A stretch of DNA of 64,000 nt, taken from NCBI GenBank assembly GCA_004298675.1, contig SCRI01000082.1:7146-71145 (forward strand), read 5' to 3'. Below, piece after piece: positions 1-64,000 of this stretch (the first letter of the stretch is position 1; every line of letters begins with the position of its first letter). The translations under genes were made by a program, and so were the position numbers. The notes under the pieces were generated by a model. The model worked only from the letters and a program-made list of their open reading frames with translations. It was not told the DNA's origin and did not search any database. The stretch is from a bacterium (GTDB taxonomy: Bacteria > Vulcanimicrobiota > Vulcanimicrobiia > Vulcanimicrobiales > SCRA01).

Positions 1-1011
1 GGCCCACGCCGGAGATTTCGGAACGCCGTCGCTCTTGCCGGTCAGGTACGCCGCGATCCGATCGAAGCCAACCGTGTATTTCTCGATGAACTGCTTGTCG
101 TAGCGCCCCTCGTCGTAAAGCACGTGCGCCATGCCCAGCATCAAGGCCGTGTCCGTGTTCGGACGCGGCGCCACCCACTGCGCGCCGAGGTAGACGGCCG
201 TATCCGTCCGGCGCGGATCGATCGCGATGACTCGCGCCCGGCCCGCGCGCACTTTCTCACGGAAGCGCTCGATTGCGCCGTAGGCGTAGTGGTCCGCCGG
301 ATGCGTACCGATTTGATTGTCTTTGAGCGGGTCCACGCCCCAGAGGACCAGCAGCTCCGTGTGTTCCTGGATCACGGGCCAAGCGGTCTGCTGGTCGTAC
401 ACTTCCAAGTCGCCAAGAATGTGCGGCAGAATGACCATCGCCGCCGCGATGCTGGGGTCTCCGGTACAGTCGGTGAAACCTCCGAAGAGTCCCAGCATGC
501 GTCTGACCAGCGCCGACGCGCTGTGCAGCAGCCCCGCCGACTGCCAGTCGGCGGAGCCGGGGAAGATGCTGGCATTACCGTGCGCCGCGCGAACGCGTTT
601 GAGCTCGCCGGCCACCAGATCGAGGGCCTCGTCCCAGCCGACGCGCACGAACTCCTCACGGCCGCGTCCCTCGCCGCCCGCGGCTGCCCCGCTTTTCAGA
701 AAGCTCTTACGTACGGAGGGATACTGGACGCGACTCTTCGCATAGACGCTATCGGCGAAGGCCTCGATCATCGCCGTGGGATGGGCATCGCCGGAGAAGG
801 GTGCCGCCCGGACGAAGCGCCCGCCTTGAACGGTGGCCTCCACCATCCCCCAGTGCGTGGCGGTCGGAGTCGTTGTACCGATCAGCGGATTCCCGCCCGG
901 CGCGGCGGGCAGCACGGCGCGAGCGAGATCGGGATGGAGCAACAGGCCTCCGCCCAGCGCAGCTCCGCCGGCGATAAGCGCACGGCGCGAGAGCGGTCTG
1001 CGAACATTCAC
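1..1011 (-). CDS. torA: TorA/BisC-type molybdopterin S/N-oxide reductase, N-terminal part
   Basis: Partial: the gene runs off the left edge, leaving about 337 N-terminal residues. It begins with a twin-arginine-like leader (LSRRALIAGG), followed by THWG and the pattern GSADWQSAG, where the serine matches the molybdenum-ligand serine of the DMSO/TMAO reductase family. The stretch ILPHILGDLEVYDQQTAWPV and LLVLWGVDPL are typical of TorA, DorA and biotin sulfoxide reductases. The GTG at 1009-1011 has a GAGG about 8 nt upstream. The family reduces TMAO, DMSO or related oxides in the periplasm with a bis-MGD cofactor. It sits 25 bp after a TorC-like cytochrome, which supports a respiratory oxide reductase. 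The exact substrate cannot be told from this part. Confidence 0.87.
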   Translation of the reverse strand, partial: MNVRRPLSRRALIAGGAALGGGLLLHPDLARAVLPAAPGGNPLIGTTTPTATHWGMVEATVQGGRFVRAAPFSGDAHPTAMIEAFADSVYAKSRVQYPSVRKSFLKSGAAAGGEGRGREEFVRVGWDEALDLVAGELKRVRAAHGNASIFPGSADWQSAGLLHSASALVRRMLGLFGGFTDCTGDPSIAAAMVILPHILGDLEVYDQQTAWPVIQEHTELLVLWGVDPLKDNQIGTHPADHYAYGAIERFREKVRAGRARVIAIDPRRTDTAVYLGAQWVAPRPNTDTALMLGMAHVLYDEGRYDKQFIEKYTVGFDRIAAYLTGKSDGVPKSPAWA

Positions 1012-1036
1012 CGTATACCTCACCTTTCGTTGCTGC

Positions 1037-1672
1037 TTACTGCGCTCGAGCATGCTCCTGCAGATAGCGCGTGACCAGCGCCGTCTGCTCAGGATCGAGC
1101 GCGGCGTTTCTTACCATGGTCCGCAGGATACCGGGCCACTGATTGGCGGTGAACTCGGCCGGTGCGTGGAGCGCGTGACATGCGCTGCAGCGCGCGGCAT
1201 ACAGCTTCTGTGCGGACGACCACACGCTGGCGGCGTCGGGCACGAGGTGCGTGGCGTCAACCCAGCCCACGAGACGCACGTGCCGCCAAACGGTGCCGTA
1301 ATCGTCGCGCTGCTCGGCTATCAGCGTCTCTTGCGGCGCTGCGGTTTCCAGCGTCGCTAGGACGATCCGGCGCCCCACGGCGCTGTAGAGCACGGCATCG
1401 GCGCCTTGGATCGACCACCCTTCCACGACGACCTCACTGCGCGCATGTGCCGCTTGCGGCGTGCCGCTCGGCATCACCGCCGTGCCGGGGCTGAGCGATC
1501 CGATCCCCCCACTGCCCTGGGCGGCGGCATAGAGTGGGGTCACGTCTTGGGTGAACATCTGGCCAGCCGACGCCTTGGAGACCCCGATCAACGCCAGCGC
1601 GGTGATGGCGATCGTTAGGGTGACTGCCGCGGCCTTGTCTGCAAGCACAGACCAACCATACACGTGGCGCAC
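1037..1672 (-). CDS. TorC-like membrane-anchored monohaem cytochrome c
   Basis: A 211-residue protein with one N-terminal hydrophobic segment (residues about 13-34, anchor or signal) and one C-terminal CSACH haem-binding motif in the context YAARCSACHALHAP..FTANQWPGIL. That context resembles the C-terminal monohaem domain of TorC, the electron donor of TorA. The pentahaem NapC/NirT-like part of a normal TorC is missing, so electrons must arrive by another route. The middle region (residues about 45-155) has no recognised motif but TorC proteins have a comparable linker domain. The start is a GTG at 1670-1672; no good ribosome binding site is visible and a later GTG is possible. It is upstream of, and probably cotranscribed with, torA. 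Confidence 0.78.
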   Translation of the reverse strand: MRHVYGWSVLADKAAAVTLTIAITALALIGVSKASAGQMFTQDVTPLYAAAQGSGGIGSLSPGTAVMPSGTPQAAHARSEVVVEGWSIQGADAVLYSAVGRRIVLATLETAAPQETLIAEQRDDYGTVWRHVRLVGWVDATHLVPDAASVWSSAQKLYAARCSACHALHAPAEFTANQWPGILRTMVRNAALDPEQTALVTRYLQEHARAQ

Positions 1673-1755
1673 GCACGCGTTACGAAGAACTCGAGCACGC
1701 CGTGCAGGCTACGCGCCTGCTTTCCCGCGGCGCAACACTCGGCGCCGCTGGAGCG

Positions 1756-2244
1756 CTACTGGTTGCCGGAGCAGATCATGTAGACGGAGGCGGTCTGCTT
1801 GGGATCCATCGGACGGCCGCACGGGCCTTTCAGAGCGCGCGGCAGCGCCGGATCGTCAGAGGGATAGAGCACCAGGTGCCCCGCGTACTGCTCGTGCTCG
1901 CTGGAGGTTACGTCAAGCGTGTACGCCATGGTTTGGTAGCCCCGCCGGCTCACTTGCAGGCGGTAATCACCGTGGTGCAGGCCCTTGAGTTGAAACGTCC
2001 CCTGCTTGTCCGTGCGGGTCTCTTGAAACGGCTGCAAGCCCACACGATAGGTGTCGGCATTGAAGACGCGCACGTGCGCCCCTTCGAGGGGCATGCTGCT
2101 GTGCACGTCGACGATCACGGCCTCCACGTTCGCAACCGGACTCTGTGCCGCGCGCGCGGCGAGAGGTGAGGCCAGCAGCACCGCGGCCGCGATCAGCGCA
2201 ACGGCCAGAGGCAAGCGCTCGGCGAGCGCGATTCGTGTGTTCAT
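1756..2244 (-). CDS. Exported protein with carboxypeptidase-regulatory-like domain
   Basis: 162 residues: a Sec signal peptide (positively charged start, hydrophobic residues about 11-28, ending ARAA), then a small beta-sandwich segment with a pattern seen in carboxypeptidase regulatory-like/PEGA-type domains (VHSSMPLEGAHVRVF, TDKQGTFQLKGLHHGDYRLQVSRRGY). The C-terminal tail carries two cysteines (GPCGRPMD and YMICSGNQ) that could form a disulfide. Function is unknown; the context beside torC/torA suggests a periplasmic accessory or an unrelated exported binding protein. The ATG at 2242-2244 begins a convincing leader. 83 bp separates it from the cytochrome gene, so cotranscription is likely but not shown. 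Confidence 0.7.
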   Translation of the reverse strand: MNTRIALAERLPLAVALIAAAVLLASPLAARAAQSPVANVEAVIVDVHSSMPLEGAHVRVFNADTYRVGLQPFQETRTDKQGTFQLKGLHHGDYRLQVSRRGYQTMAYTLDVTSSEHEQYAGHLVLYPSDDPALPRALKGPCGRPMDPKQTASVYMICSGNQ

Positions 2245-2352
2245 CTCCCGGTCTTACCCGCGCCGAAACACCTGGCAAACGGCGCGGCATGCCATGGTGA
2301 GCCCCTTGTGAAAGCAGCGCGAACGCACTAAGATGATCCCAAGCTAGCGCTT

Positions 2353-2360
2353 AAACGTTT
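2353..2360. promoter_or_regulatory. Candidate LacI-family operator core
   Basis: The 8-bp palindrome AAACGTTT lies 17 bp before the lacI-type ATG, flanked by CGCT on the left (2348-2351) and AGCG on the right (2364-2367). A central CG within A/T-rich half-sites is the usual core of LacI/PurR/CcpA-type operators. The position suggests autoregulation and perhaps control of the divergent gene at 1756-2244. Confidence 0.5.
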
Positions 2361-2377
2361 TATAGCGTACGTAGTCT

Positions 2378-3451
2378 ATGTCAATCGAACATGACAACCG
2401 GACGAGCGCCCAGCATCTAGCCCGTCCGACATTGATCGACGTTGCAAGAGCGGCCGGTGTATCGATCGCCACGGTTTCCTACGCCCTCAACGGACGCCCG
2501 GGAGTGGGTGCGGAGACGCGGCGGCGCGTGTTGGAGCTGGCGGCGGCACTCGGATTCCGTCCGAATCGTTTGGCGCGCGGATTGCGCTCGGGGCGCGCGC
2601 ACGTCTTGGGGCTCTTGATCTCGGACGTGGCAAACCCCACCTATACGGAGATCGCCTCAGCGGTCGTCAACGAGGCCGCCGCGATCGGTTACCACGTCTT
2701 TCTCAGCCACGAAGGCGTGCACGGCGAGCTCAAACGCCAACAGGCCGAGGCGCTCTTGGACCAGCGTTGTGCGGGGCTCATCTTCACCTCCGTCGTCGAA
2801 GGCGACCGTCCGTTGCTCGCGCGGATCCGCGCGAGCGGCGTCCCGGTGGTCCAAGTAATCCGAAAGATCGACGGCGTAGGCGCGGACTTCATCGGTACGG
2901 ACGAAGAGGCTGCCGGATACCGCGCGGCCGCGCACCTGCTCGCGCTCGGGCACCGGTGCATCGCGATGGCGGCCGGACCCCGCGTCTCGTCGGCCAGCCG
3001 TCTACGCGCCGCCGGCGTGCGCAGGGCCCTTGCCGCAGCAGGCTTGGCGATTCCCGCGCCTTGGTACAGCGAAGGCGATCTCAACGTGGAGTCCGGCTAT
3101 GCTCTGTGCGCGCAGATGCTCTCGCAAGGCCCGCCGCCGACCGCGCTCGTATGCGGAAACGACGTGATGGCGCTGGGTTCGATGGATGCGATCATCGATG
3201 CAGGCTTGCGCATACCGGGCGATGTCGCGGTGGTCGGCTTCGACGACATGGCACTGGCATCGTCGCGCCTGATCGAGCTGACGACGGTACGCTCGCCGCA
3301 CGCTGAGATTGGCAGGCGCGCGGTGCAGCGTCTACTCGAGCGTATCGAACGCCCCGAGCTGCCCGCGCGCGAGATCCTGCTGGAGGAACACTTGATCGTG
3401 CGCAGGTCCAGCGGCGGCCAGCGCGCTGCGGCGCAGGCTGCGATCGGTTAA
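2378..3451 (+). CDS. LacI-family transcriptional regulator
   Basis: 357 residues. An N-terminal HTH (residues about 18-65, LIDVARAAGVSIATVSYALNG, then the hinge helix region NRLARGLRSGRA) is followed by a periplasmic-binding-protein-like effector domain (LGLLISDVANPTY, ALVCGNDVMALG, VAVVGFDDMALAS), the full LacI/GalR architecture. It probably senses a sugar or sugar acid and controls the convergent dgoA-dgoK-aldolase group. The stop TAA (3449-3451) overlaps the dgoA stop on the other strand, sharing TTAA. An AAACGTTT palindrome just upstream is a candidate own operator. The effector cannot be deduced. Confidence 0.93.
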   Translation: MSIEHDNRTSAQHLARPTLIDVARAAGVSIATVSYALNGRPGVGAETRRRVLELAAALGFRPNRLARGLRSGRAHVLGLLISDVANPTYTEIASAVVNEAAAIGYHVFLSHEGVHGELKRQQAEALLDQRCAGLIFTSVVEGDRPLLARIRASGVPVVQVIRKIDGVGADFIGTDEEAAGYRAAAHLLALGHRCIAMAAGPRVSSASRLRAAGVRRALAAAGLAIPAPWYSEGDLNVESGYALCAQMLSQGPPPTALVCGNDVMALGSMDAIIDAGLRIPGDVAVVGFDDMALASSRLIELTTVRSPHAEIGRRAVQRLLERIERPELPAREILLEEHLIVRRSSGGQRAAAQAAIG

Positions 3452-4089
3452 CGGCTGGACGCCGTGCGCGCCTGCCGCACGGCGGAGACGAAGCGCTGCG
3501 CGCGCCGGGAGACCTCCACCGCGCCGATGCCGGGACGAAACAACGCGGAGCCGATGCCAAAGCCCGCGGCACCCGCTGCCAGCCAGGCCTCCACCGCCTC
3601 CGGGACGATGCCGCCGACCGGAAGGACGTCACTATGCGCAGGCAAGACTGCCAGCAGCGCGCGCAAGACCGCGGGCGTGAACGCCTCAGCGGGAAAGAGC
3701 TTGAGCGCGTCCGCACCGGCAGCAAGCATGCAAAACGCCTCGGTCGGCGTCGCGCAGCCGGGAACGGCGATCAGCCCACGCGCCTTGGCCTCCTTTACCA
3801 CTGCCGCAGCGGCGTGCGGCATGACGATCACCTTACCTCCGGCTTCCGCCACCCGTGCGACGTCGCCCGGATCGAGCACGGTTCCGGCGCCGACGAGCAC
3901 CCTCTCCCCGTAGCGTTGGGCCAGGCGTTCGATGCTTTCGAACGGACGCGGAGAGTTGAGTGGAATCTCGATCACCACAATCCCCGCGTCGACGATGGCG
4001 TCGGTGAGCGCCTCGACCTCGGTGGGCGTGACGCCGCGCAAGATCGCGATCAGCGGCGAGGCCTTCAGCCAAGCGCGCAAGTCCTTCAA
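3448..4089 (-). CDS. dgoA: 2-dehydro-3-deoxy-6-phosphogalactonate (KDPGal) aldolase
   Basis: 213 residues from a TTG at 4087-4089 that overlaps the dgoK stop (TTGA), with a GGGAGGG-type ribosome site just upstream. Class I KDPG/KDPGal aldolase features are clear: VVIEIPLNSP near the N-terminus (substrate-carboxylate/Glu region), VGAGTVL, PGCATPTEA and the Schiff-base lysine segment ALKLFPAE. The enzyme cleaves KDPGal to pyruvate and glyceraldehyde 3-phosphate. The longer reading frame upstream (to 4791) is dgoK in another frame and was not used. KDPG aldolase (Eda) is the alternative name, but IPLNSP and the dgoK neighbour favour DgoA. Confidence 0.9.
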   Translation of the reverse strand: MKDLRAWLKASPLIAILRGVTPTEVEALTDAIVDAGIVVIEIPLNSPRPFESIERLAQRYGERVLVGAGTVLDPGDVARVAEAGGKVIVMPHAAAAVVKEAKARGLIAVPGCATPTEAFCMLAAGADALKLFPAEAFTPAVLRALLAVLPAHSDVLPVGGIVPEAVEAWLAAGAAGFGIGSALFRPGIGAVEVSRRAQRFVSAVRQARTASSR

Positions 4090-4973
4090 TGACCACCCTC
4101 CCGCAACAGCGCGAGGATCGCCGCGCAGCCGCGCGTCAGCGCGCGCACGGGATCCGGAAGCGTGTATTCGACACCCGCCAACGCCAGTGCGCGAGCATAC
4201 AATGCGGCTAGCCGTTCGGATGCGAGCACCGTCACGTGCCCAGCCGGCGCCGCATCCCGCAACTCGTGGCCGATGAGGAGGCCGGAGAGATACGATGCGG
4301 CCGCGGCACTGGGCAGCTCGCCGAAGAGCGCCCGCGTTCTCACCCCGAAGAGGTCGTGCAGGAGCGCGCCTCCCGCTCGCGCACGTCGAACGCCGTCGGC
4401 GAACGCCGCGTCGTCGGTGCCGTCGAGCCGATCCATCGTCTTGGCGAGGATACTGTGGCGGCACAGCACGTCGAACAGCTCGCCGGTCATGAAGGTACGA
4501 AACGAGACGATTTGCTGCCCGGCAACCATCGCAAATTTCGTGTGCGTGCCCGGTAGACAATAGACGCCGTCCCCGCCCGCATCCAGCGCTCCGAGAATCT
4601 GAATCTCTTCGCCGCGCATGACGTCGAGGACGCCGGCCGCATCGCGACAGCACACGCCCGGGAGGATGAGGCCGGAGGTTGCCGCGTTCACACGCAGGCG
4701 CTGGGCGCCGGCCGCGATCTCGGCTAGGCCGGCGGGGCTTGGAACGTAAGGGACCTCGACCCAGCCTTGGCGGCTGCCGACCATCCCGCACATGACCACG
4801 GGACCCGCACCGTCTGCGAGCCAGTCCGCGACGTGCTCGTCGAGCACGCTTGCAAAACGCCCCGGCGCTACAGCCAGGATTCCCAGCGGCGCCGTGCGCA
4901 CATCCACGACGCCCCCACCGGCGGCCACACGATAGGCCCGGAAGTTGCTGGTTCCCCAGTCGACTGCGATCAT
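4086..4973 (-). CDS. dgoK: 2-dehydro-3-deoxygalactonokinase
   Basis: 295 residues from the ATG at 4971-4973. MIAVDWGTSNFRAY is the ASKHA-type phosphate-binding start typical of DgoK; further DgoK marks are CGMVGSRQGW, LPGVCC, GEEIQILGA and LPGTHTKFA, then FMTGELFDVL. It phosphorylates 2-keto-3-deoxygalactonate to KDPGal, which DgoA then splits. The stop TGA overlaps the dgoA start by translation-coupling geometry. The dehydratase that would make the substrate (DgoD) is not in the window, so the gene pair may be fed by a distant enzyme or by a related sugar acid. Confidence 0.92.
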   Translation of the reverse strand: MIAVDWGTSNFRAYRVAAGGGVVDVRTAPLGILAVAPGRFASVLDEHVADWLADGAGPVVMCGMVGSRQGWVEVPYVPSPAGLAEIAAGAQRLRVNAATSGLILPGVCCRDAAGVLDVMRGEEIQILGALDAGGDGVYCLPGTHTKFAMVAGQQIVSFRTFMTGELFDVLCRHSILAKTMDRLDGTDDAAFADGVRRARAGGALLHDLFGVRTRALFGELPSAAAASYLSGLLIGHELRDAAPAGHVTVLASERLAALYARALALAGVEYTLPDPVRALTRGCAAILALLREGGH

Positions 4974-4995
4974 CGGCGCCCCTGCTGCGTTGGCC

Positions 4996-5670
4996 TCAGA
5001 TGCGACCGAACTGCGCGAGCAGATCCTCGATGGTCTTGCCCTGCGAGACCCACTCGCGCGTGGATCTCTCCCGCTCCGCCTGCTCCCGGGCCAAGTCGAG
5101 CACCCTCTGCGCGTCCGCGCGCGGCACGACGGTGACGCCGATCTCGTCCCCGATGACGATGTCGCCGGGACAGACGACCACACCGCCGCACGTGACCGGC
5201 ACGTTGATCGAAAGCTCGTCCTTGCGCCCGGAGAACATCGTGTGCGTCCCGCGCGGCGTGATCGCGCGCACGAAGACGGGAAACGCGATGTCGCGCAACT
5301 CGTCCACGTCCCGCGCCGCGCCGTCGATGATCATGCCGGCGATGCCGCGATTCTTCGCCAGCCCGCCCATCAAGCCGCCGCAGACGGACGTCTCCGTCTC
5401 ACCTCCCGCGTCCACCACGAGGACGTCGCCGGGCCTCCCCATCTCGAGCGCCTTCAGCGGATCGACCAGGTCGCCCGGCGAGAGCTTCACCGTCAACGCG
5501 GGTCCCACGAGCTTGGCCGTGTAGATCGGTTTGATGCCGCTGTGCATGACGTTGTCGCGACCTTGGACGTCCGCGAAGATGCACGATGCGCTGTAGCAGC
5601 GCGCGACCTCGATGAACCGCTGCACGAGCGCGGGATCCGGTCGCTCGTACTCATTGATCGAATGAAGCAT
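4996..5670 (-). CDS. RraA-like / 4-hydroxy-4-methyl-2-oxoglutarate aldolase family protein
   Basis: 224 residues, the usual length of the RraA/HMG aldolase (DlpA) family. The conserved core is GDVLVVDAGG, GGLMGGLAKNRGIAGMIIDGAARDVDEL and VVVCPGDIVIGDEIGVTVVP; the arginine-aspartate of GAARD is the catalytic/metal-site pair of divalent-metal HMG/oxaloacetate-type aldolases. Such enzymes cleave or decarboxylate 2-oxo acids and often sit in sugar-acid operons. It precedes dgoK by 22 bp in the same direction, so it probably belongs to the same transcript. RNase E inhibition (true RraA) is unlikely in this context. Confidence 0.85.
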   Translation of the reverse strand: MLHSINEYERPDPALVQRFIEVARCYSASCIFADVQGRDNVMHSGIKPIYTAKLVGPALTVKLSPGDLVDPLKALEMGRPGDVLVVDAGGETETSVCGGLMGGLAKNRGIAGMIIDGAARDVDELRDIAFPVFVRAITPRGTHTMFSGRKDELSINVPVTCGGVVVCPGDIVIGDEIGVTVVPRADAQRVLDLAREQAERERSTREWVSQGKTIEDLLAQFGRI

Positions 5671-5700
5671 GATCCTCCCTGTGTCGCCTCCCGTGACGCC

Positions 5701-6972
5701 TTACGAGGGGTACTCCAGGCGGCATACCCGTGCCGCTTCGCCTACCGGCAGCGCGATGTTCTGCCCCTCTTGCTCGTCGACGATCTCCATCACGTCGTAC
5801 TTGTCCTGAGGCGTCCCGTTGGGACGCAGCTTTCCGAACCAAACCGGCCAGATCAGCGAGTGGTCCGCCTTGCGATAGGAGGCTACGCCCTCCCACAGCG
5901 ACTGGAAGGTCGACCCCTCCAGTGCCCGCGCGATCTTCGCGGGGTCGGTGCTCTTGGTTTCGTTCATCGCCCACAGCAGCCGGTCCGCCGCGATGTAGCC
6001 GAAGCAGCTGCGCGACGTGGCCGGGAAACCGTAACGCTTGCGCCACTCGGCCGCGAAGGTTGCCGCCTTGGCATTCTTCTTCGTGAAGACGCGCTCGCTG
6101 TTGTAGTACCATTCGCTGCCCCAGTAGCCCTGGCGGTACTCCGGCGGCAACGCCCACACGGACTCCAACTCGGCGGCCCAACCCGCGACCGGGAACTTCT
6201 TCAGTAATCCGAACGAGCCGGCTTGTTTCATGAAGTTGACGTAGTCCTGGCTCGAGACGGTCACGATGATCACGTCGGGTTTGGCCGCCTCGATCTTCGT
6301 GAGATAGGGGCTGAAGTCGGTGGTGCCCAGCGGCGCGAGGTCATTGGCGACGATCGTCCCGCCGACTTTCTGCACCACGTCGGCATAGCCGGCGGCAATG
6401 GAGTGGCCGAAGGCGTAGTCGGGTGTGACTTCATACCAGCGCTTGCCGAAGAGCTTGGCGATCGAGAAGCCGGTGGCATGGGTCATCATCCACGTCGTAT
6501 GGCAGGTCATGAACGTGCACCAGCGACAGTCTTTGCCGACGGCGTCGTCGGTATGTCCACCCGCATCCACGAACGGAACGCGCATCGCGGCGGCCGCGCC
6601 GCTCACGGAGAGCGTCACGGCGCTGCTGACGGTCCCGATGAACGCGGAGACTCTCTCCTCGTTGAAGAGTTTACGTGCCTTCTGGACGCCGACGCCGGGA
6701 TTGGTCTGATCGTCCTCGACCAGCTTCTCGATCTTACGCCCCAGCACGCCACCGCGCTCGTTCCATTCTTGGACGGCCATGTCGGCGCCGCGCACCTGAT
6801 TGAGACCAGCCGAACCGTACGGACCGCTCAGTGAGTCGATCTGACCGATTTTGATGGTCTCGGCGGCTTCACCGAGTTTGGGGATGAAGGCGGGAAAGCC
6901 GGCGCCGAGCGCCGCCGCTGCGACGCCTGCGCCCTTGACGAACGTTTTGCGGGAGACAGTTGAATAACGCAA
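5701..6972 (-). CDS. Liv-type ABC transporter substrate-binding protein (orphan)
   Basis: 423 residues from a TTG (6970-6972) with AGGGGG about 8 nt upstream. A Tat/Sec-like leader (SRKTFVKGAGVAAAALGAG) precedes a periplasmic-binding fold type I: IKIGQIDSLSGPYGSAG, RGADMAVQEWNERGGVLGRKIE, DDQTNPGVGVQKARKL, FSPYLTKIEAAKPDVIIV. It resembles the amide/urea/branched-chain amino acid receptor family. No permease or ATPase genes adjoin it, so it must use a distant or shared transporter. Three cysteines around residues 165-175 (GKDCRWCTFMTCH) are unusual. It probably delivers a ligand for the sugar-acid operon that follows 30 bp downstream. Confidence 0.85.
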   Translation of the reverse strand: MRYSTVSRKTFVKGAGVAAAALGAGFPAFIPKLGEAAETIKIGQIDSLSGPYGSAGLNQVRGADMAVQEWNERGGVLGRKIEKLVEDDQTNPGVGVQKARKLFNEERVSAFIGTVSSAVTLSVSGAAAAMRVPFVDAGGHTDDAVGKDCRWCTFMTCHTTWMMTHATGFSIAKLFGKRWYEVTPDYAFGHSIAAGYADVVQKVGGTIVANDLAPLGTTDFSPYLTKIEAAKPDVIIVTVSSQDYVNFMKQAGSFGLLKKFPVAGWAAELESVWALPPEYRQGYWGSEWYYNSERVFTKKNAKAATFAAEWRKRYGFPATSRSCFGYIAADRLLWAMNETKSTDPAKIARALEGSTFQSLWEGVASYRKADHSLIWPVWFGKLRPNGTPQDKYDVMEIVDEQEGQNIALPVGEAARVCRLEYPS

Positions 6973-7005
6973 CGAGATACCCCCTTCAAGTTACGGTAAG
7001 CAGAA

Positions 7006-7164
7006 TCGGATGACGGCATAGACCGCGAAGAGATCGTTACCGTCCACGACCACGCCGTCGAAGCCGTAACCCGGTGCGCGCCCGGCCAGGGTCCTGGCAG
7101 CGCTCTGGCGCGAGCGCAGCGTCGAAATGGCCCAGCAGTTGTTCTGCAAGAAGAAGACAACCGG
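7006..7164 (-). pseudogene. Fragment of pyruvate dehydrogenase E1 alpha (pdhA) remnant
   Basis: In the 414-bp gap between the binding-protein gene and the cupin gene, the minus strand encodes about 53 codons that read like the thiamine-diphosphate enzyme E1 alpha: PVVFFLQNN..WAIST, SRQ.AA.TLAGRA, GYGFDGVVVDGND and FAVYAVIR. The QNN..AIS and YG..G..VDGND motifs are family hallmarks. The frame is closed upstream by TGA (7201-7203) and downstream by TAA (6991-6993), with no start or the rest of the about 330-residue protein. This is a decayed gene fragment, not a functional gene. The rest of the gap shows only promoter-like sequence. Confidence 0.75.
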
Positions 7165-7313
7165 TCGAGACCGATGGAAATTGCGACGCGATCGAAACGG
7201 TCACGACTCCGGCCTCCAACATACCCGTGACGACATTGTGCGTCGCTGCAAACGCCGGTGTCAAGCGAGAGGCTGCGGCATCTTCGGCCTGCGAAAGAAC
7301 GTCGAGATTTTAA

Positions 7314-7328
7314 GTCGTTTTAAGCGAC
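7314..7328. promoter_or_regulatory. Imperfect palindrome upstream of the cupin gene
   Basis: GTCGTTTTAAGCGAC matches its reverse complement at 12 of 15 positions and lies about 60 bp before the ATG of the MBL-cupin gene. A TACACT box (7335-7340) follows and may be the -10 element. It may be an operator; no regulator can be assigned. Confidence 0.3.
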
Positions 7329-7386
7329 ACGTGGTACACTCTTGTTACACGTACAGGGCGTCTTAGTGAGAACGGAGGCAGCCACC

Positions 7387-8487
7387 ATGATGACGAGCAA
7401 GGAGACGACACTCCTGCAGCGGACGTCCCTCCCGGGCATCGCGATGTGGTCGCGCTGGCAAGCCGACCGCTCGATGTTCTTCAATTCGTTCTTCGTCGAA
7501 GGCGAAGAGAACCTCATCGTCGATCCGCTGGCGCTCGAGGATGCCGATCTTCGAACGATCGAGGCCGCCGGCGGTGCCGCTTGGATCGTGGTCACCACGC
7601 GCGACCACGAGCGCCAAGCCGGTGCGCTAGCGCAACGTCTGCACGCACGGATCGCCGCACCGGAGCGCGATCTCAAAGAGCTGACCGTCAAGGTAGAGCG
7701 CGCGTTGCGTGACGGCGACACGCTTGGCCGCGCGCGAATCGTGCAGTTCGACGAGATGAAGTCGCCGGGAGAGTTAGGCCTCTATCTGGCGGATTGCGAG
7801 ACCATGATCGTGGGCGACGCGCTGCAGGGCGATCCGCCCGGCTCGCTGCGCATGGTGCCGGACGCAAAGCTCGGCGATCCCAAGCGCGCGGCGTTGAGCC
7901 TGCGGCGCATCTTGGCGCTGCAGCCGCGCAACATCCTCATGGGCGACGGCCACTGCGTCTTCGGCAACGCCACCCAAGCCCTGGAAGAGTATCTAGCGAC
8001 GCGCACCGACGTGCTGATCCACAAGATCAACCTCGACGAGCTGACCGATTGGACGGAACGGCACGGTCCTGGCAGGCTGCACCGCCGGCAAGCGGAGGTG
8101 GGATTCTTACTCGGCGCCCACCGTCTGGGCTATCAGGTCCTCGAGATCGCGCCGGGCGAGTGGGGCTCGCCGTTGCACGGGCACACCGAAGAGGAGGAGC
8201 TCTACGTTATCTTCGACGGCAGCGGCACGATCCGCTTCACGTTCGGCGAGTACCCAATTCGCAAGGGCGACGTGATCGCGCTGCCCACCGGCAAGCGCGG
8301 CGCGCATCAGCTCCGCAACACCGGCCCCTCGAAGCTGGTGGTGTTGGCGCTGGCGAACAACGAGCCCGGCGACGGCTGCTTCTATCCCGACTCCGACAAG
8401 CTGCTCTTCGCGCGCAACACGATGCCGCGAATGGTCAGCGGCAACCGTGGCACCGACCTCGACTACTGGGACGGCGAATCGGGCTGA
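7387..8487 (+). CDS. Metallo-beta-lactamase-like domain fused to a cupin domain
   Basis: 366 residues from the ATG at 7387, which has GGAGG 8 nt upstream; an earlier ATG at 7342 lacks such a site. The N-terminal half (residues about 10-215) looks like a metallo-beta-lactamase fold whose metal motif is degenerate (IVVTTRDHERQAGAL instead of THxHxDH) and keeps ILMGDGHCVFG. The C-terminal half is a cupin_2 barrel with PLHGHTEEEELYVIFDG and GAHQLRN, which carry the usual histidine/glutamate metal ligands. The fusion suggests a metal-dependent sugar-acid or oxoacid isomerase/regulatory enzyme, but no reaction is assigned. It is convergent with gckA and overlaps it by 25 bp. Confidence 0.75.
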   Translation: MMTSKETTLLQRTSLPGIAMWSRWQADRSMFFNSFFVEGEENLIVDPLALEDADLRTIEAAGGAAWIVVTTRDHERQAGALAQRLHARIAAPERDLKELTVKVERALRDGDTLGRARIVQFDEMKSPGELGLYLADCETMIVGDALQGDPPGSLRMVPDAKLGDPKRAALSLRRILALQPRNILMGDGHCVFGNATQALEEYLATRTDVLIHKINLDELTDWTERHGPGRLHRRQAEVGFLLGAHRLGYQVLEIAPGEWGSPLHGHTEEEELYVIFDGSGTIRFTFGEYPIRKGDVIALPTGKRGAHQLRNTGPSKLVVLALANNEPGDGCFYPDSDKLLFARNTMPRMVSGNRGTDLDYWDGESG

Positions 8488-9872
8488 CGTAGCCGCGGCG
8501 CGACGGCCACCAGCTTCAAGTCGTTGACGTTCGTGCCGGTCGCCCCCGTCTCGACGATATGCCCGGCGCGCAGTAGTGCGGGCGTGACGTCGTGACAGGC
8601 CAGCGCCGCCTGAAGATCGACGCCGTTGCGACGCGCGATAGCGAGCGTCTGGCCGTCGGCGATCGCGCCGGCGTAACGCGTCGGTCCGTCCGTGCCGTCG
8701 GTATCGATGCCGAGCGCGACGATGCCCGGCGTCTCAGACAACGCCAGCGCGGCCGCCACCGCAAACTCCTGATTGGGTCCACCGCTCGCCGCCTCGCCGC
8801 AAGCCGCGGAGGTGCCCACGGTCACCGTCGTCTCGCCACCGGCGATGAGCACGCACGGCGGCGCCGCCGGCTCTCCGCTGAACGCCGCCTGCTTTGCGAC
8901 GGCAATGAGATTGCGTGCGAGCGCGCTGCTCTCACCGTCGAAGAACGTGGAGAGGAGCAGCGGCTGCAGACCGCGCTCGCGCGCGGCCGCGGCCGCTCCA
9001 CGACAGGCCGCGTCGCCCTTCACGAGCAGAACGTCGGTGCGCTCCAGATGCGCGAGCTCCGCGGCGCGAACCGTCTCCCCCTGCGGTGGAGCGCGGCGCA
9101 GGTACGCCGCCACGGGCTCAGGCAGGCGCGCCCAGAGCCGGTACTTGTCCAGCGTCGCCCAGGCATCGGCGAAGCTCGAGGTGTCCGGCACCGTGGGATC
9201 CGTAATGTAATCGAGCCGGTCGCCGATCACGTCCGAGACGGTGAGGTTGACGAGGCTGCACCCAGCCGGGAGCCTGCGGGCAAGCCGGCCGCCCTTCACG
9301 GTGCTCAAGTGCTTGCGCACGGCGTTGATCTCGAAGATGTCTGCGCCGCTGTTCAACAGCGTGCGATACGTGGCCGCAAGATCGGCCAGGGTCACGCCCT
9401 CCACGGGGCTGACGAAGAGCGCGGACGAGCCGCCGGTGAAGCAGGCGAAGACGAGATCGCCCGGCCGGACGTCGTCGAGCATGCGCACGGCGCGGGCCGC
9501 CGCTGCGACGGAGGCGGCATCCGGCAGCGGGTGGCTGGCCAACTGCACGTCGATGTGGTCGAGCGTTCCCGGCTGTCCGTACTTGCAGGTGATCGCGCCG
9601 CGCGCGATGCGCGCTCCGAGCATGGCATCGAGCGCTTTGGCGATGGGATAGGTCGCTTTGCCGGCGCCGACGACGAAGATGCTCCCGCCGCGTGCGAGCT
9701 CGATCGTGCGTCCGGCCACCCGGACGTGCTCGCCTTCGCTGCGGAGCACACGATAGACCGCCTGCTCCGGGTCGGCCGCGGCGAGCCCGGCTTCGGCTAA
9801 GTCGAGCACAACTTCGCGCAACGCGGCAGCGCCGGTGGCAAGCAGGGTCGCGCGGTTCTTGACGTATCCCAT
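8463..9872 (-). CDS. gckA: Glycerate 2-kinase (MOFRL family)
   Basis: 469 residues from the ATG at 9870-9872, 7 bp after the enolase stop. The DUF4147 part has VVGAGKATYPIAKALD, ITCKYGQPGTLDHIDVQLASHPLPD, CFTGGSSALFVSPVEGVTLAD and NAVRKHLSTVKGGRLA; the C-terminal MOFRL part has IAGGETTVTVG, GGPNQEFAVAAAL and GIDTDGTDGPT. The family phosphorylates D-glycerate at C2. Next to an enolase-family gene, the product 2-phosphoglycerate would go straight to phosphoenolpyruvate. Glycerate could come from the tartronate, glycolate or sugar-acid routes. Hydroxypyruvate reductase (TtuD naming) is an older label for the same family. Confidence 0.92.
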   Translation of the reverse strand: MGYVKNRATLLATGAAALREVVLDLAEAGLAAADPEQAVYRVLRSEGEHVRVAGRTIELARGGSIFVVGAGKATYPIAKALDAMLGARIARGAITCKYGQPGTLDHIDVQLASHPLPDAASVAAAARAVRMLDDVRPGDLVFACFTGGSSALFVSPVEGVTLADLAATYRTLLNSGADIFEINAVRKHLSTVKGGRLARRLPAGCSLVNLTVSDVIGDRLDYITDPTVPDTSSFADAWATLDKYRLWARLPEPVAAYLRRAPPQGETVRAAELAHLERTDVLLVKGDAACRGAAAAARERGLQPLLLSTFFDGESSALARNLIAVAKQAAFSGEPAAPPCVLIAGGETTVTVGTSAACGEAASGGPNQEFAVAAALALSETPGIVALGIDTDGTDGPTRYAGAIADGQTLAIARRNGVDLQAALACHDVTPALLRAGHIVETGATGTNVNDLKLVAVAPRLRQPDSPSQ

Positions 9873-9879
9873 CGCGGCC

Positions 9880-11172
9880 CTAGCGGGGGCGGCGGAACGC
9901 GTGGCCGGCATACCTGGCTACACCGCCCAGCTCTTCCTCGATCTGCAGCAGGCGGTTGTGCTTCGAGGTCCGCTCGCCGCGCACCGGCATGCCGGTCTTG
10001 ATCTGCCCGCTGTTGAGCGCGACCACGAGATCCGAGATCAAGGCATCCTCGGTCTCACCCGAACGCTCCGACACTTGCACGCCGTAGCCGTAACGATAGG
10101 CGTACTCCGCCGCGTCGAAGGCTTCCGTCAACGAGCCGATCTGATTGACTTTGAAGAGCATGGCATTGGCAGCTCCGGCTTCGATGCCCATTCTCAGCCG
10201 CGCCACGTTGGTGACGAAGAGATCGTCACCGACGATCTGTGCCTGCGGCAAGGCTTTGGTGACTGCGGCAAAGCCTTCGAAGTCCTCCTGATCGAGCGGA
10301 TCCTCGATGGAGGCCAGCGGATACTTCACGGCCACTCTCCGGTAGAGATCGATCAGCTCGTTGCGGTCGTACGCCTTGCCGTCGAGCGTATACCGTTTGG
10401 CCTGCGGATCGTAGAAGTGGCTGGCAGCGCAATCGAGCGCGAAGACGACGTCCTCGCCGAAACCGGCGGCGTAGCCGGCGCTTTCCACGGCCTTCTGGAG
10501 AAACTCGAGCGGCTCCCAAATCCCCTTCATAGGCGTGGCAAAGCCACCTTCGTCGCCGGTGTTCGTTGCGAGGATACCGTACTTGGCGACGACCAGCTCG
10601 CGCAGGTGCTCGTTGATCTCCGTCGTCATCGCCAGCGCGTGCGCGTAATCGTCCGCGCCCACCGGCATGATGATGAACTCTTGAATCTCGAGCTCGTTGG
10701 CCGTCAATTTACCGCCGTTCAGAAAGTTCATCAGCGGCACCGGCAGCACGCGCGCGAACGGGTTGAGATAGCGGTAGAGCGGGATGCCGCTGACCGCGGC
10801 GCCGGCCCGCGCAGCGGCGAGCGAAACGCCCAGGATCGCGTTGGCGCCGAGTCTCTGCTTGTCGGGCGTCCCATCGAGCTGGACGAGCGTTGCGTCGAGC
10901 TGGCGCTGTTGCGTGACGTCGAACCCGGTCAAGGCATCGCGAATCGGCCCTTCGACGTTGGCCACGGCCCTGCGCACGCCCAAGCCGCGATAGCGCTTGG
11001 GGTCGCCGTCGTGCAGCACGTGCGCCTCGTGCGCCCCGGTCGAGCGCCCCGCGGGCACATCGGCGCGCCCTTGGAGACGGCCATCGACGTAGACGTCGGC
11101 TTGCACCGTCGGCCAGCCGCGGCAATCGACGATCTCCCGCGCGCGTACATCGGTTATCTTGCCGGTCGTCAT
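9880..11172 (-). CDS. eno: Enolase-family protein with altered active-site histidines
   Basis: 430 residues, normal enolase length, from ATG 11170-11172 with GGAGG 7 nt upstream. Most enolase marks are present: GRADVPAGRSTGAHEA, LGANAILGVSLA, QEFIIMPVGA, GDEGGFA, metal ligands in FALDCA, SIEDPLDQEDF and VGDDLFVTN, and catalytic lysine in LFKVNQIGS. Two otherwise invariant positions differ: the SHAGN-type loop reads KLTAN (histidine lost) and the VSHRSGE motif reads VSERSGE. So it may be a paralogue with shifted substrate rather than the housekeeping enolase. It shares a transcript with glycerate 2-kinase and lies opposite a GntR regulator with a mirrored promoter. Confidence 0.85.
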   Translation of the reverse strand: MTTGKITDVRAREIVDCRGWPTVQADVYVDGRLQGRADVPAGRSTGAHEAHVLHDGDPKRYRGLGVRRAVANVEGPIRDALTGFDVTQQRQLDATLVQLDGTPDKQRLGANAILGVSLAAARAGAAVSGIPLYRYLNPFARVLPVPLMNFLNGGKLTANELEIQEFIIMPVGADDYAHALAMTTEINEHLRELVVAKYGILATNTGDEGGFATPMKGIWEPLEFLQKAVESAGYAAGFGEDVVFALDCAASHFYDPQAKRYTLDGKAYDRNELIDLYRRVAVKYPLASIEDPLDQEDFEGFAAVTKALPQAQIVGDDLFVTNVARLRMGIEAGAANAMLFKVNQIGSLTEAFDAAEYAYRYGYGVQVSERSGETEDALISDLVVALNSGQIKTGMPVRGERTSKHNRLLQIEEELGGVARYAGHAFRRPR

Positions 11173-11201
11173 CCCTGCGCCTCCGATCTGGTTAGGCTTC
11201 G

Positions 11202-11230
11202 ATCCTACCAGATTGTCGCCAATCGTCAAG
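11202..11230 (-). promoter_or_regulatory. Promoter of the eno-gckA operon
   Basis: On the minus strand TTGACG (11224-11229) and TAGGAT (11202-11207) are separated by 16 bp. The -35 box is inside the right flank of the left arm of the eno/gntR inverted repeat. About 25 bp then leads to the enolase ribosome site. Confidence 0.6.
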
Positions 11231-11264
11231 ATAGACGCCCGCTTCCTTGACGATTGTCGGCAAT
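11212..11264. promoter_or_regulatory. Mirrored GntR operator between eno and gntR
   Basis: Two 19-bp arms (11212-11230 and 11246-11264) form an inverted repeat with 17 of 19 positions paired around a 15-bp centre. Each arm consists of ATTGTCGSCAAT (itself a near palindrome, 11212-11223 and 11253-11264) next to CGTCAAG/CTTGACG. The copies overlap the -35 boxes of both divergent promoters. A GntR/FCD dimer bound at each copy would shut off both genes, giving autoregulation and effector-dependent induction. Confidence 0.75.
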
Positions 11265-11274
11265 TTGTTATACT
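11247..11274 (+). promoter_or_regulatory. Promoter of the gntR-type regulator gene
   Basis: TTGACG (11247-11252), 16 bp, TATACT (11269-11274): a strong sigma-70-like promoter that overlaps the right operator copy. Transcription should begin near 11281, before the GTG at 11296 and after the TTG at 11254, which argues for the GTG start. Confidence 0.7.
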
Positions 11275-11295
11275 GGCTCGCAAGCGGGATTCGAT

Positions 11296-11991
11296 GTGAA
11301 AGCAGTCGCCAAGAAGAGCGCCGAGGCGCAAGCCATCTCCAACTTGCGCGAGCACTTGCTCAAAGGCGCGTTGCCGCTGGGCGCGCGCCTGACCGAGATG
11401 GAGCTGGCCGCACAACTGCAGATCGCGCGCACGACCGTGCGGCTGGCGCTGCACCGCTTGGCCCAGGAAGGACTGGTCGTCCAGATTCCTTACACGGGCT
11501 GGATGGTGGCCAATCTCACCGCCGCCGACGCCTGGGAGCTCTATACGCTGCGGGCGGCTCTGGAGGCGTTGGCCGCGCGGCTGGCCGCCACCGAGGCCAC
11601 GGAGATCGGACGCAAAAAACTGCGGACGGCGCAGGAGCGCCTCGTGAAAGCCGCCCTCTCCGGCTCGCTCCCCGATGCGGCGAAAGCGGACTTCGCGGTA
11701 CACGAGACGATCGTCGAGATCTCCGGCCACCGCCGCCTAGCCGAGCAGTACCGTATCGTCGGTCAACAGATTCGCCTGTTCATCGCGTGCAGCGATGCGC
11801 TGCTCGCAAGCGGGCGTGCCCTGATCGATCAGCATCGCCCGATCGTCGATGCCATCCTAGCCGGGAACGGCGATCTCGCGGCGTCGCTCTCGGAACGGCA
11901 CAACATCACCGAAGGGCGAAAGCTCGTCGCCCATCTCGCGCCCACCGAAGCAGCCCAAGAAGCAATTTTGAATCGTCTGCGACCACCGTAA
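11296..11991 (+). CDS. GntR-family (FCD) transcriptional regulator
   Basis: 231 residues from the GTG at 11296. The TTG at 11254 would lie inside the operator and upstream of the predicted transcript start, so it was rejected. The winged helix is at residues about 10-65 (LREHLLKGALPLGARLTEMELAAQLQIARTTVRLALHRLAQEGLV), followed by an all-helical FCD domain with LYTLRAALEALAARLAA, DFAVHETIVEISGH and HRPIVDAILAGNGDLA, whose histidines/aspartates would hold metal or ligand. Divergent from eno-gckA and upstream of a Liv transporter, it probably regulates both. The effector is likely an organic acid. Confidence 0.92.
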   Translation: MKAVAKKSAEAQAISNLREHLLKGALPLGARLTEMELAAQLQIARTTVRLALHRLAQEGLVVQIPYTGWMVANLTAADAWELYTLRAALEALAARLAATEATEIGRKKLRTAQERLVKAALSGSLPDAAKADFAVHETIVEISGHRRLAEQYRIVGQQIRLFIACSDALLASGRALIDQHRPIVDAILAGNGDLAASLSERHNITEGRKLVAHLAPTEAAQEAILNRLRPP

Positions 11992-12028
11992 TCTTGCTTG
12001 CACCCTTCCTGATGAGGAGGTCCATGGC

Positions 12029-13264
12029 ATGAAGACGTTCACCCGCTCGGAGACATTGATCGCCGGGGCCGGACTCCTGGCCTCGGCCGCCATCCAGCCA
12101 CTGCCTGCGCTGGCCGCGCAGCCGATCGTGCTGGGCTGGGTCGGCCCACTCTCGCCTCCCGGCAGCTACGCCGCCGGACAAGAGATGAAGTGGGCGGCCG
12201 AACTCGCCATTGCGGAGCTCAACGCCGCGGGCGGCGTGCTCGGACGTCCGCTGAAGGTCCTGTACGAAGACACCAAAGGTACGCCGGACCAGGGCACGGC
12301 GGCGATGGAACTACTGGCTACGCAACGCGTCGCGGCGGTGTTCGGCGAGTTCCACAGCTCGGTGGCGTTGGCGGAGACGCAAGTCGCGCACAAGCACGGC
12401 ATCCCGTTTCTCGCCACCGACGTCTGGGCCGACAAATTGACGGCTCAAGGCTACCCTGAGTTCTTCCGCGTCTGTCCCTCCAACTCGCTGATCTACACCA
12501 TGGTCGGCAAATGGGCTGCCGCAGCCGGCTTCAAGAACGCCGCCATCATGCAGGAGGCCACCGACTACGGTCAAGGCGCCGTGCAGGTGCTCAGCGACAT
12601 CTTCAAGCAGCACGGCATCGGCACGAACGTCATCACGGTCGAGCTGAGCCAACAGGAGTTCTCGCCCGAGATCCTGCGCTTGATGAACGGCAGTCCGCGC
12701 CCGGACATCTTCATGGTCATCGTCTCGGGGGCGGCGGCCTACAACATCATTCGCGAATCGTGCAGCTCCAACTTCGCGCCCACGCCGCAGACCGCGCTCT
12801 ACAACGGCGGCGGCCCGGCGTTGGAGAAAGAAGTCTGGGAGACCGACGGTAAGTGCGCGGTCAACCTGATCTGCGAGGACGTCGCGCTTCCCAAAGCGCG
12901 TTGGAATACCAAGGCCAAGCGCTTCGCGGCGGCATTCCAGCGGCACTTCAAGCGGCAGCCAACCGGCACCGCGATGGAATCCTATGACTGCGTCGGCGTG
13001 CTCGCCGCGGCGATCGCGCTGGCCAAGTCGACGGAACACAAGGCCGTCATCTCGGCGATGGAGCGCCTGAAGTACACCGGCTCGCGTGGCACCTACGCCT
13101 TCTCGACCAGCCACCAGCCCGCGTGGGCGTACCACCAGTTCATGTCGGCGCCGGTGATGCTGATCCAATACAGCGAGCTGAATCAGAGCCCGGAAATCTC
13201 GCCGATACTCTACCCCCGCGAATGGGCAACGGTGCCGTACCTCTTCGCCAAGCCCACCGCCTAA
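12029..13264 (+). CDS. Liv-type ABC transporter substrate-binding protein (system 1)
   Basis: 411 residues, AGGAGG 8 nt before the ATG. A signal/Tat-like leader (SETLIAGAGLLASAAIQPLPALA) precedes the fold: IVLGWVGPLSPPGSYAAGQEMKWAAELAIAELNAAGG, LGRPLKVLYEDTKGTPDQGTAAMELL, FSPEILRLMNGSPRPDIFMV. It is the receptor for the four downstream Liv components (livHMGF-type), spaced 16 bp apart. The following aminotransferase suggests an amino acid or amino-acid-like ligand; the exact ligand cannot be read from the sequence. Confidence 0.9.
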   Translation: MKTFTRSETLIAGAGLLASAAIQPLPALAAQPIVLGWVGPLSPPGSYAAGQEMKWAAELAIAELNAAGGVLGRPLKVLYEDTKGTPDQGTAAMELLATQRVAAVFGEFHSSVALAETQVAHKHGIPFLATDVWADKLTAQGYPEFFRVCPSNSLIYTMVGKWAAAAGFKNAAIMQEATDYGQGAVQVLSDIFKQHGIGTNVITVELSQQEFSPEILRLMNGSPRPDIFMVIVSGAAAYNIIRESCSSNFAPTPQTALYNGGGPALEKEVWETDGKCAVNLICEDVALPKARWNTKAKRFAAAFQRHFKRQPTGTAMESYDCVGVLAAAIALAKSTEHKAVISAMERLKYTGSRGTYAFSTSHQPAWAYHQFMSAPVMLIQYSELNQSPEISPILYPREWATVPYLFAKPTA

Positions 13265-13280
13265 AGGTAGCGAGGGCACC

Positions 13281-14183
13281 ATGACCAGCTACTTCGTGCT
13301 CCAGGTGCTGAACGGTCTGGTCACCGGGTTGATCTACGCGCTCATCGCCGCAGGACTCACGATCATCTTCTCAGTCCTCAAGATCGTCAACTTCGGCCAT
13401 GGTGCCCTCTACATGATCGGCGGATACGCCGGTTACTACGCCATCCATCTCCTGGGCGTGCCGCCGCTCTTCGCGGTCTTGGTCGCAATGGCGGCGACCT
13501 TCGTGCTCGGCGTCATCTTCGAACGCCTGATGCTGGCGCCGCTGTACACCAATAAAGTCGACCGTAAGGACGAGTACGCCACGATCGTCACGTTCGCGCT
13601 CTTCATGCTGCTGGAGAACGCGGCCATCGTCTCCTTCGGACCCTTCAACAAACGCCCACCCTCTTTCACCGACGCCTCGCTGCACGTCGGCATGCTGACG
13701 ATCACCGGTGACAGACTGGTGGCCGCGGGGATGGCGGCGCTGCTGCTGATCGGCCTCTCGCTCTTCATGCAGCGCACCTCGCTCGGCCAAGCGCTCGATG
13801 CGGTGAGTCAGAACCGTGACGCCGCCGCGATCATCGGTATCGACGCCAAGCGCATGTTCACGACCGCGTTCGGTCTAGGAGCGGCGCTGGCGGGCGGTGC
13901 CGGCGCGCTCATCGCTCCGATCTTCACGCTCTCGCCCTCCATGGGCGATCTGCCGTCCGTGCAGGCGTACATCATCGTCGTCCTGGGCGGAATGGGCTCC
14001 GTGCCCGGCAGCATCATCGGCGGCATGCTGCTCGGCATCGTCGAGGCACTCGGCGTCGGCTACTACCCCGATCCCAACCGCGCGCTGGCCTACAGCAACG
14101 CCTTTGGTGCCCTCTTGCTCATCATCACGCTGCTCGTGCGCCCCACCGGCCTCTTCGGCCGCGCGCACGTGCGAATGGAGTAG
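13281..14183 (+). CDS. livH: Branched-chain amino acid type ABC permease LivH (system 1)
   Basis: 300 residues, all helical and hydrophobic. LivH features are NGLVTGLIYALIAAGLTIIFSVLKIVNFGHGALYMIGGYAGYY near the start and the EAA-like loop RTSLGQALDAVSQNRDAAAIIGIDAKRMFTTAFGLGAALAG, then GGMGSVPGSIIGGMLLG. It forms the membrane channel with LivM. Its substrate is set by the upstream binding protein, not by this gene. Confidence 0.93.
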   Translation: MTSYFVLQVLNGLVTGLIYALIAAGLTIIFSVLKIVNFGHGALYMIGGYAGYYAIHLLGVPPLFAVLVAMAATFVLGVIFERLMLAPLYTNKVDRKDEYATIVTFALFMLLENAAIVSFGPFNKRPPSFTDASLHVGMLTITGDRLVAAGMAALLLIGLSLFMQRTSLGQALDAVSQNRDAAAIIGIDAKRMFTTAFGLGAALAGGAGALIAPIFTLSPSMGDLPSVQAYIIVVLGGMGSVPGSIIGGMLLGIVEALGVGYYPDPNRALAYSNAFGALLLIITLLVRPTGLFGRAHVRME

Positions 14184-14185
14184 CC

Positions 14186-15145
14186 GTGGCCCTACGCGCA
14201 AAGCCGGCTATCTCGTGGCTCGTTGCCATCGCCGTCATGGCGGCGCTGCCGCACTGGCTCAACGCCTACTGGCTGCACATTCTCGCCACCTCGTGGTATT
14301 ACGCTATCCTCGCCGTGAGCTGGGCGCTGCTGGCCGGCTTCGCCGGACAGTTCTCGTTCGCGCACATGGCCTTTGCCGCCATCGGCGGCTATACGTCGGG
14401 ACTGTTGGCCGTCGATCTGCATCTGCCGGTGCCGCTTGGGATCCTGTGCGGCGTCGCGTCCGCGGCTCTCGTCGGCGCCGCCATCGGCTGGCTCTGCCTG
14501 CGGCTACGCGGACCGTACCTCTCGCTCTTCACGCTGGCCTTCGCGCTGATCCTCCAGCTGATCATCATCGCCGAATACCAGTTTACGCGCGGCAGTCTGG
14601 GCCTCTCGGTACCGGGGCTCTTCGGCGGCAACTCCGATCTGCCGTACTATTACGCGGGCTTCGTCCTGGTGCTCGCGAGCCTAGCCATCATGGGCGCGCT
14701 GCTGCGCTCGCGCGTCGGGCTGTTCTTGCGGGCGTTGCGCGAGGACGAGGACGCCGCCGAGGCTAGCGCCATCGACACCTCTTACTACCGCATTCTCGTC
14801 TTCACGATCACCAGCGCCTTCGCGGGTCTGGCCGGCGGTTACTACGGCCACTACGTCGGCATCCTCTCTCCCAACATCGTCACGATTCCGGAGATGGGAC
14901 TCGTAGTGGCCATGGCAGTGGTGGGAGGCATCGAGAACCTGCCGGGCGCGGCGATCGGTGCAATCTTCGTCTTCGTCGCCTCTGAGGCGCTGCGCAGCGG
15001 CGGGCAGCTACGCTTCGTGGCGCTCGGGCTCGTCATCATGCTGACCCAACGTTTCGCGCAGAACGGATTGGTCGTGCTAGCTGCGGCGCGGTTGGCGCGT
15101 GCCACACGGCGGCGCGCCCCCTCTCCCAAGACGGCCACGGGCTAG
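14186..15145 (+). CDS. livM: Branched-chain amino acid type ABC permease LivM (system 1)
   Basis: 319 residues from a GTG 2 bp after the livH stop. Multi-spanning protein with the LivM signature SWALLAGFAGQFSFAHMAFAAIGGYTSG, LRLRGPYLSLFTLAFALIL, the loop RVGLFLRALREDEDAAEASAIDTSYYRILVF and VVGGIENLPGAAIGA. Partner of the preceding LivH in the same operon. Confidence 0.92.
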   Translation: MALRAKPAISWLVAIAVMAALPHWLNAYWLHILATSWYYAILAVSWALLAGFAGQFSFAHMAFAAIGGYTSGLLAVDLHLPVPLGILCGVASAALVGAAIGWLCLRLRGPYLSLFTLAFALILQLIIIAEYQFTRGSLGLSVPGLFGGNSDLPYYYAGFVLVLASLAIMGALLRSRVGLFLRALREDEDAAEASAIDTSYYRILVFTITSAFAGLAGGYYGHYVGILSPNIVTIPEMGLVVAMAVVGGIENLPGAAIGAIFVFVASEALRSGGQLRFVALGLVIMLTQRFAQNGLVVLAAARLARATRRRAPSPKTATG

Positions 15146-15149
15146 GCCG

Positions 15150-15863
15150 ATGCTGCTCAGCGCGGAGAGCGTCACCAAACGCTTCGGCGGCATTCGAGCC
15201 GTGGACGATCTCACGCTCACCGTCGAAAAAGGTGAGCTGGTGGGCCTGATCGGCCCGAACGGATCCGGGAAGACCACGCTGATCAACTTGATGAGCGGCG
15301 CGCTCGTGCCGGACGGCGGCCACGTCCGTATCGACGGCATCTCGATGAGCGGCAAGGCGCCGCACGTCTTCGCGCGTTCCGGTGTGGGCCGCACGTTCCA
15401 GATTCCGCGGCTCTTCCGGCGCATGAGCGTGCTGGAGAACTTGATCACGCCGGCGCTCGCGCTCAAGCGCACGTATTCGCGCGTGGAGGCGGAGCACAAG
15501 GCGCATCAGGTACTGGCTTTTCTGCGCCTGACGCACGTGGCCGCCCTGGAAGCGCGCGCGCTCTCCGGGGGGCAGCAGAAGCTGCTCGAGCTGGGCCGGG
15601 CGCTCATGCTGGAGCCGCGGCTCTTACTGTTGGACGAACCCTTTGCCGGCGTACACCCGAAACTGTTGGACCAAGTGGCCGAGCGCATCGAGGAGCTCAG
15701 CCGCACCGGCTACGCGATCGTCCTGGTCGATCACAACCTGGATGCGGTACGGGGGCTGGTCCGCCGCCTGGTGGTGATGGCACGCGGCCGCACGATCGCC
15801 GATGGTGCGCCCGACGAGGTGTTGCGGAGCGTCGACGTGATCGAGGCGTACACGGGCAGATGA
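15150..15863 (+). CDS. livG: Liv-type ABC ATPase LivG (system 1)
   Basis: 237 residues from the ATG at 15150, 4 bp after livM. Walker A GPNGSGKTT, Q-loop IPRLFRR, signature LSGGQQK, Walker B LLLLDEPFAGVHP and the switch histidine in VLVDHNLDAV are all present. An extended frame upstream to 15099 was rejected because it lies within livM. Its stop overlaps the livF start (ATGA). Confidence 0.94.
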   Translation: MLLSAESVTKRFGGIRAVDDLTLTVEKGELVGLIGPNGSGKTTLINLMSGALVPDGGHVRIDGISMSGKAPHVFARSGVGRTFQIPRLFRRMSVLENLITPALALKRTYSRVEAEHKAHQVLAFLRLTHVAALEARALSGGQQKLLELGRALMLEPRLLLLDEPFAGVHPKLLDQVAERIEELSRTGYAIVLVDHNLDAVRGLVRRLVVMARGRTIADGAPDEVLRSVDVIEAYTGR

Positions 15864-16603
15864 CGGAGAACAACGGCGCCTTTCTCGAAACCGACGGCCT
15901 CGTCGCTGGATACGTCGAGGATATCCTCATCCTCAACGGCGTCTCCGTGAAAGCCTGGCCAGGCCGGATCGCGTGCGTGCTGGGCCCCAACGGCACCGGC
16001 AAATCGACGCTTCTGAAGACGATCTTCGGTTTTCTCCCCGCGCTGCGGGGCAGCGTGCGCCTCAAGGGCCGCGAGCTGCGTGGCTTGCCGCCGCGCGCCA
16101 TGCTGCGCCAGGGCGTCTGCTATCTGCCGCAGCACCCCAGCATCTTTCCATTCCACAGCGTCGAGGTAAATCTGCGCCTGGGCCTCTGGCGCAGCGGACT
16201 CAGCCGCGCGCAAATCGGCGAGCGCGTCGCGCGCATGGAGGCGCAGTTCCCGGTCTTGGCGGAGAAGCGCCGCCAGCCCGCGGGGCAGCTCTCCGGCGGT
16301 CAGCAGCGCCAACTAGAGATGGCACGCAGCCTGCTGCTGGACCCCGACGTCTTCCTCATCGACGAACCGACCGCCGGCGTAGATCCCAAGACCAGCACCG
16401 AGATCTACCAGCGCATCCTGGCGCTGGCCAAGGAGCGCGGCAAAGCGATCCTGCTGGTAGATCAGGACATACGGCACGCCCTCGAAATCTCCGACTACGT
16501 TTACGTCATGCAGACCGGCGCCATCATCGAAGAGGGCGCACGCAGCGAGTTCGGCGGCGACACGCAGGCGCTGGTGGCACGCTGGCTACACGCCGGCGCT
16601 TGA
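15860..16603 (+). CDS. livF: Liv-type ABC ATPase LivF (system 1)
   Basis: 247 residues, ATG overlapping the livG stop. Walker A GPNGTGKST, LPQHPSIFPFHSVEVNLRLG, signature LSGGQQRQLEMARSLLLDPDVFLIDEPTAGVDPK and LLVDQDIRHALEISDYVYVM are typical of LivF. It completes a four-component transporter with the receptor at 12029. Energises uptake by ATP hydrolysis on the cytoplasmic face. Confidence 0.94.
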   Translation: MTENNGAFLETDGLVAGYVEDILILNGVSVKAWPGRIACVLGPNGTGKSTLLKTIFGFLPALRGSVRLKGRELRGLPPRAMLRQGVCYLPQHPSIFPFHSVEVNLRLGLWRSGLSRAQIGERVARMEAQFPVLAEKRRQPAGQLSGGQQRQLEMARSLLLDPDVFLIDEPTAGVDPKTSTEIYQRILALAKERGKAILLVDQDIRHALEISDYVYVMQTGAIIEEGARSEFGGDTQALVARWLHAGA

Positions 16604-16618
16604 GAAGGGAGTCCCGCG

Positions 16619-17911
16619 ATGGCTCTGACGACACGGTCCACACAAGCGTTGCTCGAGCTATGGCGCACCGCCGTGCCGCGCGGTGTCAGCAACGCCCATC
16701 CGATCTTCATCGACCGCGCCGAGGGCGCGCGCGTCTGGGATACCGACGGTGGAGAGTACATCGACTTCATCGGCGGCATCGGCGTCCTGAACGTGGGCCA
16801 TCGGCATCCGCACGTCCTGGCGGCGGTAGAGGCGCAGCTCCAGCGGCTGATGCACACGTGCTTCCAAGTAGCGCTGTACGACACGTACGTTCTGCTGGCC
16901 GACGCGCTCAACCGCGTGACGCCGGGGGCGTTCGCCAAGAAGACGCTGCTGCTGACGACGGGCGCCGAGGCCATCGAGAACGCGGTGAAGATCGCGCGGC
17001 AGGCCACGGGCCGCGCCGCGATCGTGACGTTCTCGCACGGCTTCCACGGGCGCACGCTGCTGACCCTGAGCATGACCGGCAAGAGCGCGCCGTACAAACA
17101 GAAGTTCGGCCCGTACAGTCCGGAGATCTACCATGCGCCCTATCCCTACGAATATCGCGGCTGGAGCAGCGCGGATGCGCTGCAGGCGCTGCGCGAGCTC
17201 TTCGAGACGCAGGTGCAGCCGGAGTGCGTCGCCGCCGTGGTGATCGAGCCGGTGCTCGGCGAGGGCGGCTTCGTGCCCGCGCCCAAAGAGTTTCTCGTCC
17301 AACTGCGCGAGCTCACGCAACGCCACGGCATCTTGCTCGTGGCCGACGAGATCCAATGCGGCTTCGGCCGCACCGGCAAGATGTTCGCCATCGAGCACAG
17401 CGGCGTCGTCCCGGATCTCGTGGTCATGGCCAAGAGTCTAGCGGCCGGCCTGCCGCTATCCGCCGTATGCGGGCGTGCGGACGTCATGGACGCGGCGGAG
17501 CCGGGCGGCTTGGGCGGAACGTACGCCGGCAACCCCGTCGCGTGCGCCGCGGCGCTGGCGGTGCTCGAGATCTTCGAGCGCGAGCACCTGCTGGAGCGCG
17601 CGCGGCGCGTGGGCGCGGCGATCGCGCAAACCATGCACGCGCTGCACGCGAGTTACCGCGAAGTCGGCGACGTCCGTGGATTAGGCGCGATGATGGCGAT
17701 GGAGTTGGTAAGCGATCGGGAGACGAAGGTGCCGGATGCCGCGGCGGCGGAGCGGCTGGTCGAAGCCGCCCGCCGCCGGGGACTTCTGCTGCTGCGCGCC
17801 GGGCTTGCGAACAACGCGATTCGCGTGCTCGTGCCGCTGACCGTACCGGATGCGGATCTCGACGCGGGGCTGCAGCGTCTGACCAGGAGCGCCGAGGAAG
17901 CGTTGAGCTAG
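16619..17911 (+). CDS. Class III aminotransferase (GabT-like)
   Basis: 430 residues, 15 bp after livF. PLP type I fold marks: ALLLTTGAEAIENAVKIARQATGR, FSHGFHGRT, VVIEPVLGEGGF, VADEIQCGFGRTGKMFAIEHSGVVPDLVVMAKSLAAGLPLSAV, where the lysine of AKSL is the PLP Schiff base, and GTYAGNPVACAAALAVLE. The closest named family is 4-aminobutyrate/5-aminovalerate aminotransferase; omega-amino acids or ornithine are alternatives. In the transporter operon it would deaminate the imported amino compound to an aldehyde or 2-oxo acid. Its stop shares CTAG with the convergent SDR. Confidence 0.9.
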   Translation: MALTTRSTQALLELWRTAVPRGVSNAHPIFIDRAEGARVWDTDGGEYIDFIGGIGVLNVGHRHPHVLAAVEAQLQRLMHTCFQVALYDTYVLLADALNRVTPGAFAKKTLLLTTGAEAIENAVKIARQATGRAAIVTFSHGFHGRTLLTLSMTGKSAPYKQKFGPYSPEIYHAPYPYEYRGWSSADALQALRELFETQVQPECVAAVVIEPVLGEGGFVPAPKEFLVQLRELTQRHGILLVADEIQCGFGRTGKMFAIEHSGVVPDLVVMAKSLAAGLPLSAVCGRADVMDAAEPGGLGGTYAGNPVACAAALAVLEIFEREHLLERARRVGAAIAQTMHALHASYREVGDVRGLGAMMAMELVSDRETKVPDAAAAERLVEAARRRGLLLLRAGLANNAIRVLVPLTVPDADLDAGLQRLTRSAEEALS

Positions 17912-18669
17912 TTGAAGACGAGGCCGCCGTCCACGACTAGGTTCTGGCCGGTGACCGCACGCGCCCAAGGACTGGCAAAAAAGAGCACGGCATCGGCGGC
18001 CTCCGGCAGGGTGATGACGCGGCGCAGTGGCGTATTGGCGGCGATGAGGTCGAAGACGGCTTCCGGCGTGGCGGCGCTCGCATCCGTCGTGCGCAAGAGT
18101 CCGCCGGAGACCATGTTGACGGTGATCCCCAGCGGTCCGAGCTCAGCCGCCGCGGTCCGGGTCAGCGCAAGCAAGGCCGCCTTTGCGGCGACATAGTCAT
18201 GGTACGGCACCACGGGATTCTGAAAGAGATTGGTACCGATCGTGATGATGCGGCCGAAACCGGCGCTAGCCATCGCTGGGCGCACCGCATGCACGAGATT
18301 CAGCGCCCCTTTGACTGAGGTGTCGAGCTGAGCCGCTACGTCATCCCACGAGAGCGCATCGAGCTTGGTGCGTGCGTCGCCATTGAACGAGAAATCCGCC
18401 AGCGCATTATGAACAACCGTGGTTGGAGCACCCAGCGACGCCGTCACCTCAGCCACCATTCGCTCCACCGCGCCGGCGTCACGCACGTCCGCCTGAAACG
18501 TGCGCGCATCACCGCCGAGTTGTGCCGCCAGCGCCTCCGCCTGCTCGCGGCTGGCGCGGTAGTTGAGCGCAACCTTCGCGCCTTCACGGGCGAACGCTTC
18601 CGCGATCGCCGCGCCTAGCCCACGCCCCGCACCGGTGACGAGAACCGTCTGCTCACTGAGATCAAACAT
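17908..18669 (-). CDS. Short-chain dehydrogenase/reductase (FabG-like)
   Basis: 253 residues from the ATG at 18667-18669. NAD(P) motif TGAGRGLGAAIAEAF at residues about 12-26 and catalytic Y-x3-K in HDYVAAKAALLALTR; the usual catalytic serine 13 residues before the tyrosine reads threonine. PLGITVNMVSGGLLRT and VTGQNLVVDGGL are the family C-terminal marks. It starts 8 bp inside the hemQ stop region and so belongs to the dinB-hemQ transcript. Annotators would call it 3-oxoacyl-ACP reductase-like, but substrate is uncertain. Confidence 0.88.
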   Translation of the reverse strand: MFDLSEQTVLVTGAGRGLGAAIAEAFAREGAKVALNYRASREQAEALAAQLGGDARTFQADVRDAGAVERMVAEVTASLGAPTTVVHNALADFSFNGDARTKLDALSWDDVAAQLDTSVKGALNLVHAVRPAMASAGFGRIITIGTNLFQNPVVPYHDYVAAKAALLALTRTAAAELGPLGITVNMVSGGLLRTTDASAATPEAVFDLIAANTPLRRVITLPEAADAVLFFASPWARAVTGQNLVVDGGLVFN

Positions 18670-19330
18670 ACTGCGACAAGCCCTCTTCCAGATCGAAATA
18701 CCGGCCGACGATAAACGGGTGTTCGTCCTGCATATACAATCTCGACTTCGACTCCCGCAGCTTCCGGACACAATCGACGAGCCGGCCCAACTCGTTCGTC
18801 TCAAACGTCAGTAGCCACTCGTAGTCACCTAAACCGAACGCATACACGCCATTCGTGAGAATGTCCGGCACGAACTCGTGGCCGATATCGCCGTGATCGC
18901 CGATCAGAGCTTTTCTCTCCCACTTGGGGAGCAGGTAGTACTCAGGCCTCCGGATGAACGGGTAGAAGCAGAGGTACTTTCTCGGCGTCATCCCCACGGC
19001 AAACGAAGTAGGATGCTCCGAGAACTCGAACGGCTTCGTAATCCCGGTGAATGCATGCGGCGTTTCAACGTATTTGCCGAACGCCGACCGGCGCAGGGCG
19101 AGCTGTAAATCCTGGATGTCTTCGAAGGAGTCGCTGAACATCCAAAACATGACGTCCGTGTGCCCCTGGAATCCCTGCACGACATACGTGCCGCGCAGCC
19201 CAACCTTATCTTCGCAGCGGTGGAAGAGCTCAACCACCTCTCGTACGGCGGCGGTCTTTTCGCCTTTCTCTTGCCGGCTCCACGCGGGCGTGAATTTTAT
19301 AGCGAGATGGGCCGTAAATTGCTCTTGCAT
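18662..19330 (-). CDS. hemQ: Chlorite dismutase-like protein, coproheme decarboxylase HemQ
   Basis: 222 residues. Family marks are LRGTYVVQGFQGHTDVMFWMFSD in the N-terminal ferredoxin-like half and YPFIRRPEYYLLPKWERKALIGDHGDIGHEF in the C-terminal half. The tyrosine of EYYLLP and the histidine of GDHGDIG fit the catalytic tyrosine and proximal haem ligand of HemQ. HemQ makes haem from coprohaem III in the Gram-positive style pathway, so its presence suggests that pathway. Base composition looks less GC-rich than its neighbours. Lies in an operon with DinB-like and SDR genes. Confidence 0.88.
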   Translation of the reverse strand: MQEQFTAHLAIKFTPAWSRQEKGEKTAAVREVVELFHRCEDKVGLRGTYVVQGFQGHTDVMFWMFSDSFEDIQDLQLALRRSAFGKYVETPHAFTGITKPFEFSEHPTSFAVGMTPRKYLCFYPFIRRPEYYLLPKWERKALIGDHGDIGHEFVPDILTNGVYAFGLGDYEWLLTFETNELGRLVDCVRKLRESKSRLYMQDEHPFIVGRYFDLEEGLSQYV

Positions 19331-19362
19331 GTCGCATTCCTCCGCTTCTGGAGCAGGCTCTT

Positions 19363-19845
19363 CTAGATCCTAGGCTTGGCTTTTTCAATTTGATCGACGT
19401 GATATTGTTCGTGCAGCCAGATGAAGTCGACGAGATTCTTCAAACTGATCTTGCCGAACAGCGGATGATCCATCGATTTTTCCGTCAAGACGGTTTCATG
19501 GGTCTTGTTGAAGATGTACTGCAGGTACTTGAATCGCGATTCTTCCAAGAGGCGTATCAGCTGCGCCTTGGATAGCGAGCCCGGCGGCGATGCCGTTCCC
19601 ACTTGGCTGCTCTCAAACGTTTCGATGAGAGGTGCCACATCGCGCTCTTCGACTTTTCCGCCGGTACCCGGCAACGCGTTGAGCAACGTCTCGACGATGC
19701 CTTTTTCGGTATCGCAGACATGAGAAACAATCTGCGCGATGCTCCAGCCACCACCACCGGGCGATTTATTCAGTTGCTCCTCAGACAAGCTATCCAAGCT
19801 GGCCATGAGCCTTCTACGGGTTTTTCCAAGGTTAGCAATCAGCAT
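19363..19845 (-). CDS. DinB-superfamily protein
   Basis: 160 residues, helical bundle. The DinB metal-site histidine pattern is visible: WSIAQIVSHVCDTE around residues 34-47 and WLHEQYHVDQI near the C-terminus. The family binds a divalent metal and includes thiol-dependent transferases such as mycothiol/bacillithiol enzymes; no substrate can be assigned. A GGAG lies about 8 nt before the ATG. It is 32 bp upstream of hemQ, and a minus-strand TTGACA (19882-19887) before it may be its -35 box. Thiol-related chemistry beside haem synthesis is plausible only as inference. Confidence 0.78.
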   Translation of the reverse strand: MLIANLGKTRRRLMASLDSLSEEQLNKSPGGGGWSIAQIVSHVCDTEKGIVETLLNALPGTGGKVEERDVAPLIETFESSQVGTASPPGSLSKAQLIRLLEESRFKYLQYIFNKTHETVLTEKSMDHPLFGKISLKNLVDFIWLHEQYHVDQIEKAKPRI

Positions 19846-19996
19846 CGGCGCTGCTCCCTACAGTACGTACGTCTTGAGTTCTGTCAACGCGGCCGTGGTC
19901 CAGCGTACAGATTTGCGGGCTCGCGGGGTATGACATAGGTCCGAGCTCTCCAGGACGGAGGTTTCAGGTGACCCGGGCGAGCAGAAGCCTTGGTCA

Positions 19997-21412
19997 ATGT
20001 CCGATTCTTCAGATCCTCGCCGCTGGCGCGCGCTGCTCGTGCTTTCGGCGGCACAACTCGTGCTCATGCTGGACATGAGCGTGGTGAACGTCGCACTAGC
20101 ACCCGTTCAGCACGATCTCCACTTTAGCCCCACCGGCCTCGCCTGGATCATCGATGCTTACGCGTTGCCGTTTGGCGGGCTCTTACTCCTGGCGGGGCGC
20201 GTTGCCGATCTCATTGGAAGAAAGAGGACGTTCCTAGGCGGACTTGCGTGTTTTGCGCTTTCCTCGGCCCTAGGGGGACTTGCGCAGACGCCGGCGCTGC
20301 TGATCGTCGCACGCTGCGTCCAGGGGGCTTCGGCAGCCTTCGTCGCGCCTTCGGCCCTCGCGCTGCTGTCGCTGCTCTTTCCGCACCCACGCGAACGCGC
20401 GACCGCCTTTTCGGTATGGGGCGGCCTGCGCGGCGCCGGTGTCACGCTCGGCGTCGTGCTCTCCGGAGCCCTTGTCGGACTGCTTTCCTGGCGCTGGCTC
20501 TTCTTTCTCAACGTCCCCGTCGCCGCGGCACTCCTGCTGCTGGCCTGGCGATTGCTCGATGAGAGCCGGATCCCGGGCGAAAGCCGCCGCCTCGACGTCG
20601 CAGGCGCAGTACTCGTGACGAGCGGCTTCACGCTCATCGCGTTCGGCCTCTTACGGACGGCGGGATCGTCGTGGGCCGCGCCCATGACCATCCTGGCGCT
20701 GGCGCTGGGACTGCTCCTGACGCTGCTCTTCATCGTGGTGGAGGCGCACGACGAGCACCCGCTCGTGCCGTTGCCGTTCTTCTCCTCGCCGCGGCGATCG
20801 ATCGGAAATCTATCGTTGGCGCTCTTCAGCGCTGGCTTGGCCGTGCTCTTCTTCAGCCTGCCGCTCTACCTCCAGAACGTCCTCGGCTACTCGGTCTTGC
20901 GCACGGGCCTGGCGTTCCTGCCCGTGGGCCCAACGTTCATCGTCATGGCCTACCTGAGCCCGTTCGTGATACGCCGGCTCGGCGAGCGCATCACCATGGG
21001 CGCAGGGCTCTCGATCGTCACGGTATCGTTCCTGCTGCTCTCACGCCTGAGCGTAGACGCATCGTATCTCGCGACGGTCTTGCCGAGCCTGATCCTTTTC
21101 CCGCTGGGAGGAGCCATGGTCGTCACCGCGGGCACGATTGCCGGCATCTCGGGAACGGATGCGAAGAATGCCGGCTTGGCAGGCGGGGTCAATAACGTGG
21201 CCCAGCAGATGGGCATGGCGCTGGGGTTGGCCGCGCTCGTTTCCCTAGGCAGCGCACGTTCACGAGCGCTCCTCGCTCGCGGAATCACGCACTCGCAGGC
21301 GCTGACGAGCGGCTTTGCGTTGAGCTTCAGCGTCACCGCGATCGCCGTGCTGGTGATGGCCATCTACGTGTTCGGGCGTTCTGCTACCGGCGCCGAGCAC
21401 GGCCGATCCTAG
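19997..21412 (+). CDS. MFS drug exporter, DHA2 (14-helix) type
   Basis: 471 residues with about 14 hydrophobic segments. The N-terminal signature LDMSVVNVALAPVQHDL (motif D1) and GRVADLIGRKRTF (motif A) are DHA2 hallmarks, and RGAGVTLGVVLSGALVG resembles motif C of antiporters. It probably exports drugs or metabolites by proton antiport. It is divergent from the dinB-hemQ group and its stop shares CTAG with the convergent dehydrogenase gene. The substrate is unknown. Confidence 0.9.
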   Translation: MSDSSDPRRWRALLVLSAAQLVLMLDMSVVNVALAPVQHDLHFSPTGLAWIIDAYALPFGGLLLLAGRVADLIGRKRTFLGGLACFALSSALGGLAQTPALLIVARCVQGASAAFVAPSALALLSLLFPHPRERATAFSVWGGLRGAGVTLGVVLSGALVGLLSWRWLFFLNVPVAAALLLLAWRLLDESRIPGESRRLDVAGAVLVTSGFTLIAFGLLRTAGSSWAAPMTILALALGLLLTLLFIVVEAHDEHPLVPLPFFSSPRRSIGNLSLALFSAGLAVLFFSLPLYLQNVLGYSVLRTGLAFLPVGPTFIVMAYLSPFVIRRLGERITMGAGLSIVTVSFLLLSRLSVDASYLATVLPSLILFPLGGAMVVTAGTIAGISGTDAKNAGLAGGVNNVAQQMGMALGLAALVSLGSARSRALLARGITHSQALTSGFALSFSVTAIAVLVMAIYVFGRSATGAEHGRS

Positions 21413-22365
21413 TAACCGCGCTCGAGGTCGACCACGCTACATAGCGGCTCGCCTGCGGCGAAACGGCGCAAATTCTCCAGAATCGGCGGGGCGACGTCCT
21501 CCGGCCGGTTGATGCCGGAGACGTGCGGCGTGATGAAGACACCAGGGCAGTTCCACAGGGGGCTCTCCGGCGGCAACGGCTCCTCTTCGAAGACGTCGAT
21601 CGCCGCGCCGGCGATCAAGCCGCGCTCGAGTGCCGCGATGAGATTCGCCGCCGGCAGAGCGCTGCCGCGACCGACGTTGACAACGAAGCAGTCCGGCTTG
21701 AGCAGCGCCAGCCGCTCGAGCGACATGAAGTTCTGCGTCTGCGCGGTCGCCGGGAGCGCGAGCACGAGCACGTCGCAGTGGGCGAAGAACTCGGCCACCT
21801 CATCCAGCGCGTACACGCGCTCTACGCTCGCTGCCGGCGCGGCGGTGCGGCGGACGCCGATGGCGTGCGCACCGAGAGCCGCAGCGCGTTTGGCGATCTC
21901 CGTGCCGACCGAGCCCAGACCTGCGATCCCAACCGTCTTGCCTGTGAAGCGTAGCGGCGCAAACGGCTCCCAGGCGTGGCGCCGCTGCTGTTCTACGATA
22001 CGCGGGATGCGCTGGAAGTGTGCCAGAACGTAGGCAACGACGTACTCCGCGATGGCGGCGCCGAAGACGCCGCGCACGTTGGTGACCGTAACTCCGCGCA
22101 AGCGCTCCTGCGCGGGAACGACGGCGTCGACGCCGGTCCCAATGATCTGCAGCCATTCGAGTTGGCCGGCATAGTCGAAGGCGGTAGCGGGGACGCCCCA
22201 CGCGAGGATGACCCGCGCTCGCGCAAAGCGCTCGCGACACTCGGCCGCGCTCGCGGCGACGGCGACGCGGTAAGCAGGCGCCTGTTCTGAGATCAAGCGA
22301 GCGAGAGAGGCGTCGGTCTGCGGATCACCGCTGGAGATCACGAGATCGATGGTCTGGGGCGGCAT
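21409..22365 (-). CDS. D-2-hydroxyacid dehydrogenase
   Basis: 318 residues from the ATG at 22363-22365; an earlier in-frame GTG at 22384-22386 lacks a better ribosome site. The NAD-binding motif VGIAGLGSVGTEIAKRAAALG, VVNVGRGSALPAANLIAAL, IDVFEEEPLPPESPLWNCPGVFITPH and the catalytic histidine region PHVSG mark the family, along with RGVFGAAIAEYVVAYVLAH near the start. It likely reduces or oxidises a 2-oxo/2-hydroxy acid made by the two hydrolases upstream in the operon. It is the last gene of the run that begins with the Pot-type transporter. Confidence 0.9.
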   Translation of the reverse strand: MPPQTIDLVISSGDPQTDASLARLISEQAPAYRVAVAASAAECRERFARARVILAWGVPATAFDYAGQLEWLQIIGTGVDAVVPAQERLRGVTVTNVRGVFGAAIAEYVVAYVLAHFQRIPRIVEQQRRHAWEPFAPLRFTGKTVGIAGLGSVGTEIAKRAAALGAHAIGVRRTAAPAASVERVYALDEVAEFFAHCDVLVLALPATAQTQNFMSLERLALLKPDCFVVNVGRGSALPAANLIAALERGLIAGAAIDVFEEEPLPPESPLWNCPGVFITPHVSGINRPEDVAPPILENLRRFAAGEPLCSVVDLERGY

Positions 22366-22444
22366 GCGAAGGTTGTTTTGCCTCACAACAGCTTGGCTCC
22401 CGGCGCGCCGTGGAGCACGGCTGGCGTTCGCCGGGTCAACGGTC

Positions 22445-23686
22445 TTACGCCAGCTCTTCCTTGAAGAAGTGCCCCGACTTCATGATCGCGATGAGGTGCT
22501 CTCCCTGCCCCGTGAGCAACGAGATGTCGCGCAGCGGATTCCCGTCAACGACCAGAATATCAGCCAGTGCGCCGGGTTCTATACACCCGAGCTGATCTTG
22601 CATCCGGAGGATCTCGGCGTTGACGGCCGTTGCACTCGCAATGATCTCGCTGGGCTTGAGCACGTTGGCCCGGATCCGAAACTCGTCACTTTGGTACTTG
22701 TGCATCTCGCCGAGCAGATCGGTACCGAAGCCGACTCTTACACCGGCCTGCTTGAAGATCTCAAGTGAATGGAAGCCCGCTTCCCGAACCGCCGCTACCT
22801 TCGCGATGCTTTCCGGATAGAGCCCAAAGTGCTCGCCATGATTGGCAAGCGCATCGTACGTGACGAGCGTTGGAACCGCATAGACACTGCAATCGTGCAT
22901 TCGCTTGGCCGTCTCCTCGTCGACGAGGTTGCCATGCTCGATCGTTCGAACGCCGCAATCAGTGGCGCGACGAATCGCACGCGGTGTATAGGCGTGCGCC
23001 ATGACGTAGGTATTCGTCGCTTCGGCTTCCTCTACGATGGCGCGAATCTCATCGAGTGAAAAGCCGGTGTTATCGATCCGGTCCGCCGACGATGCTACCC
23101 CGCCCGAGGCCGTGATTTTGATTTGCGTCGCTCCTTTGAGGAGCTCCTCACGCGCCGCCCGCCGGACGTTGTCGACGCCATCTTCGATACGCGTCAGCAT
23201 CCCAAGCCGATCCGAACAGCACGACGGCTCGATATGGTCCGTCCGCCGGCGGAAGTCGCCATGACCGCCGGTCTGGCTGAGCGCTTTCCCCGACGGGAAG
23301 ATCCGCGGGCCCTGGACGTATCCTTCTTCGATGGCCTGGGCGAGGAAGAAGTCCGCGCCTGCCGCATCCCGCACCGTCGTGAACCCGCGCGACAGCATCG
23401 AACGAAGCACCGGGATCGCCGCGTATGCGGTAGTGACGTTGGGCAGCCCGGCGTTAGCGGTCGGGTTGGCGATAACCGACATGACATGCACATGGCAGTC
23501 GATAAGACCGGGCATGACGGTCTTACCGTGCACGTCTACTGCTCGCGCGTTGGGCGATACAATCCTCCGGTCAGACACCTCCCGGATACGGTCGCCCTCG
23601 ACGAGAATATCGTATCCTTCGCGAAGGCTATCCTCGCCCGGGACGAGCAATGCGCAATTTCGAAGTACGAGCTGTTCCACCATCAT
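22445..23686 (-). CDS. Metal-dependent amidohydrolase (imidazolonepropionase/Xaa-Pro dipeptidase-like)
   Basis: 413 residues with the amidohydrolase ligands HVH in LIDCHVHV (residues about 65-68), a carbamylated-lysine-type K in ATQIKITASGG, histidines in VMAHAYT and IEHGNL, and the aspartate of GFGTDLLG. The C-terminal GALADILVVDGNP is typical of the family. It hydrolyses a cyclic amide or peptide-like bond. ATGATG begins it, with GGAG directly before; the second ATG (23683) or the GTG (23680) is possible. It lies 15 bp from the M24 gene, so the two probably process the same imported compound. Confidence 0.88.
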   Translation of the reverse strand: MMVEQLVLRNCALLVPGEDSLREGYDILVEGDRIREVSDRRIVSPNARAVDVHGKTVMPGLIDCHVHVMSVIANPTANAGLPNVTTAYAAIPVLRSMLSRGFTTVRDAAGADFFLAQAIEEGYVQGPRIFPSGKALSQTGGHGDFRRRTDHIEPSCCSDRLGMLTRIEDGVDNVRRAAREELLKGATQIKITASGGVASSADRIDNTGFSLDEIRAIVEEAEATNTYVMAHAYTPRAIRRATDCGVRTIEHGNLVDEETAKRMHDCSVYAVPTLVTYDALANHGEHFGLYPESIAKVAAVREAGFHSLEIFKQAGVRVGFGTDLLGEMHKYQSDEFRIRANVLKPSEIIASATAVNAEILRMQDQLGCIEPGALADILVVDGNPLRDISLLTGQGEHLIAIMKSGHFFKEELA

Positions 23687-23701
23687 CTCCCAAACGTTGA
23701 G

Positions 23702-24892
23702 TTAAACCGGCAGCGTGCACTCGTCGAGCCCACGCGGTGAGGCGGTGAGCACTTCAGGCTCCAGGCCGACCACGACCGTATCATCGATCCTGAATCCGCC
23801 CAATCCGTACACGTAGATGCCGGGCTCAATCGAATACACTTCGTTCGCTCTCAGCGGCCGCTGGTTGAACGGCATATCATCCGGGTACTCGTGTCCCTGC
23901 ACGCCCAAGCCGTGGCCCGTGCGATGCAGAATCCGATCTCCGAAGCCTGCCTTCTCGATCACCTCCTGTGCGGCCGCATCGATGTCAGACACGCGATTTC
24001 CTAAACGAGCGGCATCTTTGCCGGCGGCATTCGCCGCGTGAGCAGCCGCGAAGGCCTCGCGCTGTACGCCACCCGGCCGGCCGACGAAATAGGTCCGCTC
24101 GTTCTCGGTCATCATACCGTTGAGGCGCATGTTACAGATCACGACGACACCGTCGCCCTCTTGGAATCTCGCACCGGTGGGCGCCCCATTGCCGTGCGGC
24201 GACGAAGAGTCGACACCGGTCAGCGTCATGCAGCGCGGCTCGAGATGCTCACCCGGATACCGCCTCGCACCTTCCTCCGCGACCATGCCGGCGAGCGTGA
24301 AGTCGAGCTCTTGTACGAGACGCCCCGGCCGGATCAATTTTCGATAGAGCTCTTGCCCAAAGTCGCACAGCGCGGCGGCCTGGCGATGGAGGGTGAGCTC
24401 CTCCCCATGCTTCACCCAGCGCATTACCCTCAGATCCTCAAGCAGCTCGACGAACTTGAGCTCGGGAGCAGCGGCGGCTACTTTCCCGGCCCATCCCGCG
24501 CCGGACTCCACTCCGATCCTGCTATGCCCCAGCCCGTGCTGCCGCAGCAGCCCGGCCACCAGCCCGGGCCACTCCGCACGCGTAGGCAGGCGCCCCGTCA
24601 AGCGCACATGCTCGCCGTAGAAGTGCACGTCTCCAGGCCAGAACGCGCCACGCTCTTGGTGAAAGCGTACGTGATTGGTCGAGAGCTCGTGCATCACGAC
24701 GAATGGCTCGCCGTCCTTCGGCACCACGGCGGCAATCGGTCGTTCCCAGGTCTGCACGTCTACATGAAAGTTCGTAGCAAACTGGAAGAACTCGGGACTG
24801 CTGAATAACAGCGCGGCGACGTGATTTGCCTCCATGACGTCGCGCATCAGCTTTCGACGATACCCGAATACGGATTCCGATAGGAATGCCAT
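23702..24892 (-). CDS. M24 family hydrolase (Xaa-Pro peptidase-like) with divergent ligands
   Basis: 396 residues from the ATG at 24890-24892, preceded by GAGGAG. The creatinase N-terminal half is followed by a pita-bread fold with GTGHGLGVQGHEYP, VYSIEPGIYV and GGFRIDD. The dinuclear-metal positions differ from Xaa-Pro peptidases: the usual aspartates read NMRLNGMMTENERTYF (Asn and Glu) and the last glutamate reads Asp. Creatinase and some other M24 members also depart from the classical ligands, so the reaction may be on a small amide rather than a peptide. Operon position after the Pot-type transporter supports uptake-coupled hydrolysis. Confidence 0.86.
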   Translation of the reverse strand: MAFLSESVFGYRRKLMRDVMEANHVAALLFSSPEFFQFATNFHVDVQTWERPIAAVVPKDGEPFVVMHELSTNHVRFHQERGAFWPGDVHFYGEHVRLTGRLPTRAEWPGLVAGLLRQHGLGHSRIGVESGAGWAGKVAAAAPELKFVELLEDLRVMRWVKHGEELTLHRQAAALCDFGQELYRKLIRPGRLVQELDFTLAGMVAEEGARRYPGEHLEPRCMTLTGVDSSSPHGNGAPTGARFQEGDGVVVICNMRLNGMMTENERTYFVGRPGGVQREAFAAAHAANAAGKDAARLGNRVSDIDAAAQEVIEKAGFGDRILHRTGHGLGVQGHEYPDDMPFNQRPLRANEVYSIEPGIYVYGLGGFRIDDTVVVGLEPEVLTASPRGLDECTLPV

Positions 24893-24929
24893 GGACGATT
24901 CTCCTCGGTGGTACGGAGCGCGCGATCCG

Positions 24930-25823
24930 TTAACCCGCGCTCTTGTAACTTCGGTGCAAGAAGACTTGAGCAATCACGGTAAGAGCTACGGTCACGAACA
25001 TCAGGACAAATGCGAGCGCAGCTCCAAACGGCCAGTTCTGAGTATTCGAAATTTGGTCGTAGATGGTCTGCGCCATCATTTGGAAGCTCGGTCCACCCAA
25101 GAGAACCGGCGTCGCGTAGGCATTCATGCATAGGATGAAGACCAGCGACGTCCCTGCGATCACGCCAGGCATAGCCAGCGGAAGGGTTACTTTGGTAAAC
25201 ACTCGCAGCGGTGCTGCTCCCAGATTGAGCGCTGCCTCCTCGACTGAAAAATTGATCCCTTCGAGGACGCTCTGCAGCGTCAGTACCATGAACGGCGTGA
25301 CGATCGAGATAATGCCAACGATAACTGCCCCCGTCGTATACATGATATTGAGCGGCACGGTGATGATGTGGAGCGCCTCCAACACCGAGTTCACGACGCC
25401 CTTGGTGCCAAAGAGAGCCATCCAGCCCGCCGCGCGCACCACGTTTCCAACGAGTAGTGGAAAGACCACGAGCATAACCAACATGCTCTTCGCCGCACTA
25501 CGCGTACGGGCTAGGAAATATGCCAACGGGAAGGCGAGGACGAGACTGACAAACGTGCAAACGACCGACACCCAGACGGTCGTCAGCAATACCTTCTGAA
25601 AATAGTGATCCCGGAAGAAATGGGCATAGTTCTCTAAGGTGAAGACCTGCAGCATCAGGCCGCCGGGCACGTACCGGTTGACGCTGTAGCGCAGCACGAC
25701 GAGCATTGGCAACAGCAGAAACGCCAGCACGAACAGCGTGGCCGGGGCGAGCAACGACGCCGCGGCGACGCCGTTGCTCGACCTACCTACGCGAGGAATT
25801 CTTGGTTCCACCACTGGAGCCAC
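24930..25823 (-). CDS. potB: Pot-type ABC permease (PotB-like)
   Basis: 297 residues, six or so hydrophobic segments, with the binding-protein-dependent transport loop NLGAAPLRVFTKVTLPLAMPGVIAGTSLVF (EAA motif). PotB/PotC pairs carry spermidine/putrescine-type ligands. The GTG at 25821-25823 is the first possible start, with others at 25814 and 25811; all overlap the binding-protein stop by 25-37 bp and none has a strong ribosome site, so the start is uncertain. Lies between the receptor and the M24 hydrolase. Confidence 0.88.
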   Translation of the reverse strand: MAPVVEPRIPRVGRSSNGVAAASLLAPATLFVLAFLLLPMLVVLRYSVNRYVPGGLMLQVFTLENYAHFFRDHYFQKVLLTTVWVSVVCTFVSLVLAFPLAYFLARTRSAAKSMLVMLVVFPLLVGNVVRAAGWMALFGTKGVVNSVLEALHIITVPLNIMYTTGAVIVGIISIVTPFMVLTLQSVLEGINFSVEEAALNLGAAPLRVFTKVTLPLAMPGVIAGTSLVFILCMNAYATPVLLGGPSFQMMAQTIYDQISNTQNWPFGAALAFVLMFVTVALTVIAQVFLHRSYKSAG

Positions 25824-26833
25824 TGGGAATTGTTTTTCGCAATGTACCGGAAGTCTTGCGGGTAAAAGTGCGCCCGCTGCTCCTCCGTGAAGCCGATCTT
25901 ACGTTCGAGGTCTTCCGGCAATTTTGCATTGCTCACGGTCGGCACGTAGCCCATATTTGTTGCAAAGTCGACCTGGGCTTTTGCGTCGAGCATGGCATCC
26001 AGGTATGCGAAGCAACACCCTTGATCGGGGGCGTTCTTGGCAAGCCCCGCACGATAGACAACCGGTAAGGCGCCTTCTTTGGGAACGGCGCTCTCGACTT
26101 TTAGGCCGCCTTTCGCCCACATATAGGCGCGCGCTCTCCAGTCGGGCGTCAGCCACACGTCACCGTTGGCGATGCCGGCCGCAAGCGTCTCCTGAGTCGG
26201 GTAGATCCGCGGCTGATTCTTCTTGAGCTCCAGGAGAAGCTTCTTACCTGGCTCGTAATTCGATGGAGATCCACCACCGACTTGTGCCGCGAGCTGCAGC
26301 CAGTTTACCCATTCCGTACGCTGGATGCCGACGCGACCCTTATATTTCGGGTCCCAGAATGCCGAGTACGAATCCGGTACGCCCTTGACGTGGTCAGGCG
26401 TATACACGATGACCTGAGCGCTAAAGATGTGCGGTACGGAGTAAGAGTTCGCAAACTGCTTCAGGACATACTTCAAATGCGGGAGCTTTGCGGGATCCAG
26501 CGAGCCGAGCACGCCGTCCTGATACATTTGAAACATGCTGGCATCGCTGAACGAGACGACGTCGAGGCTGCCCTTCTTCAAACTGCGCTCCGCGAGCAGC
26601 TTCGTCATGCGCTGGGGCTCCTGAGTAATGTCCGGCAGGACCTGTATTCCCTTGGCCACCAACGGGGGCTCCACGAACTGCTTGAGAAAGCGATCGTAGT
26701 CGCCTCCCCAGGTCGTGACGATGACTTGTCGGCAGTCGTCATCAGCTAGGGCGAGACGCGGCCCAACCGTGAGGCCCAATGCCGTGGCCCCCGCGGCTCC
26801 GCGGACGAACTCAGCGCGTGATATGTGCGGCAT
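25787..26833 (-). CDS. potD: Pot-type ABC substrate-binding protein (PotD-like)
   Basis: 348 residues. A Tat-like leader (SRAEFVRGAAGATALGLTVG) is followed by the type II binding fold: VIVTTWGGDYDRFLKQFVEPPLVAKGIQVLPDI, DVVSFSDASMFQMYQDGVLGSLDP, YSAFWDPKYKGRVGI and GIANGDVWLTPDWRARAYMWA. The family binds polyamines, opines and other organic amines. AGGAG lies about 10 nt before the ATG. The paired hydrolases make a small peptide or amide more likely than a polyamine as ligand. Confidence 0.87.
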   Translation of the reverse strand: MPHISRAEFVRGAAGATALGLTVGPRLALADDDCRQVIVTTWGGDYDRFLKQFVEPPLVAKGIQVLPDITQEPQRMTKLLAERSLKKGSLDVVSFSDASMFQMYQDGVLGSLDPAKLPHLKYVLKQFANSYSVPHIFSAQVIVYTPDHVKGVPDSYSAFWDPKYKGRVGIQRTEWVNWLQLAAQVGGGSPSNYEPGKKLLLELKKNQPRIYPTQETLAAGIANGDVWLTPDWRARAYMWAKGGLKVESAVPKEGALPVVYRAGLAKNAPDQGCCFAYLDAMLDAKAQVDFATNMGYVPTVSNAKLPEDLERKIGFTEEQRAHFYPQDFRYIAKNNSQWLQWWNQEFLA

Positions 26834-26889
26834 TTTCTGCTTGCTCCTCTATCGTTGTAAGTGGGAGTTCCTCGACACACCCGAATGGT

Positions 26890-27957
26890 TCATTGATCAA
26901 CGAGTCGCGCGCTCGATGGCAGCCATGTGGCGAAGCCTCGCTCCCCGGCGCGATATTTCCCGGCCGCAACGCTGCCATCGTGGTTGTGAACATACGCGAC
27001 GATGCGGCTACCCGCGCAGCGGAGTATGAGATCCAGCCGAGGCCCCGCGAAGGTCACCGCTTCGATTTCCGCTTCGAAGCAGTTCATCGGGCCGTCCGCC
27101 GGAGTATTCCCAAACGTAATTCTTTCCGGCCGTACGGCAAGAGCGACGCCGCCCTGTGGCGTCCCGGCCTCTGGATCGAATTTCACGATCGCGCCAGTGT
27201 CCGTTTTAAATTGTCCGGGTCCACAAACACTGCCATCGAAGAAATTCGAATGTCCGATAAAGTCCGCGACGAACCGGTTCACGGGCCAATCGTACAACTC
27301 TGCCGGCGATCCGACTTGCTGAATTGCGCCGCGATCCATGACGACGAGACGATCCGCCATCGTAAGGGCCTCTTCTTGATCGTGCGTCACGAAGATCGTC
27401 GTTAGCCCTAGGGTTCGCTGGAGCTGCCTAATCTCTAAGCGAACTTCTTGGCGGAGTTTGGCATCCAGGTTCGAGAGAGGTTCATCCAACAGGAACGCAT
27501 CCGGTTGGACGACCAATGCCCGCGCAAGCGCAACGCGCTGCTGCTGCCCGCCAGACAACTGACGCGGCATGCGTTCCGCGTGGCCGTCCAGCCTGACGAG
27601 CTTCAAAGCTCGAGCAACACGCTCGCGGATCTCGGCGGCGCCCAGGCGTCGCATTCTGAGGCCGAAGGCTACGTTCTCGAACACCGTCATGTGTGGGAAG
27701 AGCGCATAGCCCTGAAAGACCATGCCGGTATTCCGCCGGTGTGGAGGGCATCCGGTGACATCTCGCTCTCCGATGCGGATCTCGCCGGCGGTGGCTTCGA
27801 CGAATCCGGCGATCATACGAAGCGTGGTGGTCTTCCCACAGCCGCTGGGGCCGAGCAGCGCGACGAACTCACCGTCGGCGACGTCGAGTGAAAAGTCATC
27901 GACTGCGACGAAGTCGCCATACCGTTTCATAAGTTTATGAAGCTGTACCTTCGCCAT
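26890..27957 (-). CDS. potA: Pot-type ABC ATPase (PotA-like)
   Basis: 355 residues. Walker A LGPSGCGKTTTLRM, Q-loop MVFQGYALFPHM, signature LSGGQQQRVALARAL, Walker B AFLLDEPLSNLDAKLR and H-loop TIFVTHDQEEALTMADR are followed by a C-terminal TOBE-type region (ALAVRPERI). It energises the PotB/PotC permeases and would dimerise. The spacing to potD is 56 bp in the same direction. Confidence 0.93.
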   Translation of the reverse strand: MAKVQLHKLMKRYGDFVAVDDFSLDVADGEFVALLGPSGCGKTTTLRMIAGFVEATAGEIRIGERDVTGCPPHRRNTGMVFQGYALFPHMTVFENVAFGLRMRRLGAAEIRERVARALKLVRLDGHAERMPRQLSGGQQQRVALARALVVQPDAFLLDEPLSNLDAKLRQEVRLEIRQLQRTLGLTTIFVTHDQEEALTMADRLVVMDRGAIQQVGSPAELYDWPVNRFVADFIGHSNFFDGSVCGPGQFKTDTGAIVKFDPEAGTPQGGVALAVRPERITFGNTPADGPMNCFEAEIEAVTFAGPRLDLILRCAGSRIVAYVHNHDGSVAAGKYRAGERGFATWLPSSARLVDQ

Positions 27958-27981
27958 GTGTCCCTCTATCGTCCAGATGAA

Positions 27982-28836
27982 CTAGACGAAGCTGCTGATC
28001 CTTACGAAGCGGTTCGTTACGAGCATCGCAACGCCAATGACGACGATTTCCACGACCGACACAGCCGCGATCGTCGGGTCTAGGTTGAATGAGAGATATT
28101 GGAGGATGGCGATCGGGAGCGTCGTCTTCCCGGGCCCAACGAGAAACAGCGACATCTCGAGATTACCGAAGGAGACGATAAAACTAAAGAGTGCGGCGGC
28201 GACGATGCCGGGGCGTATCAGCGGGAGCGTCACTTTAGTGAACGTCGTCCAGGCATTCGCGCCCAGATTCATGGCGGCTTCCTCGACCGATCGATCTGCA
28301 CCGCCCATGCTCGTGGCAACCAGACGGACCGTCCACGGAATCGTGATGGTGATATGCGCGAATGCCAGCCCTGGGAGACTTGCAGCGAGGCGCAAGCCGA
28401 ATAGTTCCGTGATTTGAACGTAGAAGACGTAGAGCGCCGTTCCCGCGACGATACCAGGTACGATCAGCGGCGACATGAGCAGCGTGTTCAAGAACGTTTT
28501 GCCACGAAAATCGAATTTTGTCAGCGCAATAGCCGCAAGGGTCCCGAGAATGCAGCCGCAGACCATCGCAAGCAGCGCGACCTGAAAGCTCATCACGAAG
28601 CCGTTCACGAACTGAACTTGCGAAAAGATATTAAGATACCAGCCCAGCGTATACCCATCGGCGGGAAACGAAATGATGCGATTGGAGAACACGCTGATGA
28701 ACGCGATGAAGATCAGCGGCAGGAAAAGGAAGCCGTAGATCGTGGCCACTACAACGTGAAACGCGGTCCGGCCAAGGTGAAAGCGGCGCGCTACCCGCAC
28801 GCTTCCGGGCAAGCAACGGCCATCAGTTGCGGTCAT
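27982..28836 (-). CDS. potC: Pot-type ABC permease (PotC-like)
   Basis: 284 residues from the ATG at 28834-28836, which has GAGG six nt upstream; an earlier ATG at 28861-28863 lacks a ribosome site and would add 9 residues. Membrane protein with LIFIAFISVFSNRIISFPADGYTLGWY near the start and the EAA loop NLGANAWTTFTKVTLPLIRPGIVAAALFSF. First gene of the seven-gene minus-strand operon; the LysR box upstream is likely its control point. Confidence 0.9.
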   Translation of the reverse strand: MTATDGRCLPGSVRVARRFHLGRTAFHVVVATIYGFLFLPLIFIAFISVFSNRIISFPADGYTLGWYLNIFSQVQFVNGFVMSFQVALLAMVCGCILGTLAAIALTKFDFRGKTFLNTLLMSPLIVPGIVAGTALYVFYVQITELFGLRLAASLPGLAFAHITITIPWTVRLVATSMGGADRSVEEAAMNLGANAWTTFTKVTLPLIRPGIVAAALFSFIVSFGNLEMSLFLVGPGKTTLPIAILQYLSFNLDPTIAAVSVVEIVVIGVAMLVTNRFVRISSFV

Positions 28837-28908
28837 CGGCAACCTCGAACGTCGCCCAACCATGACGCGATACGGCTTGGCAGAACCATATCGTGAAATT
28901 GTTGAACT

Positions 28909-28923
28909 ATACCGAAAAGGTAT
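28909..28923. promoter_or_regulatory. LysR-type operator (T-N11-A)
   Basis: ATACCGAAAAGGTAT is an inverted repeat with 5-bp arms and a 5-bp centre; its inner T and A are 11 bp apart, the classic LysR-box spacing. It lies in the 236-bp AT-rich space between the Pot operon and the divergent lysR gene, 73 bp before potC and 150 bp before lysR. Confidence 0.65.
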
Positions 28924-29072
28924 GGTCTGACGGTGTACGTACTAACGATTTACCTATATTGTAGTTATCGGCGACCTTCGTACAGTCCTGCGGAGGTACC
29001 TGAGGCAAGCCGCGAGGATCGGCACGCCGCCCTCAATGAGACCTCGATTGAAGAAATGGTGGAGCCGTAAGA

Positions 29073-29954
29073 ATGTCCGTAGAGATCCGACAGCTGCGGT
29101 ACTTTATCACCGTAGCAGAGGAATTGAACTTTGCACGGGCTGCGAAGCGGCTGGCGATGGCTCAGCCGCCACTCAGTCAAGCTATCCGGAACCTAGAGAC
29201 GGAGTTGGGCGTCCAACTCTTTGACCGGACGCGCCGGCCCATCGCGCTGACGCGCGCGGGCCGCGCGCTGCTCGCGGAAGCACTGCCGATCATTGATCAA
29301 CTCGCGTACGTCGTAGAGGCAACGCGGCGGGCAGGCACGAGCAAGGGCGGCCATCTCGAGATTGGCGCGGTCTCGGCGGCGCAACTGGGCATCCTACCGA
29401 AGCTCTTGAGGGTATTCCACACCGCCTACCCTGACGTGCAGATCGGTATCGATGACATCACTTCATCACACCAACTTGCGGCGATCCGCGAAGGTAGAAT
29501 AGATATCGGGTTCCTCCACTCGCCGGCCTACGACCCAGTGCTCGAGACACGGCTCGTACACAGGGAGGGCCTATCGCTCGTCCTGCCAACGACACACCGG
29601 CTCTCTTCCCTTTCCTCGGTTGAGATTTCGGAACTCGGCTCCGAGACATTCATCATGTTCGACCGCGCAGAATCACCGGCGCTCTATGATCAAATCACCG
29701 GCCTCTGCCGTGCGGCGGGCTTCCGGCCTCGCATTCGCCAACACGTGAATCGGTTTACCGCGATCATCTCACTGGTCGCCGTAGGAGTCGGAGTGGCTGT
29801 TGTTCCTGCTTCAATCGAGCGCATGGCTACGAGCGGAGTGGTCGTTCCCAGCATAGACAACCCGCTGGCTTTCTGTGAAATACACGCGTGTTGGCGCGCA
29901 TCGGAGACATCGACTGAGGTACGGAACCTGCTCTCTCTCATAGAGCCGGCTTGA
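29073..29954 (+). CDS. LysR-family transcriptional regulator
   Basis: 293 residues; GGAG lies 8 nt before the ATG. The N-terminal HTH (IRQLRYFITVAEELNFARAAKRLAMAQPPLSQAIRNLETELGVQLFDRT) is canonical, and the rest is a type II periplasmic-fold co-inducer domain (HLEIGAVSAAQLGILPKLLRVFHTAYPDVQIGI, GRIDIGFLH). Divergent orientation from the Pot-M24 operon with a T-N11-A box between them indicates local control of that operon by an imported compound. Confidence 0.93.
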   Translation: MSVEIRQLRYFITVAEELNFARAAKRLAMAQPPLSQAIRNLETELGVQLFDRTRRPIALTRAGRALLAEALPIIDQLAYVVEATRRAGTSKGGHLEIGAVSAAQLGILPKLLRVFHTAYPDVQIGIDDITSSHQLAAIREGRIDIGFLHSPAYDPVLETRLVHREGLSLVLPTTHRLSSLSSVEISELGSETFIMFDRAESPALYDQITGLCRAAGFRPRIRQHVNRFTAIISLVAVGVGVAVVPASIERMATSGVVVPSIDNPLAFCEIHACWRASETSTEVRNLLSLIEPA

Positions 29955-30109
29955 TGGTCACGGCATCGCGGTGAGTCGCCGCCTGTGGGACGTCCGGCTC
30001 CATGGGCTCCGGCGGTTCGGCTCGCGTAGGTGCGAAAATGTGAGCTAATCCGTGTCAAACCGGCTCATCCATGGGTAGCATAGCCCGGGGAATCGCCCCG
30101 AGGAGGGTC

Positions 30110-30952
30110 ATGGACGAGCGATCCGGCCAGACGGTAACCCTGACAAAGAACGAGGAACGCGAGGTCCGGCGCCGCACGGGGCTGCGCGCCGCCGTGGTCT
30201 TCGAGACGGTACGCCGGGAAGGTGAGGCGGAGCTGCGCCGCCCTGCCGCCGCGCTCGCCTTCTCCGGCCTAGCAGCCGGGCTCTCGATGGGCTTCTCGCT
30301 CGTTGCGACCGGGATCATTCGAGCCGGGCTTACCGCCGCGCCGTGGCGAGTCTTGCTAGAGAACGCGGGCTACACGCTCGGCTTTCTCATCGTCGTCATG
30401 GGACGCCAGCAGCTCTTCAGCGAGAACACGGTGACGGCCGTGCTGCCGCTGCTCGACGACCCGAACAAACGCCAGACCGCGCTGCGTGTCCTGCGCCTCT
30501 GGGCGATCGTCTTGGCCGCGAACCTCGTCGGCGTCTGCGTCTTCGCCTATGTCACCGCACTCACCGACGTCTTTCCGCCGCACGTTCGTGCCGCGTTCCT
30601 GCAGCTAAGCGCCGAGGCGATCAAGCCAACGTTCGGGACGATTCTGCTCCGCGGCATCTTCGCGGGCTGGCTCATCGCCCTCATGGTTTGGCTCTTACCC
30701 GCCGCCGATGCTTCGCGGGTGCTGATCGTGCTCATCATCACCTACATCGTCGGCGCGGCGGGCCTCAGCCACATCATCGCGGGATCGGTCGAGGTGCTCT
30801 ACGGCGTCGCGGTTGGCACGATCTCTTGGGCGACGTACCTGCTCAAGTTCCTGTTGCCGGTGTTCATCGGCAACGTCATCGGCGGTGTCGCGCTCGTTTC
30901 ACTGCTCAACTACGGCCAGGTGGCTCCGGAAGCGGTCGATACCGGCTCGTAG
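30110..30952 (+). CDS. Formate/nitrite transporter (FNT) family protein, YfdC-like
   Basis: 280 residues from the ATG at 30110, preceded by AGGAGGG; an earlier ATG at 30071 has no ribosome site. After a charged N-terminal tail come about six helices: FSGLAAGLSMGFSLVATG, FLIVVMGRQQLFSENTVTAVLPLL, RLWAIVLAANLVGVCVFAY, GIFAGWLIALMVWLLP, IVGAAGLSHIIAGSVEVLYG and VFIGNVIGGVALVSLLNYG. These match the FNT fold of the YfdC group, which transports small anions or acids, but no substrate is known. Alone between the LysR gene and the TRAP genes. Confidence 0.82.
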   Translation: MDERSGQTVTLTKNEEREVRRRTGLRAAVVFETVRREGEAELRRPAAALAFSGLAAGLSMGFSLVATGIIRAGLTAAPWRVLLENAGYTLGFLIVVMGRQQLFSENTVTAVLPLLDDPNKRQTALRVLRLWAIVLAANLVGVCVFAYVTALTDVFPPHVRAAFLQLSAEAIKPTFGTILLRGIFAGWLIALMVWLLPAADASRVLIVLIITYIVGAAGLSHIIAGSVEVLYGVAVGTISWATYLLKFLLPVFIGNVIGGVALVSLLNYGQVAPEAVDTGS

Positions 30953-31014
30953 TAGTATTCGTTTGCGCAAGCCGCGCATTCATCCGTTCCAGCCGCTCGT
31001 TGGTCGTCTGAAGC

Positions 31015-32289
31015 TCACCGCATCAGCCCAGGCAGCGCTAAGGTCACACCGGGGATGACGTTCACGACGACGAGGGCAACGAACAACGCCGCGAGGAACG
31101 GCAGCACGGCCAGCGAGATGGTCTCCACCGGTTCCTTCGATATTCCTGAGACCACGAAGAGATTCAAGCCAATCGGAGGGTGGATCAGGCCGATCTGCAT
31201 CGCTAAGATCATGATAATTGCGAAGTGCAGCGGATCGACGCCCACGACCGCCAACAGCGGCACGAACAACGGAACGGTGAGATAAATGATCGCCGGAGGC
31301 TCGAGGATGAATCCAAGGATCAGAAACGCGGCATTCGTCGCGAGCAAGAATAGTGTGAGCGACGGTTTGGATCCGACGACTGCGGACGCCAAATGCTGCG
31401 GGGCCTGGCTTTGAATCAAGTAAAACGCGAGCACCGCTGAGCTGGCGACGATGAACATGATCATCGACGTCACTTGAGCGGTATCGACAAGCTGACGGAT
31501 GAACGTCGAAAACGACAACTCCCGATACACAGCAGCGGCGATGATGATCGCGTACACGGCTGCGAGGGTGGCGGCCTCTGTAATCGTCACTAACCCGAGA
31601 TAGATTCCGCCGAGCACGACGACCGGCAGCAGCAGTGCCGGGAGGGCCTTACGAAACGCGCTGAATCGCTCTTCCCAGGAGTACGCCGGGAGCCTCTTTC
31701 CTTCTCCTCGTGCCGAAACGATGACGGCGACAGCGGTCAAGATCGCCGCGACGAAGATACCCGGGACGAGACTCGCTTGAAAGAGGCGCGCGATCGAGAC
31801 TTGTGATATGGCGCCGAAGAGAATCAACGGAATACCGGGCGGGAACAGGATTCCCAGACAGCCGCCCGCCGCGACGACGCTGGCCGCGAAGCGGCGAGAA
31901 TAGCCGGTGTCCACCATGGCTGGAATCATGATGGTGCCTACCGCGGTCGTGTCCGCGATACTCGAGCCGGTCATGGCCCCGAAAAACACGGAACTGACGA
32001 TAGACACGATCGCCATTCCGCCGGGTAAGTGGCAGAGCAGCGATTCGAAAAATCCGGTCAGATAGCGCGCGGCACCGCTTGCCGTCATGACCTTGCCGGT
32101 GAGCACGAAGAGTGGGATAGCGATAAACACTGAGTTGTTGATCGCTGATTGAAAGGTGGTTGCAATAACGCTCGGCGCATAGGTTGACCCGAAGACCAAA
32201 AGCACGATTGCCGGGATCCCAATGGCAAGAAACAGCGGGGCGCCGAGGATCATGAGGAAGACGAGGATCGCGAGGCTAATCGCGATCAC
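31015..32289 (-). CDS. dctM: TRAP transporter large permease DctM
   Basis: 424 residues from the GTG that overlaps the dctQ stop (GTGA). Many-spanning DctM topology with FGAMTGSSIADTTAVGTIMIPAM, GGCLGILFPPGIPLILFGA, and GLIHPPIGLNLFVVSGIS, which are family marks. It drives sodium-coupled uptake with DctQ and a periplasmic receptor; the receptor gene is on the other strand at 36049-37113, in the divergent operon. Pairing across the promoter region is inferred. Confidence 0.92.
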   Translation of the reverse strand: MIAISLAILVFLMILGAPLFLAIGIPAIVLLVFGSTYAPSVIATTFQSAINNSVFIAIPLFVLTGKVMTASGAARYLTGFFESLLCHLPGGMAIVSIVSSVFFGAMTGSSIADTTAVGTIMIPAMVDTGYSRRFAASVVAAGGCLGILFPPGIPLILFGAISQVSIARLFQASLVPGIFVAAILTAVAVIVSARGEGKRLPAYSWEERFSAFRKALPALLLPVVVLGGIYLGLVTITEAATLAAVYAIIIAAAVYRELSFSTFIRQLVDTAQVTSMIMFIVASSAVLAFYLIQSQAPQHLASAVVGSKPSLTLFLLATNAAFLILGFILEPPAIIYLTVPLFVPLLAVVGVDPLHFAIIMILAMQIGLIHPPIGLNLFVVSGISKEPVETISLAVLPFLAALFVALVVVNVIPGVTLALPGLMR

Positions 32290-32792
32290 GCCGAGCCCTT
32301 CCCGTCATGAATCGTGCGCGCCATGCGGCCGGCAAAGGCGACGCCTAGCAATACCATCGATATCGGGAGCAGCAGCGCAACCAGGTACAATGGCGTCTGT
32401 AATGACGTCCCTGAGCGTATGTGCGCAGCGTAGAGCTGCAGTGCTTTCAACAGGCCTTGCCAGCACATGAATGCGCAAAATGCGAGTCCGATGACGTCGG
32501 TCGCAACAGCCGCCATTCGCCGCCCGCGGGGAGGAAGTAAGCGGACCAACATTCCGGTATTAACGTGCTCGCCTTCGGTGTAGGCGCTGCCGCTCACGAC
32601 AAAGACGGTCATGAGCATGAGATATTGCTCGATCTCTCCGATCCAAGCGCCGCTCGTGTGGAAGACGTAGCGCTGAATCGCGGCGAAAGCCGAGACGACG
32701 ACCATCAGAACGATGCCCGCGGCACCAACGAACTGGGCAGCTCTGGTCAGCAACCCCATCGGCCCGCCGGAGGCGCCGTTGCGCGCGTCCAT
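32286..32792 (-). CDS. dctQ: TRAP transporter small permease DctQ
   Basis: 168 residues with four hydrophobic helices, including GIVLMVVVSAFAAIQRYVFHTSGAWIGEIEQYLMLMTVFV with the family's SG.W..E motif. The ATG at 32790-32792 opens opposite the CoA-transferase gene, with a 142-bp shared regulatory gap. Partner of DctM. Confidence 0.88.
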   Translation of the reverse strand: MDARNGASGGPMGLLTRAAQFVGAAGIVLMVVVSAFAAIQRYVFHTSGAWIGEIEQYLMLMTVFVVSGSAYTEGEHVNTGMLVRLLPPRGRRMAAVATDVIGLAFCAFMCWQGLLKALQLYAAHIRSGTSLQTPLYLVALLLPISMVLLGVAFAGRMARTIHDGKGSA

Positions 32793-32877
32793 TGGCCGAG
32801 TGTACTACCGGCCTTGCTCGAAGTCAATTCGCCATGCTGATTCGCTAAGCTTCACCGCTAGGCTTCGAGTGCGTCTA

Positions 32878-32907
32878 TTGACGCCTAGAAGCCACGGATG
32901 GTACACT
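32878..32907 (+). promoter_or_regulatory. Promoter of the CoA-transferase/UGSC-1 operon
   Basis: TTGACG (32878-32883) and TACACT (32902-32907) are 18 bp apart; the ATG follows at 32935 with AGGA upstream. The 12-mer TGGTACACTCTT (32899-32910) also occurs at 7332-7343 before the MBL-cupin gene. Confidence 0.5.
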
Positions 32908-32934
32908 CTTCCAAACTTCTACTAGGAATTCGAT

Positions 32935-34086
32935 ATGATGAATTCTGTTGGAGCATTAGCCGGAATTCGCGTACTCGATCTCACGCGCATTGCGAGCGGG
33001 CCTTACGCAACGCTGCTGCTCGCCGATCACGGCGCCGATGTCGTGAAAGTCGAGGAGCCATCCCGGGGGGACGACACGCGCGCCTTTCCCCCGTACATCG
33101 CAGGAGAATCGACGTACTACCTCAGCCTCAATCGCGGCAAGAAGTCGGTAGCACTTGACCTGAACTCCGCGCGCGGCCAAGCGCTACTCCGTTCCGCCGT
33201 CCCGGACTTCGACGTCCTGATCCACAACTATCGGCCGGCCTATGTGGAACGGGCGCGCCTGGGATACGAAGAGCTTGCGGCCATCAATCCCCGGCTCATC
33301 TACTGCACGATTACGGGTTTCGGAACCAGTGGCCCCAAGGCGGACAAACCCGCGTACGATCTGTTCGTGGCGGGGATTGCAGGCTTGATGAGTGTGACCG
33401 GGGAGCCGGACGGGCCGCCCCAGAGACCCGGGGTAAACCTCATCGACCATCTTGCCGGTGTCAACGCGGCCTTCGGCATCCTGCTCGCGCTAAAGGCCAG
33501 AGAGCGAACGGGACGCGGTCAACGCGTCGAGGTCTCGCTGCTCGACTCGCTCCTTTCCTGCTCCGGCTATCTCGTTGCGGCGGCGGCCGCGAACGGCAAG
33601 GCGCCGCGACCGACCAGTCACAACCAACACGCACAGATCGTGCCTTACGGGACGTTTCGCACGGCCGATGGCTACATCAACATCGGCGTGCTCAACGACA
33701 AAGTATGGCAACCTTTCTGCCACGCGCTGTCGCGCGACGATCTCTCCGCAGATCCGCGCTTTCAAACCAATGCCCTACGCGTCGAGCACAAGAGCGCGCT
33801 ACTCGATCTCATCCGCCCCGTACTCCTGACCCGAGCCTCGGGTGAATGGCTCGAGTCGTTCGAAGCGGTGGGCATTCCGTGTGGCCCGATCAACTCATTT
33901 GCCGAGGTCCTTACCGATCCTCAGGTCATTCACAATAGCTTGCTTGTCGAGATGCAGCACCCAGCATATGGCTCGGTCACGGTCGTCCGCTCGCCCGTGC
34001 TGTTGAGTGAGACGCCCGCAAGCGTCTCGCTGGCGCCTCCGATTCTAGGCGAGCACCCGATTAGCACGTTGAGGAGGCTGGCATGA
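32935..34086 (+). CDS. CaiB/BaiF-type (class III) CoA-transferase
   Basis: 383 residues. Family III marks: LAGIRVLDLTRIASGPYATLLLADHGADVVKVEEPSRGDDTR at the start, LNRGKKSVALDL, and KPAYDLFVAGIAGLMSVTG, whose Asp fits the catalytic aspartate; later TGRGQRVEVSLLDSLL. It moves CoA between organic acids. It is the first gene of the operon with the GWTDGLP protein, the UGSC selenoprotein and the TRAP receptor, and its stop overlaps the next ATG by 4 bp. A dicarboxylate imported by the TRAP system is a likely substrate, by inference. Confidence 0.9.
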   Translation: MMNSVGALAGIRVLDLTRIASGPYATLLLADHGADVVKVEEPSRGDDTRAFPPYIAGESTYYLSLNRGKKSVALDLNSARGQALLRSAVPDFDVLIHNYRPAYVERARLGYEELAAINPRLIYCTITGFGTSGPKADKPAYDLFVAGIAGLMSVTGEPDGPPQRPGVNLIDHLAGVNAAFGILLALKARERTGRGQRVEVSLLDSLLSCSGYLVAAAAANGKAPRPTSHNQHAQIVPYGTFRTADGYINIGVLNDKVWQPFCHALSRDDLSADPRFQTNALRVEHKSALLDLIRPVLLTRASGEWLESFEAVGIPCGPINSFAEVLTDPQVIHNSLLVEMQHPAYGSVTVVRSPVLLSETPASVSLAPPILGEHPISTLRRLA

Positions 34087-35138
34087 TTGGCTCTCAAACG
34101 TCGCGCGAAGCGATCGAGATGATTGAACTGATGTATCAAGCAGGCTGGACGGACGGTTTACCGGTCGTTCCGCCGCTACCGGAACTCGTCGATGCCTTCG
34201 TGAGGTACGTCGACCGTTCTCCGGACGACCTGGTTGGCTATATCCCGCCCCTCGGCGGCAAGGCAACCATGGCGAAGGTCGCCGCGAACGCGGTGATGGC
34301 GGGATGCCGGCCGGAATACATGCCCGTAATCCTGACCGCCATCGATGCCATGCTGGACGACAAATTCAACCTCGGCGGAATGCAGTGCTCGACGCATCTT
34401 TCAACTCCCCTCTTGATCATCAATGGCCCCATCCGAAAGGAACTCGACATCAATTGCGGGGCCAACGTGTTCGGGCAGGGCTGGCGCGCCAACGCCACGA
34501 TCGGGCGGGCCGTCAAGCTCGTCCTGGTGAACATCGGCGGTGCGATTCCGGGCGTCACGGATAAAGCCACGCTCGGCCACCCGGGGAAGTACACCTACTG
34601 CATCGGGGAGAACGAAGAGGAATCCCCGTGGGAGCCTCTGCACGTCGAGCGCGGATTCAGTCCGGCAGACAGCACGGTCACCGTCTACGGCAGCGAGGCA
34701 CCCCATAACATCAACAATCAGATGGTCGACAACCCGTTCGATCTGCTTACGACGATCGGCAGCATGATGTCCAATCTCGGATCGAATCACCCATATCTCA
34801 TGGGCGAGAGTTTCGTCGCGCTGTGTCCGGAGCACGCGAGTGTATGTGCCGCGAATCGTTTTCGGAAAGTCGACGTTCAGCAGTTCTTGTTTGACAACGC
34901 GCGCAACGAACATCGCCGCCTCAAGGCTGGTGGAATTTACGGCGCGGACACGGCGAAGTATAACACCTGGCCGCATTGGATCGACCGGCAGCGGGACGAT
35001 GTCATGGTCCCGGTCTGCCGGCGTGCCAGCGATATCTCGGTGATCGTAACCGGCGGGCCGGGGCGACACTCGGCCTACCTTCCGGGCTGGTCCTCTCGCT
35101 CGGCAACGCGAAAAATCGAACTAGCGAGGAGCAAGTAG
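34083..35138 (+). CDS. GWTDGLP-motif protein, UGSC partner (family 1 of 3)
   Basis: 351 residues; no function is known. The N-terminal motif GWTDGLPVVPP (residues 21-31) and the conserved VMAGCRPEYMP (Cys75) recur in the proteins at 53289 and in the C-terminal half of the one at 54529; all three also share GWRANATIGR/FQANTSIGR-like and NPWEPLHVE-type segments. The single conserved cysteine could be functional. It starts inside the CoA-transferase stop and ends 2 bp before the UGSC selenoprotein, so the two are almost certainly cotranslated. In the other locus the same domain is fused to a UGSC domain, which implies a direct partnership. Confidence 0.82.
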   Translation: MIGSQTSREAIEMIELMYQAGWTDGLPVVPPLPELVDAFVRYVDRSPDDLVGYIPPLGGKATMAKVAANAVMAGCRPEYMPVILTAIDAMLDDKFNLGGMQCSTHLSTPLLIINGPIRKELDINCGANVFGQGWRANATIGRAVKLVLVNIGGAIPGVTDKATLGHPGKYTYCIGENEEESPWEPLHVERGFSPADSTVTVYGSEAPHNINNQMVDNPFDLLTTIGSMMSNLGSNHPYLMGESFVALCPEHASVCAANRFRKVDVQQFLFDNARNEHRRLKAGGIYGADTAKYNTWPHWIDRQRDDVMVPVCRRASDISVIVTGGPGRHSAYLPGWSSRSATRKIELARSK

Positions 35139-35140
35139 AC

Positions 35141-36013
35141 GTGCAGACAGTAACTTCGACCAATGACGACCGCAAAGCCCTGGCCGCGAAGCGGCTGGCA
35201 GAGCTAGGCCTCGTTGATCCAGTGGACCATTCCTCAACGACTCTGGCTGCGGCTCAGCGCTTGGAGTCGCTCGCGGGTAAGCGCCCCGGACTGCTTGACA
35301 ATCGCAAGGGGAATGGTGACCGCCTACTCGAGCGCATCGGTCAGCTGCTTGTCGATCGGTATGGAACGCTGGAGCCGTACCGGACGACGAAGTTCATCTA
35401 TGCCCGCCGAGCCGACGAGAAGATCCTCGAGGATCTGGCGGCAAGGTGTGACTTCGTCGTCACCGCGGTCGGTGATTGAGGGTCTTGCGTGTCGTGCAGT
35501 GTGCACGACGGCATCGAGTTGGAGACGCGTGGAATTCCTTCCGTGGCGATTCATACGTCGGCCTTCCTCGGATCCGCACGCGCGCATGCGTCGGCGTTCG
35601 GGCGACCCGATTACGAACCGGTGATCATGCGGCATCCGATTGCGGGTCTGACCCCAGACGAGGTCATAGCGCGTGCGGACGAGATCATGCCGACAATCGT
35701 CGCGTACCTTCTCGGGCAGGAGATTGACGCTCCGTCTGCGCAGCCGGCAGCCATGAGCGATGCGGAGGCCGCGATAACGGCGGCACTCAGTGAGCTCCGC
35801 AGCGGCTTCAATGCCGACGGCGCCGACCTCGAGGTCGTCACGGCAGGCGCGAGTTCGGTAACCGTGCGTCTGATAGTGACGCCGGAGACCTGCCTCGACT
35901 GCATCGTTCCCAAAAGTGCCCTTCAGCACATCGTGGAGAGCGCGGTACGTAAGGCGCATCCAACGGTGCAGTCCGTCGAACTGATCGACCCACGTGAGGT
36001 GACCATTCAATAA
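35141..36013 (+). CDS. UGSC-family selenoprotein with NifU-like C-terminal tail
   Basis: 290 residues counting selenocysteine at codon 113 (TGA 35477-35479). The GTG at 35141 follows GAGGAG by 9 nt. Before the TGA: RPGLLDNRKGNGDRLLERIGQLLVDRYG and CDFVVTAVGD; directly after it: GSCVSCSVHDGIELETRGIPSV. The U-G-S-C motif and the continuity of homology on both sides match the UGSC (seleno)protein family. A perfect hairpin (35491-35509) follows the TGA. Residues about 205-290 resemble a NifU-type domain with a CLDC pair (251, 254). The C-terminal part could begin at GTG 35489 as a separate protein, but that would lose the motif. Reaction unknown; redox or C-S/C-N chemistry is plausible. Confidence 0.87.
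35491..35509 (+). promoter_or_regulatory. SECIS-like hairpin after the UGA of UGSC-1
   Basis: GTCGTGC (35491-35497) and GCACGAC (35503-35509) pair perfectly over 7 bp around the loop AGTGT. The stem begins 11 nt after the TGA, and G is the second loop base. Bacterial SECIS elements lie directly downstream of UGA with G near the loop start, where SelB binds. The distance and loop closely resemble the well-studied E. coli fdhF element. Confidence 0.85.
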
Positions 36014-36048
36014 TCGCAACGAGGGCTTCGGCTCCGGAGGAGTAGACC

Positions 36049-37113
36049 GTGACAGAAGAGACACCACATAGCAACCTTTCCATGGGGTTCGTCTCCCGGC
36101 GGAGACTGCTGCAATGGGCTGGGACCGGTGCGCTGAGCATGGCGCTGCCAAAAGGCGCTGCCGCGCAATCCAGCGGGGGAGCAATCGAGACGCTGACGAT
36201 CCGCGTGAGTCACGAAGCTCCGGTCAATTTCATCAACGATCTCACGCTGAAAAAGTGGGCCGACAAGATCAAGGAGAAGAGCGGCGGCAAGATCACGGTC
36301 CAAGTGTTCCCCGCCGGCCAACTCTTCAACGATTCGGATGGCATGCAGACGCTGGTCACGTCGCAAGGCGCTACGTTACAAATGGTATCGACTAGCGCAT
36401 TCTACGTCGAACCGTACTGTATAGCTGCCGGAGCGTTTGAGCTACCCTACGAGTTCGCATCTCAGAATCAGTTCCGCGGTGCCTTAGACACCGCACCAGG
36501 CAGGCTTATCTCAAAGAGCCTGTCAGAGAACGGTTTGATCGCCATTGGCGACGTCATTGACCTTGGGCCGCTCATCGTGGTCAGCGCGAAGCGGCCGCTG
36601 CGGACACTCGCCGACATGCACGGGCTCAAAGTACGAAATTTGTCGGGCCAGATCACGGCTGATGCTATCCACGCCTTGGGAGCGGGGCCGGTCGACATCT
36701 CGTTCCCACAGCTTCCCCTCGCCATGAGCCAAGGGACAGTTGACGCGGCCGTTGCCACCTATCTTGCGTGGAATGCCGTGCTATCGGACATCGCGATGTA
36801 CGGCGTCGACCCGCAAATGTGGAAGGTTGGATACCTACAGCTCGTCCAGCGAGACTGGTGGAATGCGCTCAACGCCCCTACCCGCAGCTTGATCTCGTCC
36901 ACATTGTCAGAAGAGATCAGAGGTTCGTGGGCGGTGCTCGACGCAATGCTCGCGAGGGCGAAACATGCGCTTGCTGGAAAGGGACGAGAGGCGCTGACCC
37001 TGTCCACCAACGACATCGGCGCTTGGAAGCACGCTACGGCGTCCGTCATCGAAAAATGGGAGCCGAAGATCGGCCGGGAGATTGTCCAGGGTTTTCGTAA
37101 CGGAAGAGCCTGA
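36049..37113 (+). CDS. dctP: TRAP transporter substrate-binding protein (DctP-like)
   Basis: 354 residues from a GTG with GGAGG 8 nt upstream. A twin-arginine-like leader (SRRRLLQWAGTGALSMALP) is followed by the DctP fold: TIRVSHEAPVNFINDLTLKKWADKIKEKSGGKITVQVFPAGQLFND and GLKVRNLSGQITADAIHALGAGPVDISFPQLPLAMSQGTVDA. It delivers a ligand to the DctQ/DctM permeases encoded on the opposite strand at 31015-32792. It is 35 bp downstream of the selenoprotein gene and 8 bp before the IclR gene, so the operon couples uptake to the UGSC system. Confidence 0.9.
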   Translation: MTEETPHSNLSMGFVSRRRLLQWAGTGALSMALPKGAAAQSSGGAIETLTIRVSHEAPVNFINDLTLKKWADKIKEKSGGKITVQVFPAGQLFNDSDGMQTLVTSQGATLQMVSTSAFYVEPYCIAAGAFELPYEFASQNQFRGALDTAPGRLISKSLSENGLIAIGDVIDLGPLIVVSAKRPLRTLADMHGLKVRNLSGQITADAIHALGAGPVDISFPQLPLAMSQGTVDAAVATYLAWNAVLSDIAMYGVDPQMWKVGYLQLVQRDWWNALNAPTRSLISSTLSEEIRGSWAVLDAMLARAKHALAGKGREALTLSTNDIGAWKHATASVIEKWEPKIGREIVQGFRNGRA

Positions 37114-37121
37114 GGTTAGGG

Positions 37122-37907
37122 GTGCGTGAGACAAAGCAGGCAGTTCCTGCCGTCGGAGCAGCGATTCGAATCCTTCGCCACTTATCGCTTGTCGAGTCGG
37201 CTCGCGCCTATCAGATTGCCGATGAGCTCGCGATTAGCCGCAGTTCTTGCCATGGCATACTCAAAGCCCTGGTTGAAGGCGGTATCCTCGGCTTTAACCT
37301 AAGGACGAAGGCGTACGTACTCGGAACCGCATTGATACCGCTGGGGGCGCTGGCGGCGGAGCGTGACTGGTATATCCGGTTGGCAAGACCCTATCTCCGC
37401 GAATGGGTCGATACCACACAGCTCACGATTTTCGTCGCGCGCCTCCTCCCGGATCGCGAGTTCATCGTCGTGGATGCGATGAATAGTTCGCACATCATCA
37501 AGGTGACGGTGAGCGTCGGACAGACCTTTCCGGTGACTTCCCCTGCCATGGGAGGGGCTCAACTTGCGTTCATGCCGGAAGCCGACGCCCAACGAATCAT
37601 CCGCTCGAGCGGGCGCCGGCCACCCGACAGGGAGACCATTGCGGACAACGACACATTCCTAGAAGAGCTTCCGAAGATCCGCACGCGTGGCTGGGCCGTC
37701 TCGCGAACGCAATATTACCGGAATGCAAATGCCGTGGCCGCCCCTGTGCTCGTTGACGGTCAGGTCACGTTCGTGATATGCAGCCTCGGATCCACGCAGG
37801 ACCTTCCCGCAGAGGGTATCGACCGTTTCGGCGTTGCCATCAAGATGGTCGCCGATCGTATCGCCGATGAGATACGGCATGCCATAGCCCACGGCGTGGC
37901 TGTCTGA
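37122..37907 (+). CDS. IclR-family transcriptional regulator (UGSC-1 locus)
   Basis: 261 residues from a GTG. The N-terminal winged helix is at residues about 8-65 (VGAAIRILRHLSLVESARAYQIADELAISRSSCHGILKALVEGGIL), followed by an IclR effector domain with LTIFVARLLPDREFIVVDAMNSSHIIKVTVSVGQTFPVTSPAMGGAQLAFM and NAVAAPVLV. It is the last gene of the operon and probably controls the CoA-transferase promoter in response to an imported acid. A close relative of the IclR at 63053: the two share the FVARLLPDREFIVV type segment. Confidence 0.9.
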   Translation: MRETKQAVPAVGAAIRILRHLSLVESARAYQIADELAISRSSCHGILKALVEGGILGFNLRTKAYVLGTALIPLGALAAERDWYIRLARPYLREWVDTTQLTIFVARLLPDREFIVVDAMNSSHIIKVTVSVGQTFPVTSPAMGGAQLAFMPEADAQRIIRSSGRRPPDRETIADNDTFLEELPKIRTRGWAVSRTQYYRNANAVAAPVLVDGQVTFVICSLGSTQDLPAEGIDRFGVAIKMVADRIADEIRHAIAHGVAV

Positions 37908-37913
37908 GCGCGG

Positions 37914-37937
37914 AGGGTGCGCATTAATGCGCACCCT
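37914..37937. terminator. Perfect 24-bp palindrome between convergent genes
   Basis: AGGGTGCGCATT (37914-37925) is followed directly by its reverse complement (37926-37937). It sits between the IclR stop (37905-37907) and the dehydratase stop (37924-37926), overlapping the latter. As RNA it would fold into a GC-rich hairpin on both strands, which fits a bidirectional terminator, although no long U-tract follows. Confidence 0.6.
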
Positions 37938-39066
37938 TGCTCGGCAGTTCGACGACGCCACCGCCGAGCACGCTGAGCTCACCATCCTGATTGCGAGCTT
38001 CTTGCGCGATCTCTACCAAGTGGCGGCCCGCTTCGACGAACGTGCGGACGACATGCCCGTCGATGCGAAGCGTATCACCCTCGGGGTTGTGACGCCGGAT
38101 CTTCGAGCTTGCCGAGCGCAGAGACCCGTCGTCGCCCATCCAATTGGTGAGATGGTGGGTTAGCCACGAGCAGCGCTCTGGGCCGTAGTCGTAAGCACCG
38201 GGTGCGCCAACGCGCAGGGCAAACTCGGAATCCCAATGCACGCGCTCCGGACAATCCGGCACATTGAACCGATTAGGGATGCCGAGCCCGGGATGCTTGC
38301 TGAACTGCTTCCAGTTCAGCTTGTTCGCGCGGATGTAGAGACCGCCCCAGCCTTGCGCGTAAGCGATGAATCCCGTGATGGTCATCGGACCTTTCGCGAG
38401 CGTCGGGAGCTTGTCGCCCACGTGCACGTCTTCCCAGTAGCGCGGCGTCGCACCGCGCACTTCTTCTTTTGCATACAGCTCGAATATCGCCGCCAGCTCC
38501 TCCTCTGTGTAGCGTTTGGGTGGGCGGCTCTTGACGTTGGCGTACTTTGAACCGCTACGCGCATGATCGCGGTCGGTACGGAAACACCAGCTATCCGCTT
38601 CGGCGACCAGCTCGCCCTGCTGGTTCTTGAAGTCGACGTGGTAGATCTGTTGGATGGCACGCCCGGCAAAGTGCGTTTCGTGCTCGATCAGATCTTTGAG
38701 CCAGGCTTCCGTCGTGATCTCATCGTTACGCCGCACGGGTAGATGCCACGTCCAATTAGCACCCGCCCACATCGCGTGCACGCCCGAGAGACCACCGACG
38801 TAACCGGAAACGATGCGGTTCGTAGCAAACAGAAAGCTAGGGAGCGCCACGATGCCGCCCCAGCGGGTTTTGGCGGCGTACGCGGGATCACACCAGAGCG
38901 GATTGTCGTCGCCGATGCCGTAGGCATAGTGACGGATGTTGTCACGCGTGGCTTCGTAGCACCAGGGCTCGAGCGTTTTTTCGATCTTTGCTCCGATGCG
39001 CTCGCGCAGTTCGGCCAATCCTTGATCGGTGATCTTGGGAAAGCGTTCGACGGCTTCAGTAGACAT
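37924..39066 (-). CDS. MaoC-like double hot-dog dehydratase
   Basis: 380 residues from the ATG at 39064-39066, overlapping the ligase stop (TGATG). The N-terminal half (FAS1-like dehydratase) has NIRHYAYGIGDDNPLWCDPAYAAKTRWGGIVALPSFLF and HAMWAGANWTWHLPVRRNDEI; the C-terminal half ends with a MaoC-type segment (DTLRIDGHVVRTFVEAGRHLVEIAQEARNQDG). Such two-domain enzymes hydrate enoyl-CoA esters; mesaconyl-C4-CoA hydratase is one member. Co-transcribed with an acyl-CoA ligase. Substrate is not certain. Confidence 0.83.
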   Translation of the reverse strand: MSTEAVERFPKITDQGLAELRERIGAKIEKTLEPWCYEATRDNIRHYAYGIGDDNPLWCDPAYAAKTRWGGIVALPSFLFATNRIVSGYVGGLSGVHAMWAGANWTWHLPVRRNDEITTEAWLKDLIEHETHFAGRAIQQIYHVDFKNQQGELVAEADSWCFRTDRDHARSGSKYANVKSRPPKRYTEEELAAIFELYAKEEVRGATPRYWEDVHVGDKLPTLAKGPMTITGFIAYAQGWGGLYIRANKLNWKQFSKHPGLGIPNRFNVPDCPERVHWDSEFALRVGAPGAYDYGPERCSWLTHHLTNWMGDDGSLRSASSKIRRHNPEGDTLRIDGHVVRTFVEAGRHLVEIAQEARNQDGELSVLGGGVVELPSKGAH

Positions 39067-40637
39067 CAATTCCCTTTCGAAACGTGCTTGGCGGCCGCAG
39101 CTTCGCGATCGCGCAGAGCTTTGCGGTTGATTTTTCCGGCCGGCGTTTTTGGCAGTTCTTCGACGAAGACGAGGGCGCGCGGAAACTCATGCCGGCTCAG
39201 GTGCGCGCGAACGAACTCTTGGATCTCGGCGGCCAGCGCCTCGTTAGCAGGCCGATTCGAAATGACGAAGCCTTTAGCAATCTGGCCGCGCACCGCATCC
39301 GGAACGGCGATCACCGCGGCGCCTTGCACGGCGGGGTGCTTGAGCATCGCGCCTTCGATCTCCGTTGCGCTCATCGTCCAACCGGCCGAGATGATGACGT
39401 CGTCGGCCCGTCCGGCATGATAGAAATAGCCGTCGGCGTCGACGTAACCGAGATCTTTGGTCGGGAACCAGGCACCGTTGCGCAGCACCTTGATCTCACC
39501 GGTTACCTCCGGCGGGCAGGGTTCGCCGGCGGCGTTTTGCACCTCGACACGGACGCCGGGCACCGCCTTGCCGAGCGAGCCCGGCTTGATCGGGAGATCG
39601 TCAGCGCCCGGATAACAGACCAGGCACACACCCACCTCGGTCGTTCCATAGATGCTGCCGACCGGCGCGCCGAACGTGCGCTGCGCAAAGTCGAGGCTCT
39701 CACTGTCGATCGCTTCGCCGGTGTAGGTGAGGCGGCGGATCGCGTACGTATACCGCGGTGCCTCGCCGGAGAGCATCATCATGCGATAGTGCGTGGCCGC
39801 CGCCGACAAATTGGTCGTTTGGTATTCATGAAGCGCACGCAGCAGGCGTCCGGGGTCGAATTTTCCTGCATAGACGCCGGTTTCCAGGCCCAGCGCCAGC
39901 GGAGCCAGGGTGCCATGCCACAGTCCGTGCCCCCACGCCGGTGACGACGGGCAAAAGTAGCGATCGCCGGGACGGATTCCCGTTCCGTACAACCCCGCGA
40001 TCATGACGAGGACGATCGCGCGGTGTTTGTGACGTATCGCGGCGGGTAGCTCGCGCGTCGTGCCCGACGTGTATTGAAAGACGGCGAGGTCGCCTGCGCG
40101 CGTCGTCGTCTCGAACGTGGCGGGATGACGCGTGAGCGTGCCGATGAACCCCGTGTCCGCGATCACCGTTTCGAGCTGCAGCGATCCGGCTAGCTCCGCG
40201 GCTTTTTCTTCATTGGTGAAAAGCAGGCGCGGCGTGCAGTCATCGATGCGCAGGCGCACGCCGTCCGGTCCAAACGCGGTGAACAGCGGAACGGCTACGG
40301 CTCCACATTTGATCGTTCCGAAGAGCGTCGCGTAAAACGCGAACGAGGGTTCGAGCATGATCGCGATGCGATCCCCGGGCACCACGCCGCGCTCACGCAG
40401 TTCATGTGCGAAACGCGACGACGCTTCGGAGAGCGCGCGAAAGGTGAGCGCTTCGTCGGTGCCGTCGGCGTGTGCGATCCGCACCGCAATGCGGCGTGGA
40501 TCTGCGGCATAGCGATCGATACACTCGTGGGCGATGTTCAGTTCGCGCTCGTTGCCGTCGAAGAGCTCCCAGAGCCGCTCTATCGTGAAGTACCGCTGAG
40601 CGTCGGCGTAGCTGGAATAATCAGTTAATTTTGCCAT
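39066..40637 (-). CDS. Acyl-CoA synthetase (AMP-binding ligase)
   Basis: 523 residues from the ATG at 40635-40637; an upstream ATG at 40694 would overlap the IclR operator. AMP-binding marks: VFQYTSGTTRELPAAIRHKH (A3), LTYTGEAIDSE, SIYGTTEVG (A5), FPTKDLGYVDADGYFYHAGRADDVIISAGW (A7-A8) and ELPKTPAGKINRKALRD with the catalytic lysine of A10. It activates an organic acid with ATP and CoA. Its gene is divergent from IclR and Liv system 2, so it probably activates the compound carried by that transporter. Confidence 0.9.
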   Translation of the reverse strand: MAKLTDYSSYADAQRYFTIERLWELFDGNERELNIAHECIDRYAADPRRIAVRIAHADGTDEALTFRALSEASSRFAHELRERGVVPGDRIAIMLEPSFAFYATLFGTIKCGAVAVPLFTAFGPDGVRLRIDDCTPRLLFTNEEKAAELAGSLQLETVIADTGFIGTLTRHPATFETTTRAGDLAVFQYTSGTTRELPAAIRHKHRAIVLVMIAGLYGTGIRPGDRYFCPSSPAWGHGLWHGTLAPLALGLETGVYAGKFDPGRLLRALHEYQTTNLSAAATHYRMMMLSGEAPRYTYAIRRLTYTGEAIDSESLDFAQRTFGAPVGSIYGTTEVGVCLVCYPGADDLPIKPGSLGKAVPGVRVEVQNAAGEPCPPEVTGEIKVLRNGAWFPTKDLGYVDADGYFYHAGRADDVIISAGWTMSATEIEGAMLKHPAVQGAAVIAVPDAVRGQIAKGFVISNRPANEALAAEIQEFVRAHLSRHEFPRALVFVEELPKTPAGKINRKALRDREAAAAKHVSKGN

Positions 40638-40679
40638 CGTCCCGGCGCCTTTTCGCGGCGAGAGGGGAATATCTTTCTT

Positions 40680-40693
40680 TGGTGAAATCACCA
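40680..40693. promoter_or_regulatory. Candidate IclR operator
   Basis: TGGTGAAATCACCA is a palindrome of 6-bp arms with AA at the centre, between the divergent acyl-CoA ligase and iclR genes, 8 bp before the iclR ATG. IclR-family boxes are of this TGG-A/T-rich-CCA type. Control of both genes is likely. Confidence 0.6.
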
Positions 40694-40701
40694 TTGCGCC
40701 T

Positions 40702-41553
40702 ATGAAACGACTAGCGGGTTCGGAACAGCGGCAAGCCGCTCCACGCGAGAGGGACCTCCTTCTAACACCGGGCGACGACAGAGGCGCTCAGCACGCTCCC
40801 GCCGTGACCCGGGCCATCAAGATCTTGCGGCTCCTCGCGAAGAGTGACGCTCCGCTTGGCGGCAGCGCCATCGCCCGAACGCTGGACCTGGTCCCCAGTA
40901 CCTGCCTGCACATCCTGCGCGCCCTCGTCGACGAGGGGATCGTGGCGGTCAACCCGGAGACGAAGCGCTACACCCTCGACGCGGGAATCCTCACGCTCGC
41001 CGGCTCGTTGCTGCAGGAAGAGAGCTTTTATCGCGCGCTGCAACCAACGATCGACGGGATCGCCCACACGTTCGATATGACGACGATCGCGCTTCAGCCG
41101 CTCGCGCGCAAGCATTTGGTGGTGGTCGCGATCTCACGCACCGAGCGGGCGTTACGCCTACACGTCGACATTGGCAGCCGCTTCCCGCTGTTGATCAGCG
41201 CAAGCGGGCGCTGTGTCGCGGCGTTCGGTTCATATTCACCTGCGGAGCTCGAGCGCGCGTTCACCGCACTGCGCTGGGACGACGCGCCCTCTTTCAAAGT
41301 TTGGAAACGGCAAGTCGAAGAAACACGCCGTCAAGGGTACGGCGTCGACATCGGCAACTACATCAACGGAGTGACGATTGTCGCCGCTCCGGTACTCGAC
41401 CCCACGGGTCGCATCCCCCACATCCTGGTCGCGCTCGGCATCGGCGAGCAGATCGAACGAATCGGCATTTCGACGCTCGGCGAAGCGCTGCGCGAGGCAG
41501 CCACGGACATCTCGCAACACTTTAGTCCACGTCAGGAGGAGGAACGTTCATGA
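40702..41553 (+). CDS. IclR-family transcriptional regulator (Liv system 2)
   Basis: 283 residues. After a polar N-terminal tail the winged helix lies at residues about 32-95 (AVTRAIKILRLLAKSDAPLGGSAIARTLDLVPSTCLHILRALVDEGIVAV), then the IclR effector domain with AHTFDMTTIALQPLARKHLVVVAISRTERALRLHVDIGSRFPLLISASGRCVAAF and GVTIVAAPVLDPTGRI. It ends by overlapping the ATG of the binding-protein gene. It probably controls its own operon and the divergent ligase/dehydratase pair. Confidence 0.92.
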   Translation: MKRLAGSEQRQAAPRERDLLLTPGDDRGAQHAPAVTRAIKILRLLAKSDAPLGGSAIARTLDLVPSTCLHILRALVDEGIVAVNPETKRYTLDAGILTLAGSLLQEESFYRALQPTIDGIAHTFDMTTIALQPLARKHLVVVAISRTERALRLHVDIGSRFPLLISASGRCVAAFGSYSPAELERAFTALRWDDAPSFKVWKRQVEETRRQGYGVDIGNYINGVTIVAAPVLDPTGRIPHILVALGIGEQIERIGISTLGEALREAATDISQHFSPRQEEERS

Positions 41554-42719
41554 TATCTCGAACGGTCACGCGGCTCGCTGCCGTTGCACTCATCCTCGCC
41601 TTCGCAGTCATCGGTGCGGCACCGGTGACGGCGGCCGATCCCATCAAGATCGGCGCCTCGCTCTCGTTGACCGGCCGCTTCTCCGATTCAGCCAAATACG
41701 TTCAAGAAGGGTATCAACTCTGGCTGGATGAGGTGAACGCGCACGGCGGGATCAACGGCCGTCAGGTCCAACTGATCACCTACGATGACGAGAGCAATCC
41801 GGATACCGCCGCGGTGTTGACCGAGCGGCTCATCTCCCGTGACGGCGTCATCGCGATCCTCGGGCCCTACTCGAGCCCGATTACCGATGCCGCCGCAACC
41901 GTGGCGGAGCGCGCCGGCGTACCGATGCTAGGAACGATCGCTTCGGACAGCTCCATCTGGGAGCGCCGTAAGCTCCACTGGACCGTTCAAGCGTTTCCGT
42001 CGTCAACCTACGACCATGAAGGCTTTCTCAAGGTGATCGCGAGCAAGGGAAAAGCGATCAAACACCTCGCGATCGTCTACGAAGAGTCGCCGTTCTCGAT
42101 CGGTGCCAAGAATTGGGCCATGGAAGAAGCGAAAAAGATGGGGCTTGCGGCCGAAGCCGTCGGCTACGCGCCGGGATCCCAGGATTTTAGCTCGATCGTC
42201 GAGCGTCTCATCGCGTCCAAGGCCGATGCCGTCTCGATGGGTGGATACTACCAGCCCAGCATCGCGCTCACGCGCAAGATGATCGAGCGCGGCTACAATC
42301 CCGTCGCATATCACTTCATCCAAGCGGCAGACGGCGTGACGAAGACCGCGCTTGCTGACAACGCCAACGGTATCTTCGGACGCTCCGCGTGGGAATCAAC
42401 CTTCACCGACAGCGCGAGCAAAACGTTCACCGCCGCCTACAAGGCCAAGTTCAACCGGTTGCCGTCATACCACTCAGCCGCCGCCTACGCCGCGGGACAA
42501 GTCCTCGAAGCGGCGATCAAGGCCAAAGGGCCGGACAAGAACGGCATCCGGGACTTCATCACCACGACGACGATGCCGACCGTGCTCGGCACCTACAAGG
42601 TCAACAGCAAGCTGCAGCAGGAAGGCTATCGCTACACGCTCACGCAGTGGGTGAACGGAGAGTCCAAAGTCGTCCGCAACCCGGCTCAAGCCCTGTGGCC
42701 GAAGCCCGCCTGGAAGTAA
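41550..42719 (+). CDS. Liv-type ABC substrate-binding protein (system 2)
   Basis: 389 residues; signal peptide residues about 8-30 (AVALILAFAVIGAAPVTA). Fold marks: IKIGASLSLTGRFSDSAKYVQEGYQLWLDEVNAHGGINGRQVQLITYDDESNPDTAAVLTERLI and DFSSIVERLIASKADAVSMGGYY. It feeds LivHMGF genes directly downstream (4-bp spacing to livH). The neighbouring acyl-CoA pathway suggests an organic acid rather than an amino acid as ligand, by inference. Confidence 0.91.
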   Translation: MISRTVTRLAAVALILAFAVIGAAPVTAADPIKIGASLSLTGRFSDSAKYVQEGYQLWLDEVNAHGGINGRQVQLITYDDESNPDTAAVLTERLISRDGVIAILGPYSSPITDAAATVAERAGVPMLGTIASDSSIWERRKLHWTVQAFPSSTYDHEGFLKVIASKGKAIKHLAIVYEESPFSIGAKNWAMEEAKKMGLAAEAVGYAPGSQDFSSIVERLIASKADAVSMGGYYQPSIALTRKMIERGYNPVAYHFIQAADGVTKTALADNANGIFGRSAWESTFTDSASKTFTAAYKAKFNRLPSYHSAAAYAAGQVLEAAIKAKGPDKNGIRDFITTTTMPTVLGTYKVNSKLQQEGYRYTLTQWVNGESKVVRNPAQALWPKPAWK

Positions 42720-42723
42720 TCCG

Positions 42724-43590
42724 GTGACGCTGATACTGCAGCTCGCGATCAATGGGCTCGTCTTCGGCTCACTACTGGGGCTCGTCGCGCTGGGGCTCGC
42801 ACTCGTCTTCGGCGTGATGCGGCTGGTGAACTTCGTCCATGGCGAGTTCATCACGCTGGGCGCCTACGCGACGTACCTCTTGGTCACCACAACCGGTATC
42901 TCACCGCTGTGGGGCATCCCGATCGCCGCGCTACTCGGCGCGGCGATCGGGCTCGCGGTCCAAATGCTCGTGATCTCACGCCTTGCCGGGCGCCCTGAGC
43001 TCGATGCATTGATGGCAACGTATGCGCTCTCTATCGTCGGCCTGGGACTCTTCGCGCTCGCTTTCGGCGGCGACTTCCGCACGTATTCGGCTGGGCCGAA
43101 CGGCAACGTGTCACTTGCCGGCGTCGTCATCGGCTGGCGCAGCATCACGGTGCTCGTCACCTGCGTCATCGTTGGAGCCGCGACGTTGGCACTGGTTTCT
43201 CGAGCACGTACCGGCCTTGGTTTTCGCGCCGTCGCGCAGAATCGCGAGGCGGCCGCGGCGTGCGGCGTCAATGTCGTCGCAAGCGAACGCCTGGCGTTCA
43301 GCCTCTCCGTCGCGCTCGCGGCAATCTGCGGCGCGCTCATCAGCTTCATCGGAACCACGACGCCGACCGTCGGCCACGAGTGGCTGCTCGACGGCTTCGT
43401 GGTCGTCATCATCGGCGGCCTCGGCAGCATTAGCGGCGCGCTCGTCGCCGCGCTCGCCATCGGCCTCCTGCACAGTTTCGCAAGCTACTTCCTCGACGAT
43501 TCATGGGCACAGATCATGACCTACGCCTTGCTGTACGTGGCTCTGCTCGTCCGTCCGCACGGACTGCTCGGCGCGCGGAGCGCAACCTGA
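42724..43590 (+). CDS. livH: Liv-type ABC permease LivH (system 2)
   Basis: 288 residues from a GTG. NGLVFGSLLGLVALGLALVFGVMRLVNFVHGEFITLGAYATYL and RTGLGFRAVAQNREAAAACGVNVVASERLAFSLSVALAAICG, then GGLGSISGALVAALAIG, mark LivH. It is followed without gap by LivM. Confidence 0.92.
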   Translation: MTLILQLAINGLVFGSLLGLVALGLALVFGVMRLVNFVHGEFITLGAYATYLLVTTTGISPLWGIPIAALLGAAIGLAVQMLVISRLAGRPELDALMATYALSIVGLGLFALAFGGDFRTYSAGPNGNVSLAGVVIGWRSITVLVTCVIVGAATLALVSRARTGLGFRAVAQNREAAAACGVNVVASERLAFSLSVALAAICGALISFIGTTTPTVGHEWLLDGFVVVIIGGLGSISGALVAALAIGLLHSFASYFLDDSWAQIMTYALLYVALLVRPHGLLGARSAT

Positions 43591-44534
43591 ACACGCTCGC
43601 GCGCTTCACGGCGATTACCGTAGCGGTTGCGGCCGTCGCGGCAGTGATGCCGTTTGCCGGGGCATCCGTCTATGCAGGCACGCTCGTCTACTACGCGGCG
43701 TACTACCTCGTACTCGGGCAAGCGTGGAACATGATGTCGGGCCTCACCGGCTACGTCTCGTTCACGCACGGGGCCCTGGCCGGAATCGGAGCCTACACCG
43801 CGGTGCTTGCGATCAACGGCGGCTGGCCAATCGCGCTTGCGCTGGTCGCCGCGGTCGTTGTGACCGCATTCGCCTCTCTCGTTATCGGGGCGACCAGCCT
43901 ACGGCTGCGCGGGACCGCGTTCACCTTCGCAACGCTGTTCTTCCAAGAACTGCTGCTGCTCGCCGTGCGCAAACTCCCAGCCGCCGGCGGTGCCGCCGGC
44001 ACGACCCTGCAAGAGATTCTGCCGACGTCGCTCCCGCACGTACTGATGGTGTCGACGGCCGCGGCCGCGACCATTGCCTTCGCGCTCTTGCGCCGTAGCC
44101 GCACCGGCGTGCGCCTGCTCTCGATCAAAGGCGATGAGGATGCGGCGGCCGCGGTTGGTATCGATGCAACGCGGTTGAAGATCGGGGTCTTCTGCGCCAG
44201 CGCCGCACTGTGCGGCCTCGCAGGCGGCATTCATGCGCTGTTTATCGCCTCCTTGCATCCTGAGTCGGTGTTTGCCGTCGAGACGTCGATCGTCGCGCTT
44301 GCGGTGCCGCTCATCGGCGGTGTGGAAACCGCGCTCGGGCCCGTCGTCGGGGCGATTCTCTACGTCGGTTTGCGCGAGGTCCTACAGATCGTGGCGCCGT
44401 CGCTGCACCTGGTGATCGTCGGTTTGCTGATTCTGCTCGTCACCTTGTTCTTGCGCGACGGCATCGTCGGCGCCGCGCGCCGTCTGTTACAGCGGCGGCG
44501 CTCGTACCGGGCGGCATTGGAGACGGCACGATGA
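43587..44534 (+). CDS. livM: Liv-type ABC permease LivM (system 2)
   Basis: About 315 residues. No ATG, GTG or TTG is well placed: the first upstream ATG (43503) lies 88 bp inside livH and the first internal GTG would cut the first helix. A CTG at 43587 overlapping the livH stop (CTGA) with GGAG six nt upstream fits best, an unusual but plausible start. LivM marks: GQAWNMMSGLTGYVSFTHGALAGIGAYTAVLA, GATSLRLRGTAFTFATLFFQELLLL and SRTGVRLLSIKGDEDAAAAVGIDATRLK. Partner of LivH. Confidence 0.82.
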   Translation: MNTLARFTAITVAVAAVAAVMPFAGASVYAGTLVYYAAYYLVLGQAWNMMSGLTGYVSFTHGALAGIGAYTAVLAINGGWPIALALVAAVVVTAFASLVIGATSLRLRGTAFTFATLFFQELLLLAVRKLPAAGGAAGTTLQEILPTSLPHVLMVSTAAAATIAFALLRRSRTGVRLLSIKGDEDAAAAVGIDATRLKIGVFCASAALCGLAGGIHALFIASLHPESVFAVETSIVALAVPLIGGVETALGPVVGAILYVGLREVLQIVAPSLHLVIVGLLILLVTLFLRDGIVGAARRLLQRRRSYRAALETAR

Positions 44535-45253
44535 GCTGTCTGGAAGCCGTGGGCGTGAGCAAACGCTTCGGTGGGCTCCGCGCAGTCGACGGCGTCGACT
44601 TCACGGTCGAGCAGGGAGAGCTCGTCGGACTCTTTGGTCCCAACGGCGCGGGCAAGACGACGCTCTTCAACCTGATCGCCGGCGCCTACTTTCCCGATGC
44701 GGGCACGATTCGATTCGACGGCGGCGACGTGACACGCTTTCCGGCCTTTCGACGCGCGCGCCTGGGCATCGCGCGCACGTTTCAGGTGGTCCGGCCTTTT
44801 CGTGCGCTTTCGATCATGGAGAATTTACTCGCCGTGGTCGCGAGCCAAGGAGCATCAAATCGAACCGCGGAGGACGATGCGCTCCAACTGCTCACCGGCG
44901 TGGGCCTAGCCGACCGTGCCCACGACCCTGCCGGTTCGCTCACGCTGGGTATGCTCAAGCGCTTCGAGGTTGCACGCGCGCTCATGGTTCAGCCGCGCCT
45001 CATCTTACTCGACGAACCATTGGCGGGGCTCACCGACGGAGAGTCCACGATGATGCTCCGGCTGATCGAATCGGTGAAGCTGCGTGCCGCTGTCGTGATG
45101 GTTGAGCATAACGTTCGCCTCGCGCTGCCACTGTGCGATCGCGCCGTCGTGATGGAACAGGGCCGGGTCATCGCGCAGGGCACACCGGCACAGATCCGGT
45201 CCGATCCCGCGGTCATTCACGCATATCTGGGCGATACGCCGGAGGGCGACTAG
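44531..45253 (+). CDS. livG: Liv-type ABC ATPase LivG (system 2)
   Basis: 240 residues. SKRFGGLRAVDGVDFTVEQGELVGLFGPNGAGKTTLFNLIAGAY, IARTFQVVRPFRALS, LTLGMLKRFEVARALMVQPRLILLDEPLAGLTDGE, and VMVEHNVRLAL are LivG motifs; the signature LSGGQ is replaced by LTLGM, a variant seen in some members. The ATG overlaps the livM stop. Confidence 0.9.
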   Translation: MSCLEAVGVSKRFGGLRAVDGVDFTVEQGELVGLFGPNGAGKTTLFNLIAGAYFPDAGTIRFDGGDVTRFPAFRRARLGIARTFQVVRPFRALSIMENLLAVVASQGASNRTAEDDALQLLTGVGLADRAHDPAGSLTLGMLKRFEVARALMVQPRLILLDEPLAGLTDGESTMMLRLIESVKLRAAVVMVEHNVRLALPLCDRAVVMEQGRVIAQGTPAQIRSDPAVIHAYLGDTPEGD

Positions 45254-45949
45254 ATGCTCGACGTCCGCGGCGTCAGGGTCCGGTACGGTGAGGCACTGGC
45301 GGTGCGCGACGTCAGCTTGAGCGCACAGGCCGGTTCGTGGATTGCGATCGTCGGACCCAACGGCGCGGGGAAGACCTCGCTTGCGCGCGCGATCTGCGGC
45401 CTGGTTCCGCATCAGGGGACGGTCGCCATCTCCGGCAAGGACATCAGCAAGCTCCCGGCGTGGGAGCGCCAGCGGCGCGGTATCGGGTACGTGCCGGAAG
45501 GGCGGCAGCTTTTCGGTGCGATGAGCGTCGAGGAGAACCTGCGTGTGGGGGCGTTCTCACGCGCCGGCGCAGAGATCCGGCGCGGACTCGACGAGGCATT
45601 CGCGCTCTTCCCGCGCTTAGCTGAACGGCGCGCGCAGCCGGCGGCAACGCTCTCGGGTGGTGAGCAGCAGATGCTCGCGCTCGCGCGTGCCCTCATGGCC
45701 AGCCCCAGCCTCCTCCTCGTCGACGAGATCTCGTGGGGTCTGATGCCGCTGCTGGTGGCGCAAGTCTTCGAGCGCCTCGCCGCGCTCAACGCCGAGGGAT
45801 TGACGATCGTACAGATCGAGCAAAACGCGCACGAAGTGTTGCGCCGCGCCACCCACGCCTACGTGATGGCCGCAGGCGTCTGCGTCTTCGACGGGCCGGC
45901 ACAAAGCGTGGCGCGCGACCCCCGAGTCCTCGAAAGTTACATCGGCTGA
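45254..45949 (+). CDS. livF: Liv-type ABC ATPase LivF (system 2)
   Basis: 231 residues, starting at the base after the livG stop. Walker A VGPNGAGKTSLARA, GYVPEGRQLFGAMSVEENLRVG, signature LSGGEQQMLALARALMASPSLLLVDEISWGLMP and IEQNAHEVL are typical of LivF. The Walker B aspartate-glutamate reads VDEISWG. Completes transporter 2. Confidence 0.91.
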   Translation: MLDVRGVRVRYGEALAVRDVSLSAQAGSWIAIVGPNGAGKTSLARAICGLVPHQGTVAISGKDISKLPAWERQRRGIGYVPEGRQLFGAMSVEENLRVGAFSRAGAEIRRGLDEAFALFPRLAERRAQPAATLSGGEQQMLALARALMASPSLLLVDEISWGLMPLLVAQVFERLAALNAEGLTIVQIEQNAHEVLRRATHAYVMAAGVCVFDGPAQSVARDPRVLESYIG

Positions 45950-45959
45950 TGGTGGTGGT

Positions 45960-47129
45960 ATGGATTTTGAACTAAGTGAAGAGCAACAGGCGATCCGGGA
46001 CTCCGTCCTCAAGCTGTGCACGCGCTTCGATGACGCGTACTGGCTCGAAAAGGATCGCCACGGCGGCTTTCCGGTGGAGTTTCACGCCGCGATCGCGCAA
46101 GCGGGTTGGCTCGGCATCGCGATGCCCGAAGCGTACGGTGGCGCGGGGCTAGGGATCACGGAAGCCGCGATTCTGCTCGAAGCGGTTGCGGAGTCGGGCG
46201 CAGGGATGAGCGGCGCGTCGGCGATCCACATGAACATCTTCGGTCTGCAGCCGGTCGTCGTCTTTGGGACTGCCGAACAGAAGGCGCGCATGCTGCCGCC
46301 GCTCATCGCGGGAGCGGAGAAGGCGTGCTTTGCCGTTACCGAACCCAATATCGGGCTCAACACGACCGCACTCATGACGCGCGCCGAAAAGCATGGCGAT
46401 CGCTACGTCGTCAACGGCGAGAAGATCTGGATCTCGACGGCTCAAGTCGCGGACAAGATGCTGCTGCTCGCGCGCACGACGCCGCGTGCGGACGTCAAAC
46501 GTAAGACCGACGGGCTGACGCTCTTCTACACCAGCTTTCGTCGCGGCGAGGGCGTCGAAGTCCGGGAGATCGAAAAGCTCGGCCGCAAAGCGGTCGACTC
46601 GAACATGCTGTTCATCAACGGCCTGGAGATTCCCGAGGCCGACCGCATCGGCGCCGAGGGCGACGGCTTTAAATCGATCCTGCACGGCATGAATCCGGAG
46701 CGCATTCTCATTGCCGCCGAAGCAGTCGGCATCGGGCGTGCCGCTCTGCGCAAGGCAGCGGCCTACGCCAAAGAGCGGGTGGTCTTCGATCGGCCGATCG
46801 GGCAGAATCAAGGAATTGCCCATCCCCTTGCGCGCTGTTGGATGGACGTGGAGGCGGCCTACCTGATGGTGCTGCGCGCGGCGGACGCTTACGACCGCGG
46901 TAAGGAATGCGGAGTGGAAGCCAACAGCGCCAAGTACCTGGCGGCGGAAGCCGCGTTCCATGCGTGCGAGACCGCAGTCATGACGCTTGGCGGCATGGGC
47001 TATGCCAAGGAGTATCACGTGGAGCGCTATCTGCGCGAGTCGCTGATTCCCCGCATTGCGCCGATCAGCCCGCACATGATCATGAACTTCATCGCCGAGC
47101 GCGTGCTCGGCTTGCCGAAATCGTACTAG
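45960..47129 (+). CDS. Acyl-CoA dehydrogenase family protein
   Basis: 389 residues with MDFELSEEQQAIRDSVLKLC start, the FAD/substrate motif CFAVTEPNIGLNTTALMTRAEKHGDRYVVNGEKIWISTAQVADKMLL and the C-terminal LGGMGYAKEYHVERYLRESLIPRIAPIS. The last helix lacks the usual IYEGT segment around the catalytic glutamate and reads IAPISPHM, like CaiA-type members. In the operon with MaoC, CitE and CoA-transferases it may oxidise methylsuccinyl-CoA or a similar branched acyl-CoA, by inference. Directly follows livF (10 bp). Confidence 0.88.
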   Translation: MDFELSEEQQAIRDSVLKLCTRFDDAYWLEKDRHGGFPVEFHAAIAQAGWLGIAMPEAYGGAGLGITEAAILLEAVAESGAGMSGASAIHMNIFGLQPVVVFGTAEQKARMLPPLIAGAEKACFAVTEPNIGLNTTALMTRAEKHGDRYVVNGEKIWISTAQVADKMLLLARTTPRADVKRKTDGLTLFYTSFRRGEGVEVREIEKLGRKAVDSNMLFINGLEIPEADRIGAEGDGFKSILHGMNPERILIAAEAVGIGRAALRKAAAYAKERVVFDRPIGQNQGIAHPLARCWMDVEAAYLMVLRAADAYDRGKECGVEANSAKYLAAEAAFHACETAVMTLGGMGYAKEYHVERYLRESLIPRIAPISPHMIMNFIAERVLGLPKSY

Positions 47130-47150
47130 ACGGAGAGGAGCAGATCCGAC

Positions 47151-47609
47151 GTGGCAGGGCTATATTTCGAGGAGTTTGACGAAGGACAGGTGTTCGAGCA
47201 CGCGCCGACGCGCACGGTCACCGAGATGGACAACGTGCTGTTCAGCTCGCTGACCATGAATCCGCAGCCGTTGCACCTGGACGAGGAGTACGCCCGGACG
47301 ACGGAGTTCGGGCAGCGCCTGGTAAACAGCCTCTTTACCCTCGGACTCCTGGTCGGGATGACGGTGGGTGAGACGACGCTCGGAACGACGATCGCGAATC
47401 TGGGGATGAGCGAGATCGCCTTTCCGAAGCCGGTGTTCCACGGCGACACGCTGCACGCACGCACGACCGTTCGCTCAAAGCGCAGCAGCCGCTCGCGGCC
47501 CGATGCCGGAATCGTCGAATTCCAGCATCAGGCAATCAATCAGCGGGGCGAGATCGTTGCGACATGCGTGCGTGCGGCCTTCATGAAGAAGCGCACGGCG
47601 GCAGCATGA
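47151..47609 (+). CDS. MaoC-family dehydratase (mesaconyl-CoA hydratase-like)
   Basis: 152 residues from a GTG. Single hot-dog fold with [75 protein letters not shown]; the [11 protein letters not shown] segment and [14 protein letters not shown] resemble the mesaconyl-CoA/beta-methylmalyl-CoA dehydratase subgroup. It would hydrate mesaconyl-CoA to a malyl-type CoA ester for the CitE-like lyase that overlaps its 3-prime end (ATGA). Confidence 0.83.
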
Positions 47610-48460
47610 TGCGCTCGTATCTGTTCGTTCCGGCCGACAGCGAGCGTAAGCTCGCCAAAGGCAGCGAGAGCGGGGCCGACGCGCTGATCCTGGACCTCGA
47701 GGATTCGGTCGCCGAGGCGCGCCGTCCGATCGCGCGCGATTCCGCGCGAGCGTACATCGAAGCCGCCCGCGGCGGCCCACAACTCTACGTTCGCATCAAT
47801 GCTCTGGCCAGCGGGGCGGCGCTCGACGATCTCGCGGTTGTCATGCGTACCCGGCCGTACGGCATCATGCTGCCGAAGTGCATTCCCGCCGACGTCCGGA
47901 CGCTCTCTGCGTACCTGAGCGCGTTTGAAGCAGCCGGCGGGCACCCGGTTGGGGCGACGCGCATCGTGGCGATCGCGACGGAGACGCCCGCGTCCCTGTT
48001 CGCGCTGCAAGATTACCGCGGGGCGTCGTCACGTCTGGAGGCGTTGACCTGGGGTGCCGAAGATCTGGCGGCAGCGCTGGGTGCGGAGAATCGACTGGCC
48101 GACGGGACGTACGGCGATGTCTTCCGGCTCGCTCGTTCGCTGTGCGTGGTGGCCGCGGGGGCTGCGGAAGTCGCGGCGGTCGATACGGTATTCACCAACT
48201 TCAAAGACGAACGCGGGCTCGAGACCGAAAGCCGCGCCGCACGGCGCGCGGGGTTTGCGGGGAAGATGGCGATTCATCCGGCGCAGGTGCCGATCATCAA
48301 TGCGGCGTTCACCGCGACGCCGGAAGAGCTGCGTTGGGCCAAGGCGGTGATCGAGGCCTTCGAGCGTGCTCCGGACGCGGGCACCGTCGCGATCGATGGC
48401 AAAATGATCGATCGCCCCCATCTCACCCTGGCGCGGCGCTTGCTGGGGGCAGCACGATGA
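47606..48460 (+). CDS. HpcH/HpaI (CitE)-family CoA lyase
   Basis: 284 residues from the ATG overlapping the MaoC stop. [38 protein letters not shown] and [15 protein letters not shown], then [29 protein letters not shown] and [20 protein letters not shown] are marks of malyl-/citramalyl-CoA lyases; the LDLEDSV and IATETP acidic residues bind the metal. It would split beta-methylmalyl-CoA or citramalyl-CoA to glyoxylate/pyruvate and an acyl-CoA. A longer frame beginning at 47564 lies within maoC and was rejected. Confidence 0.87.
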
Positions 48461-49590
48461 GCGGCACGCAGAACGCCGGCGCATGGGAGCCGCTCGCCGG
48501 CATACGTATCCTCGACTTCTCCGTGCTCCTGCCCGGGCCGTTTGCCACGCTAGCCCTGGCCGATCTCGGCGCCGACGTCATCAAGGTCGAGGCCCCCGCG
48601 GGGGACGAGGGCCGGACGATTACCGGCTTGCACTTCGCCTCGGTCAACCGCAACAAGCGCAGCATCGCGCTCGACCTGAAAGATGCGGCCTCACGACCGG
48701 TCGTGGCCAGGCTCGCGGCTTGGGCCGACGTCGCCATCGAGACGTTCCGGCCGGGTGTTGCGCAGCGTCTGGGGATCGATGCCGGGATGCTGCGTTCGTA
48801 CAACGAGCGGCTGATCTACTGCTCGCTCTCGGGATACGGGCAAAACGGCCCGCAAGCGCAGACGCCCGGACACGATCTGAACTACCTCGCCGCGGCGGGA
48901 ACGCTCGCGCTCGCGAGCCATTGGGGCGACGAGCGTCCGCGCCGCGCCGGCGTTCCAGTGGCGGACCTAGCCGGCGGCACCTACGCGGCGATCGCGATCT
49001 TGAGCGCGCTGTACGAACGCGAGCGGACCGGACGCGGCAGGCAACTCGATCTGAGCCTATTCGAAGCGGCGCTCTCGTTCACCGCCACGCGGCGCGGACT
49101 CGGCCTCGACGCCCCGACGCGGCTGCACCTCTACCCGACCAACGACCTATTCGAAACGGCCGACGGCCGGTATATCGTGCTCGGGCTCGTCGAAGATCGT
49201 TTCTGGGCGAATTTCATGCGTGCGCTCGGCGACGAAGCGAGCGCGCTACGGGATGCACGCTTCGCGAGCGAAGCATTGCGGCGCGAGCACGGCGACGTGC
49301 TCGAGCCGATCCTGCGTGCGACGTTGCGCGCGCACGCGGCCGAGGAGTGGTTAGCGCGCTTCAGCCGGCACGACGTCCCGGCACAACTCGTGGTAACACC
49401 GCGCGAAGCGAGCCGAGGCCCGCAGATGCGCGCGCGCGAGCTGGTCGTGGAGCGCGATGGCGAGACGCACTTGCCATTTCCCGTCATCGCCGACGGTACG
49501 CACAGACCGGCCCTTCGCAGCACGGCGCCCAGCCTCAACCAGCATGCGGACGATATCTTGCGCGAGCTCGGCATGGAGGCACGCGCATGA
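48457..49590 (+). CDS. CaiB/BaiF-type CoA-transferase (first of a pair)
   Basis: 377 residues from the ATG overlapping the lyase stop. GIRILDFSVLLPGPFATLALADLGADVIKVEAPAGDEGR, VNRNKRSIALDLKD, GYGQNGPQAQTPGHDLNYLAAAGTLALAS, and GRGRQLDLSLFEAALSF are class III CoA-transferase motifs; the HDLNY aspartate fits the catalytic position. It is paired with the next gene, so the two may form a heteromeric enzyme or act on two acids, such as mesaconate and methylsuccinate. Confidence 0.9.
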   Translation: MSGTQNAGAWEPLAGIRILDFSVLLPGPFATLALADLGADVIKVEAPAGDEGRTITGLHFASVNRNKRSIALDLKDAASRPVVARLAAWADVAIETFRPGVAQRLGIDAGMLRSYNERLIYCSLSGYGQNGPQAQTPGHDLNYLAAAGTLALASHWGDERPRRAGVPVADLAGGTYAAIAILSALYERERTGRGRQLDLSLFEAALSFTATRRGLGLDAPTRLHLYPTNDLFETADGRYIVLGLVEDRFWANFMRALGDEASALRDARFASEALRREHGDVLEPILRATLRAHAAEEWLARFSRHDVPAQLVVTPREASRGPQMRARELVVERDGETHLPFPVIADGTHRPALRSTAPSLNQHADDILRELGMEARA

Positions 49591-50792
49591 GCGGGCCGCT
49601 GCAGGGAGTACGGGTCATCGACGTCACGATGAACGTCCTGGGACCGTTCGGCTCGCAAATCTTGGGTGACATGGGGGCCGATATTTGGAAGATCGAGCCG
49701 CCCGAAGGCGATACGCTGCGCGGCGTCGGGCCGGCCCGTCATCCCAAGATGGGGCCGTACTACCTCAATCTTAACCGGAACAAGCGCAGCATGGCGCTCG
49801 ATATGAAGCGGGCCGAAGCGCGGCCAATTTTGCGGCGCATGATCGAGCGTGCGGACGTGGTGTTTTACAGCTTGCGACCCAAGGCGATGGCGCGGCTCGG
49901 CCTCGGCTATGACGACGTGCGGGCCATCAATCCGCGCATCATCTACTGTGGCTCGTTCGGCTACGGACAAGACGGGCCGTACGCCGACAAGCCTGCGTAC
50001 GACGATCTGATGCAAGGCGCGATTGGCCTCGCGGTGCTGCAAGCGAAGCAGGGTGAGCCGCCGCGCTACGTGGTGTCCGCCATTGCCGACCGCATCGTTG
50101 GGATGGCGGCTGCCTCCGCGATCGGAATGGCGTTATATCACCGCGAGAAGACCGGCGAGGGACAAGCGATCGAAGTCCCGATGTTCGAGACGATGATCCA
50201 ATTCGTTATGGGGGACCATCTGTACGGGAAAACGTTCGAACCGCCCCTCGGCGACTTTGGCTACCCGCGCCTCTTGGACCCACATCGCCAGCCGTATCGC
50301 ACCAGCGACGGCTTCATCAGCGTGCTGGTGTACAACGACAAGCAGTGGGAGCGCTTCTTCGCGCTCGCACAGCGCGCGGATTTGGCCGGCGATCCGCGCT
50401 ATGCGTCGATGCAGCAGCGCACGCAGAACATCAGCGCACTTTATGCCGAACTGGACGCGATCTTTCCGCTGAAGACGACGGCGGAGTGGATGCGGCTGCT
50501 CGGCGAAGCCGACATTCCCGCGGCACCGCTGCATACGCCGCAGTCACTGCTCGAAGACGAGCACGTACGCGCGGTGAACTTTTTCCCGCTGATCGATCAT
50601 CCCTCGGAAGGGCGCCTGCGCGGCATGGGCGTGCCGTCGACCTGGAGCGCGTCGCAACCCGAGATCCAGCGTCACGCGCCGGTCCTGGGCGAGCACACCG
50701 TCGAATTGTTGCGCGAGCTCAAGTTCTCCGAGCCCGAGATTGCCGCCGTCCTCTCCAGTGGAGCGGCAATGCAGTATCACGCGCGTCCGTGA
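49587..50792 (+). CDS. CaiB/BaiF-type CoA-transferase (second of a pair)
   Basis: 401 residues from the ATG at 49587; an extended frame to 48483 runs inside the first transferase and was not used. Marks: LQGVRVIDVTMNVLGPFGSQILGDMGADIWKIEPPEGDTLRG, LNRNKRSMALDMK, GYGQDGPYADKPAYDDLMQGAIG and GEGQAIEVPMFETMIQFV. The KPAYDDL aspartate is the likely catalytic residue. It ends the operon that starts at the iclR gene; 28 bp later the convergent flavoprotein gene ends. Confidence 0.9.
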   Translation: MSGPLQGVRVIDVTMNVLGPFGSQILGDMGADIWKIEPPEGDTLRGVGPARHPKMGPYYLNLNRNKRSMALDMKRAEARPILRRMIERADVVFYSLRPKAMARLGLGYDDVRAINPRIIYCGSFGYGQDGPYADKPAYDDLMQGAIGLAVLQAKQGEPPRYVVSAIADRIVGMAAASAIGMALYHREKTGEGQAIEVPMFETMIQFVMGDHLYGKTFEPPLGDFGYPRLLDPHRQPYRTSDGFISVLVYNDKQWERFFALAQRADLAGDPRYASMQQRTQNISALYAELDAIFPLKTTAEWMRLLGEADIPAAPLHTPQSLLEDEHVRAVNFFPLIDHPSEGRLRGMGVPSTWSASQPEIQRHAPVLGEHTVELLRELKFSEPEIAAVLSSGAAMQYHARP

Positions 50793-50820
50793 TCAGCACG
50801 GACTGGCTATACGTGGGGAA

Positions 50821-51753
50821 TCAGAGTAACCCGCGCTTCTGCAAGTATTCGGTCGCAGCGGCAGCGGCTACGGCGCCTTCGCTCAGTGCATTGACGATCA
50901 AGCCGCGATAGCCGCGGCGCACGGCACCGGCCGCAAAAACGCCCGGCACGGAAGTCCGGCCGTCACTATCCGTCTCGACCAGCCCACGAGCATCACGCTG
51001 CACGTCCGGCGGGAGAAATTCGACGTTCGGATCTGCGCCGACGAACACGAATACGCCGCGCACCGGAAGCTCTTGCATGCTACCATCCGCTATGCTGCGC
51101 AGGACCACGCCCTCGACGCACTCCTTGCCGAGTACTTGTTCCACTACCGTCTCCCAGTGGAAAGCAATACGCTCGCATTCAGCGGCTGCCTGCAGGTATC
51201 GCCGACGCGCACGCAGCCGCGAGCCACGTACGATCACTGCTACGGAGCGGCAGATCTCTCCCAGATGCAGCGCCGCCTGAAGTGCGGCATCGCCACCGCC
51301 GACCACTGCAACGTCGGCGTCACGGAAGAGGCCACCATCACACCAGTCGCACTGCGAAACACCACGGCCGCTCAACTCGCCCTCGCCGGGAACGCCGAGG
51401 GCATGTAGACGCCCGCCCGATGCGATGATGACCGCGTGCGCACGGACCATCCGGTCTTGCGTCGTCACCTCGAACCGCGGTGCCGCAATCTGAACAGCCG
51501 TCACGCGTGACTCCACCAGCGTCCCGCCCAGCGTCGCAAATCGCTCCTTCAACGTCTCCGCGAGCACTGCGCCGGAGACGGAGGTCGGCGCCGGATAACT
51601 ACCGAGGACGCCTACGTTCGCGACCTGCCCGCCCGGCAGCGGGCTTGGCTCGATGCAGACGACAGAGGCACCGAGTTCGGCAGCCTCCGCCGCAGCCGCG
51701 AGTCCGCAAATGCCGCCACCGATAACGGCGACGTCGCATTCAAGTCCGAGCAT
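50821..51753 (-). CDS. Thioredoxin reductase-like FAD flavoprotein with CxxC
   Basis: 310 residues. FAD motif VAVIGGGICGLAAAAEAAELG at the N-terminus, NAD(P)H motif VAVVGGGDAALQAALHLG in the middle, and between them the redox pair C135-C138 in SQCDWCDGG at the place of the CATC motif of TrxB; the C-terminal VFVFVGADPNVEFL and GVFAAGAVRRG are also family marks. It is the last gene of the UGSC-2 operon, overlapping pxpA by 14 bp. It likely supplies electrons to a disulfide, or to the selenoprotein, by inference. Its partner thioredoxin is not in the window. Confidence 0.87.
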   Translation of the reverse strand: MLGLECDVAVIGGGICGLAAAAEAAELGASVVCIEPSPLPGGQVANVGVLGSYPAPTSVSGAVLAETLKERFATLGGTLVESRVTAVQIAAPRFEVTTQDRMVRAHAVIIASGGRLHALGVPGEGELSGRGVSQCDWCDGGLFRDADVAVVGGGDAALQAALHLGEICRSVAVIVRGSRLRARRRYLQAAAECERIAFHWETVVEQVLGKECVEGVVLRSIADGSMQELPVRGVFVFVGADPNVEFLPPDVQRDARGLVETDSDGRTSVPGVFAAGAVRRGYRGLIVNALSEGAVAAAAATEYLQKRGLL

Positions 51754-52522
51754 GGACTACCTCAGACATCGGAGCGATATGCACGCCGGCGCGCTCCAGC
51801 GCGCCACGTAGCTCGATCGCTACCTCGGCCGCACCCGGCGTATCCCCGTGCAGGCAGATGGTATGCATCGGAATCTCCAGCCACGCTCCGTCGATGGCGC
51901 GCACGCGCCCCTCCAGCACCATCGCCACCGCCCGCTTCACCACCCGTGCGTGATCGGTTATCACCGCACCCGGTTGACGCCGCGACACCAGCGAGCCGTC
52001 GCCATTGTATTCGCGGTCGGCGAAGACCTCGTAGGCCACGCGCATCCCCGCCGCCTCCGCAGCGCGCGCGAATTCCCCGCCGAAGCTGACGATCAATAGG
52101 TTGGGATCGAAGTCCTTGACTCCAGCTACGATGGCGTCGGCCAACGCACGATCCGTCAGCGAAATATTGTTGAGCTGCCCGTGCGGCTTGACGTGCTGCA
52201 GCGGGACGCCGAATCGCCGGCAGAAGCCGGCGAGCGCGCCGATTTGGTAAAGCACGTCGGTGCGCGCCTCGTCGGGCGTCACGTTGAGGTTACGGCGTCC
52301 AAAGCCCACCAGATCCGCGAAGCCCGGGTGTGCTCCGACGCCAACGCCGTGACTCTTTGCCATCATCACCGTATGCGCCATCACACGCGGGTCGCCACCG
52401 TGAAAGCCACATGCCACGTTGGCAGACGAGATCGACGCGAACATGCGCTCATCGTCGCCCATCTTCCAGGCTCCGTAACTCTCACCCATGTCGCAGTTTA
52501 GGTCGATTACCGTTTCGCTCAT
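51740..52522 (-). CDS. pxpA: 5-oxoprolinase subunit PxpA (LamB/YcsF family)
   Basis: 260 residues with the family motifs IDLNCDMGESYGAWKMGDDERMFASISSANVACGFHGGDP, GAHPGFADLVGFGRRNL, QHVKPHGQLNN, YEVFADREYNGDGSLVSRRQPGAVI and HTICLHGDTPGA. PxpABC hydrolyses 5-oxoproline to glutamate with ATP. The PxpC subunit gene is not present in this operon, so the pair may act with a distant PxpC or on another cyclic amide. Located between pxpB and the flavoprotein. Confidence 0.92.
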   Translation of the reverse strand: MSETVIDLNCDMGESYGAWKMGDDERMFASISSANVACGFHGGDPRVMAHTVMMAKSHGVGVGAHPGFADLVGFGRRNLNVTPDEARTDVLYQIGALAGFCRRFGVPLQHVKPHGQLNNISLTDRALADAIVAGVKDFDPNLLIVSFGGEFARAAEAAGMRVAYEVFADREYNGDGSLVSRRQPGAVITDHARVVKRAVAMVLEGRVRAIDGAWLEIPMHTICLHGDTPGAAEVAIELRGALERAGVHIAPMSEVVHART

Positions 52523-52531
52523 CGGCTCTCC

Positions 52532-53284
52532 TCACGCGAGCAGTGCGCTACCGGGCGGCTCGGGCGCAAGCATTTCTTCGCCGGTAGCGAACGCGGCCGC
52601 GAGATGCTCGTACTGCTCGCGGCCGATCGGATAGAAGCGGAGCACATCGCCCGGCGCCCAGAGCACCGGTGGAATACGTTCAAGATTAAACGGTACAACA
52701 GGCGTCCGTCCCAGGAGGTGAAAGCCGCCCGGACTCGCCGTTGGGTAGATCGTCACCTGATGCCCGCCGAGCGCCACGGACCTAGGCGGCACAGCAACGC
52801 GCGGCGAGCCACGCCTAGGCAGGCGCAACGCGTCAGGGAGCATGCCGCAAATCGGCTGGCCGGGCGCGAAACCCACGGTGAAGATGCGGAAGTCCACTGC
52901 GGCGTGGAGGGTAATGACTTCATCCACGGTCAGACCGGTACGCGCGGCAACCTCAGGCAAGTCTTCCCCCGCGTACCACACCGGGACGCGGAAACGCCGG
53001 CCGGCAATCGTCTCATCCCCGCCTTGCATGAGCGCACTCCGCAATGCGGCGAGCACGGCGTCGCGCGTTGTCGCAAGCGGATCGAACTCGATCAGGAGTG
53101 TATTATAGGAAGGAATCGTTCCCCAGACTCCGGGTAGCGCGCCGTCTGCTAGCAGCCGCTGTGCCATACGCGTCGCCAGCAGGACGCGCGCGTTCGCGGC
53201 AACATCCAGCACTTGGCCAAACTCGATCAGTACGGCGGCATCGCCGACGGGAAGCGTGTTCGACCACGGCAATGATCGCACCAT
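52532..53284 (-). CDS. pxpB: 5-oxoprolinase subunit PxpB (KipI family)
   Basis: 250 residues from the ATG at 53282-53284, 4 bp after the previous stop. KipI-like marks: DAAVLIEFGQ, IPSYNTLLIEFDP, VPVWYAGEDLPEVAARTGLTVDEVITLHAAVDFRIFTVGFAPGQPICG(M)LP and GGHQVTIYPTASPGGFHLLGRTP. The frame extends far upstream to 53569 but only because it overlaps the preceding gene. Works with PxpA and PxpC in other bacteria; no pxpC follows here. Confidence 0.9.
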   Translation of the reverse strand: MVRSLPWSNTLPVGDAAVLIEFGQVLDVAANARVLLATRMAQRLLADGALPGVWGTIPSYNTLLIEFDPLATTRDAVLAALRSALMQGGDETIAGRRFRVPVWYAGEDLPEVAARTGLTVDEVITLHAAVDFRIFTVGFAPGQPICGMLPDALRLPRRGSPRVAVPPRSVALGGHQVTIYPTASPGGFHLLGRTPVVPFNLERIPPVLWAPGDVLRFYPIGREQYEHLAAAFATGEEMLAPEPPGSALLA

Positions 53285-53288
53285 GGTC

Positions 53289-54521
53289 CTACGTGGCGAC
53301 GTCCTGCCGTAGGCGAGACCAATCCCGCGGCAAGGTAATCGGAACCACGATTCGACACGGCGGGAACCCCCACGTCGGAAAGTAGACGTGCTGCGGGATC
53401 GGTACGTCAGCGCCGGCAACGAAGACGACAATGTCCTCCGCGCACTCGACGATGGGGATGGGCGCATGAGCGGCCTCGGCCGCAACGACCCACGACGGCA
53501 GGCCGTATGTCGGAGCGATCTTTGCACGCACCCACAAACGCTTCCACTCTTGGATCGGCATGCGTGCACGTTCGAATAGGTAGCGCGATACGTCGCGCTT
53601 ACTCCACCCCTGTTCCGCTACTTGCCTAGCCGTCGCCGGGGCAACGAGCACCGTCACGTAGCCGCCGTGTAGGATGCTGAAGGCCGAAGCTGCCGATGCC
53701 ATGACGCTCGCCAGATCGTCGAGTCCGCCCGTGACATTGATGCTGCACTCCGCGCGCAGCAGCGTGACGGCGCTGCTCTCCGCTGGCAACCCGCTCTCGA
53801 CATGCAGCGGCTCCCAGGGATTGGCCCGCGTGCGTTCGGCCAGGCAGAGCGTATAGCGCGCTGGCTGGCCGGTGCCCGCCAACGAGGTGACGGCTGGGAA
53901 TCCGCCACCAACGTTGTTCATGATCAAACGCACGGCCCGGCCGATCGTTGCGTTGGCACGCCAGCCGGGACCGAGCGCGCCGGTCCCGGCATTGACGCCT
54001 AGTTCCTCGGTCAGCGGACCGCTGACGACCAGCAACGGCGTGACGCTCTCGTCGGTCGTTTGCACACCGCGGAGGTTGAAGCGTGGATCGAGCAGGCCAC
54101 GCACCGCCGCCAGCACGATCGGGAAGTAATCCGGCCGGCAGCCCGCCATGACGGCGTTGACCGCGAGCTTCTCCACGCTGGCTTCGCCGTGCATCGGCTC
54201 GAGTTCGCCGATGACGGTCGCCGCGGACTCTGGTGAGTAGCGCAGCGTGTCGCGCACACGGGCTACCGTCGGCGGCACGATCGGCAGGCCGTCGGTCCAG
54301 CCACGGCGATAAAAGCGCGCGTTGACTGCCGCATCGGCATCCTTGCCGCGCACGCCCTCCACGCGCTGCAGCACACGGCCACCGCCAGCTGCACGCCCTC
54401 CCACGGCGTCCGTCTCGCGCATATGTTCGCTCAGGGCGTCATCGACCCACCCGCCGCCACGCTGAGCTCCGATAGGGTTGTGGATCCACTGCGTGCCGCC
54501 GTTCTCGCGCGGATCGCTCAT
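53289..54521 (-). CDS. GWTDGLP-motif protein, UGSC partner (family 2 of 3)
   Basis: 410 residues; function unknown. After a variable N-terminal region (residues 1-70) comes RGWTDGLPIVPPT (residues about 73-85) and VMAGCRPDYFP with Cys128, then RANATIGRAVRLIMNNVGG, WEPLHVESGLPAESSAVTLL and a C-terminal GYVTVLVAPATA/HVYFPTWGFPPCRI. Homologous to the product at 34083 and to the C-terminal half of the neighbouring selenoprotein, from which it is 7 bp downstream. Two linked copies suggest subunits of one complex. Confidence 0.82.
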   Translation of the reverse strand: MSDPRENGGTQWIHNPIGAQRGGGWVDDALSEHMRETDAVGGRAAGGGRVLQRVEGVRGKDADAAVNARFYRRGWTDGLPIVPPTVARVRDTLRYSPESAATVIGELEPMHGEASVEKLAVNAVMAGCRPDYFPIVLAAVRGLLDPRFNLRGVQTTDESVTPLLVVSGPLTEELGVNAGTGALGPGWRANATIGRAVRLIMNNVGGGFPAVTSLAGTGQPARYTLCLAERTRANPWEPLHVESGLPAESSAVTLLRAECSINVTGGLDDLASVMASAASAFSILHGGYVTVLVAPATARQVAEQGWSKRDVSRYLFERARMPIQEWKRLWVRAKIAPTYGLPSWVVAAEAAHAPIPIVECAEDIVVFVAGADVPIPQHVYFPTWGFPPCRIVVPITLPRDWSRLRQDVAT

Positions 54522-54528
54522 CTACACG

Positions 54529-56271
54529 CTATGTCGCAAGCGAAGACCGCAGCTTAGCCGCCCAATCGGTTGGCAGAGCGATCGGCCGCATCGTCGGAAA
54601 TCCAAGCATGCCATTGTGCGCCAAGAACGTACAGTTTGTCCGCATCGGGTCACCGCACACGGCGATCACAAAATCCTCGGGGCGAACCACCAGCGGCACC
54701 AGCCGCTCGCGATCGCGAGAGGCACCGAAGATCTTGGGTGCCTTCTGCAGCATCGTCATGTCGTAAAGCGAACGCTTGCCGGGAACCAAGTTCGTCCAAT
54801 CCGAGATATAGCGCTCGAACTGCCGTGCCGGGATACGTGCGTGCTCGAATAGGTAGGCCTGTACGTCGGCCTTGGTAAAGCCCGAGCTCGCTATCGCCTT
54901 GGCGACGATGGGTGAGAGCACGAGCATGGGCTTGTAAGTACCGGTCGCCATGCCGACGGTGAACATCAGCTCCCAACCGGTGTACTTGACGACCGCATCG
55001 GCGAGATACGGCAAGCACTCCTCCGCCGAGGAACCGTAGACCGAAACGATGACGTGCGCGCCCGTGTAGCGCGCAATGCAGACGCCGCTCTCGTCCGCCG
55101 GCAGACCCATCTCGGAGCATATGCTTGGCCACCCGATCTCGGCCAACGCATCCTCGTTTTCCGCCATGACGACACGCCAGGTCCCGCCGAAGGTTGCCTT
55201 GTCGTTTTGGAACGGCAGAAATCCGGCGACGTTGCGCAGATAGAGGCGCCAGAAGCGGCCGATGCTGGTGTTGGCCTGGAAGCCGTCGCGCAGTGCTCCC
55301 TGCTCGTAATTGAAGCCAAGATCCTTGATGAGCGGGCCGTTGATAACGATCTGCGTCTCGGCGCCGGGCGTGTTGCCACTGTGCTCGACGCCGTAAGCCG
55401 GGTCGGCCATGGCCTCGACCAGCGCGACCAGGATCGGCATATACTCGGGGCGGCAGCCGGCCATGACGCCGTTCACCGCGATGTTCCAGATGGTGGCGGC
55501 ACGGTGATCGGGAGGGATCTCCGCCACGACCTCATCCGGGTCGCGGTCCACGAAGGCGAGGAAGGTGCCGATGCGCTCCCGCGTCGGCGGCACGATTGGC
55601 AGTCCGTCGGTCCAGAGGTTCTCGTAGAAGTAGCGGTGGACCTCATCGATGCTTCCCTCGAACACCACCTCATGCGGCGCCGGCTCGGTCTTCTGCAGAG
55701 CGCCGTCCGTCGTGGTGGTCAAGCAATCGATCAGCCGCGCGAGCGTCACGGCCGAAATGTTGCGATCCAGTTCCTCAACACTCTGGACGTCGGGATGCCC
55801 CGGAACCATCGCGACCCCAAGAGCAGGCATACCCAAGCCCGACGACGTGGCCTCCGCCTGTCCGAGGAAGCCCTCGCAGACCAGCGTTGCCGTAGGAAAT
55901 CCGGCTCTCTCGACCGCGGCGCTCACCCGCAGCACGGCGGGTGTGCAGCTCCCTCAACAGCCTATGCCGGAGACCACTGCATCGACGCCGAGTGCGCGCA
56001 GCTTGTCCGGCAAACCGCCAACCACTTCGTGCTCGTTCTCGCCGTGCGTGGAGCCAAACGTCTCGTGGCCTATGAAACGTATGTCGGGAAATCGGCGTTG
56101 CAGCTCGCGCTCGAGCATGGGGAAGATCTCGTCGCCGCGGAACAGATAGTCCCAGACGAAGGCGACGGTCTTTCCGGCAAGTGAATCAAGCCGCGGGGCC
56201 AGGGGGTGCGACTGCAACGCCCGCTCTCCACGCGGCCAGAAGACGGCATAGGTACCGCCGTGCTCTTCCAT
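54529..56271 (-). CDS. UGSC selenoprotein fused to a GWTDGLP domain
   Basis: 580 residues counting selenocysteine at codon 106 (TGA 55956-55954). The ATG at 56271 follows GGAG by about 6 nt. The N-terminal UGSC domain has LAGKTVAFVWDYLFRGDEIFPMLERELQRRF and VDAVVSGIGC before the TGA, then GSCTPAVLRVSAAVERAGFPTATLV after it; the C-terminal domain (residues about 215-580) carries LWTDGLPIVPPT (about 219-230) and VMAGCRPEYMP (Cys273). The frame is open from 54529 to 56271 apart from this TGA. A hairpin (55924-55943) follows the TGA. If the TGA were a stop, two unrelated-looking halves of a known fold arrangement would result; the hairpin and a second UGSC gene in the window argue for selenocysteine. 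Confidence 0.86.
55924..55943 (-). promoter_or_regulatory. SECIS-like hairpin after the UGA of UGSC-2
   Basis: On the minus strand CACCCGC (55943-55937) and GCGGGTG (55930-55924) pair perfectly over 7 bp around the loop CGTGCT. The stem begins 10 nt after the TGA, and G is the second loop base. This is the same geometry as the hairpin in the other selenoprotein gene although the sequences differ. Confidence 0.83.
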
Positions 56272-56321
56272 TGGTTCTCCTGCTCTACCAACAGAACATC
56301 TTCAATCTTAGCTTGAGCAAT

Positions 56322-56350
56322 CTTATAACATCGCTATGCTCTTGTGTCAA
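56322..56350 (-). promoter_or_regulatory. Consensus sigma-70 promoter of the UGSC-2 operon
   Basis: On the minus strand TTGACA (56350-56345), 17 bp, TATAAG (56327-56322), with the ATG about 50 bp from the -10 box. This is the strongest promoter match in the window. Downstream of the -10 box, AATCTTA occurs twice on the plus strand (56304-56310 and 56319-56325) flanking GCTTGAGC, a possible regulatory site. Confidence 0.72.
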
Positions 56351-56496
56351 CACGCGTTCTACGAAGAGAGCATTAGGCTTGTGCACCCGCTGAGGCACGT
56401 GCTATCGTTAGTCACCTATCGAGTCGCGGTATTGTCTTGCGGTTGCCGCCAGGCACCGATTCTTCAGAGAGAGCGAGATCGAGCGTTGCGCTTGTC

Positions 56497-57501
56497 ATGA
56501 AGATCGTCGTCACCGATCCGATACACGAAGACGGCATTGCACGGCTCCGTCGCGAGCATGACGTGACGCTGCTCTTCGAGAACGGCAGCGCCGCACGCGC
56601 CGATGCCGCGTTTGAATGCGCGGACGCCCTGGTGATCCGCGGCTTCCCTATCACCGCTGCGTTCCTCGAGCGCTGCCCACGCGTGGGCGTTATCGGCAAG
56701 CATGGCTCCGGCGTGGATAACGTTGACGTCGACGCGGCCTCACGGTGCGGCGTGGTCGTGATCAGCACGCCGGGCGGAGGTAACGCTACCGCAGTGGCCG
56801 AGGGGGCTGTTGCGATGATGCTTGCCGTGCTCCGCCGCACGTTGGATTGCCACCATGCCGTGAGCGATGGGCGCTTTGGCGTCCGGGACCAGTGGCGTCT
56901 CTCCGATCTCTGGGGTCACACTCTTGGTCTCATCGGTTGCGGCAACATCGGCGCGCTCGTTGCGCGAATCTGCCGGCGGGGCTTCGAGATGCGGGTGCTC
57001 GCCTACGATCCGACACTCTCCCGCGAGCAAGCGGCAGCGCTGGAGATCGAGCTTGTCGGGCAGATCGAGGATCTGATGCACGCCGCGGACGTCGTGTCGA
57101 TCCACGTGCCCCTGCGGGAATCGACGCGCGGCCTGGTAAGCGCCTCGGCGATCGCCGCGATGAGGCCCTCGGCGATCCTGGTGAACACCTCGCGCGGCGC
57201 GGTATTGGACGAGGACGCCCTCATCGCGGCGTTAATCGAGGGGCGCATCAAGGGCGCCGGACTCGACGTCTTTCGCAGCGAGCCGCCCGACCAAAGCTCG
57301 CCGCTGCTGCGGCTTCCCAACGTGACGCTTTCGCCGCACAACGCCGGCTTGACGGAGGACAGCACGCGCGATATGGGCCTTCGAGTCGCGGATTACGTCC
57401 TGCAAGCGCTTGCCGGTGAGAAGCCGCCGACGCTCCTCAATCCTCAGATCTGGGATCGCCGGCGCCCAGTGAACGCCACGCCACTTGGAGAGAGACACTA
57501 G
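56497..57501 (+). CDS. D-2-hydroxyacid dehydrogenase (SerA-like)
   Basis: 334 residues from the ATG at 56497. DALVIRGFPITAAFLERCPRVGVIGKHGSGVDNVDVDAASRCGVVV, the NAD motif LGLIGCGNIGALVARICRRGF, VSIHVPLRESTRGLVSASAIAAMRPSAILVNTSRGAVLDEDALI and LDVFRSEPP..LLRLPNVTLSPHNAG are family marks, with arginine, glutamate and histidine catalytic residues in VNTSRG, EP and SPHNAG. No ACT domain, so not a full SerA. First gene of the operon with an aminotransferase and Liv system 3; probably interconverts hydroxy- and oxo-acids. Confidence 0.9.
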   Translation: MKIVVTDPIHEDGIARLRREHDVTLLFENGSAARADAAFECADALVIRGFPITAAFLERCPRVGVIGKHGSGVDNVDVDAASRCGVVVISTPGGGNATAVAEGAVAMMLAVLRRTLDCHHAVSDGRFGVRDQWRLSDLWGHTLGLIGCGNIGALVARICRRGFEMRVLAYDPTLSREQAAALEIELVGQIEDLMHAADVVSIHVPLRESTRGLVSASAIAAMRPSAILVNTSRGAVLDEDALIAALIEGRIKGAGLDVFRSEPPDQSSPLLRLPNVTLSPHNAGLTEDSTRDMGLRVADYVLQALAGEKPPTLLNPQIWDRRRPVNATPLGERH

Positions 57502-58449
57502 ATGTCAAACGAGTTGCGGTCGCCCGAATGGGCCTGGATCGACGGTCGTTTCGTCCCCTGGGCGGAGTGCGTCTTGCATGCGCGCGCTCAAGCCATCATG
57601 ACCGGTGCCAGCGTCTTCGAGGGTATTCGCGCCTACTGGAATCCACAGCGGGAGCAGCTCTACGTCTTTCGCCTGCAAGAGCATCTCGATCGCCTTGCGA
57701 CGTCGATGAAGATTATGCGGATGAAGCAGGCGGTTCCGGCCGAGATGGGCTCTGCGTCCGTGGAGTTGTTGCGGCGCAACAACTTCCGCGACGACGTTCA
57801 CTACATGCCCGTGGCCTATGTCGGCTTCGGCGAGGGGTACGGTGCTCAGACGCCGCCGGTACAAGAGGGGTTCTTCATCACCGCCGTCACCAAGCCGCCG
57901 TCGCGCGCGCTCGAAGCCGGTTTGAGTGTCTGTGTCAGTTCGTGGCAGCGCATCTCCGACAACATCATGCCGCCGCGCGTCAAGGCTGCCGCGAACTACC
58001 AGAACAGCCGCTTCGCGTTGCTCGAGGCGCGTACGAATGGCTACGACTACGCGATCTTCCTCAATTCCGCAGGCAAGGTCTCCGAGGCACCGGGCGCCTG
58101 CATCTTCGTCGTTCGCGCGGACCAGGTCTACACGCCACCGGTGACGGCCGGCATCTTGGAGAGCATCACGCGCGCGACGCTTATCCAGCTCTTTCGCGAG
58201 CGCATGGGGCACTCCGTGATCGAGCGCGAGATCGATAGAACCGAGCTCTACGTGGCGGACGAGGTCTTCCTCTGCGGCACCGGCATGGAGGTCACGCCGG
58301 TCATCGCTATCGACCACGTGAGCGTGGGGTTAGGCCGCCCTGGCCGATGGACACGCGAGATACAAGACCTTTACTTTCGCGCCGCTCGAGGAGAGGAAGC
58401 GACGCTGTCACACTGGCTGACGCCGGTCTACGCACCGGTGCAAGTCTAA
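57502..58449 (+). CDS. Class IV aminotransferase (branched-chain type)
   Basis: 315 residues beginning immediately after the dehydrogenase stop. ASVFEGIRAYWNPQREQLYVFRLQEHLDRLATSMKIMRM, VAYVGFGEGYG, RVKAAANYQNSRFALLEARTNGYDYAIFLNSAGKVSEAPGACIFVV and PPVTAGILESITRATLIQL are typical of IlvE-like PLP fold type IV enzymes; the lysine in RVKAAANY is the PLP lysine. It would transaminate branched or related amino acids with the preceding dehydrogenase and the following Liv uptake system. D-amino acid transaminase is a less likely alternative. Confidence 0.9.
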   Translation: MSNELRSPEWAWIDGRFVPWAECVLHARAQAIMTGASVFEGIRAYWNPQREQLYVFRLQEHLDRLATSMKIMRMKQAVPAEMGSASVELLRRNNFRDDVHYMPVAYVGFGEGYGAQTPPVQEGFFITAVTKPPSRALEAGLSVCVSSWQRISDNIMPPRVKAAANYQNSRFALLEARTNGYDYAIFLNSAGKVSEAPGACIFVVRADQVYTPPVTAGILESITRATLIQLFRERMGHSVIEREIDRTELYVADEVFLCGTGMEVTPVIAIDHVSVGLGRPGRWTREIQDLYFRAARGEEATLSHWLTPVYAPVQV

Positions 58450-58478
58450 TCGTACGTAGAGAGACGGAGGGCAGAATC

Positions 58479-59657
58479 ATGAGATTGGCAAGAGCGCTCA
58501 GTGGGACCGTGGCGGCACTGAGCAGTCTGCTGCTCGTCGCCGACGCGAGCGGCGCCGTGGCGGCGGGCACGAAAACGGTAAAGATCGGCCTATTAGCGTC
58601 ACTTTCCGGTTATGTGGCTTCATATGGTACCGACGAACGGGACGGCGCGCTGCTCGCGATCAACGAGATCAACAAGTCGAATGCTATTCCCGGGGTAACG
58701 CTCCAACCGATCGTGCTCGACGACAAGGGCGACCCCACTGCGGCCGTCGAGGCGGCTCAGCAAGCCATCGATCAGGGGGCTATCGCCATCCTCGGCCCGA
58801 CGACCACCGCCGGTACCGCTGCGCTCGCCAGCATCGCGACGGCCAGGCAGGTTCCCGACATCAGCTTCGGACTTCTCCCCGTGGCTCCGCACGCCAAGCC
58901 GCCGGCCTATGCGTACAGCCTCTCGATCGAGCCGAACGACGAAGCCGTGGGTGATTTGGACGCCGCGCTGGCCGGTAAGAACGTGAAAACCATCGCACTC
59001 ATCTACGATAGCAACGCGTATGGCCAGTCGATTAGCGATGGCATCAAGCGCGAGGCGGCCGCCAAAGGCATCCGGACCGTAGCAAGTGAGGCCTTCAAGT
59101 CCACCAGCACGGATATGACACCGCAACTCACGGCGATTCGCAGTGCAAAACCGGACGCTATCATCGACGTCGGGGGAGGCACGACGCCCGGCCTCATCGC
59201 GCGGCAGATGTACGAACTAGGGATGCATCAGAAGCTCGTGATCAGCGCCGTTTCGTTCGGCATCGGAGCCGTAAAGTTCGCTCAGATCGCGGGTCCAAAC
59301 GCACTCTCGAACGTCCGTCATACGGCATTCGCCGAAGAGGTCTGGAACACGCTGCCGAAAGCCGATCCGCGCTACGCCAAGCTGCAGGCAGTGATCCCAG
59401 CTTTCCGCAAAGCCTACGGGCACGACCCGAACGGCTACGGTGCGGCGGCGGCATACGACGCGGCATGGGTACTCGCCGATGCGATCAAGCGCGCGGACTC
59501 GGTCGACTCCAAGAAGATCCAAGCCGCTCTCGACCAGACCAAGTACCAGGGGACCCTGTGCCTCGCGCAGTTCTCTCCGGATAGCCACTCGGCATGTCAT
59601 TCCGATTCGCTCGTCGTGTCGAAGTTGGCCGGCGGCAAATTGGTATACGGCGACTAG
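58479..59657 (+). CDS. Liv-type ABC substrate-binding protein (system 3)
   Basis: 392 residues from the ATG at 58479 with GGAGG about 8 nt upstream; a longer frame to 58347 lies within the aminotransferase. Signal peptide residues about 5-32, then VKIGLLASLSGYVASYGTDERDGALLAINEINKSNAIPGVTLQPIVLDDKGDPTAAVEAAQQAIDQG and STDMTPQLTAIRSAKPDAIIDVGGG. Receptor for the adjoining LivHMGF. The aminotransferase and dehydrogenase suggest a branched amino acid or oxo acid ligand. Confidence 0.91.
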   Translation: MRLARALSGTVAALSSLLLVADASGAVAAGTKTVKIGLLASLSGYVASYGTDERDGALLAINEINKSNAIPGVTLQPIVLDDKGDPTAAVEAAQQAIDQGAIAILGPTTTAGTAALASIATARQVPDISFGLLPVAPHAKPPAYAYSLSIEPNDEAVGDLDAALAGKNVKTIALIYDSNAYGQSISDGIKREAAAKGIRTVASEAFKSTSTDMTPQLTAIRSAKPDAIIDVGGGTTPGLIARQMYELGMHQKLVISAVSFGIGAVKFAQIAGPNALSNVRHTAFAEEVWNTLPKADPRYAKLQAVIPAFRKAYGHDPNGYGAAAAYDAAWVLADAIKRADSVDSKKIQAALDQTKYQGTLCLAQFSPDSHSACHSDSLVVSKLAGGKLVYGD

Positions 59658-59678
59658 AGCGCCGCGTAGGAAGAACAT

Positions 59679-60569
59679 ATGGCAGAAGTCATCGGCCAGC
59701 TGTTAGTGACCGGCGTGCTGCTCGGTCTCATGTACGGCGTGATCGCCGTATGCATCGGCATCATCTACAACGCGACGCAGATCATCAATTTCGCGCAAGG
59801 CGAGTTCGTGATGATCGGGGGAGTCGCTGCGTGGGTGCTGATCACCGAGCTGCACGCCCCGCTCTGGCTGGCCGGTGTCGCCGCCGTAGCGATCGGTGCG
59901 GCGATGGGGTTGATTATCGAGCGCCTGGTGATCAACACGGCGCGGAGGTTCCGTCCGCCGCTGTTGACGTACATCTTCCTCACCTTTGGAGTGAGCATCA
60001 TCCTCAGCAACCTGACGATGTTCGCCTTCGGTACCAACCCTCTGATCTTCGATCCCTTCCTTGGCCGGGCGCCGATCGTGTTCGAAAAGATCAGCACCTC
60101 GTCTCAGTACGCGCTCCTCCTGCCGCTCTGTCTTGTGCTGCTGGCCGGGCTGACGTTCTTCTTCGCATACACGCGCTACGGTAAGTCGATGCGTGCGGCC
60201 GCGGTCAACGAATTCGGCGCGAAGATCGTCGGCATCGACGTGGGCGTGCTCTCGATGATGGCGTTTGCGCTCTCGGGTGCCGTCTCGGCGCTGGTGGGCT
60301 TCTTCCTGACGCCCATCACCACCACGTCGTACTCCATCGGGTTGGCCTTCACGCTCAAAGGCTTTGCCGCCGCGATCACCGGCGGTTTGGGGGACTTCCG
60401 CGGAGCCGTCGTCGGCGGTTTGATCATCGGTATCGTCGAGTCGCTCGGCGCCGGACTGGTGTCCTCGCAGTTTCAGGACGCCATCACGTTCCTCTTCGTC
60501 ATCGTGATGCTCGTCGTGCTGCCGAAGGGAATCTTCGCGAGCATGGTCGAGGAGCGCGATCGGCTTTGA
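59679..60569 (+). CDS. livH: Liv-type ABC permease LivH (system 3)
   Basis: 296 residues. LLVTGVLLGLMYGVIAVCIGIIYNATQIINFAQGEFVMIGGVAAW and TRYGKSMRAAAVNEFGAKIVGIDVGVLSMMAFALSGAVSAL, then GGLGDFRGAVVGGLIIG are LivH marks. Overlaps the following LivM start by 4 bp. Confidence 0.93.
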   Translation: MAEVIGQLLVTGVLLGLMYGVIAVCIGIIYNATQIINFAQGEFVMIGGVAAWVLITELHAPLWLAGVAAVAIGAAMGLIIERLVINTARRFRPPLLTYIFLTFGVSIILSNLTMFAFGTNPLIFDPFLGRAPIVFEKISTSSQYALLLPLCLVLLAGLTFFFAYTRYGKSMRAAAVNEFGAKIVGIDVGVLSMMAFALSGAVSALVGFFLTPITTTSYSIGLAFTLKGFAAAITGGLGDFRGAVVGGLIIGIVESLGAGLVSSQFQDAITFLFVIVMLVVLPKGIFASMVEERDRL

Positions 60570-61567
60570 GCGGAGCGCGCGGCCGCCGGGCAGTCGCCGA
60601 AGCCCTCGCGCTGCTTGGGCTGGGATTGGTGGTGGCTTTAGGTGGCCACTTCTTCCTCTCCAACTACTGGTTGACGGTGGGGGTGGTCATCGCGATGTAC
60701 TCGCTGCCCTCGCTGGCACTCCTGCTCTTGCTTGGCTATGCAGGGCGCCCATCCTTCGGTCATGCCGCGTTCTTCGCGGTGGGCGCCTACGCTAGCGCGG
60801 TGACCACGACTCGCTTGGGCTGGGACCCGGTTGCCGGGGCGCTCGCGGGAATCGTGGTGGCGGGCGCCGTGGCGTATGTCATCGGCTTTCCCCTGCTGCG
60901 CTTGAGCGGACACTACCTCGCGATTGCGACGCTGGCCTTCGCGATCATCGTGCGCGTCGTGCTGGAGAATGCCACTCCGCTCACCGGCGGGCTCAACGGC
61001 ATCGTCGGCATCCCCAGTCTCGGGACTCCGCGCACCGCCTTCGTGCTGGTGGTCATGCTGGTGACGATCATCTACGCTGCCGCCGTCTTCATCGATCATT
61101 CTCGCATCGGGCGCATCTTGCGCGCACTCGGCGACGACGAACGCGCGATGGCATCATGCGGCATCAACCCGCAGTCGATCCGTACCGCGGTCTTCGTCGC
61201 CTCCGCGGTCCTAACCAGCATCGCCGGCAGCGTCTACGCGCATTTCCTCACCTATATCAGTCCAGAGCCGTTCAACGTCGACATGAGCGTGCTCTTTGTC
61301 ACGATGATGCTGGTGGGCGGTACGGGCAGCGTGTGGGGCGCCTTGATCGGAGCTTGCATCGTGGGCGCCATTCCCGCTGTGCTCAGCACCTATGCAGCGT
61401 ACAGCGCGCTGCTCTACGGCATTGCGATCGTGGCAGTGCTACTGCTCGCACCTTACGGTGTTCTAGGATTGCCAACGCAGCTACGGATTGCCCGCGCGCG
61501 CCTCCGGCGCATCGTCGCCTCAGGAAGCAAGCCTGCGCAGGCGGGTGAGGTGGCCAATGTCGACTAG
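60566..61567 (+). CDS. livM: Liv-type ABC permease LivM (system 3)
   Basis: 333 residues from a TTG overlapping the livH stop. LPSLALLLLLGYAGRPSFGHAAFFAVGAYASAVTTTRLGW, LRLSGHYLAIATLAFAIIVRVVLENATPLTGGLNGIVGIPSLG, HSRIGRILRALGDDERAMASCGINPQSIRTAVFVASAVLTSIAG and VGGTGSVWGALIGACIVG are LivM marks. Confidence 0.92.
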   Translation: MSGARGRRAVAEALALLGLGLVVALGGHFFLSNYWLTVGVVIAMYSLPSLALLLLLGYAGRPSFGHAAFFAVGAYASAVTTTRLGWDPVAGALAGIVVAGAVAYVIGFPLLRLSGHYLAIATLAFAIIVRVVLENATPLTGGLNGIVGIPSLGTPRTAFVLVVMLVTIIYAAAVFIDHSRIGRILRALGDDERAMASCGINPQSIRTAVFVASAVLTSIAGSVYAHFLTYISPEPFNVDMSVLFVTMMLVGGTGSVWGALIGACIVGAIPAVLSTYAAYSALLYGIAIVAVLLLAPYGVLGLPTQLRIARARLRRIVASGSKPAQAGEVANVD

Positions 61568-62282
61568 TACGCCACTGCTTACCGTGACGGAGATCTCCAA
61601 GCATTTCGGCGGACTGCGCGCGGTGTCGAAGGCGTCGTTCGACGTGCGCCGCGGTGAGATTCTCGGGATCATGGGGCCCAATGGCGCCGGAAAGACGACG
61701 CTCTTAAACGTCATCAGCGGCTACGAGCGTCCCGATGGTGGCCGGGTCGATCTGGACGGGATGGCGGTCACGGGGATGCCGCCGTATCGCCTGGCACGCC
61801 TGGGACTGCGCAGGACGTTCCAGACGCCGCGCGTGATGAACCGTCTCACCGTCGAGGAAAATCTCGACCTGGCGCGGTTTGGTGCAGGACGCGGAGGGCA
61901 TGCCGAGGCCGTGCTGGCATATCTCGACCCCGTGCGGGATCGCGTCGCCTCGACGCTGCCCATGGCTGGGCGGCGATTGGTGGAGCTCGCGCGCGCGTGC
62001 ACGGGCAGGGTCGACGCACTGCTGCTGGACGAACCTTCAACCGGGCTCGCCGAAGACGAGAAGGCGCTACTGCAGGTGCTCGTCCGCTCGGTGGCCGCCG
62101 AGGGCGTGGGCGTCATCCTCGTAGCGCACGACATCCCGTTCGTCCTCGATCTCTGTCACCGGATCGTCGTGCTGACTCTGGGGAGCGTGCTCACGTTCGG
62201 CCCCCCTGCTGAGGTACGCAGCGATCCGCGCGTGATTGAAGCGTATCTCGGCAAGGATTGGAGCGCCAATGCCGGGGCTTGA
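61557..62282 (+). CDS. livG: Liv-type ABC ATPase LivG (system 3)
   Basis: 241 residues from the ATG at 61557, overlapping livM by 11 bp. KHFGGLRAVSKASFDVRRGEILGIMGPNGAGKTTLLNVISGYE, RTFQTPRVMNRLT and ARACTGRVDALLLDEPSTGLAEDEK, then ILVAHDIPFVLDLCHRIVVL are LivG motifs; the signature motif reads LPMAGRRLVELARAC rather than LSGGQ, a divergent form. Partner of LivF. Confidence 0.88.
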   Translation: MSTSTPLLTVTEISKHFGGLRAVSKASFDVRRGEILGIMGPNGAGKTTLLNVISGYERPDGGRVDLDGMAVTGMPPYRLARLGLRRTFQTPRVMNRLTVEENLDLARFGAGRGGHAEAVLAYLDPVRDRVASTLPMAGRRLVELARACTGRVDALLLDEPSTGLAEDEKALLQVLVRSVAAEGVGVILVAHDIPFVLDLCHRIVVLTLGSVLTFGPPAEVRSDPRVIEAYLGKDWSANAGA

Positions 62283-62988
62283 GGTGCAGGCGGGATGCAC
62301 GGGATATGGGGACCTGCAGGTGCTCTTCGGAGTAGAGCTCGCGATACGTCCCGGTGCGGTGACCGCGGTCTTGGGGCCCAACGGAGCGGGGAAGAGCACG
62401 CTGCTCAACGTCTTGGCCGGCGTGCATCCCTTCTGGTCCGGCTCGGCGTGGCTAGACGGGCGCGACGTGACCAACGTGGCGATCCCGGAACGCGTGCGCG
62501 CGGGGATCACCCTCGTGCCACAGGGCCGGGAACTCTTCGGCCCTATGACCGTACGAGAGAATCTCGAGCTGGGCGCCTTTCAGTCCCGTCTCCCACGCAA
62601 GCGCATGGAAGAACGCATCGCGCGAACGCTCGACCTCTTCCCCGACTTAGCAGCGCGCCTCGAGAAAAAGGTACAGGAGCTTTCCGGTGGCCAGCAGCAG
62701 ATGGTCGCGATCGGTCGCGCGCTGATGAGCGCGCCCGCCTTCCTGCTCATCGACGAACCGTCGCAGGGTTTGGGGCCAATCGTGGTCGAGGCGGTCTTGG
62801 CGTCGCTGGCCCTGTTGGCCCGTGAGGGCATGGGCGTCGCCCTCGCCGAACAGGACGGCAGCGCCGGCCTCAAGGTGGCGGACCAGTGTTACGTCATGCG
62901 CTCGGGTAGCGTCATCTGGTCCGGCTCGGCGGAGCGGGCCGGGCGCGAAGGGGTGCTGAAGGAACTCTACTTCGGCGGCATTCGCTAG
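62269..62988 (+). CDS. livF: Liv-type ABC ATPase LivF (system 3)
   Basis: 239 residues from the ATG at 62269, overlapping livG by 14 bp. Walker A LGPNGAGKSTLLNVLAG, LVPQGRELFGPMTVRENLELGAF, LSGGQQQMVAIGRALMSAPAFLLIDEPSQGLGPI and GVALAEQDGSAGLKVADQCYVM are LivF motifs. Final structural gene before the IclR regulator. Confidence 0.92.
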   Translation: MPGLEVQAGCTGYGDLQVLFGVELAIRPGAVTAVLGPNGAGKSTLLNVLAGVHPFWSGSAWLDGRDVTNVAIPERVRAGITLVPQGRELFGPMTVRENLELGAFQSRLPRKRMEERIARTLDLFPDLAARLEKKVQELSGGQQQMVAIGRALMSAPAFLLIDEPSQGLGPIVVEAVLASLALLAREGMGVALAEQDGSAGLKVADQCYVMRSGSVIWSGSAERAGREGVLKELYFGGIR

Positions 62989-62996
62989 ACAGAATA

Positions 62997-63013
62997 AGTT
63001 TACAATATAAACT
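62997..63013. promoter_or_regulatory. Candidate IclR operator
   Basis: AGTTTACAATATAAACT is an inverted repeat with 6-bp arms and a 5-bp centre in the AT-rich 64-bp gap between livF and the iclR gene. The regulator encoded 40 bp downstream probably binds here. Confidence 0.5.
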
Positions 63014-63052
63014 CTCTAGGATAAGTTATAGCTCGGCAGAATAGACCTTTCC

Positions 63053-63880
63053 ATGCGGTCTACAGTTCTTTCTACGGAATTAGGCTCATCGGGTAGAGGT
63101 CCCGCGTCGCCGCGCTCCAAAGCGCCGGCGGTCGACGCTGCGGTCAGAATCCTCGACTACGTCGGCCGGCACGGCACGTCGCGCGGACGTGAGATGACTA
63201 TGGCGCTACGCCTGAATCCGAGCACCGGGCACAACATCGCCAAAGCGCTGGTGCAGCGCGGCATGCTCGACTTCGACCATGAGACCAAGCTCTACACGCT
63301 CGGACCCGTGCTCTACGCGCTGGGCGTGCGCGCAGTAGAGGCCGGCAACGGCGTCGTTGCCGTCGCGCAACCGTTCTTGCGCGAATGGGTCGCCACGACG
63401 CGCTTCGTCGTCTTTCTCGCACGCATGCTCCCCTCGAGCGAGATCATCGTCGTGGAGAAGGAGGAGAGCTCGCAGCGCATCAAGGTGACCGTGGACGTAG
63501 GCGAGCGCTTCCCACTCAGCGCCGCGGCGCTGGGCAAGGTCTTCCTTGCATTCATGGACCCCAGCGAGCGCGAGGTGCGCATGAAGAAGCTCGCACTGCC
63601 GGGCTACACGAACAACTCCATCGTCTCGATGCCGGAGTTCCGCAAGGAGCTCGAGCGCGTGCAGACTTGCGGCTGGTCGGAGTCACGGGCCGAGTACTAC
63701 TCTATCTCCAACGCCGTCGCGGCACCGATCTTCGACCACGCGGGGTGCCTCTCGCACGTCGTCTGCAGCCTCGCTGCTACGGCCGACATGCGAGGAGAGG
63801 ATCTGTCGCGATACGGACGTGCTCTGGCCGACCTCGCGGCTCGCATCGGCGAAACCGCAAGCCGCAGCAAGGCATCGTGA
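63053..63880 (+). CDS. IclR-family transcriptional regulator (Liv system 3)
   Basis: 275 residues. HTH at residues about 24-80 (AVDAAVRILDYVGRHGTSRGREMTMALRLNPSTGHNIAKALVQRGMLDF), then the IclR effector domain with TRFVVFLARMLPSSEIIVVEKEESSQRIKVTVDVGERFPLSAAALGKVFLAFM and ISNAVAAPIFDHAGCLSHVVCSL. It resembles the IclR at 37122 through the FLARMLPSSEIIVV segment. Probably controls the dehydrogenase-aminotransferase-Liv 3 operon; its gene is not divergent from it, so it acts on the operon promoter from a distance. The last 120 bp of the window (63881-64000) shows no gene. Confidence 0.92.
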   Translation: MRSTVLSTELGSSGRGPASPRSKAPAVDAAVRILDYVGRHGTSRGREMTMALRLNPSTGHNIAKALVQRGMLDFDHETKLYTLGPVLYALGVRAVEAGNGVVAVAQPFLREWVATTRFVVFLARMLPSSEIIVVEKEESSQRIKVTVDVGERFPLSAAALGKVFLAFMDPSEREVRMKKLALPGYTNNSIVSMPEFRKELERVQTCGWSESRAEYYSISNAVAAPIFDHAGCLSHVVCSLAATADMRGEDLSRYGRALADLAARIGETASRSKAS

Positions 63881-64000
63881 TCGAGAGCGCCGCCGCTCGT
63901 GCTCGCTACAGCCTCGGCGACGGCGCTGGGATTGCGCGCGTGGCGGCGTAGGACCCGCCATTCCAACTAGCCATCACGGTCTGCTTCGCTCCCACGCCGC

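Follow-up and report, generated by a model that had tools for sequence, protein, structure and literature searches.

UGSC selenoproteins and GW proteins as a recurrent two-part system with a proposed selenocysteine-dependent reductase function

Two UGSC-GW loci in one genome

The window, that is, the whole stretch of 64,000 nucleotides analyzed here, encodes three GW domains and two UGSC domains (PF24696), with a TGA in frame in both UGSC genes. Locus 1 comprises the following features.

31015..32289, minus strand: TRAP large permease DctM (PF06808, 334 bits)
32286..32792, minus strand: TRAP small permease DctQ (PF04290, 90 bits)
32935..34086, plus strand: CaiB/BaiF family III CoA-transferase (PF02515, 427 bits)
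34083..35138, plus strand: GW protein P0003, conserved Cys75 at 34305-34307
35141..36013, plus strand: UGSC selenoprotein P0002 with a C-terminal NifU-like domain (PF24696, 172.4 bits)
35477..35479, plus strand: in-frame UGA of P0002, predicted selenocysteine (GDUGSC, motif kept family-wide)
35491..35509, plus strand: SECIS-like hairpin GUCGUGC-AGUGU-GCACGAC behind this UGA
36049..37113, plus strand: TRAP solute-binding protein DctP (PF03480, 139 bits)

The stop codon of the CaiB gene overlaps the ATG of the downstream GW gene, and the AlphaFold model of P0003 has a pLDDT of 92.6 and a pTM of 0.92. The features of locus 2 are all on the minus strand.

50821..51753, minus strand: thioredoxin-reductase-like flavoprotein with a CDWC active-site motif (TIGR01292, 246 bits)
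51740..52522, minus strand: PxpA-like protein, LamB/YcsF (PF03746, 324 bits; NF003814 above its cut-off)
52532..53284, minus strand: PxpB-like subunit (PF02682, 186.7 bits; start approximate, the reading frame extending further upstream)
53289..54521, minus strand: stand-alone GW protein P0004, conserved Cys128
54529..56271, minus strand: UGSC-GW fusion selenoprotein P0001, GW Cys273 at 55453-55455
55954..55956, minus strand: in-frame UGA of P0001, predicted selenocysteine (GCUGSC)
55924..55943, minus strand: SECIS-like hairpin CACCCGC-CGUGCU-GCGGGUG behind this UGA

Both UGSC domains belong to the known family by Pfam (cut-off 25 bits), the UGSC part of P0001 scoring 94.7 bits. By the stricter NCBIfam model NF041046 (cut-off 125 bits), P0002 is also a member (143.4 bits), and P0001 falls below (46.3 bits). 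The NifU-like C-terminus of P0002 scores 24.6 bits, slightly under the Pfam cut-off of 27, and the flavoprotein stays below the TIGR01292 equivalog cut-off of 343. The fusion was modeled by AlphaFold with a pLDDT of 90.6 and a pTM of 0.91.

An earlier note on this DNA had linked one pair to a CoA-transferase and TRAP uptake and the other to PxpA/PxpB and a thioredoxin-reductase-like flavoprotein, and all of these genes are indeed present. It had also described three GWTDGLP proteins sharing a cysteine in VMAGCRP. The three GW domains lie where it placed them, and the (V)MAGCRP cysteine is common to all (P0003 Cys75, P0004 Cys128, P0001 Cys273); the exact GWTDGLP motif occurs in only two of the three, the fusion having LWTDGLP.

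The PxpA and PxpB homologs of locus 2 resemble components of the 5-oxoprolinase PxpABC, but PxpC is missing from this locus. A search of the genome's contigs found PF02626 only on contigs C59 and C78, and no complete PxpA+PxpB+PxpC operon. None of the 80 GW loci taken from public genomes carries a PxpA or PxpB homolog; thus, PxpAB lies outside the core system and is ruled out as a component of it.

Selenocysteine decoding

The U/C-G-S-C motif of the family is present in both window UGSC proteins, and tRNA-Sec and selB were found in the same genome. An in-frame UGA, a bacterial SECIS, and these parts of the selenocysteine (Sec) machinery occur together. A search of the window against Rfam found no RNA. 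Because the SECIS z-scores of the two window genes taken singly were not significant (-1.2 and -0.2), we relied on family-wide tests. A covarying hairpin with a GU loop follows the TGA in 79 Sec genes and is lacking in the Cys versions; in the covariation test the complete hairpin was seen in 77% of Sec genes versus 0% of Cys genes. In the codon-shuffle test the hairpin energy was -17.8 versus -13.3 (sd 0.35) in synonymous shuffles, and the GU loop was present in 98% versus 54%. Judged by these sequence comparisons, the TGA of the UGSC genes is read as Sec, and the hairpin behind it is under selection.

Linkage and co-divergence of UGSC and GW

The whole genome contains four UGSC genes, each adjoining a GW gene, and six GW in total. 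In related genomes, all 22 GW genes lie about 2 kb or less from a UGSC gene, and both domains occur in the identical 9 of 41 genomes. A UGSC gene is adjacent in 71 of the 80 GW loci of public genomes, with a median gap of 92 nt. GW genes standing mostly without UGSC neighbors, the pattern that the earlier note had named as evidence against its proposal, are therefore not what is observed. Seven GW loci with enough flanking contig have no UGSC, five of them from Poribacteria. The two domains also diverged together: the mirror-tree correlation was r = 0.825, the best of 1,000 permutations giving 0.124, and when partners inside multi-system loci were swapped, r fell from 0.80 to -0.23.

UGSC-GW pairs turn up in diverse bacteria and in haloarchaea, mycobacteria and haloarchaea carrying the Cys version; Halalkalicoccus and Arthrobacter are examples of organisms with a natural Cys version. 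Linkage, co-divergence, and the natural fusion support the view that UGSC and GW are two halves of one enzyme. The proposal that the two make up a modular system dependent on selenium, whose copies stand beside differing transporters and catabolic genes, is also supported.

Relationships of the two domains

The UGSC-containing selenoprotein family (PF24696, NF041046) was described by Zhang and Gladyshev in 2008, with a guessed thioredoxin-like fold and redox role (PMC2398784). Since then it has been listed as one of the commonest selenoprotein families of aquatic samples, with no function attached. UGSC is described only as a sequence family, with a fusion to ‘Unknown_1’, which may or may not be GW (PMC2398784). 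As the earlier note had supposed, no description of the chemistry was found in the literature searched, nor any assay of the pair. Beyond the family itself, the UGSC partner, the genome-wide linkage, the kinship with GrdB/PrdB, and the thioredoxin link are new relative to the literature found. The GrdB/PrdB kinship had been overlooked in the earlier note.

This kinship emerged from profile-profile comparison (hhalign), in which UGSC matched the C-terminal domain of GRDB with 95.7-96.4% probability and Sec aligned to Sec. With the motif masked the probability was 90.4%; the reversed profile gave 0.6%, and 50 column shuffles at most 3.3%. Plain hmmscan gave no PF07355 match for P0001, P0002, P0011, or P0012, and a PDB sequence search with UGSC returned only noise. 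The UGSC domain was modeled confidently, and among the matches listed its best structural counterparts are Rossmann-like (Z 9-10.7), with no thioredoxin fold. The profile comparison makes UGSC a remote homolog of the selenium domain found in glycine and proline reductases. It supports membership of the GrdB/PrdB superfamily, with Sec in a UxxC motif on an alpha/beta domain that looks Rossmann-like in the model. The last residue of this motif is Cys in 87 of 90 sequences and Ser in three.

GW has no Pfam or NCBIfam family and no clear PDB relative: Pfam gave no convincing match at E-values up to 10, and the PDB gave none by sequence. Foldseek returned no match below 0.001, which does not by itself prove a new fold. 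The polar residues Asp24, Asn137, Arg142, and Glu176 are invariant, and among 113 sequences 111 have the GW cysteine. Homology to GrdE/PrdA (PF09338) is excluded by profile (0.1% probability), and PF09338 is absent from the genome itself. In topology GW weakly resembles cyclic-amide hydrolases and class I fumarase, the latter with Z 4.9-5.6 across some 185 residues; kinship with fumarase is rejected, the profile comparison giving 0.2%, no better than shuffles.

Gene neighborhoods and a candidate electron donor

Thioredoxin reductase (TrxR) genes adjoin UGSC-GW pairs in the window, in loci L079, L086, and L101, and in Roseovarius and Haloterrigena; on two Variovorax plasmids TrxR lies one to two genes from the pair, and in Arthrobacter the gene order is trxB-trxA-GW-UGSC. 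The CxxC of the window flavoprotein aligns with that of the TrxR-like proteins adjoining other pairs. Such proximity concerns a minority only of pairs. Genes for uptake and CoA enzymes also occur near UGSC-GW pairs. In a clade of Sporomusa and Vibrio, the pair stands beside aconitase X, and both residues of the redox motif are lost. The retention of the pair there implies that the fold can serve without redox chemistry.

Proposed mechanism and alternatives

We propose that the two domains form a Sec-dependent reductase that acts on imported organic acids and draws its electrons from thioredoxin. The acid would enter via a TRAP, TctC-type, or branched-chain-amino-acid-type ABC transporter and bind at the UGSC/GW interface, where Asp24, Asn137, Arg142, and Glu176 of GW may position or activate it. 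By analogy with glycine and proline reductase, the reaction would be a reductive cleavage: the selenolate would attack a carbon and displace a substituent, and the Cys three residues along in UxxC would resolve the intermediate, so that the acid is freed in reduced form and a selenenylsulfide remains. This bond would be reduced again by the chain of NADPH, thioredoxin reductase, and thioredoxin, and CoA-transferases together with beta-oxidation-like enzymes would take over the product. Paralogs that stand with different transporters would serve different substrates. Where glycine and proline reductase have a pyruvoyl subunit (GrdE/PrdA), UGSC would have GW, so activation through a carbonyl group probably plays no part. 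The sequences themselves show the two-part unit, the decoding of Sec, the superfamily, and the nearness of TrxR/Trx genes; reductive cleavage, the class of substrate, and the part played by GW are inferred. We consider the chances of this model as a whole evenly balanced. Counted against it are the minority share of TrxR neighbors, the redox-less Sporomusa/Vibrio clade, the GW loci lacking UGSC, and the missing PF07355 match, as well as the absence of GrdE/PrdA homology in GW, which leaves the analogy with one half only.

The earlier note had raised a different couple, with Sec meeting the VMAGCRP cysteine of GW; as a mechanism, the two would form a catalytic selenenylsulfide. The near-constancy of this cysteine and the confident domain arrangement in the fused model (pTM 0.91) fit that idea, but natural pairs keep either residue without the other. 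In L109, Sec in UGSC faces Ala at the GW cysteine site, and Neorhizobium combines a CxxC UGSC with the same Ala; conversely, Sporomusa and Vibrio have MGTS for the UGSC motif, with no thiol there, and retain the GW Cys. Moreover, UGSC has a near-invariant resolving Cys of its own. An essential contact between Sec and the GW cysteine thus appears unlikely from the sequences, the Cys of UxxC being the likelier resolving residue, and the selenenylsulfide across the two proteins is a very improbable mechanism.

There are two further explanations. If GW catalyzed a non-redox reaction (as a hydratase, lyase, isomerase, or hydrolase), with UGSC as its substrate-binding or regulatory subunit and Sec as a redox switch or protector, the intact GW beside MGTS-type UGSC in Sporomusa and Vibrio, the solitary GW of Poribacteria, and the weak topological likeness (Z about 5) to cyclic-amide hydrolases and class I fumarase would be accommodated. 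Yet the other UGSC proteins examined, those of haloarchaea included, retain Sec or Cys, the hairpin is under selection, and the fold likeness stays below the level of evidence, and the fumarase profile comparison gives 0.2%; we regard this explanation as unlikely. UGSC might instead act as a general thiol/selenol oxidoreductase, a thioredoxin-like peroxidase or repair protein that has GW as partner, in which case the nearby transporters and CoA enzymes would be incidental. The fold and role guessed in 2008 (PMC2398784), the UxxC motif, and the TrxR/Trx neighbors agree with this, but the UGSC model is Rossmann-like among the matches listed, and its relatives are GrdB/PrdB. Genomes that hold several paralogs, beside differing genes for uptake and catabolism, better suit substrate-specific catabolism, and GW, with its invariant Asp, Asn, Arg, and Glu, looks like an enzyme. 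A general oxidoreductase is quite unlikely.

Comparison with known selenocysteine-dependent reductases

The proposed reductase shares with GrdB/GrdE of glycine, betaine, and sarcosine reductase (PF07355/PF09338) a homologous Sec domain, which carries UGTC in some members, and thioredoxin reductase and thioredoxin as the electron source; in glycine reduction electrons flow from NADPH through thioredoxin reductase to thioredoxin (PMC3091704). It differs in that UGSC has no pyruvoyl partner, GW being unrelated to GrdE/PrdA by profile, and in its occurrence in haloarchaea and mycobacteria (Cys version). D-proline reductase PrdA/PrdB is likewise two-part, with a small UxxC Sec protein beside a larger partner, whereas the partner of UGSC is GW, not PrdA, and the donor genes nearby are TrxR/Trx.

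Tentatively, and with somewhat less than an even chance of being right, UGSC-GW may be a third branch of Sec-dependent reductive cleavage, independent of pyruvoyl groups, with a new partner domain, spread over diverse bacteria, haloarchaea, and mycobacteria, and with paralogs for different imported acids. The orphan UGSC thus becomes a testable enzyme with a near-constant partner, a place in the glycine/proline reductase superfamily, and a link to thioredoxin, and GW receives its first functional hypothesis. Sec-dependent reductive cleavage of small organic acids may extend far beyond amino-acid-fermenting anaerobes. Annotation also gains: in a public entry, at least one Sec gene is cut in two at the UGA.

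Gene layout of the two loci

The selenoprotein domain UGSC, named after its U/C-G-S-C motif, and its partner domain GW, named after the string GWTDGLP, lie together in two gene clusters of the window: locus 1 (31015-37113) and locus 2.

Locus 1, first genes, minus strand: DctM, then DctQ
Locus 1, between DctQ and the GW gene, plus strand: CaiB CoA-transferase
34083-35138, locus 1, plus strand: GW protein
35141-36013, locus 1, plus strand: UGSC protein with a NifU-like tail
Locus 1, after the UGSC gene, plus strand: DctP
50821-56271, locus 2, minus strand: UGSC-GW fusion, GW, PxpB, PxpA, TrxR-like flavoprotein

This layout agrees with the earlier note, which linked locus 1 to CoA-transferase and TRAP genes and locus 2 to PxpA/PxpB and a TrxR-like flavoprotein. 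The GWTDGLP string that it ascribed to all three GW copies is exact in two; the fusion reads LWTDGLP. In profile searches the UGSC domains of the window belong to PF24696, and GW has no match in Pfam or NCBIfam. Each UGSC frame contains a single TGA, at the position of the motif's U (35477-35479 and 55954-55956). In a 2008 paper, UGSC is a selenoprotein without assigned function, guessed to be thioredoxin-like and at times fused to 'Unknown_1' (PMC2398784); the review passages found, dating up to 2026, assign it none either. Our literature search found no other relevant paper; subscription journals and preprints were outside its scope, so a description elsewhere is possible.

The NifU-like C-terminal domain (window 35774-35980), with a CxxC (TCLDC, ACSDC), also occurs on an Arthrobacter UGSC (locus L119, 7000-7815), that is, in bacteria very unlike each other. 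The region between loci 1 and 2 (41550-50792) encodes a branched-chain-type ABC transporter, acyl-CoA dehydrogenase, a MaoC-like protein, a CitE-type lyase, and two CaiB CoA-transferases, and looks like a dicarboxylate degradation cluster.

Selenocysteine and conservation of the pair

The source genome contains four UGSC genes, in each of which one TGA interrupts the frame; its six GW domains all have UGSC as a neighbor. Beyond the two loci of the window, one locus is on contig C82 (UGSC, GW, GW) and one on C11; judged by ORF translations, both adjoin branched-chain-amino-acid-type ABC transporters. Selenium dependence, as claimed earlier, is supported by a covarying hairpin after the UGA and by two genes separated by about 10 kb on contig C71: selB and that of tRNA-Sec, which scores 71.7 bits (cut-off 47) and has the anticodon tca according to ARAGORN. 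Among 82 Sec genes, the 43 nt after the UGA average -17.8 kcal/mol versus -13.3 (sd 0.35) in synonymous-codon shuffles, and GU stands in the apical loop at the right distance in 98% versus 54% of shuffles. Stem pairs covary, one being G-C in 49 and C-G in 27 of 79 distinct sequences, and 77% of Sec genes form the complete hairpin, against none of the eight Cys genes. Both window UGAs are followed by hairpins, each by itself not significant.

A scan with the GW alignment yielded 80 loci from many phyla and groups, including Chloroflexi, Rokubacteria, Proteobacteria, Acidobacteria, Mycobacterium, and haloarchaea. UGSC is adjacent in 71 of these 80, which are best matches to the query and not a random sample; it carries TGA in 63 and Cys in 8. 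The nine others comprise two cut by a contig edge, five of one Poribacteria type, and two solitary genes. A second, independent test, free of best-match bias, covered 41 related genomes: UGSC occurs in nine, GW in the same nine, and all 22 GW matches have UGSC within about 2 kb. Thus GW is not found mostly without UGSC, and the modular pair proposed earlier stands. In the 89 adjacent pairs, UGSC and GW are separated by a median of 92 nt, and their distance matrices correlate at 0.825 (maximum of 1,000 permutations, 0.124). Swapping partners between paralogous systems of one locus (14 rows, 6 loci) lowers the correlation from 0.80 to -0.23; since this swap removes species history, UGSC and GW diverge as a unit. 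Sequence evidence gives good support both to the two-part unit and to its dependence on selenium.

Several variants were observed. In the Poribacteria type without UGSC (L070, 10004-15066; related loci L043, L060, L083, L090), genes for CBS-domain proteins and 2-oxoacid:ferredoxin oxidoreductase subunits come after GW in L070. Plasmid pFER4 of Paracoccus ferrooxidans (L205, 5387-12134) carries a pair with selB about 3 kb downstream, its UGSC gene being annotated as two hypothetical proteins broken at the UGA; L118 has a pair of the same type. A UGSC-GW fusion of Neorhizobium galegae VafX2 (L201, 5908-7576) lies in two reading frames in the record, unlike in other strains, where tblastn finds it in one piece. 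The source genome also encodes a separate PrdB-like selenoprotein (C18:47358-47750; L123 1174-1893, minus strand) with LLTGGUPLCHRT and an in-frame TGA, present in relatives as well; the pyruvoyl partner family PF09338 is absent from this genome.

Neighbors and candidate substrates

A TrxR-like gene with CxxC borders the pair, or the operon that contains it, in the window, L079 (product 49% identical to the window protein), L086, L101, Roseovarius, Haloterrigena, and Arthrobacter (trxB-trxA-GW-UGSC), and lies 1-2 genes from the pair on two Variovorax plasmids. The 80 GW loci contain only four TrxR homologs in 1.29 Mb, three directly adjoining a pair. TctC is the commonest family among 133 co-directional neighbors (16), followed by CoA-transferases, enoyl-CoA hydratases, and others with at most four each. 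A CaiB homolog is within reach in 18 of the 80 loci, and plasmids repeatedly carry TRAP or TAXI receptors, CoA-transferases, and CitE-type lyases; PxpAB is not recurrent in the 80 loci. These neighbors point to uptake and CoA-dependent breakdown of candidate small carboxylic acids. The inferred reductive-cleavage mechanism, like the role inferred for GW, has about an even chance of being correct. DUF6282 proteins are repeatedly encoded near the pair in haloarchaea (L115 1859-2755, L120 7003-7836, L203 1754-2650, L207 6999-7850), and they account for 3 of the 133 neighbors.

Relationship to GrdB/PrdB and the probable resolving cysteine

Comparison of UGSC with PF07355, the GrdB family of glycine reductase (39 sequences from the collected genomes), gave a probability of 95.7% (E 8.4e-9), with Sec aligned on Sec and the UxxC cysteine also aligned. 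The probability was 90.4% with the four motif columns masked on both sides and 96.4% with a larger UGSC alignment; reversed and column-shuffled controls gave 0.6% and at most 3.3% (50 shuffles). Some collected GrdB members have UGTC at the active-site position. By these profiles, kinship of the UGSC half to GrdB/PrdB is well supported.

The earlier note raised a meeting of Sec with the cysteine of the GW motif VMAGCRP. Natural pairs retain either one alone: GW carries VMAGA beside a Sec UGSC in L109 and a CxxC UGSC in Neorhizobium, and fusions of Sporomusa (L110, 9317-11041) and Vibrio europaeus (L113, 6224-7909), a clade that lost the selenium and sulfur residues of the motif, have MGTS in place of UGSC and keep AGC in GW. 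Neither residue therefore needs the other, and such a couple is unlikely to be essential. The UxxC cysteine (Cys in 87 of 90, Ser in 3) would be a more natural resolving residue than the GW cysteine, with a parallel in the dithiol exchange of the GrdB/PrdB model (PMC3091704). The Sporomusa and Vibrio fusion genes adjoin aconitase X and DUF126.

An AlphaFold model of the UGSC-GW fusion (68 sequences; pLDDT 90.6, pTM 0.91) suggests by its high pTM a fixed mutual arrangement of the two domains. Structure comparison of its UGSC part revealed, among the matches listed, Rossmann-like alpha/beta folds at Z 9-10.7 and no specific relative. The GW model (pLDDT 92.6, pTM 0.92) had no PDB match at E <0.001; its best resemblances reach Z 6.7 at most over fewer than 100 residues and about 5 over longer stretches. 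Profile comparison showed no kinship of GW with GrdE/PrdA or with class I fumarase. Across 113 GW sequences Asp24, Gly25, Gly115, Asn137, Gly141, Arg142, and Glu176 are invariant, and Cys75 is kept in 111, the other two having Ala.

Follow-up and report, generated by a model that had tools for sequence, protein, structure and literature searches.

A predicted selenoprotein that joins UGSC and WTDGLP domains, possibly a selenol-driven reductase remotely related to GrdB and PrdB

The fusion gene and its neighbours

Within the window (the whole 64,000-nucleotide stretch of DNA that was analysed), the minus strand from 56271 to 54529 is the coding strand of a gene in which a UGSC domain is joined to a second domain, here termed WTDGLP. 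The gene opens an operon, where it is followed in order by an unfused GWTDGLP gene, PxpB-like and PxpA-like genes, and a flavoprotein gene. The features of the locus are as follows.

54529-56271, minus strand: UGSC-WTDGLP fusion selenoprotein gene (predicted), 580 aa, with one in-frame TGA
56277-56281, minus strand: Shine-Dalgarno-like AGGAG upstream of the ATG, at the right spacing
55720-56244, minus strand: UGSC domain, which spans residues 10-184, matches PF24696 at E=8.8e-27 and is modelled as Rossmann-like
55954-55956, minus strand: TGA codon of the predicted Sec106, which with Cys109 forms UxxC; 15 of the 80 related loci have Cys here
54532-55674, minus strand: WTDGLP domain, residues 200-580, without a Pfam or NCBIfam match
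55453-55455, minus strand: Cys273 codon, in VNGVMAGCRPEY; the only invariant Cys of the WTDGLP domain among the aligned fused proteins
53289-54521, minus strand: a second GWTDGLP protein, this one unfused, encoded 7 nt past the end of the fusion gene
52532-53284, minus strand: PxpB-like gene of the same operon (CT_C_D, PF02682)
51740-52522, minus strand: PxpA-like gene of the same operon (LamB_YcsF, PF03746)
50821-51753, minus strand: thioredoxin-reductase-like flavoprotein with a CDWC motif, the last gene of the operon

When TGA is read as selenocysteine (U), the minus strand translates into a protein of exactly 580 residues whose only U is residue 106, as the initial annotation had proposed in describing a single 580-residue protein. 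The U106 codon (55956-55954) is the only in-frame TGA and stands in the context VVSGIGC-U-GSCTPAVLRV. The initial annotation named no strand; a gene on the plus strand of 54529-56271 is ruled out by one TAG stop and two TGA codons. The name GWTDGLP, given earlier to the motif of the second domain, fits the neighbouring unfused copies but not the fusion protein, which reads LWTDGLP.

The gene had also been described as the second UGSC selenoprotein, which holds for the window, where there are two UGSC genes, with the qualification that the genome has four in total. The other UGSC gene of the window is unfused and likewise has a partner gene beside it.

34083-35138, plus strand: unfused GWTDGLP gene beside the other UGSC gene
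34976-36013, plus strand: the other UGSC gene, unfused, start approximate, with its TGA at 35477-35479

The protein of this unfused gene extends about 80 residues past the UGSC domain and carries a CLDCIVP motif in the extension. Downstream of a third UGSC gene of the genome (L023, G000:C82:1-2700) lie two unfused GWTDGLP genes.

Decoding of the in-frame TGA

When 84,980 species genomes were scanned, 80 related loci came back, mostly fused across nearly the whole query; 64 of them have TGA at the selenocysteine position, 15 have a Cys codon, and one has a Gly codon. A congeneric species has an orthologue that matches residues 1-579 at 83% identity and keeps the TGA. Measured against this orthologue, dN/dS is 0.11 upstream of the TGA; beyond it, the value is 0.15 for the rest of the UGSC domain and 0.08 for WTDGLP. 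These low values on both sides, with the aligned Cys codons, bear out the earlier description of an open in-frame TGA between family-like flanks.

Directly 3' of the TGA lies a candidate recoding element.

55924-55943, minus strand: SECIS-like hairpin, CACCCGC-CGUGCU-GCGGGUG

Computationally, 45 of 49 TGA genes were found to have a hairpin with a stem of 5 bp or more and a G early in the loop, and 4 of 13 Cys genes a hairpin with a stem of 5 bp or more. Compared with synonymous shuffles, the 48 nt from the TGA onward are more stable in the 49 TGA genes (mean z -1.05) than stretches elsewhere in the same genes (z -0.19; p=1.5e-7 for the difference), and the corresponding 48 nt of the Cys genes have no excess stability (z +0.12). 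The Nocardioides Cys version encodes nearly the same residues with the stem broken. Because the core stem is invariant, there is no RNA covariation, and an Rfam search of the window returned no match.

The genome encodes tRNA-Sec (71.7 bits), selB, and selA, and each of its four UGSC genes contains exactly one in-frame TGA, as do 26 of the 29 UGSC matches of the phylum. Relatives of selA or selB flank the fused genes at six loci (L077, L098, L110, L111, L115, and L123). A genome-wide reassignment of TGA to an amino acid, for which nothing speaks beyond the open frame that such a code would give, can practically be dismissed: TGA is the commonest stop among the inspected genes of the window (18 of 33), which as the usual stop of other genes argues against a global change, and the selenocysteine machinery is present.

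Were the TGA a true stop, a 105-aa piece would be made, and the remainder would be either a separate product from GTG 55935 or the remnant of a pseudogene. A mechanical 468-aa ORF does begin at that GTG, and annotation pipelines do truncate a relative at the TGA (in Acidovorax T1, a 96-aa 'hypothetical'). This reading is nevertheless very improbable, since the codon is shared by so many loci and replaced by Cys in others, purifying selection acts on both sides of it, the UGSC domain crosses it and is modelled as one domain, and the GTG just past it has no well-placed Shine-Dalgarno sequence. As judged from the genomic record, UGA at codon 106 is thus almost certainly decoded as selenocysteine by SelB and tRNA-Sec with the adjacent hairpin; the exchange of TGA and Cys, the selection, the hairpin, and the machinery agree on the read-through into a single chain that had been proposed at the outset.

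On plasmid p2-T1 of Acidovorax sp. T1 (L169, 6929-8500), the RefSeq annotation stops at the TGA, giving no more than a 96-aa hypothetical protein, and the UGSC fusion continues for more than 400 residues past the annotated end. Annotation can thus truncate UGSC fusion genes at this codon.

The UGSC domain and its relatives

The fusion protein scores 94.7 bits against PF24696, above the gathering cut-off of 25, and all 62 aligned fused proteins match this family; against the NF041046 equivalog it reaches 46.3 bits, under the curated cut-off of 125. U/C106 and C109 are kept in 61 of the 62. The full-length AlphaFold model comprises two domains and is confident (pLDDT 92.4, pTM 0.92). The UGSC domain aligns with PurE at Z 10.0 (rmsd 2.8 over 122 residues), with which other three-layer folds tie. 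Foldseek with the full-length model returned nothing below E 0.001, and sequence searches of the PDB with the full protein and with WTDGLP, UGSC, and PrdB-like profiles found no credible relative. On the model, the UGSC domain appears Rossmann-like, and the thioredoxin-like fold guessed in 2008 is not obvious; the best structural matches among those listed are Rossmann-like or PurE instead.

In the NCBIfam matches of the 62 fused proteins, the PrdB model TIGR04483 was hit by 17 (best E 3.4e-5), GrdF by eight, TIGR01918 by four, and GrdB by three; none of these matches reached the curated GrdB/PrdB cut-offs, the window protein itself scoring 15.9 bits against the TIGR04483 cut-off of 300, and PF07355 had no match. 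A profile built from the PrdB-like UPLC selenoproteins found in this phylum was compared with that of the fused proteins; the two aligned (E 6.6e-6, probability 85%) with their selenocysteine columns facing each other. These profile matches support the UGSC domain as a remote relative of GrdB/PrdB in the selenocysteine region, though not as a member of the family.

One of the PrdB-like selenoproteins, with UPLC, is encoded in the same genome (L159, G000:C18:47358-47750), and the PrdB-like genes found in the phylum (L157-L164) likewise have TGA at the selenocysteine position. At L160, L161, and L162, a peroxiredoxin-like gene with a TPVU motif, probably another selenoprotein gene, lies downstream of the PrdB-like gene.

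The fold and the kinship bear on an alternative proposal, in which UGSC would be a conventional antioxidant or disulfide oxidoreductase of thioredoxin type and WTDGLP an accessory redox domain. The UxxC motif and the thiol-redox genes nearby would suit such a protein, as would the thioredoxin-fold guess and the suggestion of a redox domain in the 2008 survey (PMC2398784). The confident model matches Rossmann-like folds rather than thioredoxin, however, GrdB/PrdB models match the sequences, and the neighbourhoods look catabolic rather than stress-related, so this proposal is considered unlikely.

The WTDGLP domain

A Pfam and NCBIfam search with residues 200-580 matched no family. C273, in VNGVMAGCRPEY, is invariant in 62 of 62 aligned fused proteins. 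Modelled alone, the domain is predicted with confidence (pLDDT 94.1), and its best Foldseek matches are class I fumarate hydratases, which are weak (E about 1e-3, TM about 0.2) and on a second look reached Z about 6; for this reason, no fold is assigned. GrdE/PrdA as a relative of the domain is unsupported, PF09338 having been found in 0 of 58 WTDGLP domains; it was also silent in 147 genomes of the phylum, where the controls were silent too.

Fumarase ligates a 4Fe-4S cluster, for which one Cys alone does not suffice. The fumarase matches, weak as they are, and the organic-acid-handling neighbours would be in keeping with a non-reductive enzyme (e.g., a hydratase/dehydratase or lyase) in which selenocysteine serves as nucleophile or metal ligand. 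Against this stand the very weak fold match, the single invariant Cys, insufficient by itself for cluster ligation, and the reductase-type neighbours, and a non-reductive enzyme is judged somewhat less probable still than the thioredoxin-like one.

Unfused GWTDGLP proteins have features of their own. A CxDGTC tail, possibly a redox tail, recurs at the C-terminus of those at L018, L054, L065, and L072, and the exported Cys version at L147 has a CxDGTC-like motif after an apparent signal peptide. A GWTDGLP protein adjoining a UGSC gene may bear an N-terminal thioredoxin-like CPTC domain with marginal Pfam support (TraF, E 0.03), candidates being at L037 (2007-3458, minus strand) and L081 (about 6411-7580, plus strand).

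Partnership and phylogeny of the two domains

Fused and adjacent homologues, both of which the initial annotation had suggested searching for, were found. UGSC-WTDGLP fusions occur in many phyla in the scan of species genomes, and within the phylum a WTDGLP coding stretch lies within 1.5 kb of 27 of 29 UGSC genes, the remaining two having the partner about 1.9 kb away and a contig end, respectively. In the haloarchaeon Natrinema, the UGSC and partner genes overlap, and the UGSC protein has Cys. The fusions and the adjacency uphold the earlier Rosetta-stone argument for joint action, and the two domains very probably operate as a unit.

A tree of the UGSC domains places the UGSCTP type, every member of which is fused, in one clade (support 100/96). 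Most proteins of the classical UGSCTS type are unfused, the few exceptions being those of Acidovorax, Variovorax, L093, and L153. The tree thus splits the fused genes, but a single fused clade is not rejected by the AU test (p=0.085), so that repeated fusion is suggested rather than shown. Tandem copies also occur: a Chloroflexi genome (L153) has three fused UGSC genes in a row (4211, 6280, and 7974, plus strand), and of two Lachnospiraceae paralogues (L112; 650-2380 and 5232-6890) one has CGTC and the other GASG, the latter having lost both redox residues and retained the invariant WTDGLP-domain Cys.

Genomic context and electron supply

The order of fused gene, second WTDGLP gene, and flavoprotein gene recurs at six loci (L077, L078, L079, L084, L094, and L107); at L096 the flavoprotein gene immediately follows the fused gene, and in Variovorax a flavoprotein with CTAC is encoded close to the Cys fusion. 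A flavoprotein relative is present at only 13 of the 80 loci. In Bacillota (L140 and L143), where the fused protein has Cys and what looks like an export signal, a DsbD_TM gene comes next, and L143 has a gene for a TlpA-like thioredoxin downstream as well. Together, the flavoprotein and DsbD/TlpA contexts point to thiol-electron supply in more than one cell compartment, at a minority of loci.

Other neighbours of the fused genes encode CoA transferases, MmgE/PrpD, PxpAB, and acid or amino-acid transporters, from which the substrate is probably, if weakly, predicted to be a small organic or amino acid. The PxpA- and PxpB-like genes of the window (51740-53284), with which no PxpC was seen, were, unlike the flavoprotein, not found at the 80 related loci, and so may hint at this organism's own substrate.

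Proposed function

The fusion protein is best read as a selenocysteine-containing two-domain protein that acts as a thiol/selenol-driven reductase akin to GrdB/PrdB, to which a probability of roughly 0.55 is given. The UGSC domain would present a UxxC selenol/thiol pair on its Rossmann-like fold, and WTDGLP, as the constant partner with invariant Cys273, would probably hold the substrate. The selenol could then attack or reduce the bound substrate, C109 would resolve the selenol intermediate as a selenenylsulfide, and the operon flavoprotein may re-reduce the U106-C109 pair, directly or via thioredoxin. Counted against this reading are the GrdB/PrdB matches short of their cut-offs, the missing third Cys, the WTDGLP domain without kinship to GrdE/PrdA, the flavoprotein relatives at only 13 of 80 loci, and the Lachnospiraceae paralogue without U and C, the tandem twin of which keeps CGTC.

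In D-proline and glycine reductase, the selenol takes part in C-N cleavage together with a Cys-derived pyruvoyl group (PMC10298544). By analogy with these enzymes, the reaction of the fusion protein may be a reductive bond cleavage. It is a more tentative idea that UGSC and WTDGLP constitute a new class of selenol-dependent reductase, in which a GrdB/PrdB-like selenocysteine domain is paired with an unrelated substrate domain and fed by its own flavoprotein in the cytoplasm or, for the exported Cys forms, by DsbD/TlpA; it would reductively split organic acids at a C-N, C-S, or C-halogen bond. In this reading, Cys273 could even supply a pyruvoyl group, as a Cys does in PrdA/GrdE.

Relation to known systems

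The UGSC family, its selenocysteine, and a fusion of UGSC with a domain called 'Unknown_1' were published in 2008 from the GOS survey, which places UGSC proteins among the most abundant selenoproteins of aquatic metagenomes and guesses a thioredoxin-like fold (PMC2398784). The family is also listed in PMC13188914 and PMC9312934, and the accessible portions of all three papers assign UGSC no function. The predicted fusion selenoprotein is therefore a variant on a published theme. As in the published fusion, a UGSC selenoprotein is joined to a conserved domain of unknown function, and Unknown_1 is likely the same partner domain as WTDGLP. What is new, as far as the literature searched extends, is how broad the fused subfamily is, the exchange of TGA and Cys within it, the remote kinship with GrdB/PrdB, and the electron-supply context. 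The GrdB/PrdB link, the constant partner domain, and the likely electron donor make UGSC function directly testable, aided by naturally occurring Cys versions in hosts available in culture (Nocardioides, Variovorax, and Natrinema).

Like the UGSC family (PF24696; NF041046), the fusion protein has a UxxC selenocysteine motif in its N-terminal domain, with UGSCTPAV where the classical type has UGSCTS[C/W]. The thioredoxin reductase and DsbD/CcdA-TlpA systems find their likeness in the CxxC flavoproteins of thioredoxin-reductase type and the DsbD_TM/TlpA genes beside some fused genes, where gene order suggests that they are coupled to the fused protein. The GrdB/PrdB proteins (PF07355, TIGR04483, TIGR01917/8) differ in the third Cys of UxxCxxC, which is absent from the fused type (UGSCTPA) and present in some unfused UGSC proteins (UGSCTSC), in that the WTDGLP partner is not recognisably GrdE/PrdA, and in that the hosts of the fused genes are mostly not clostridia; the selenocysteine loop itself, DAV...U-x-x-C...E-x-x-G-I-P-T, aligns with theirs.
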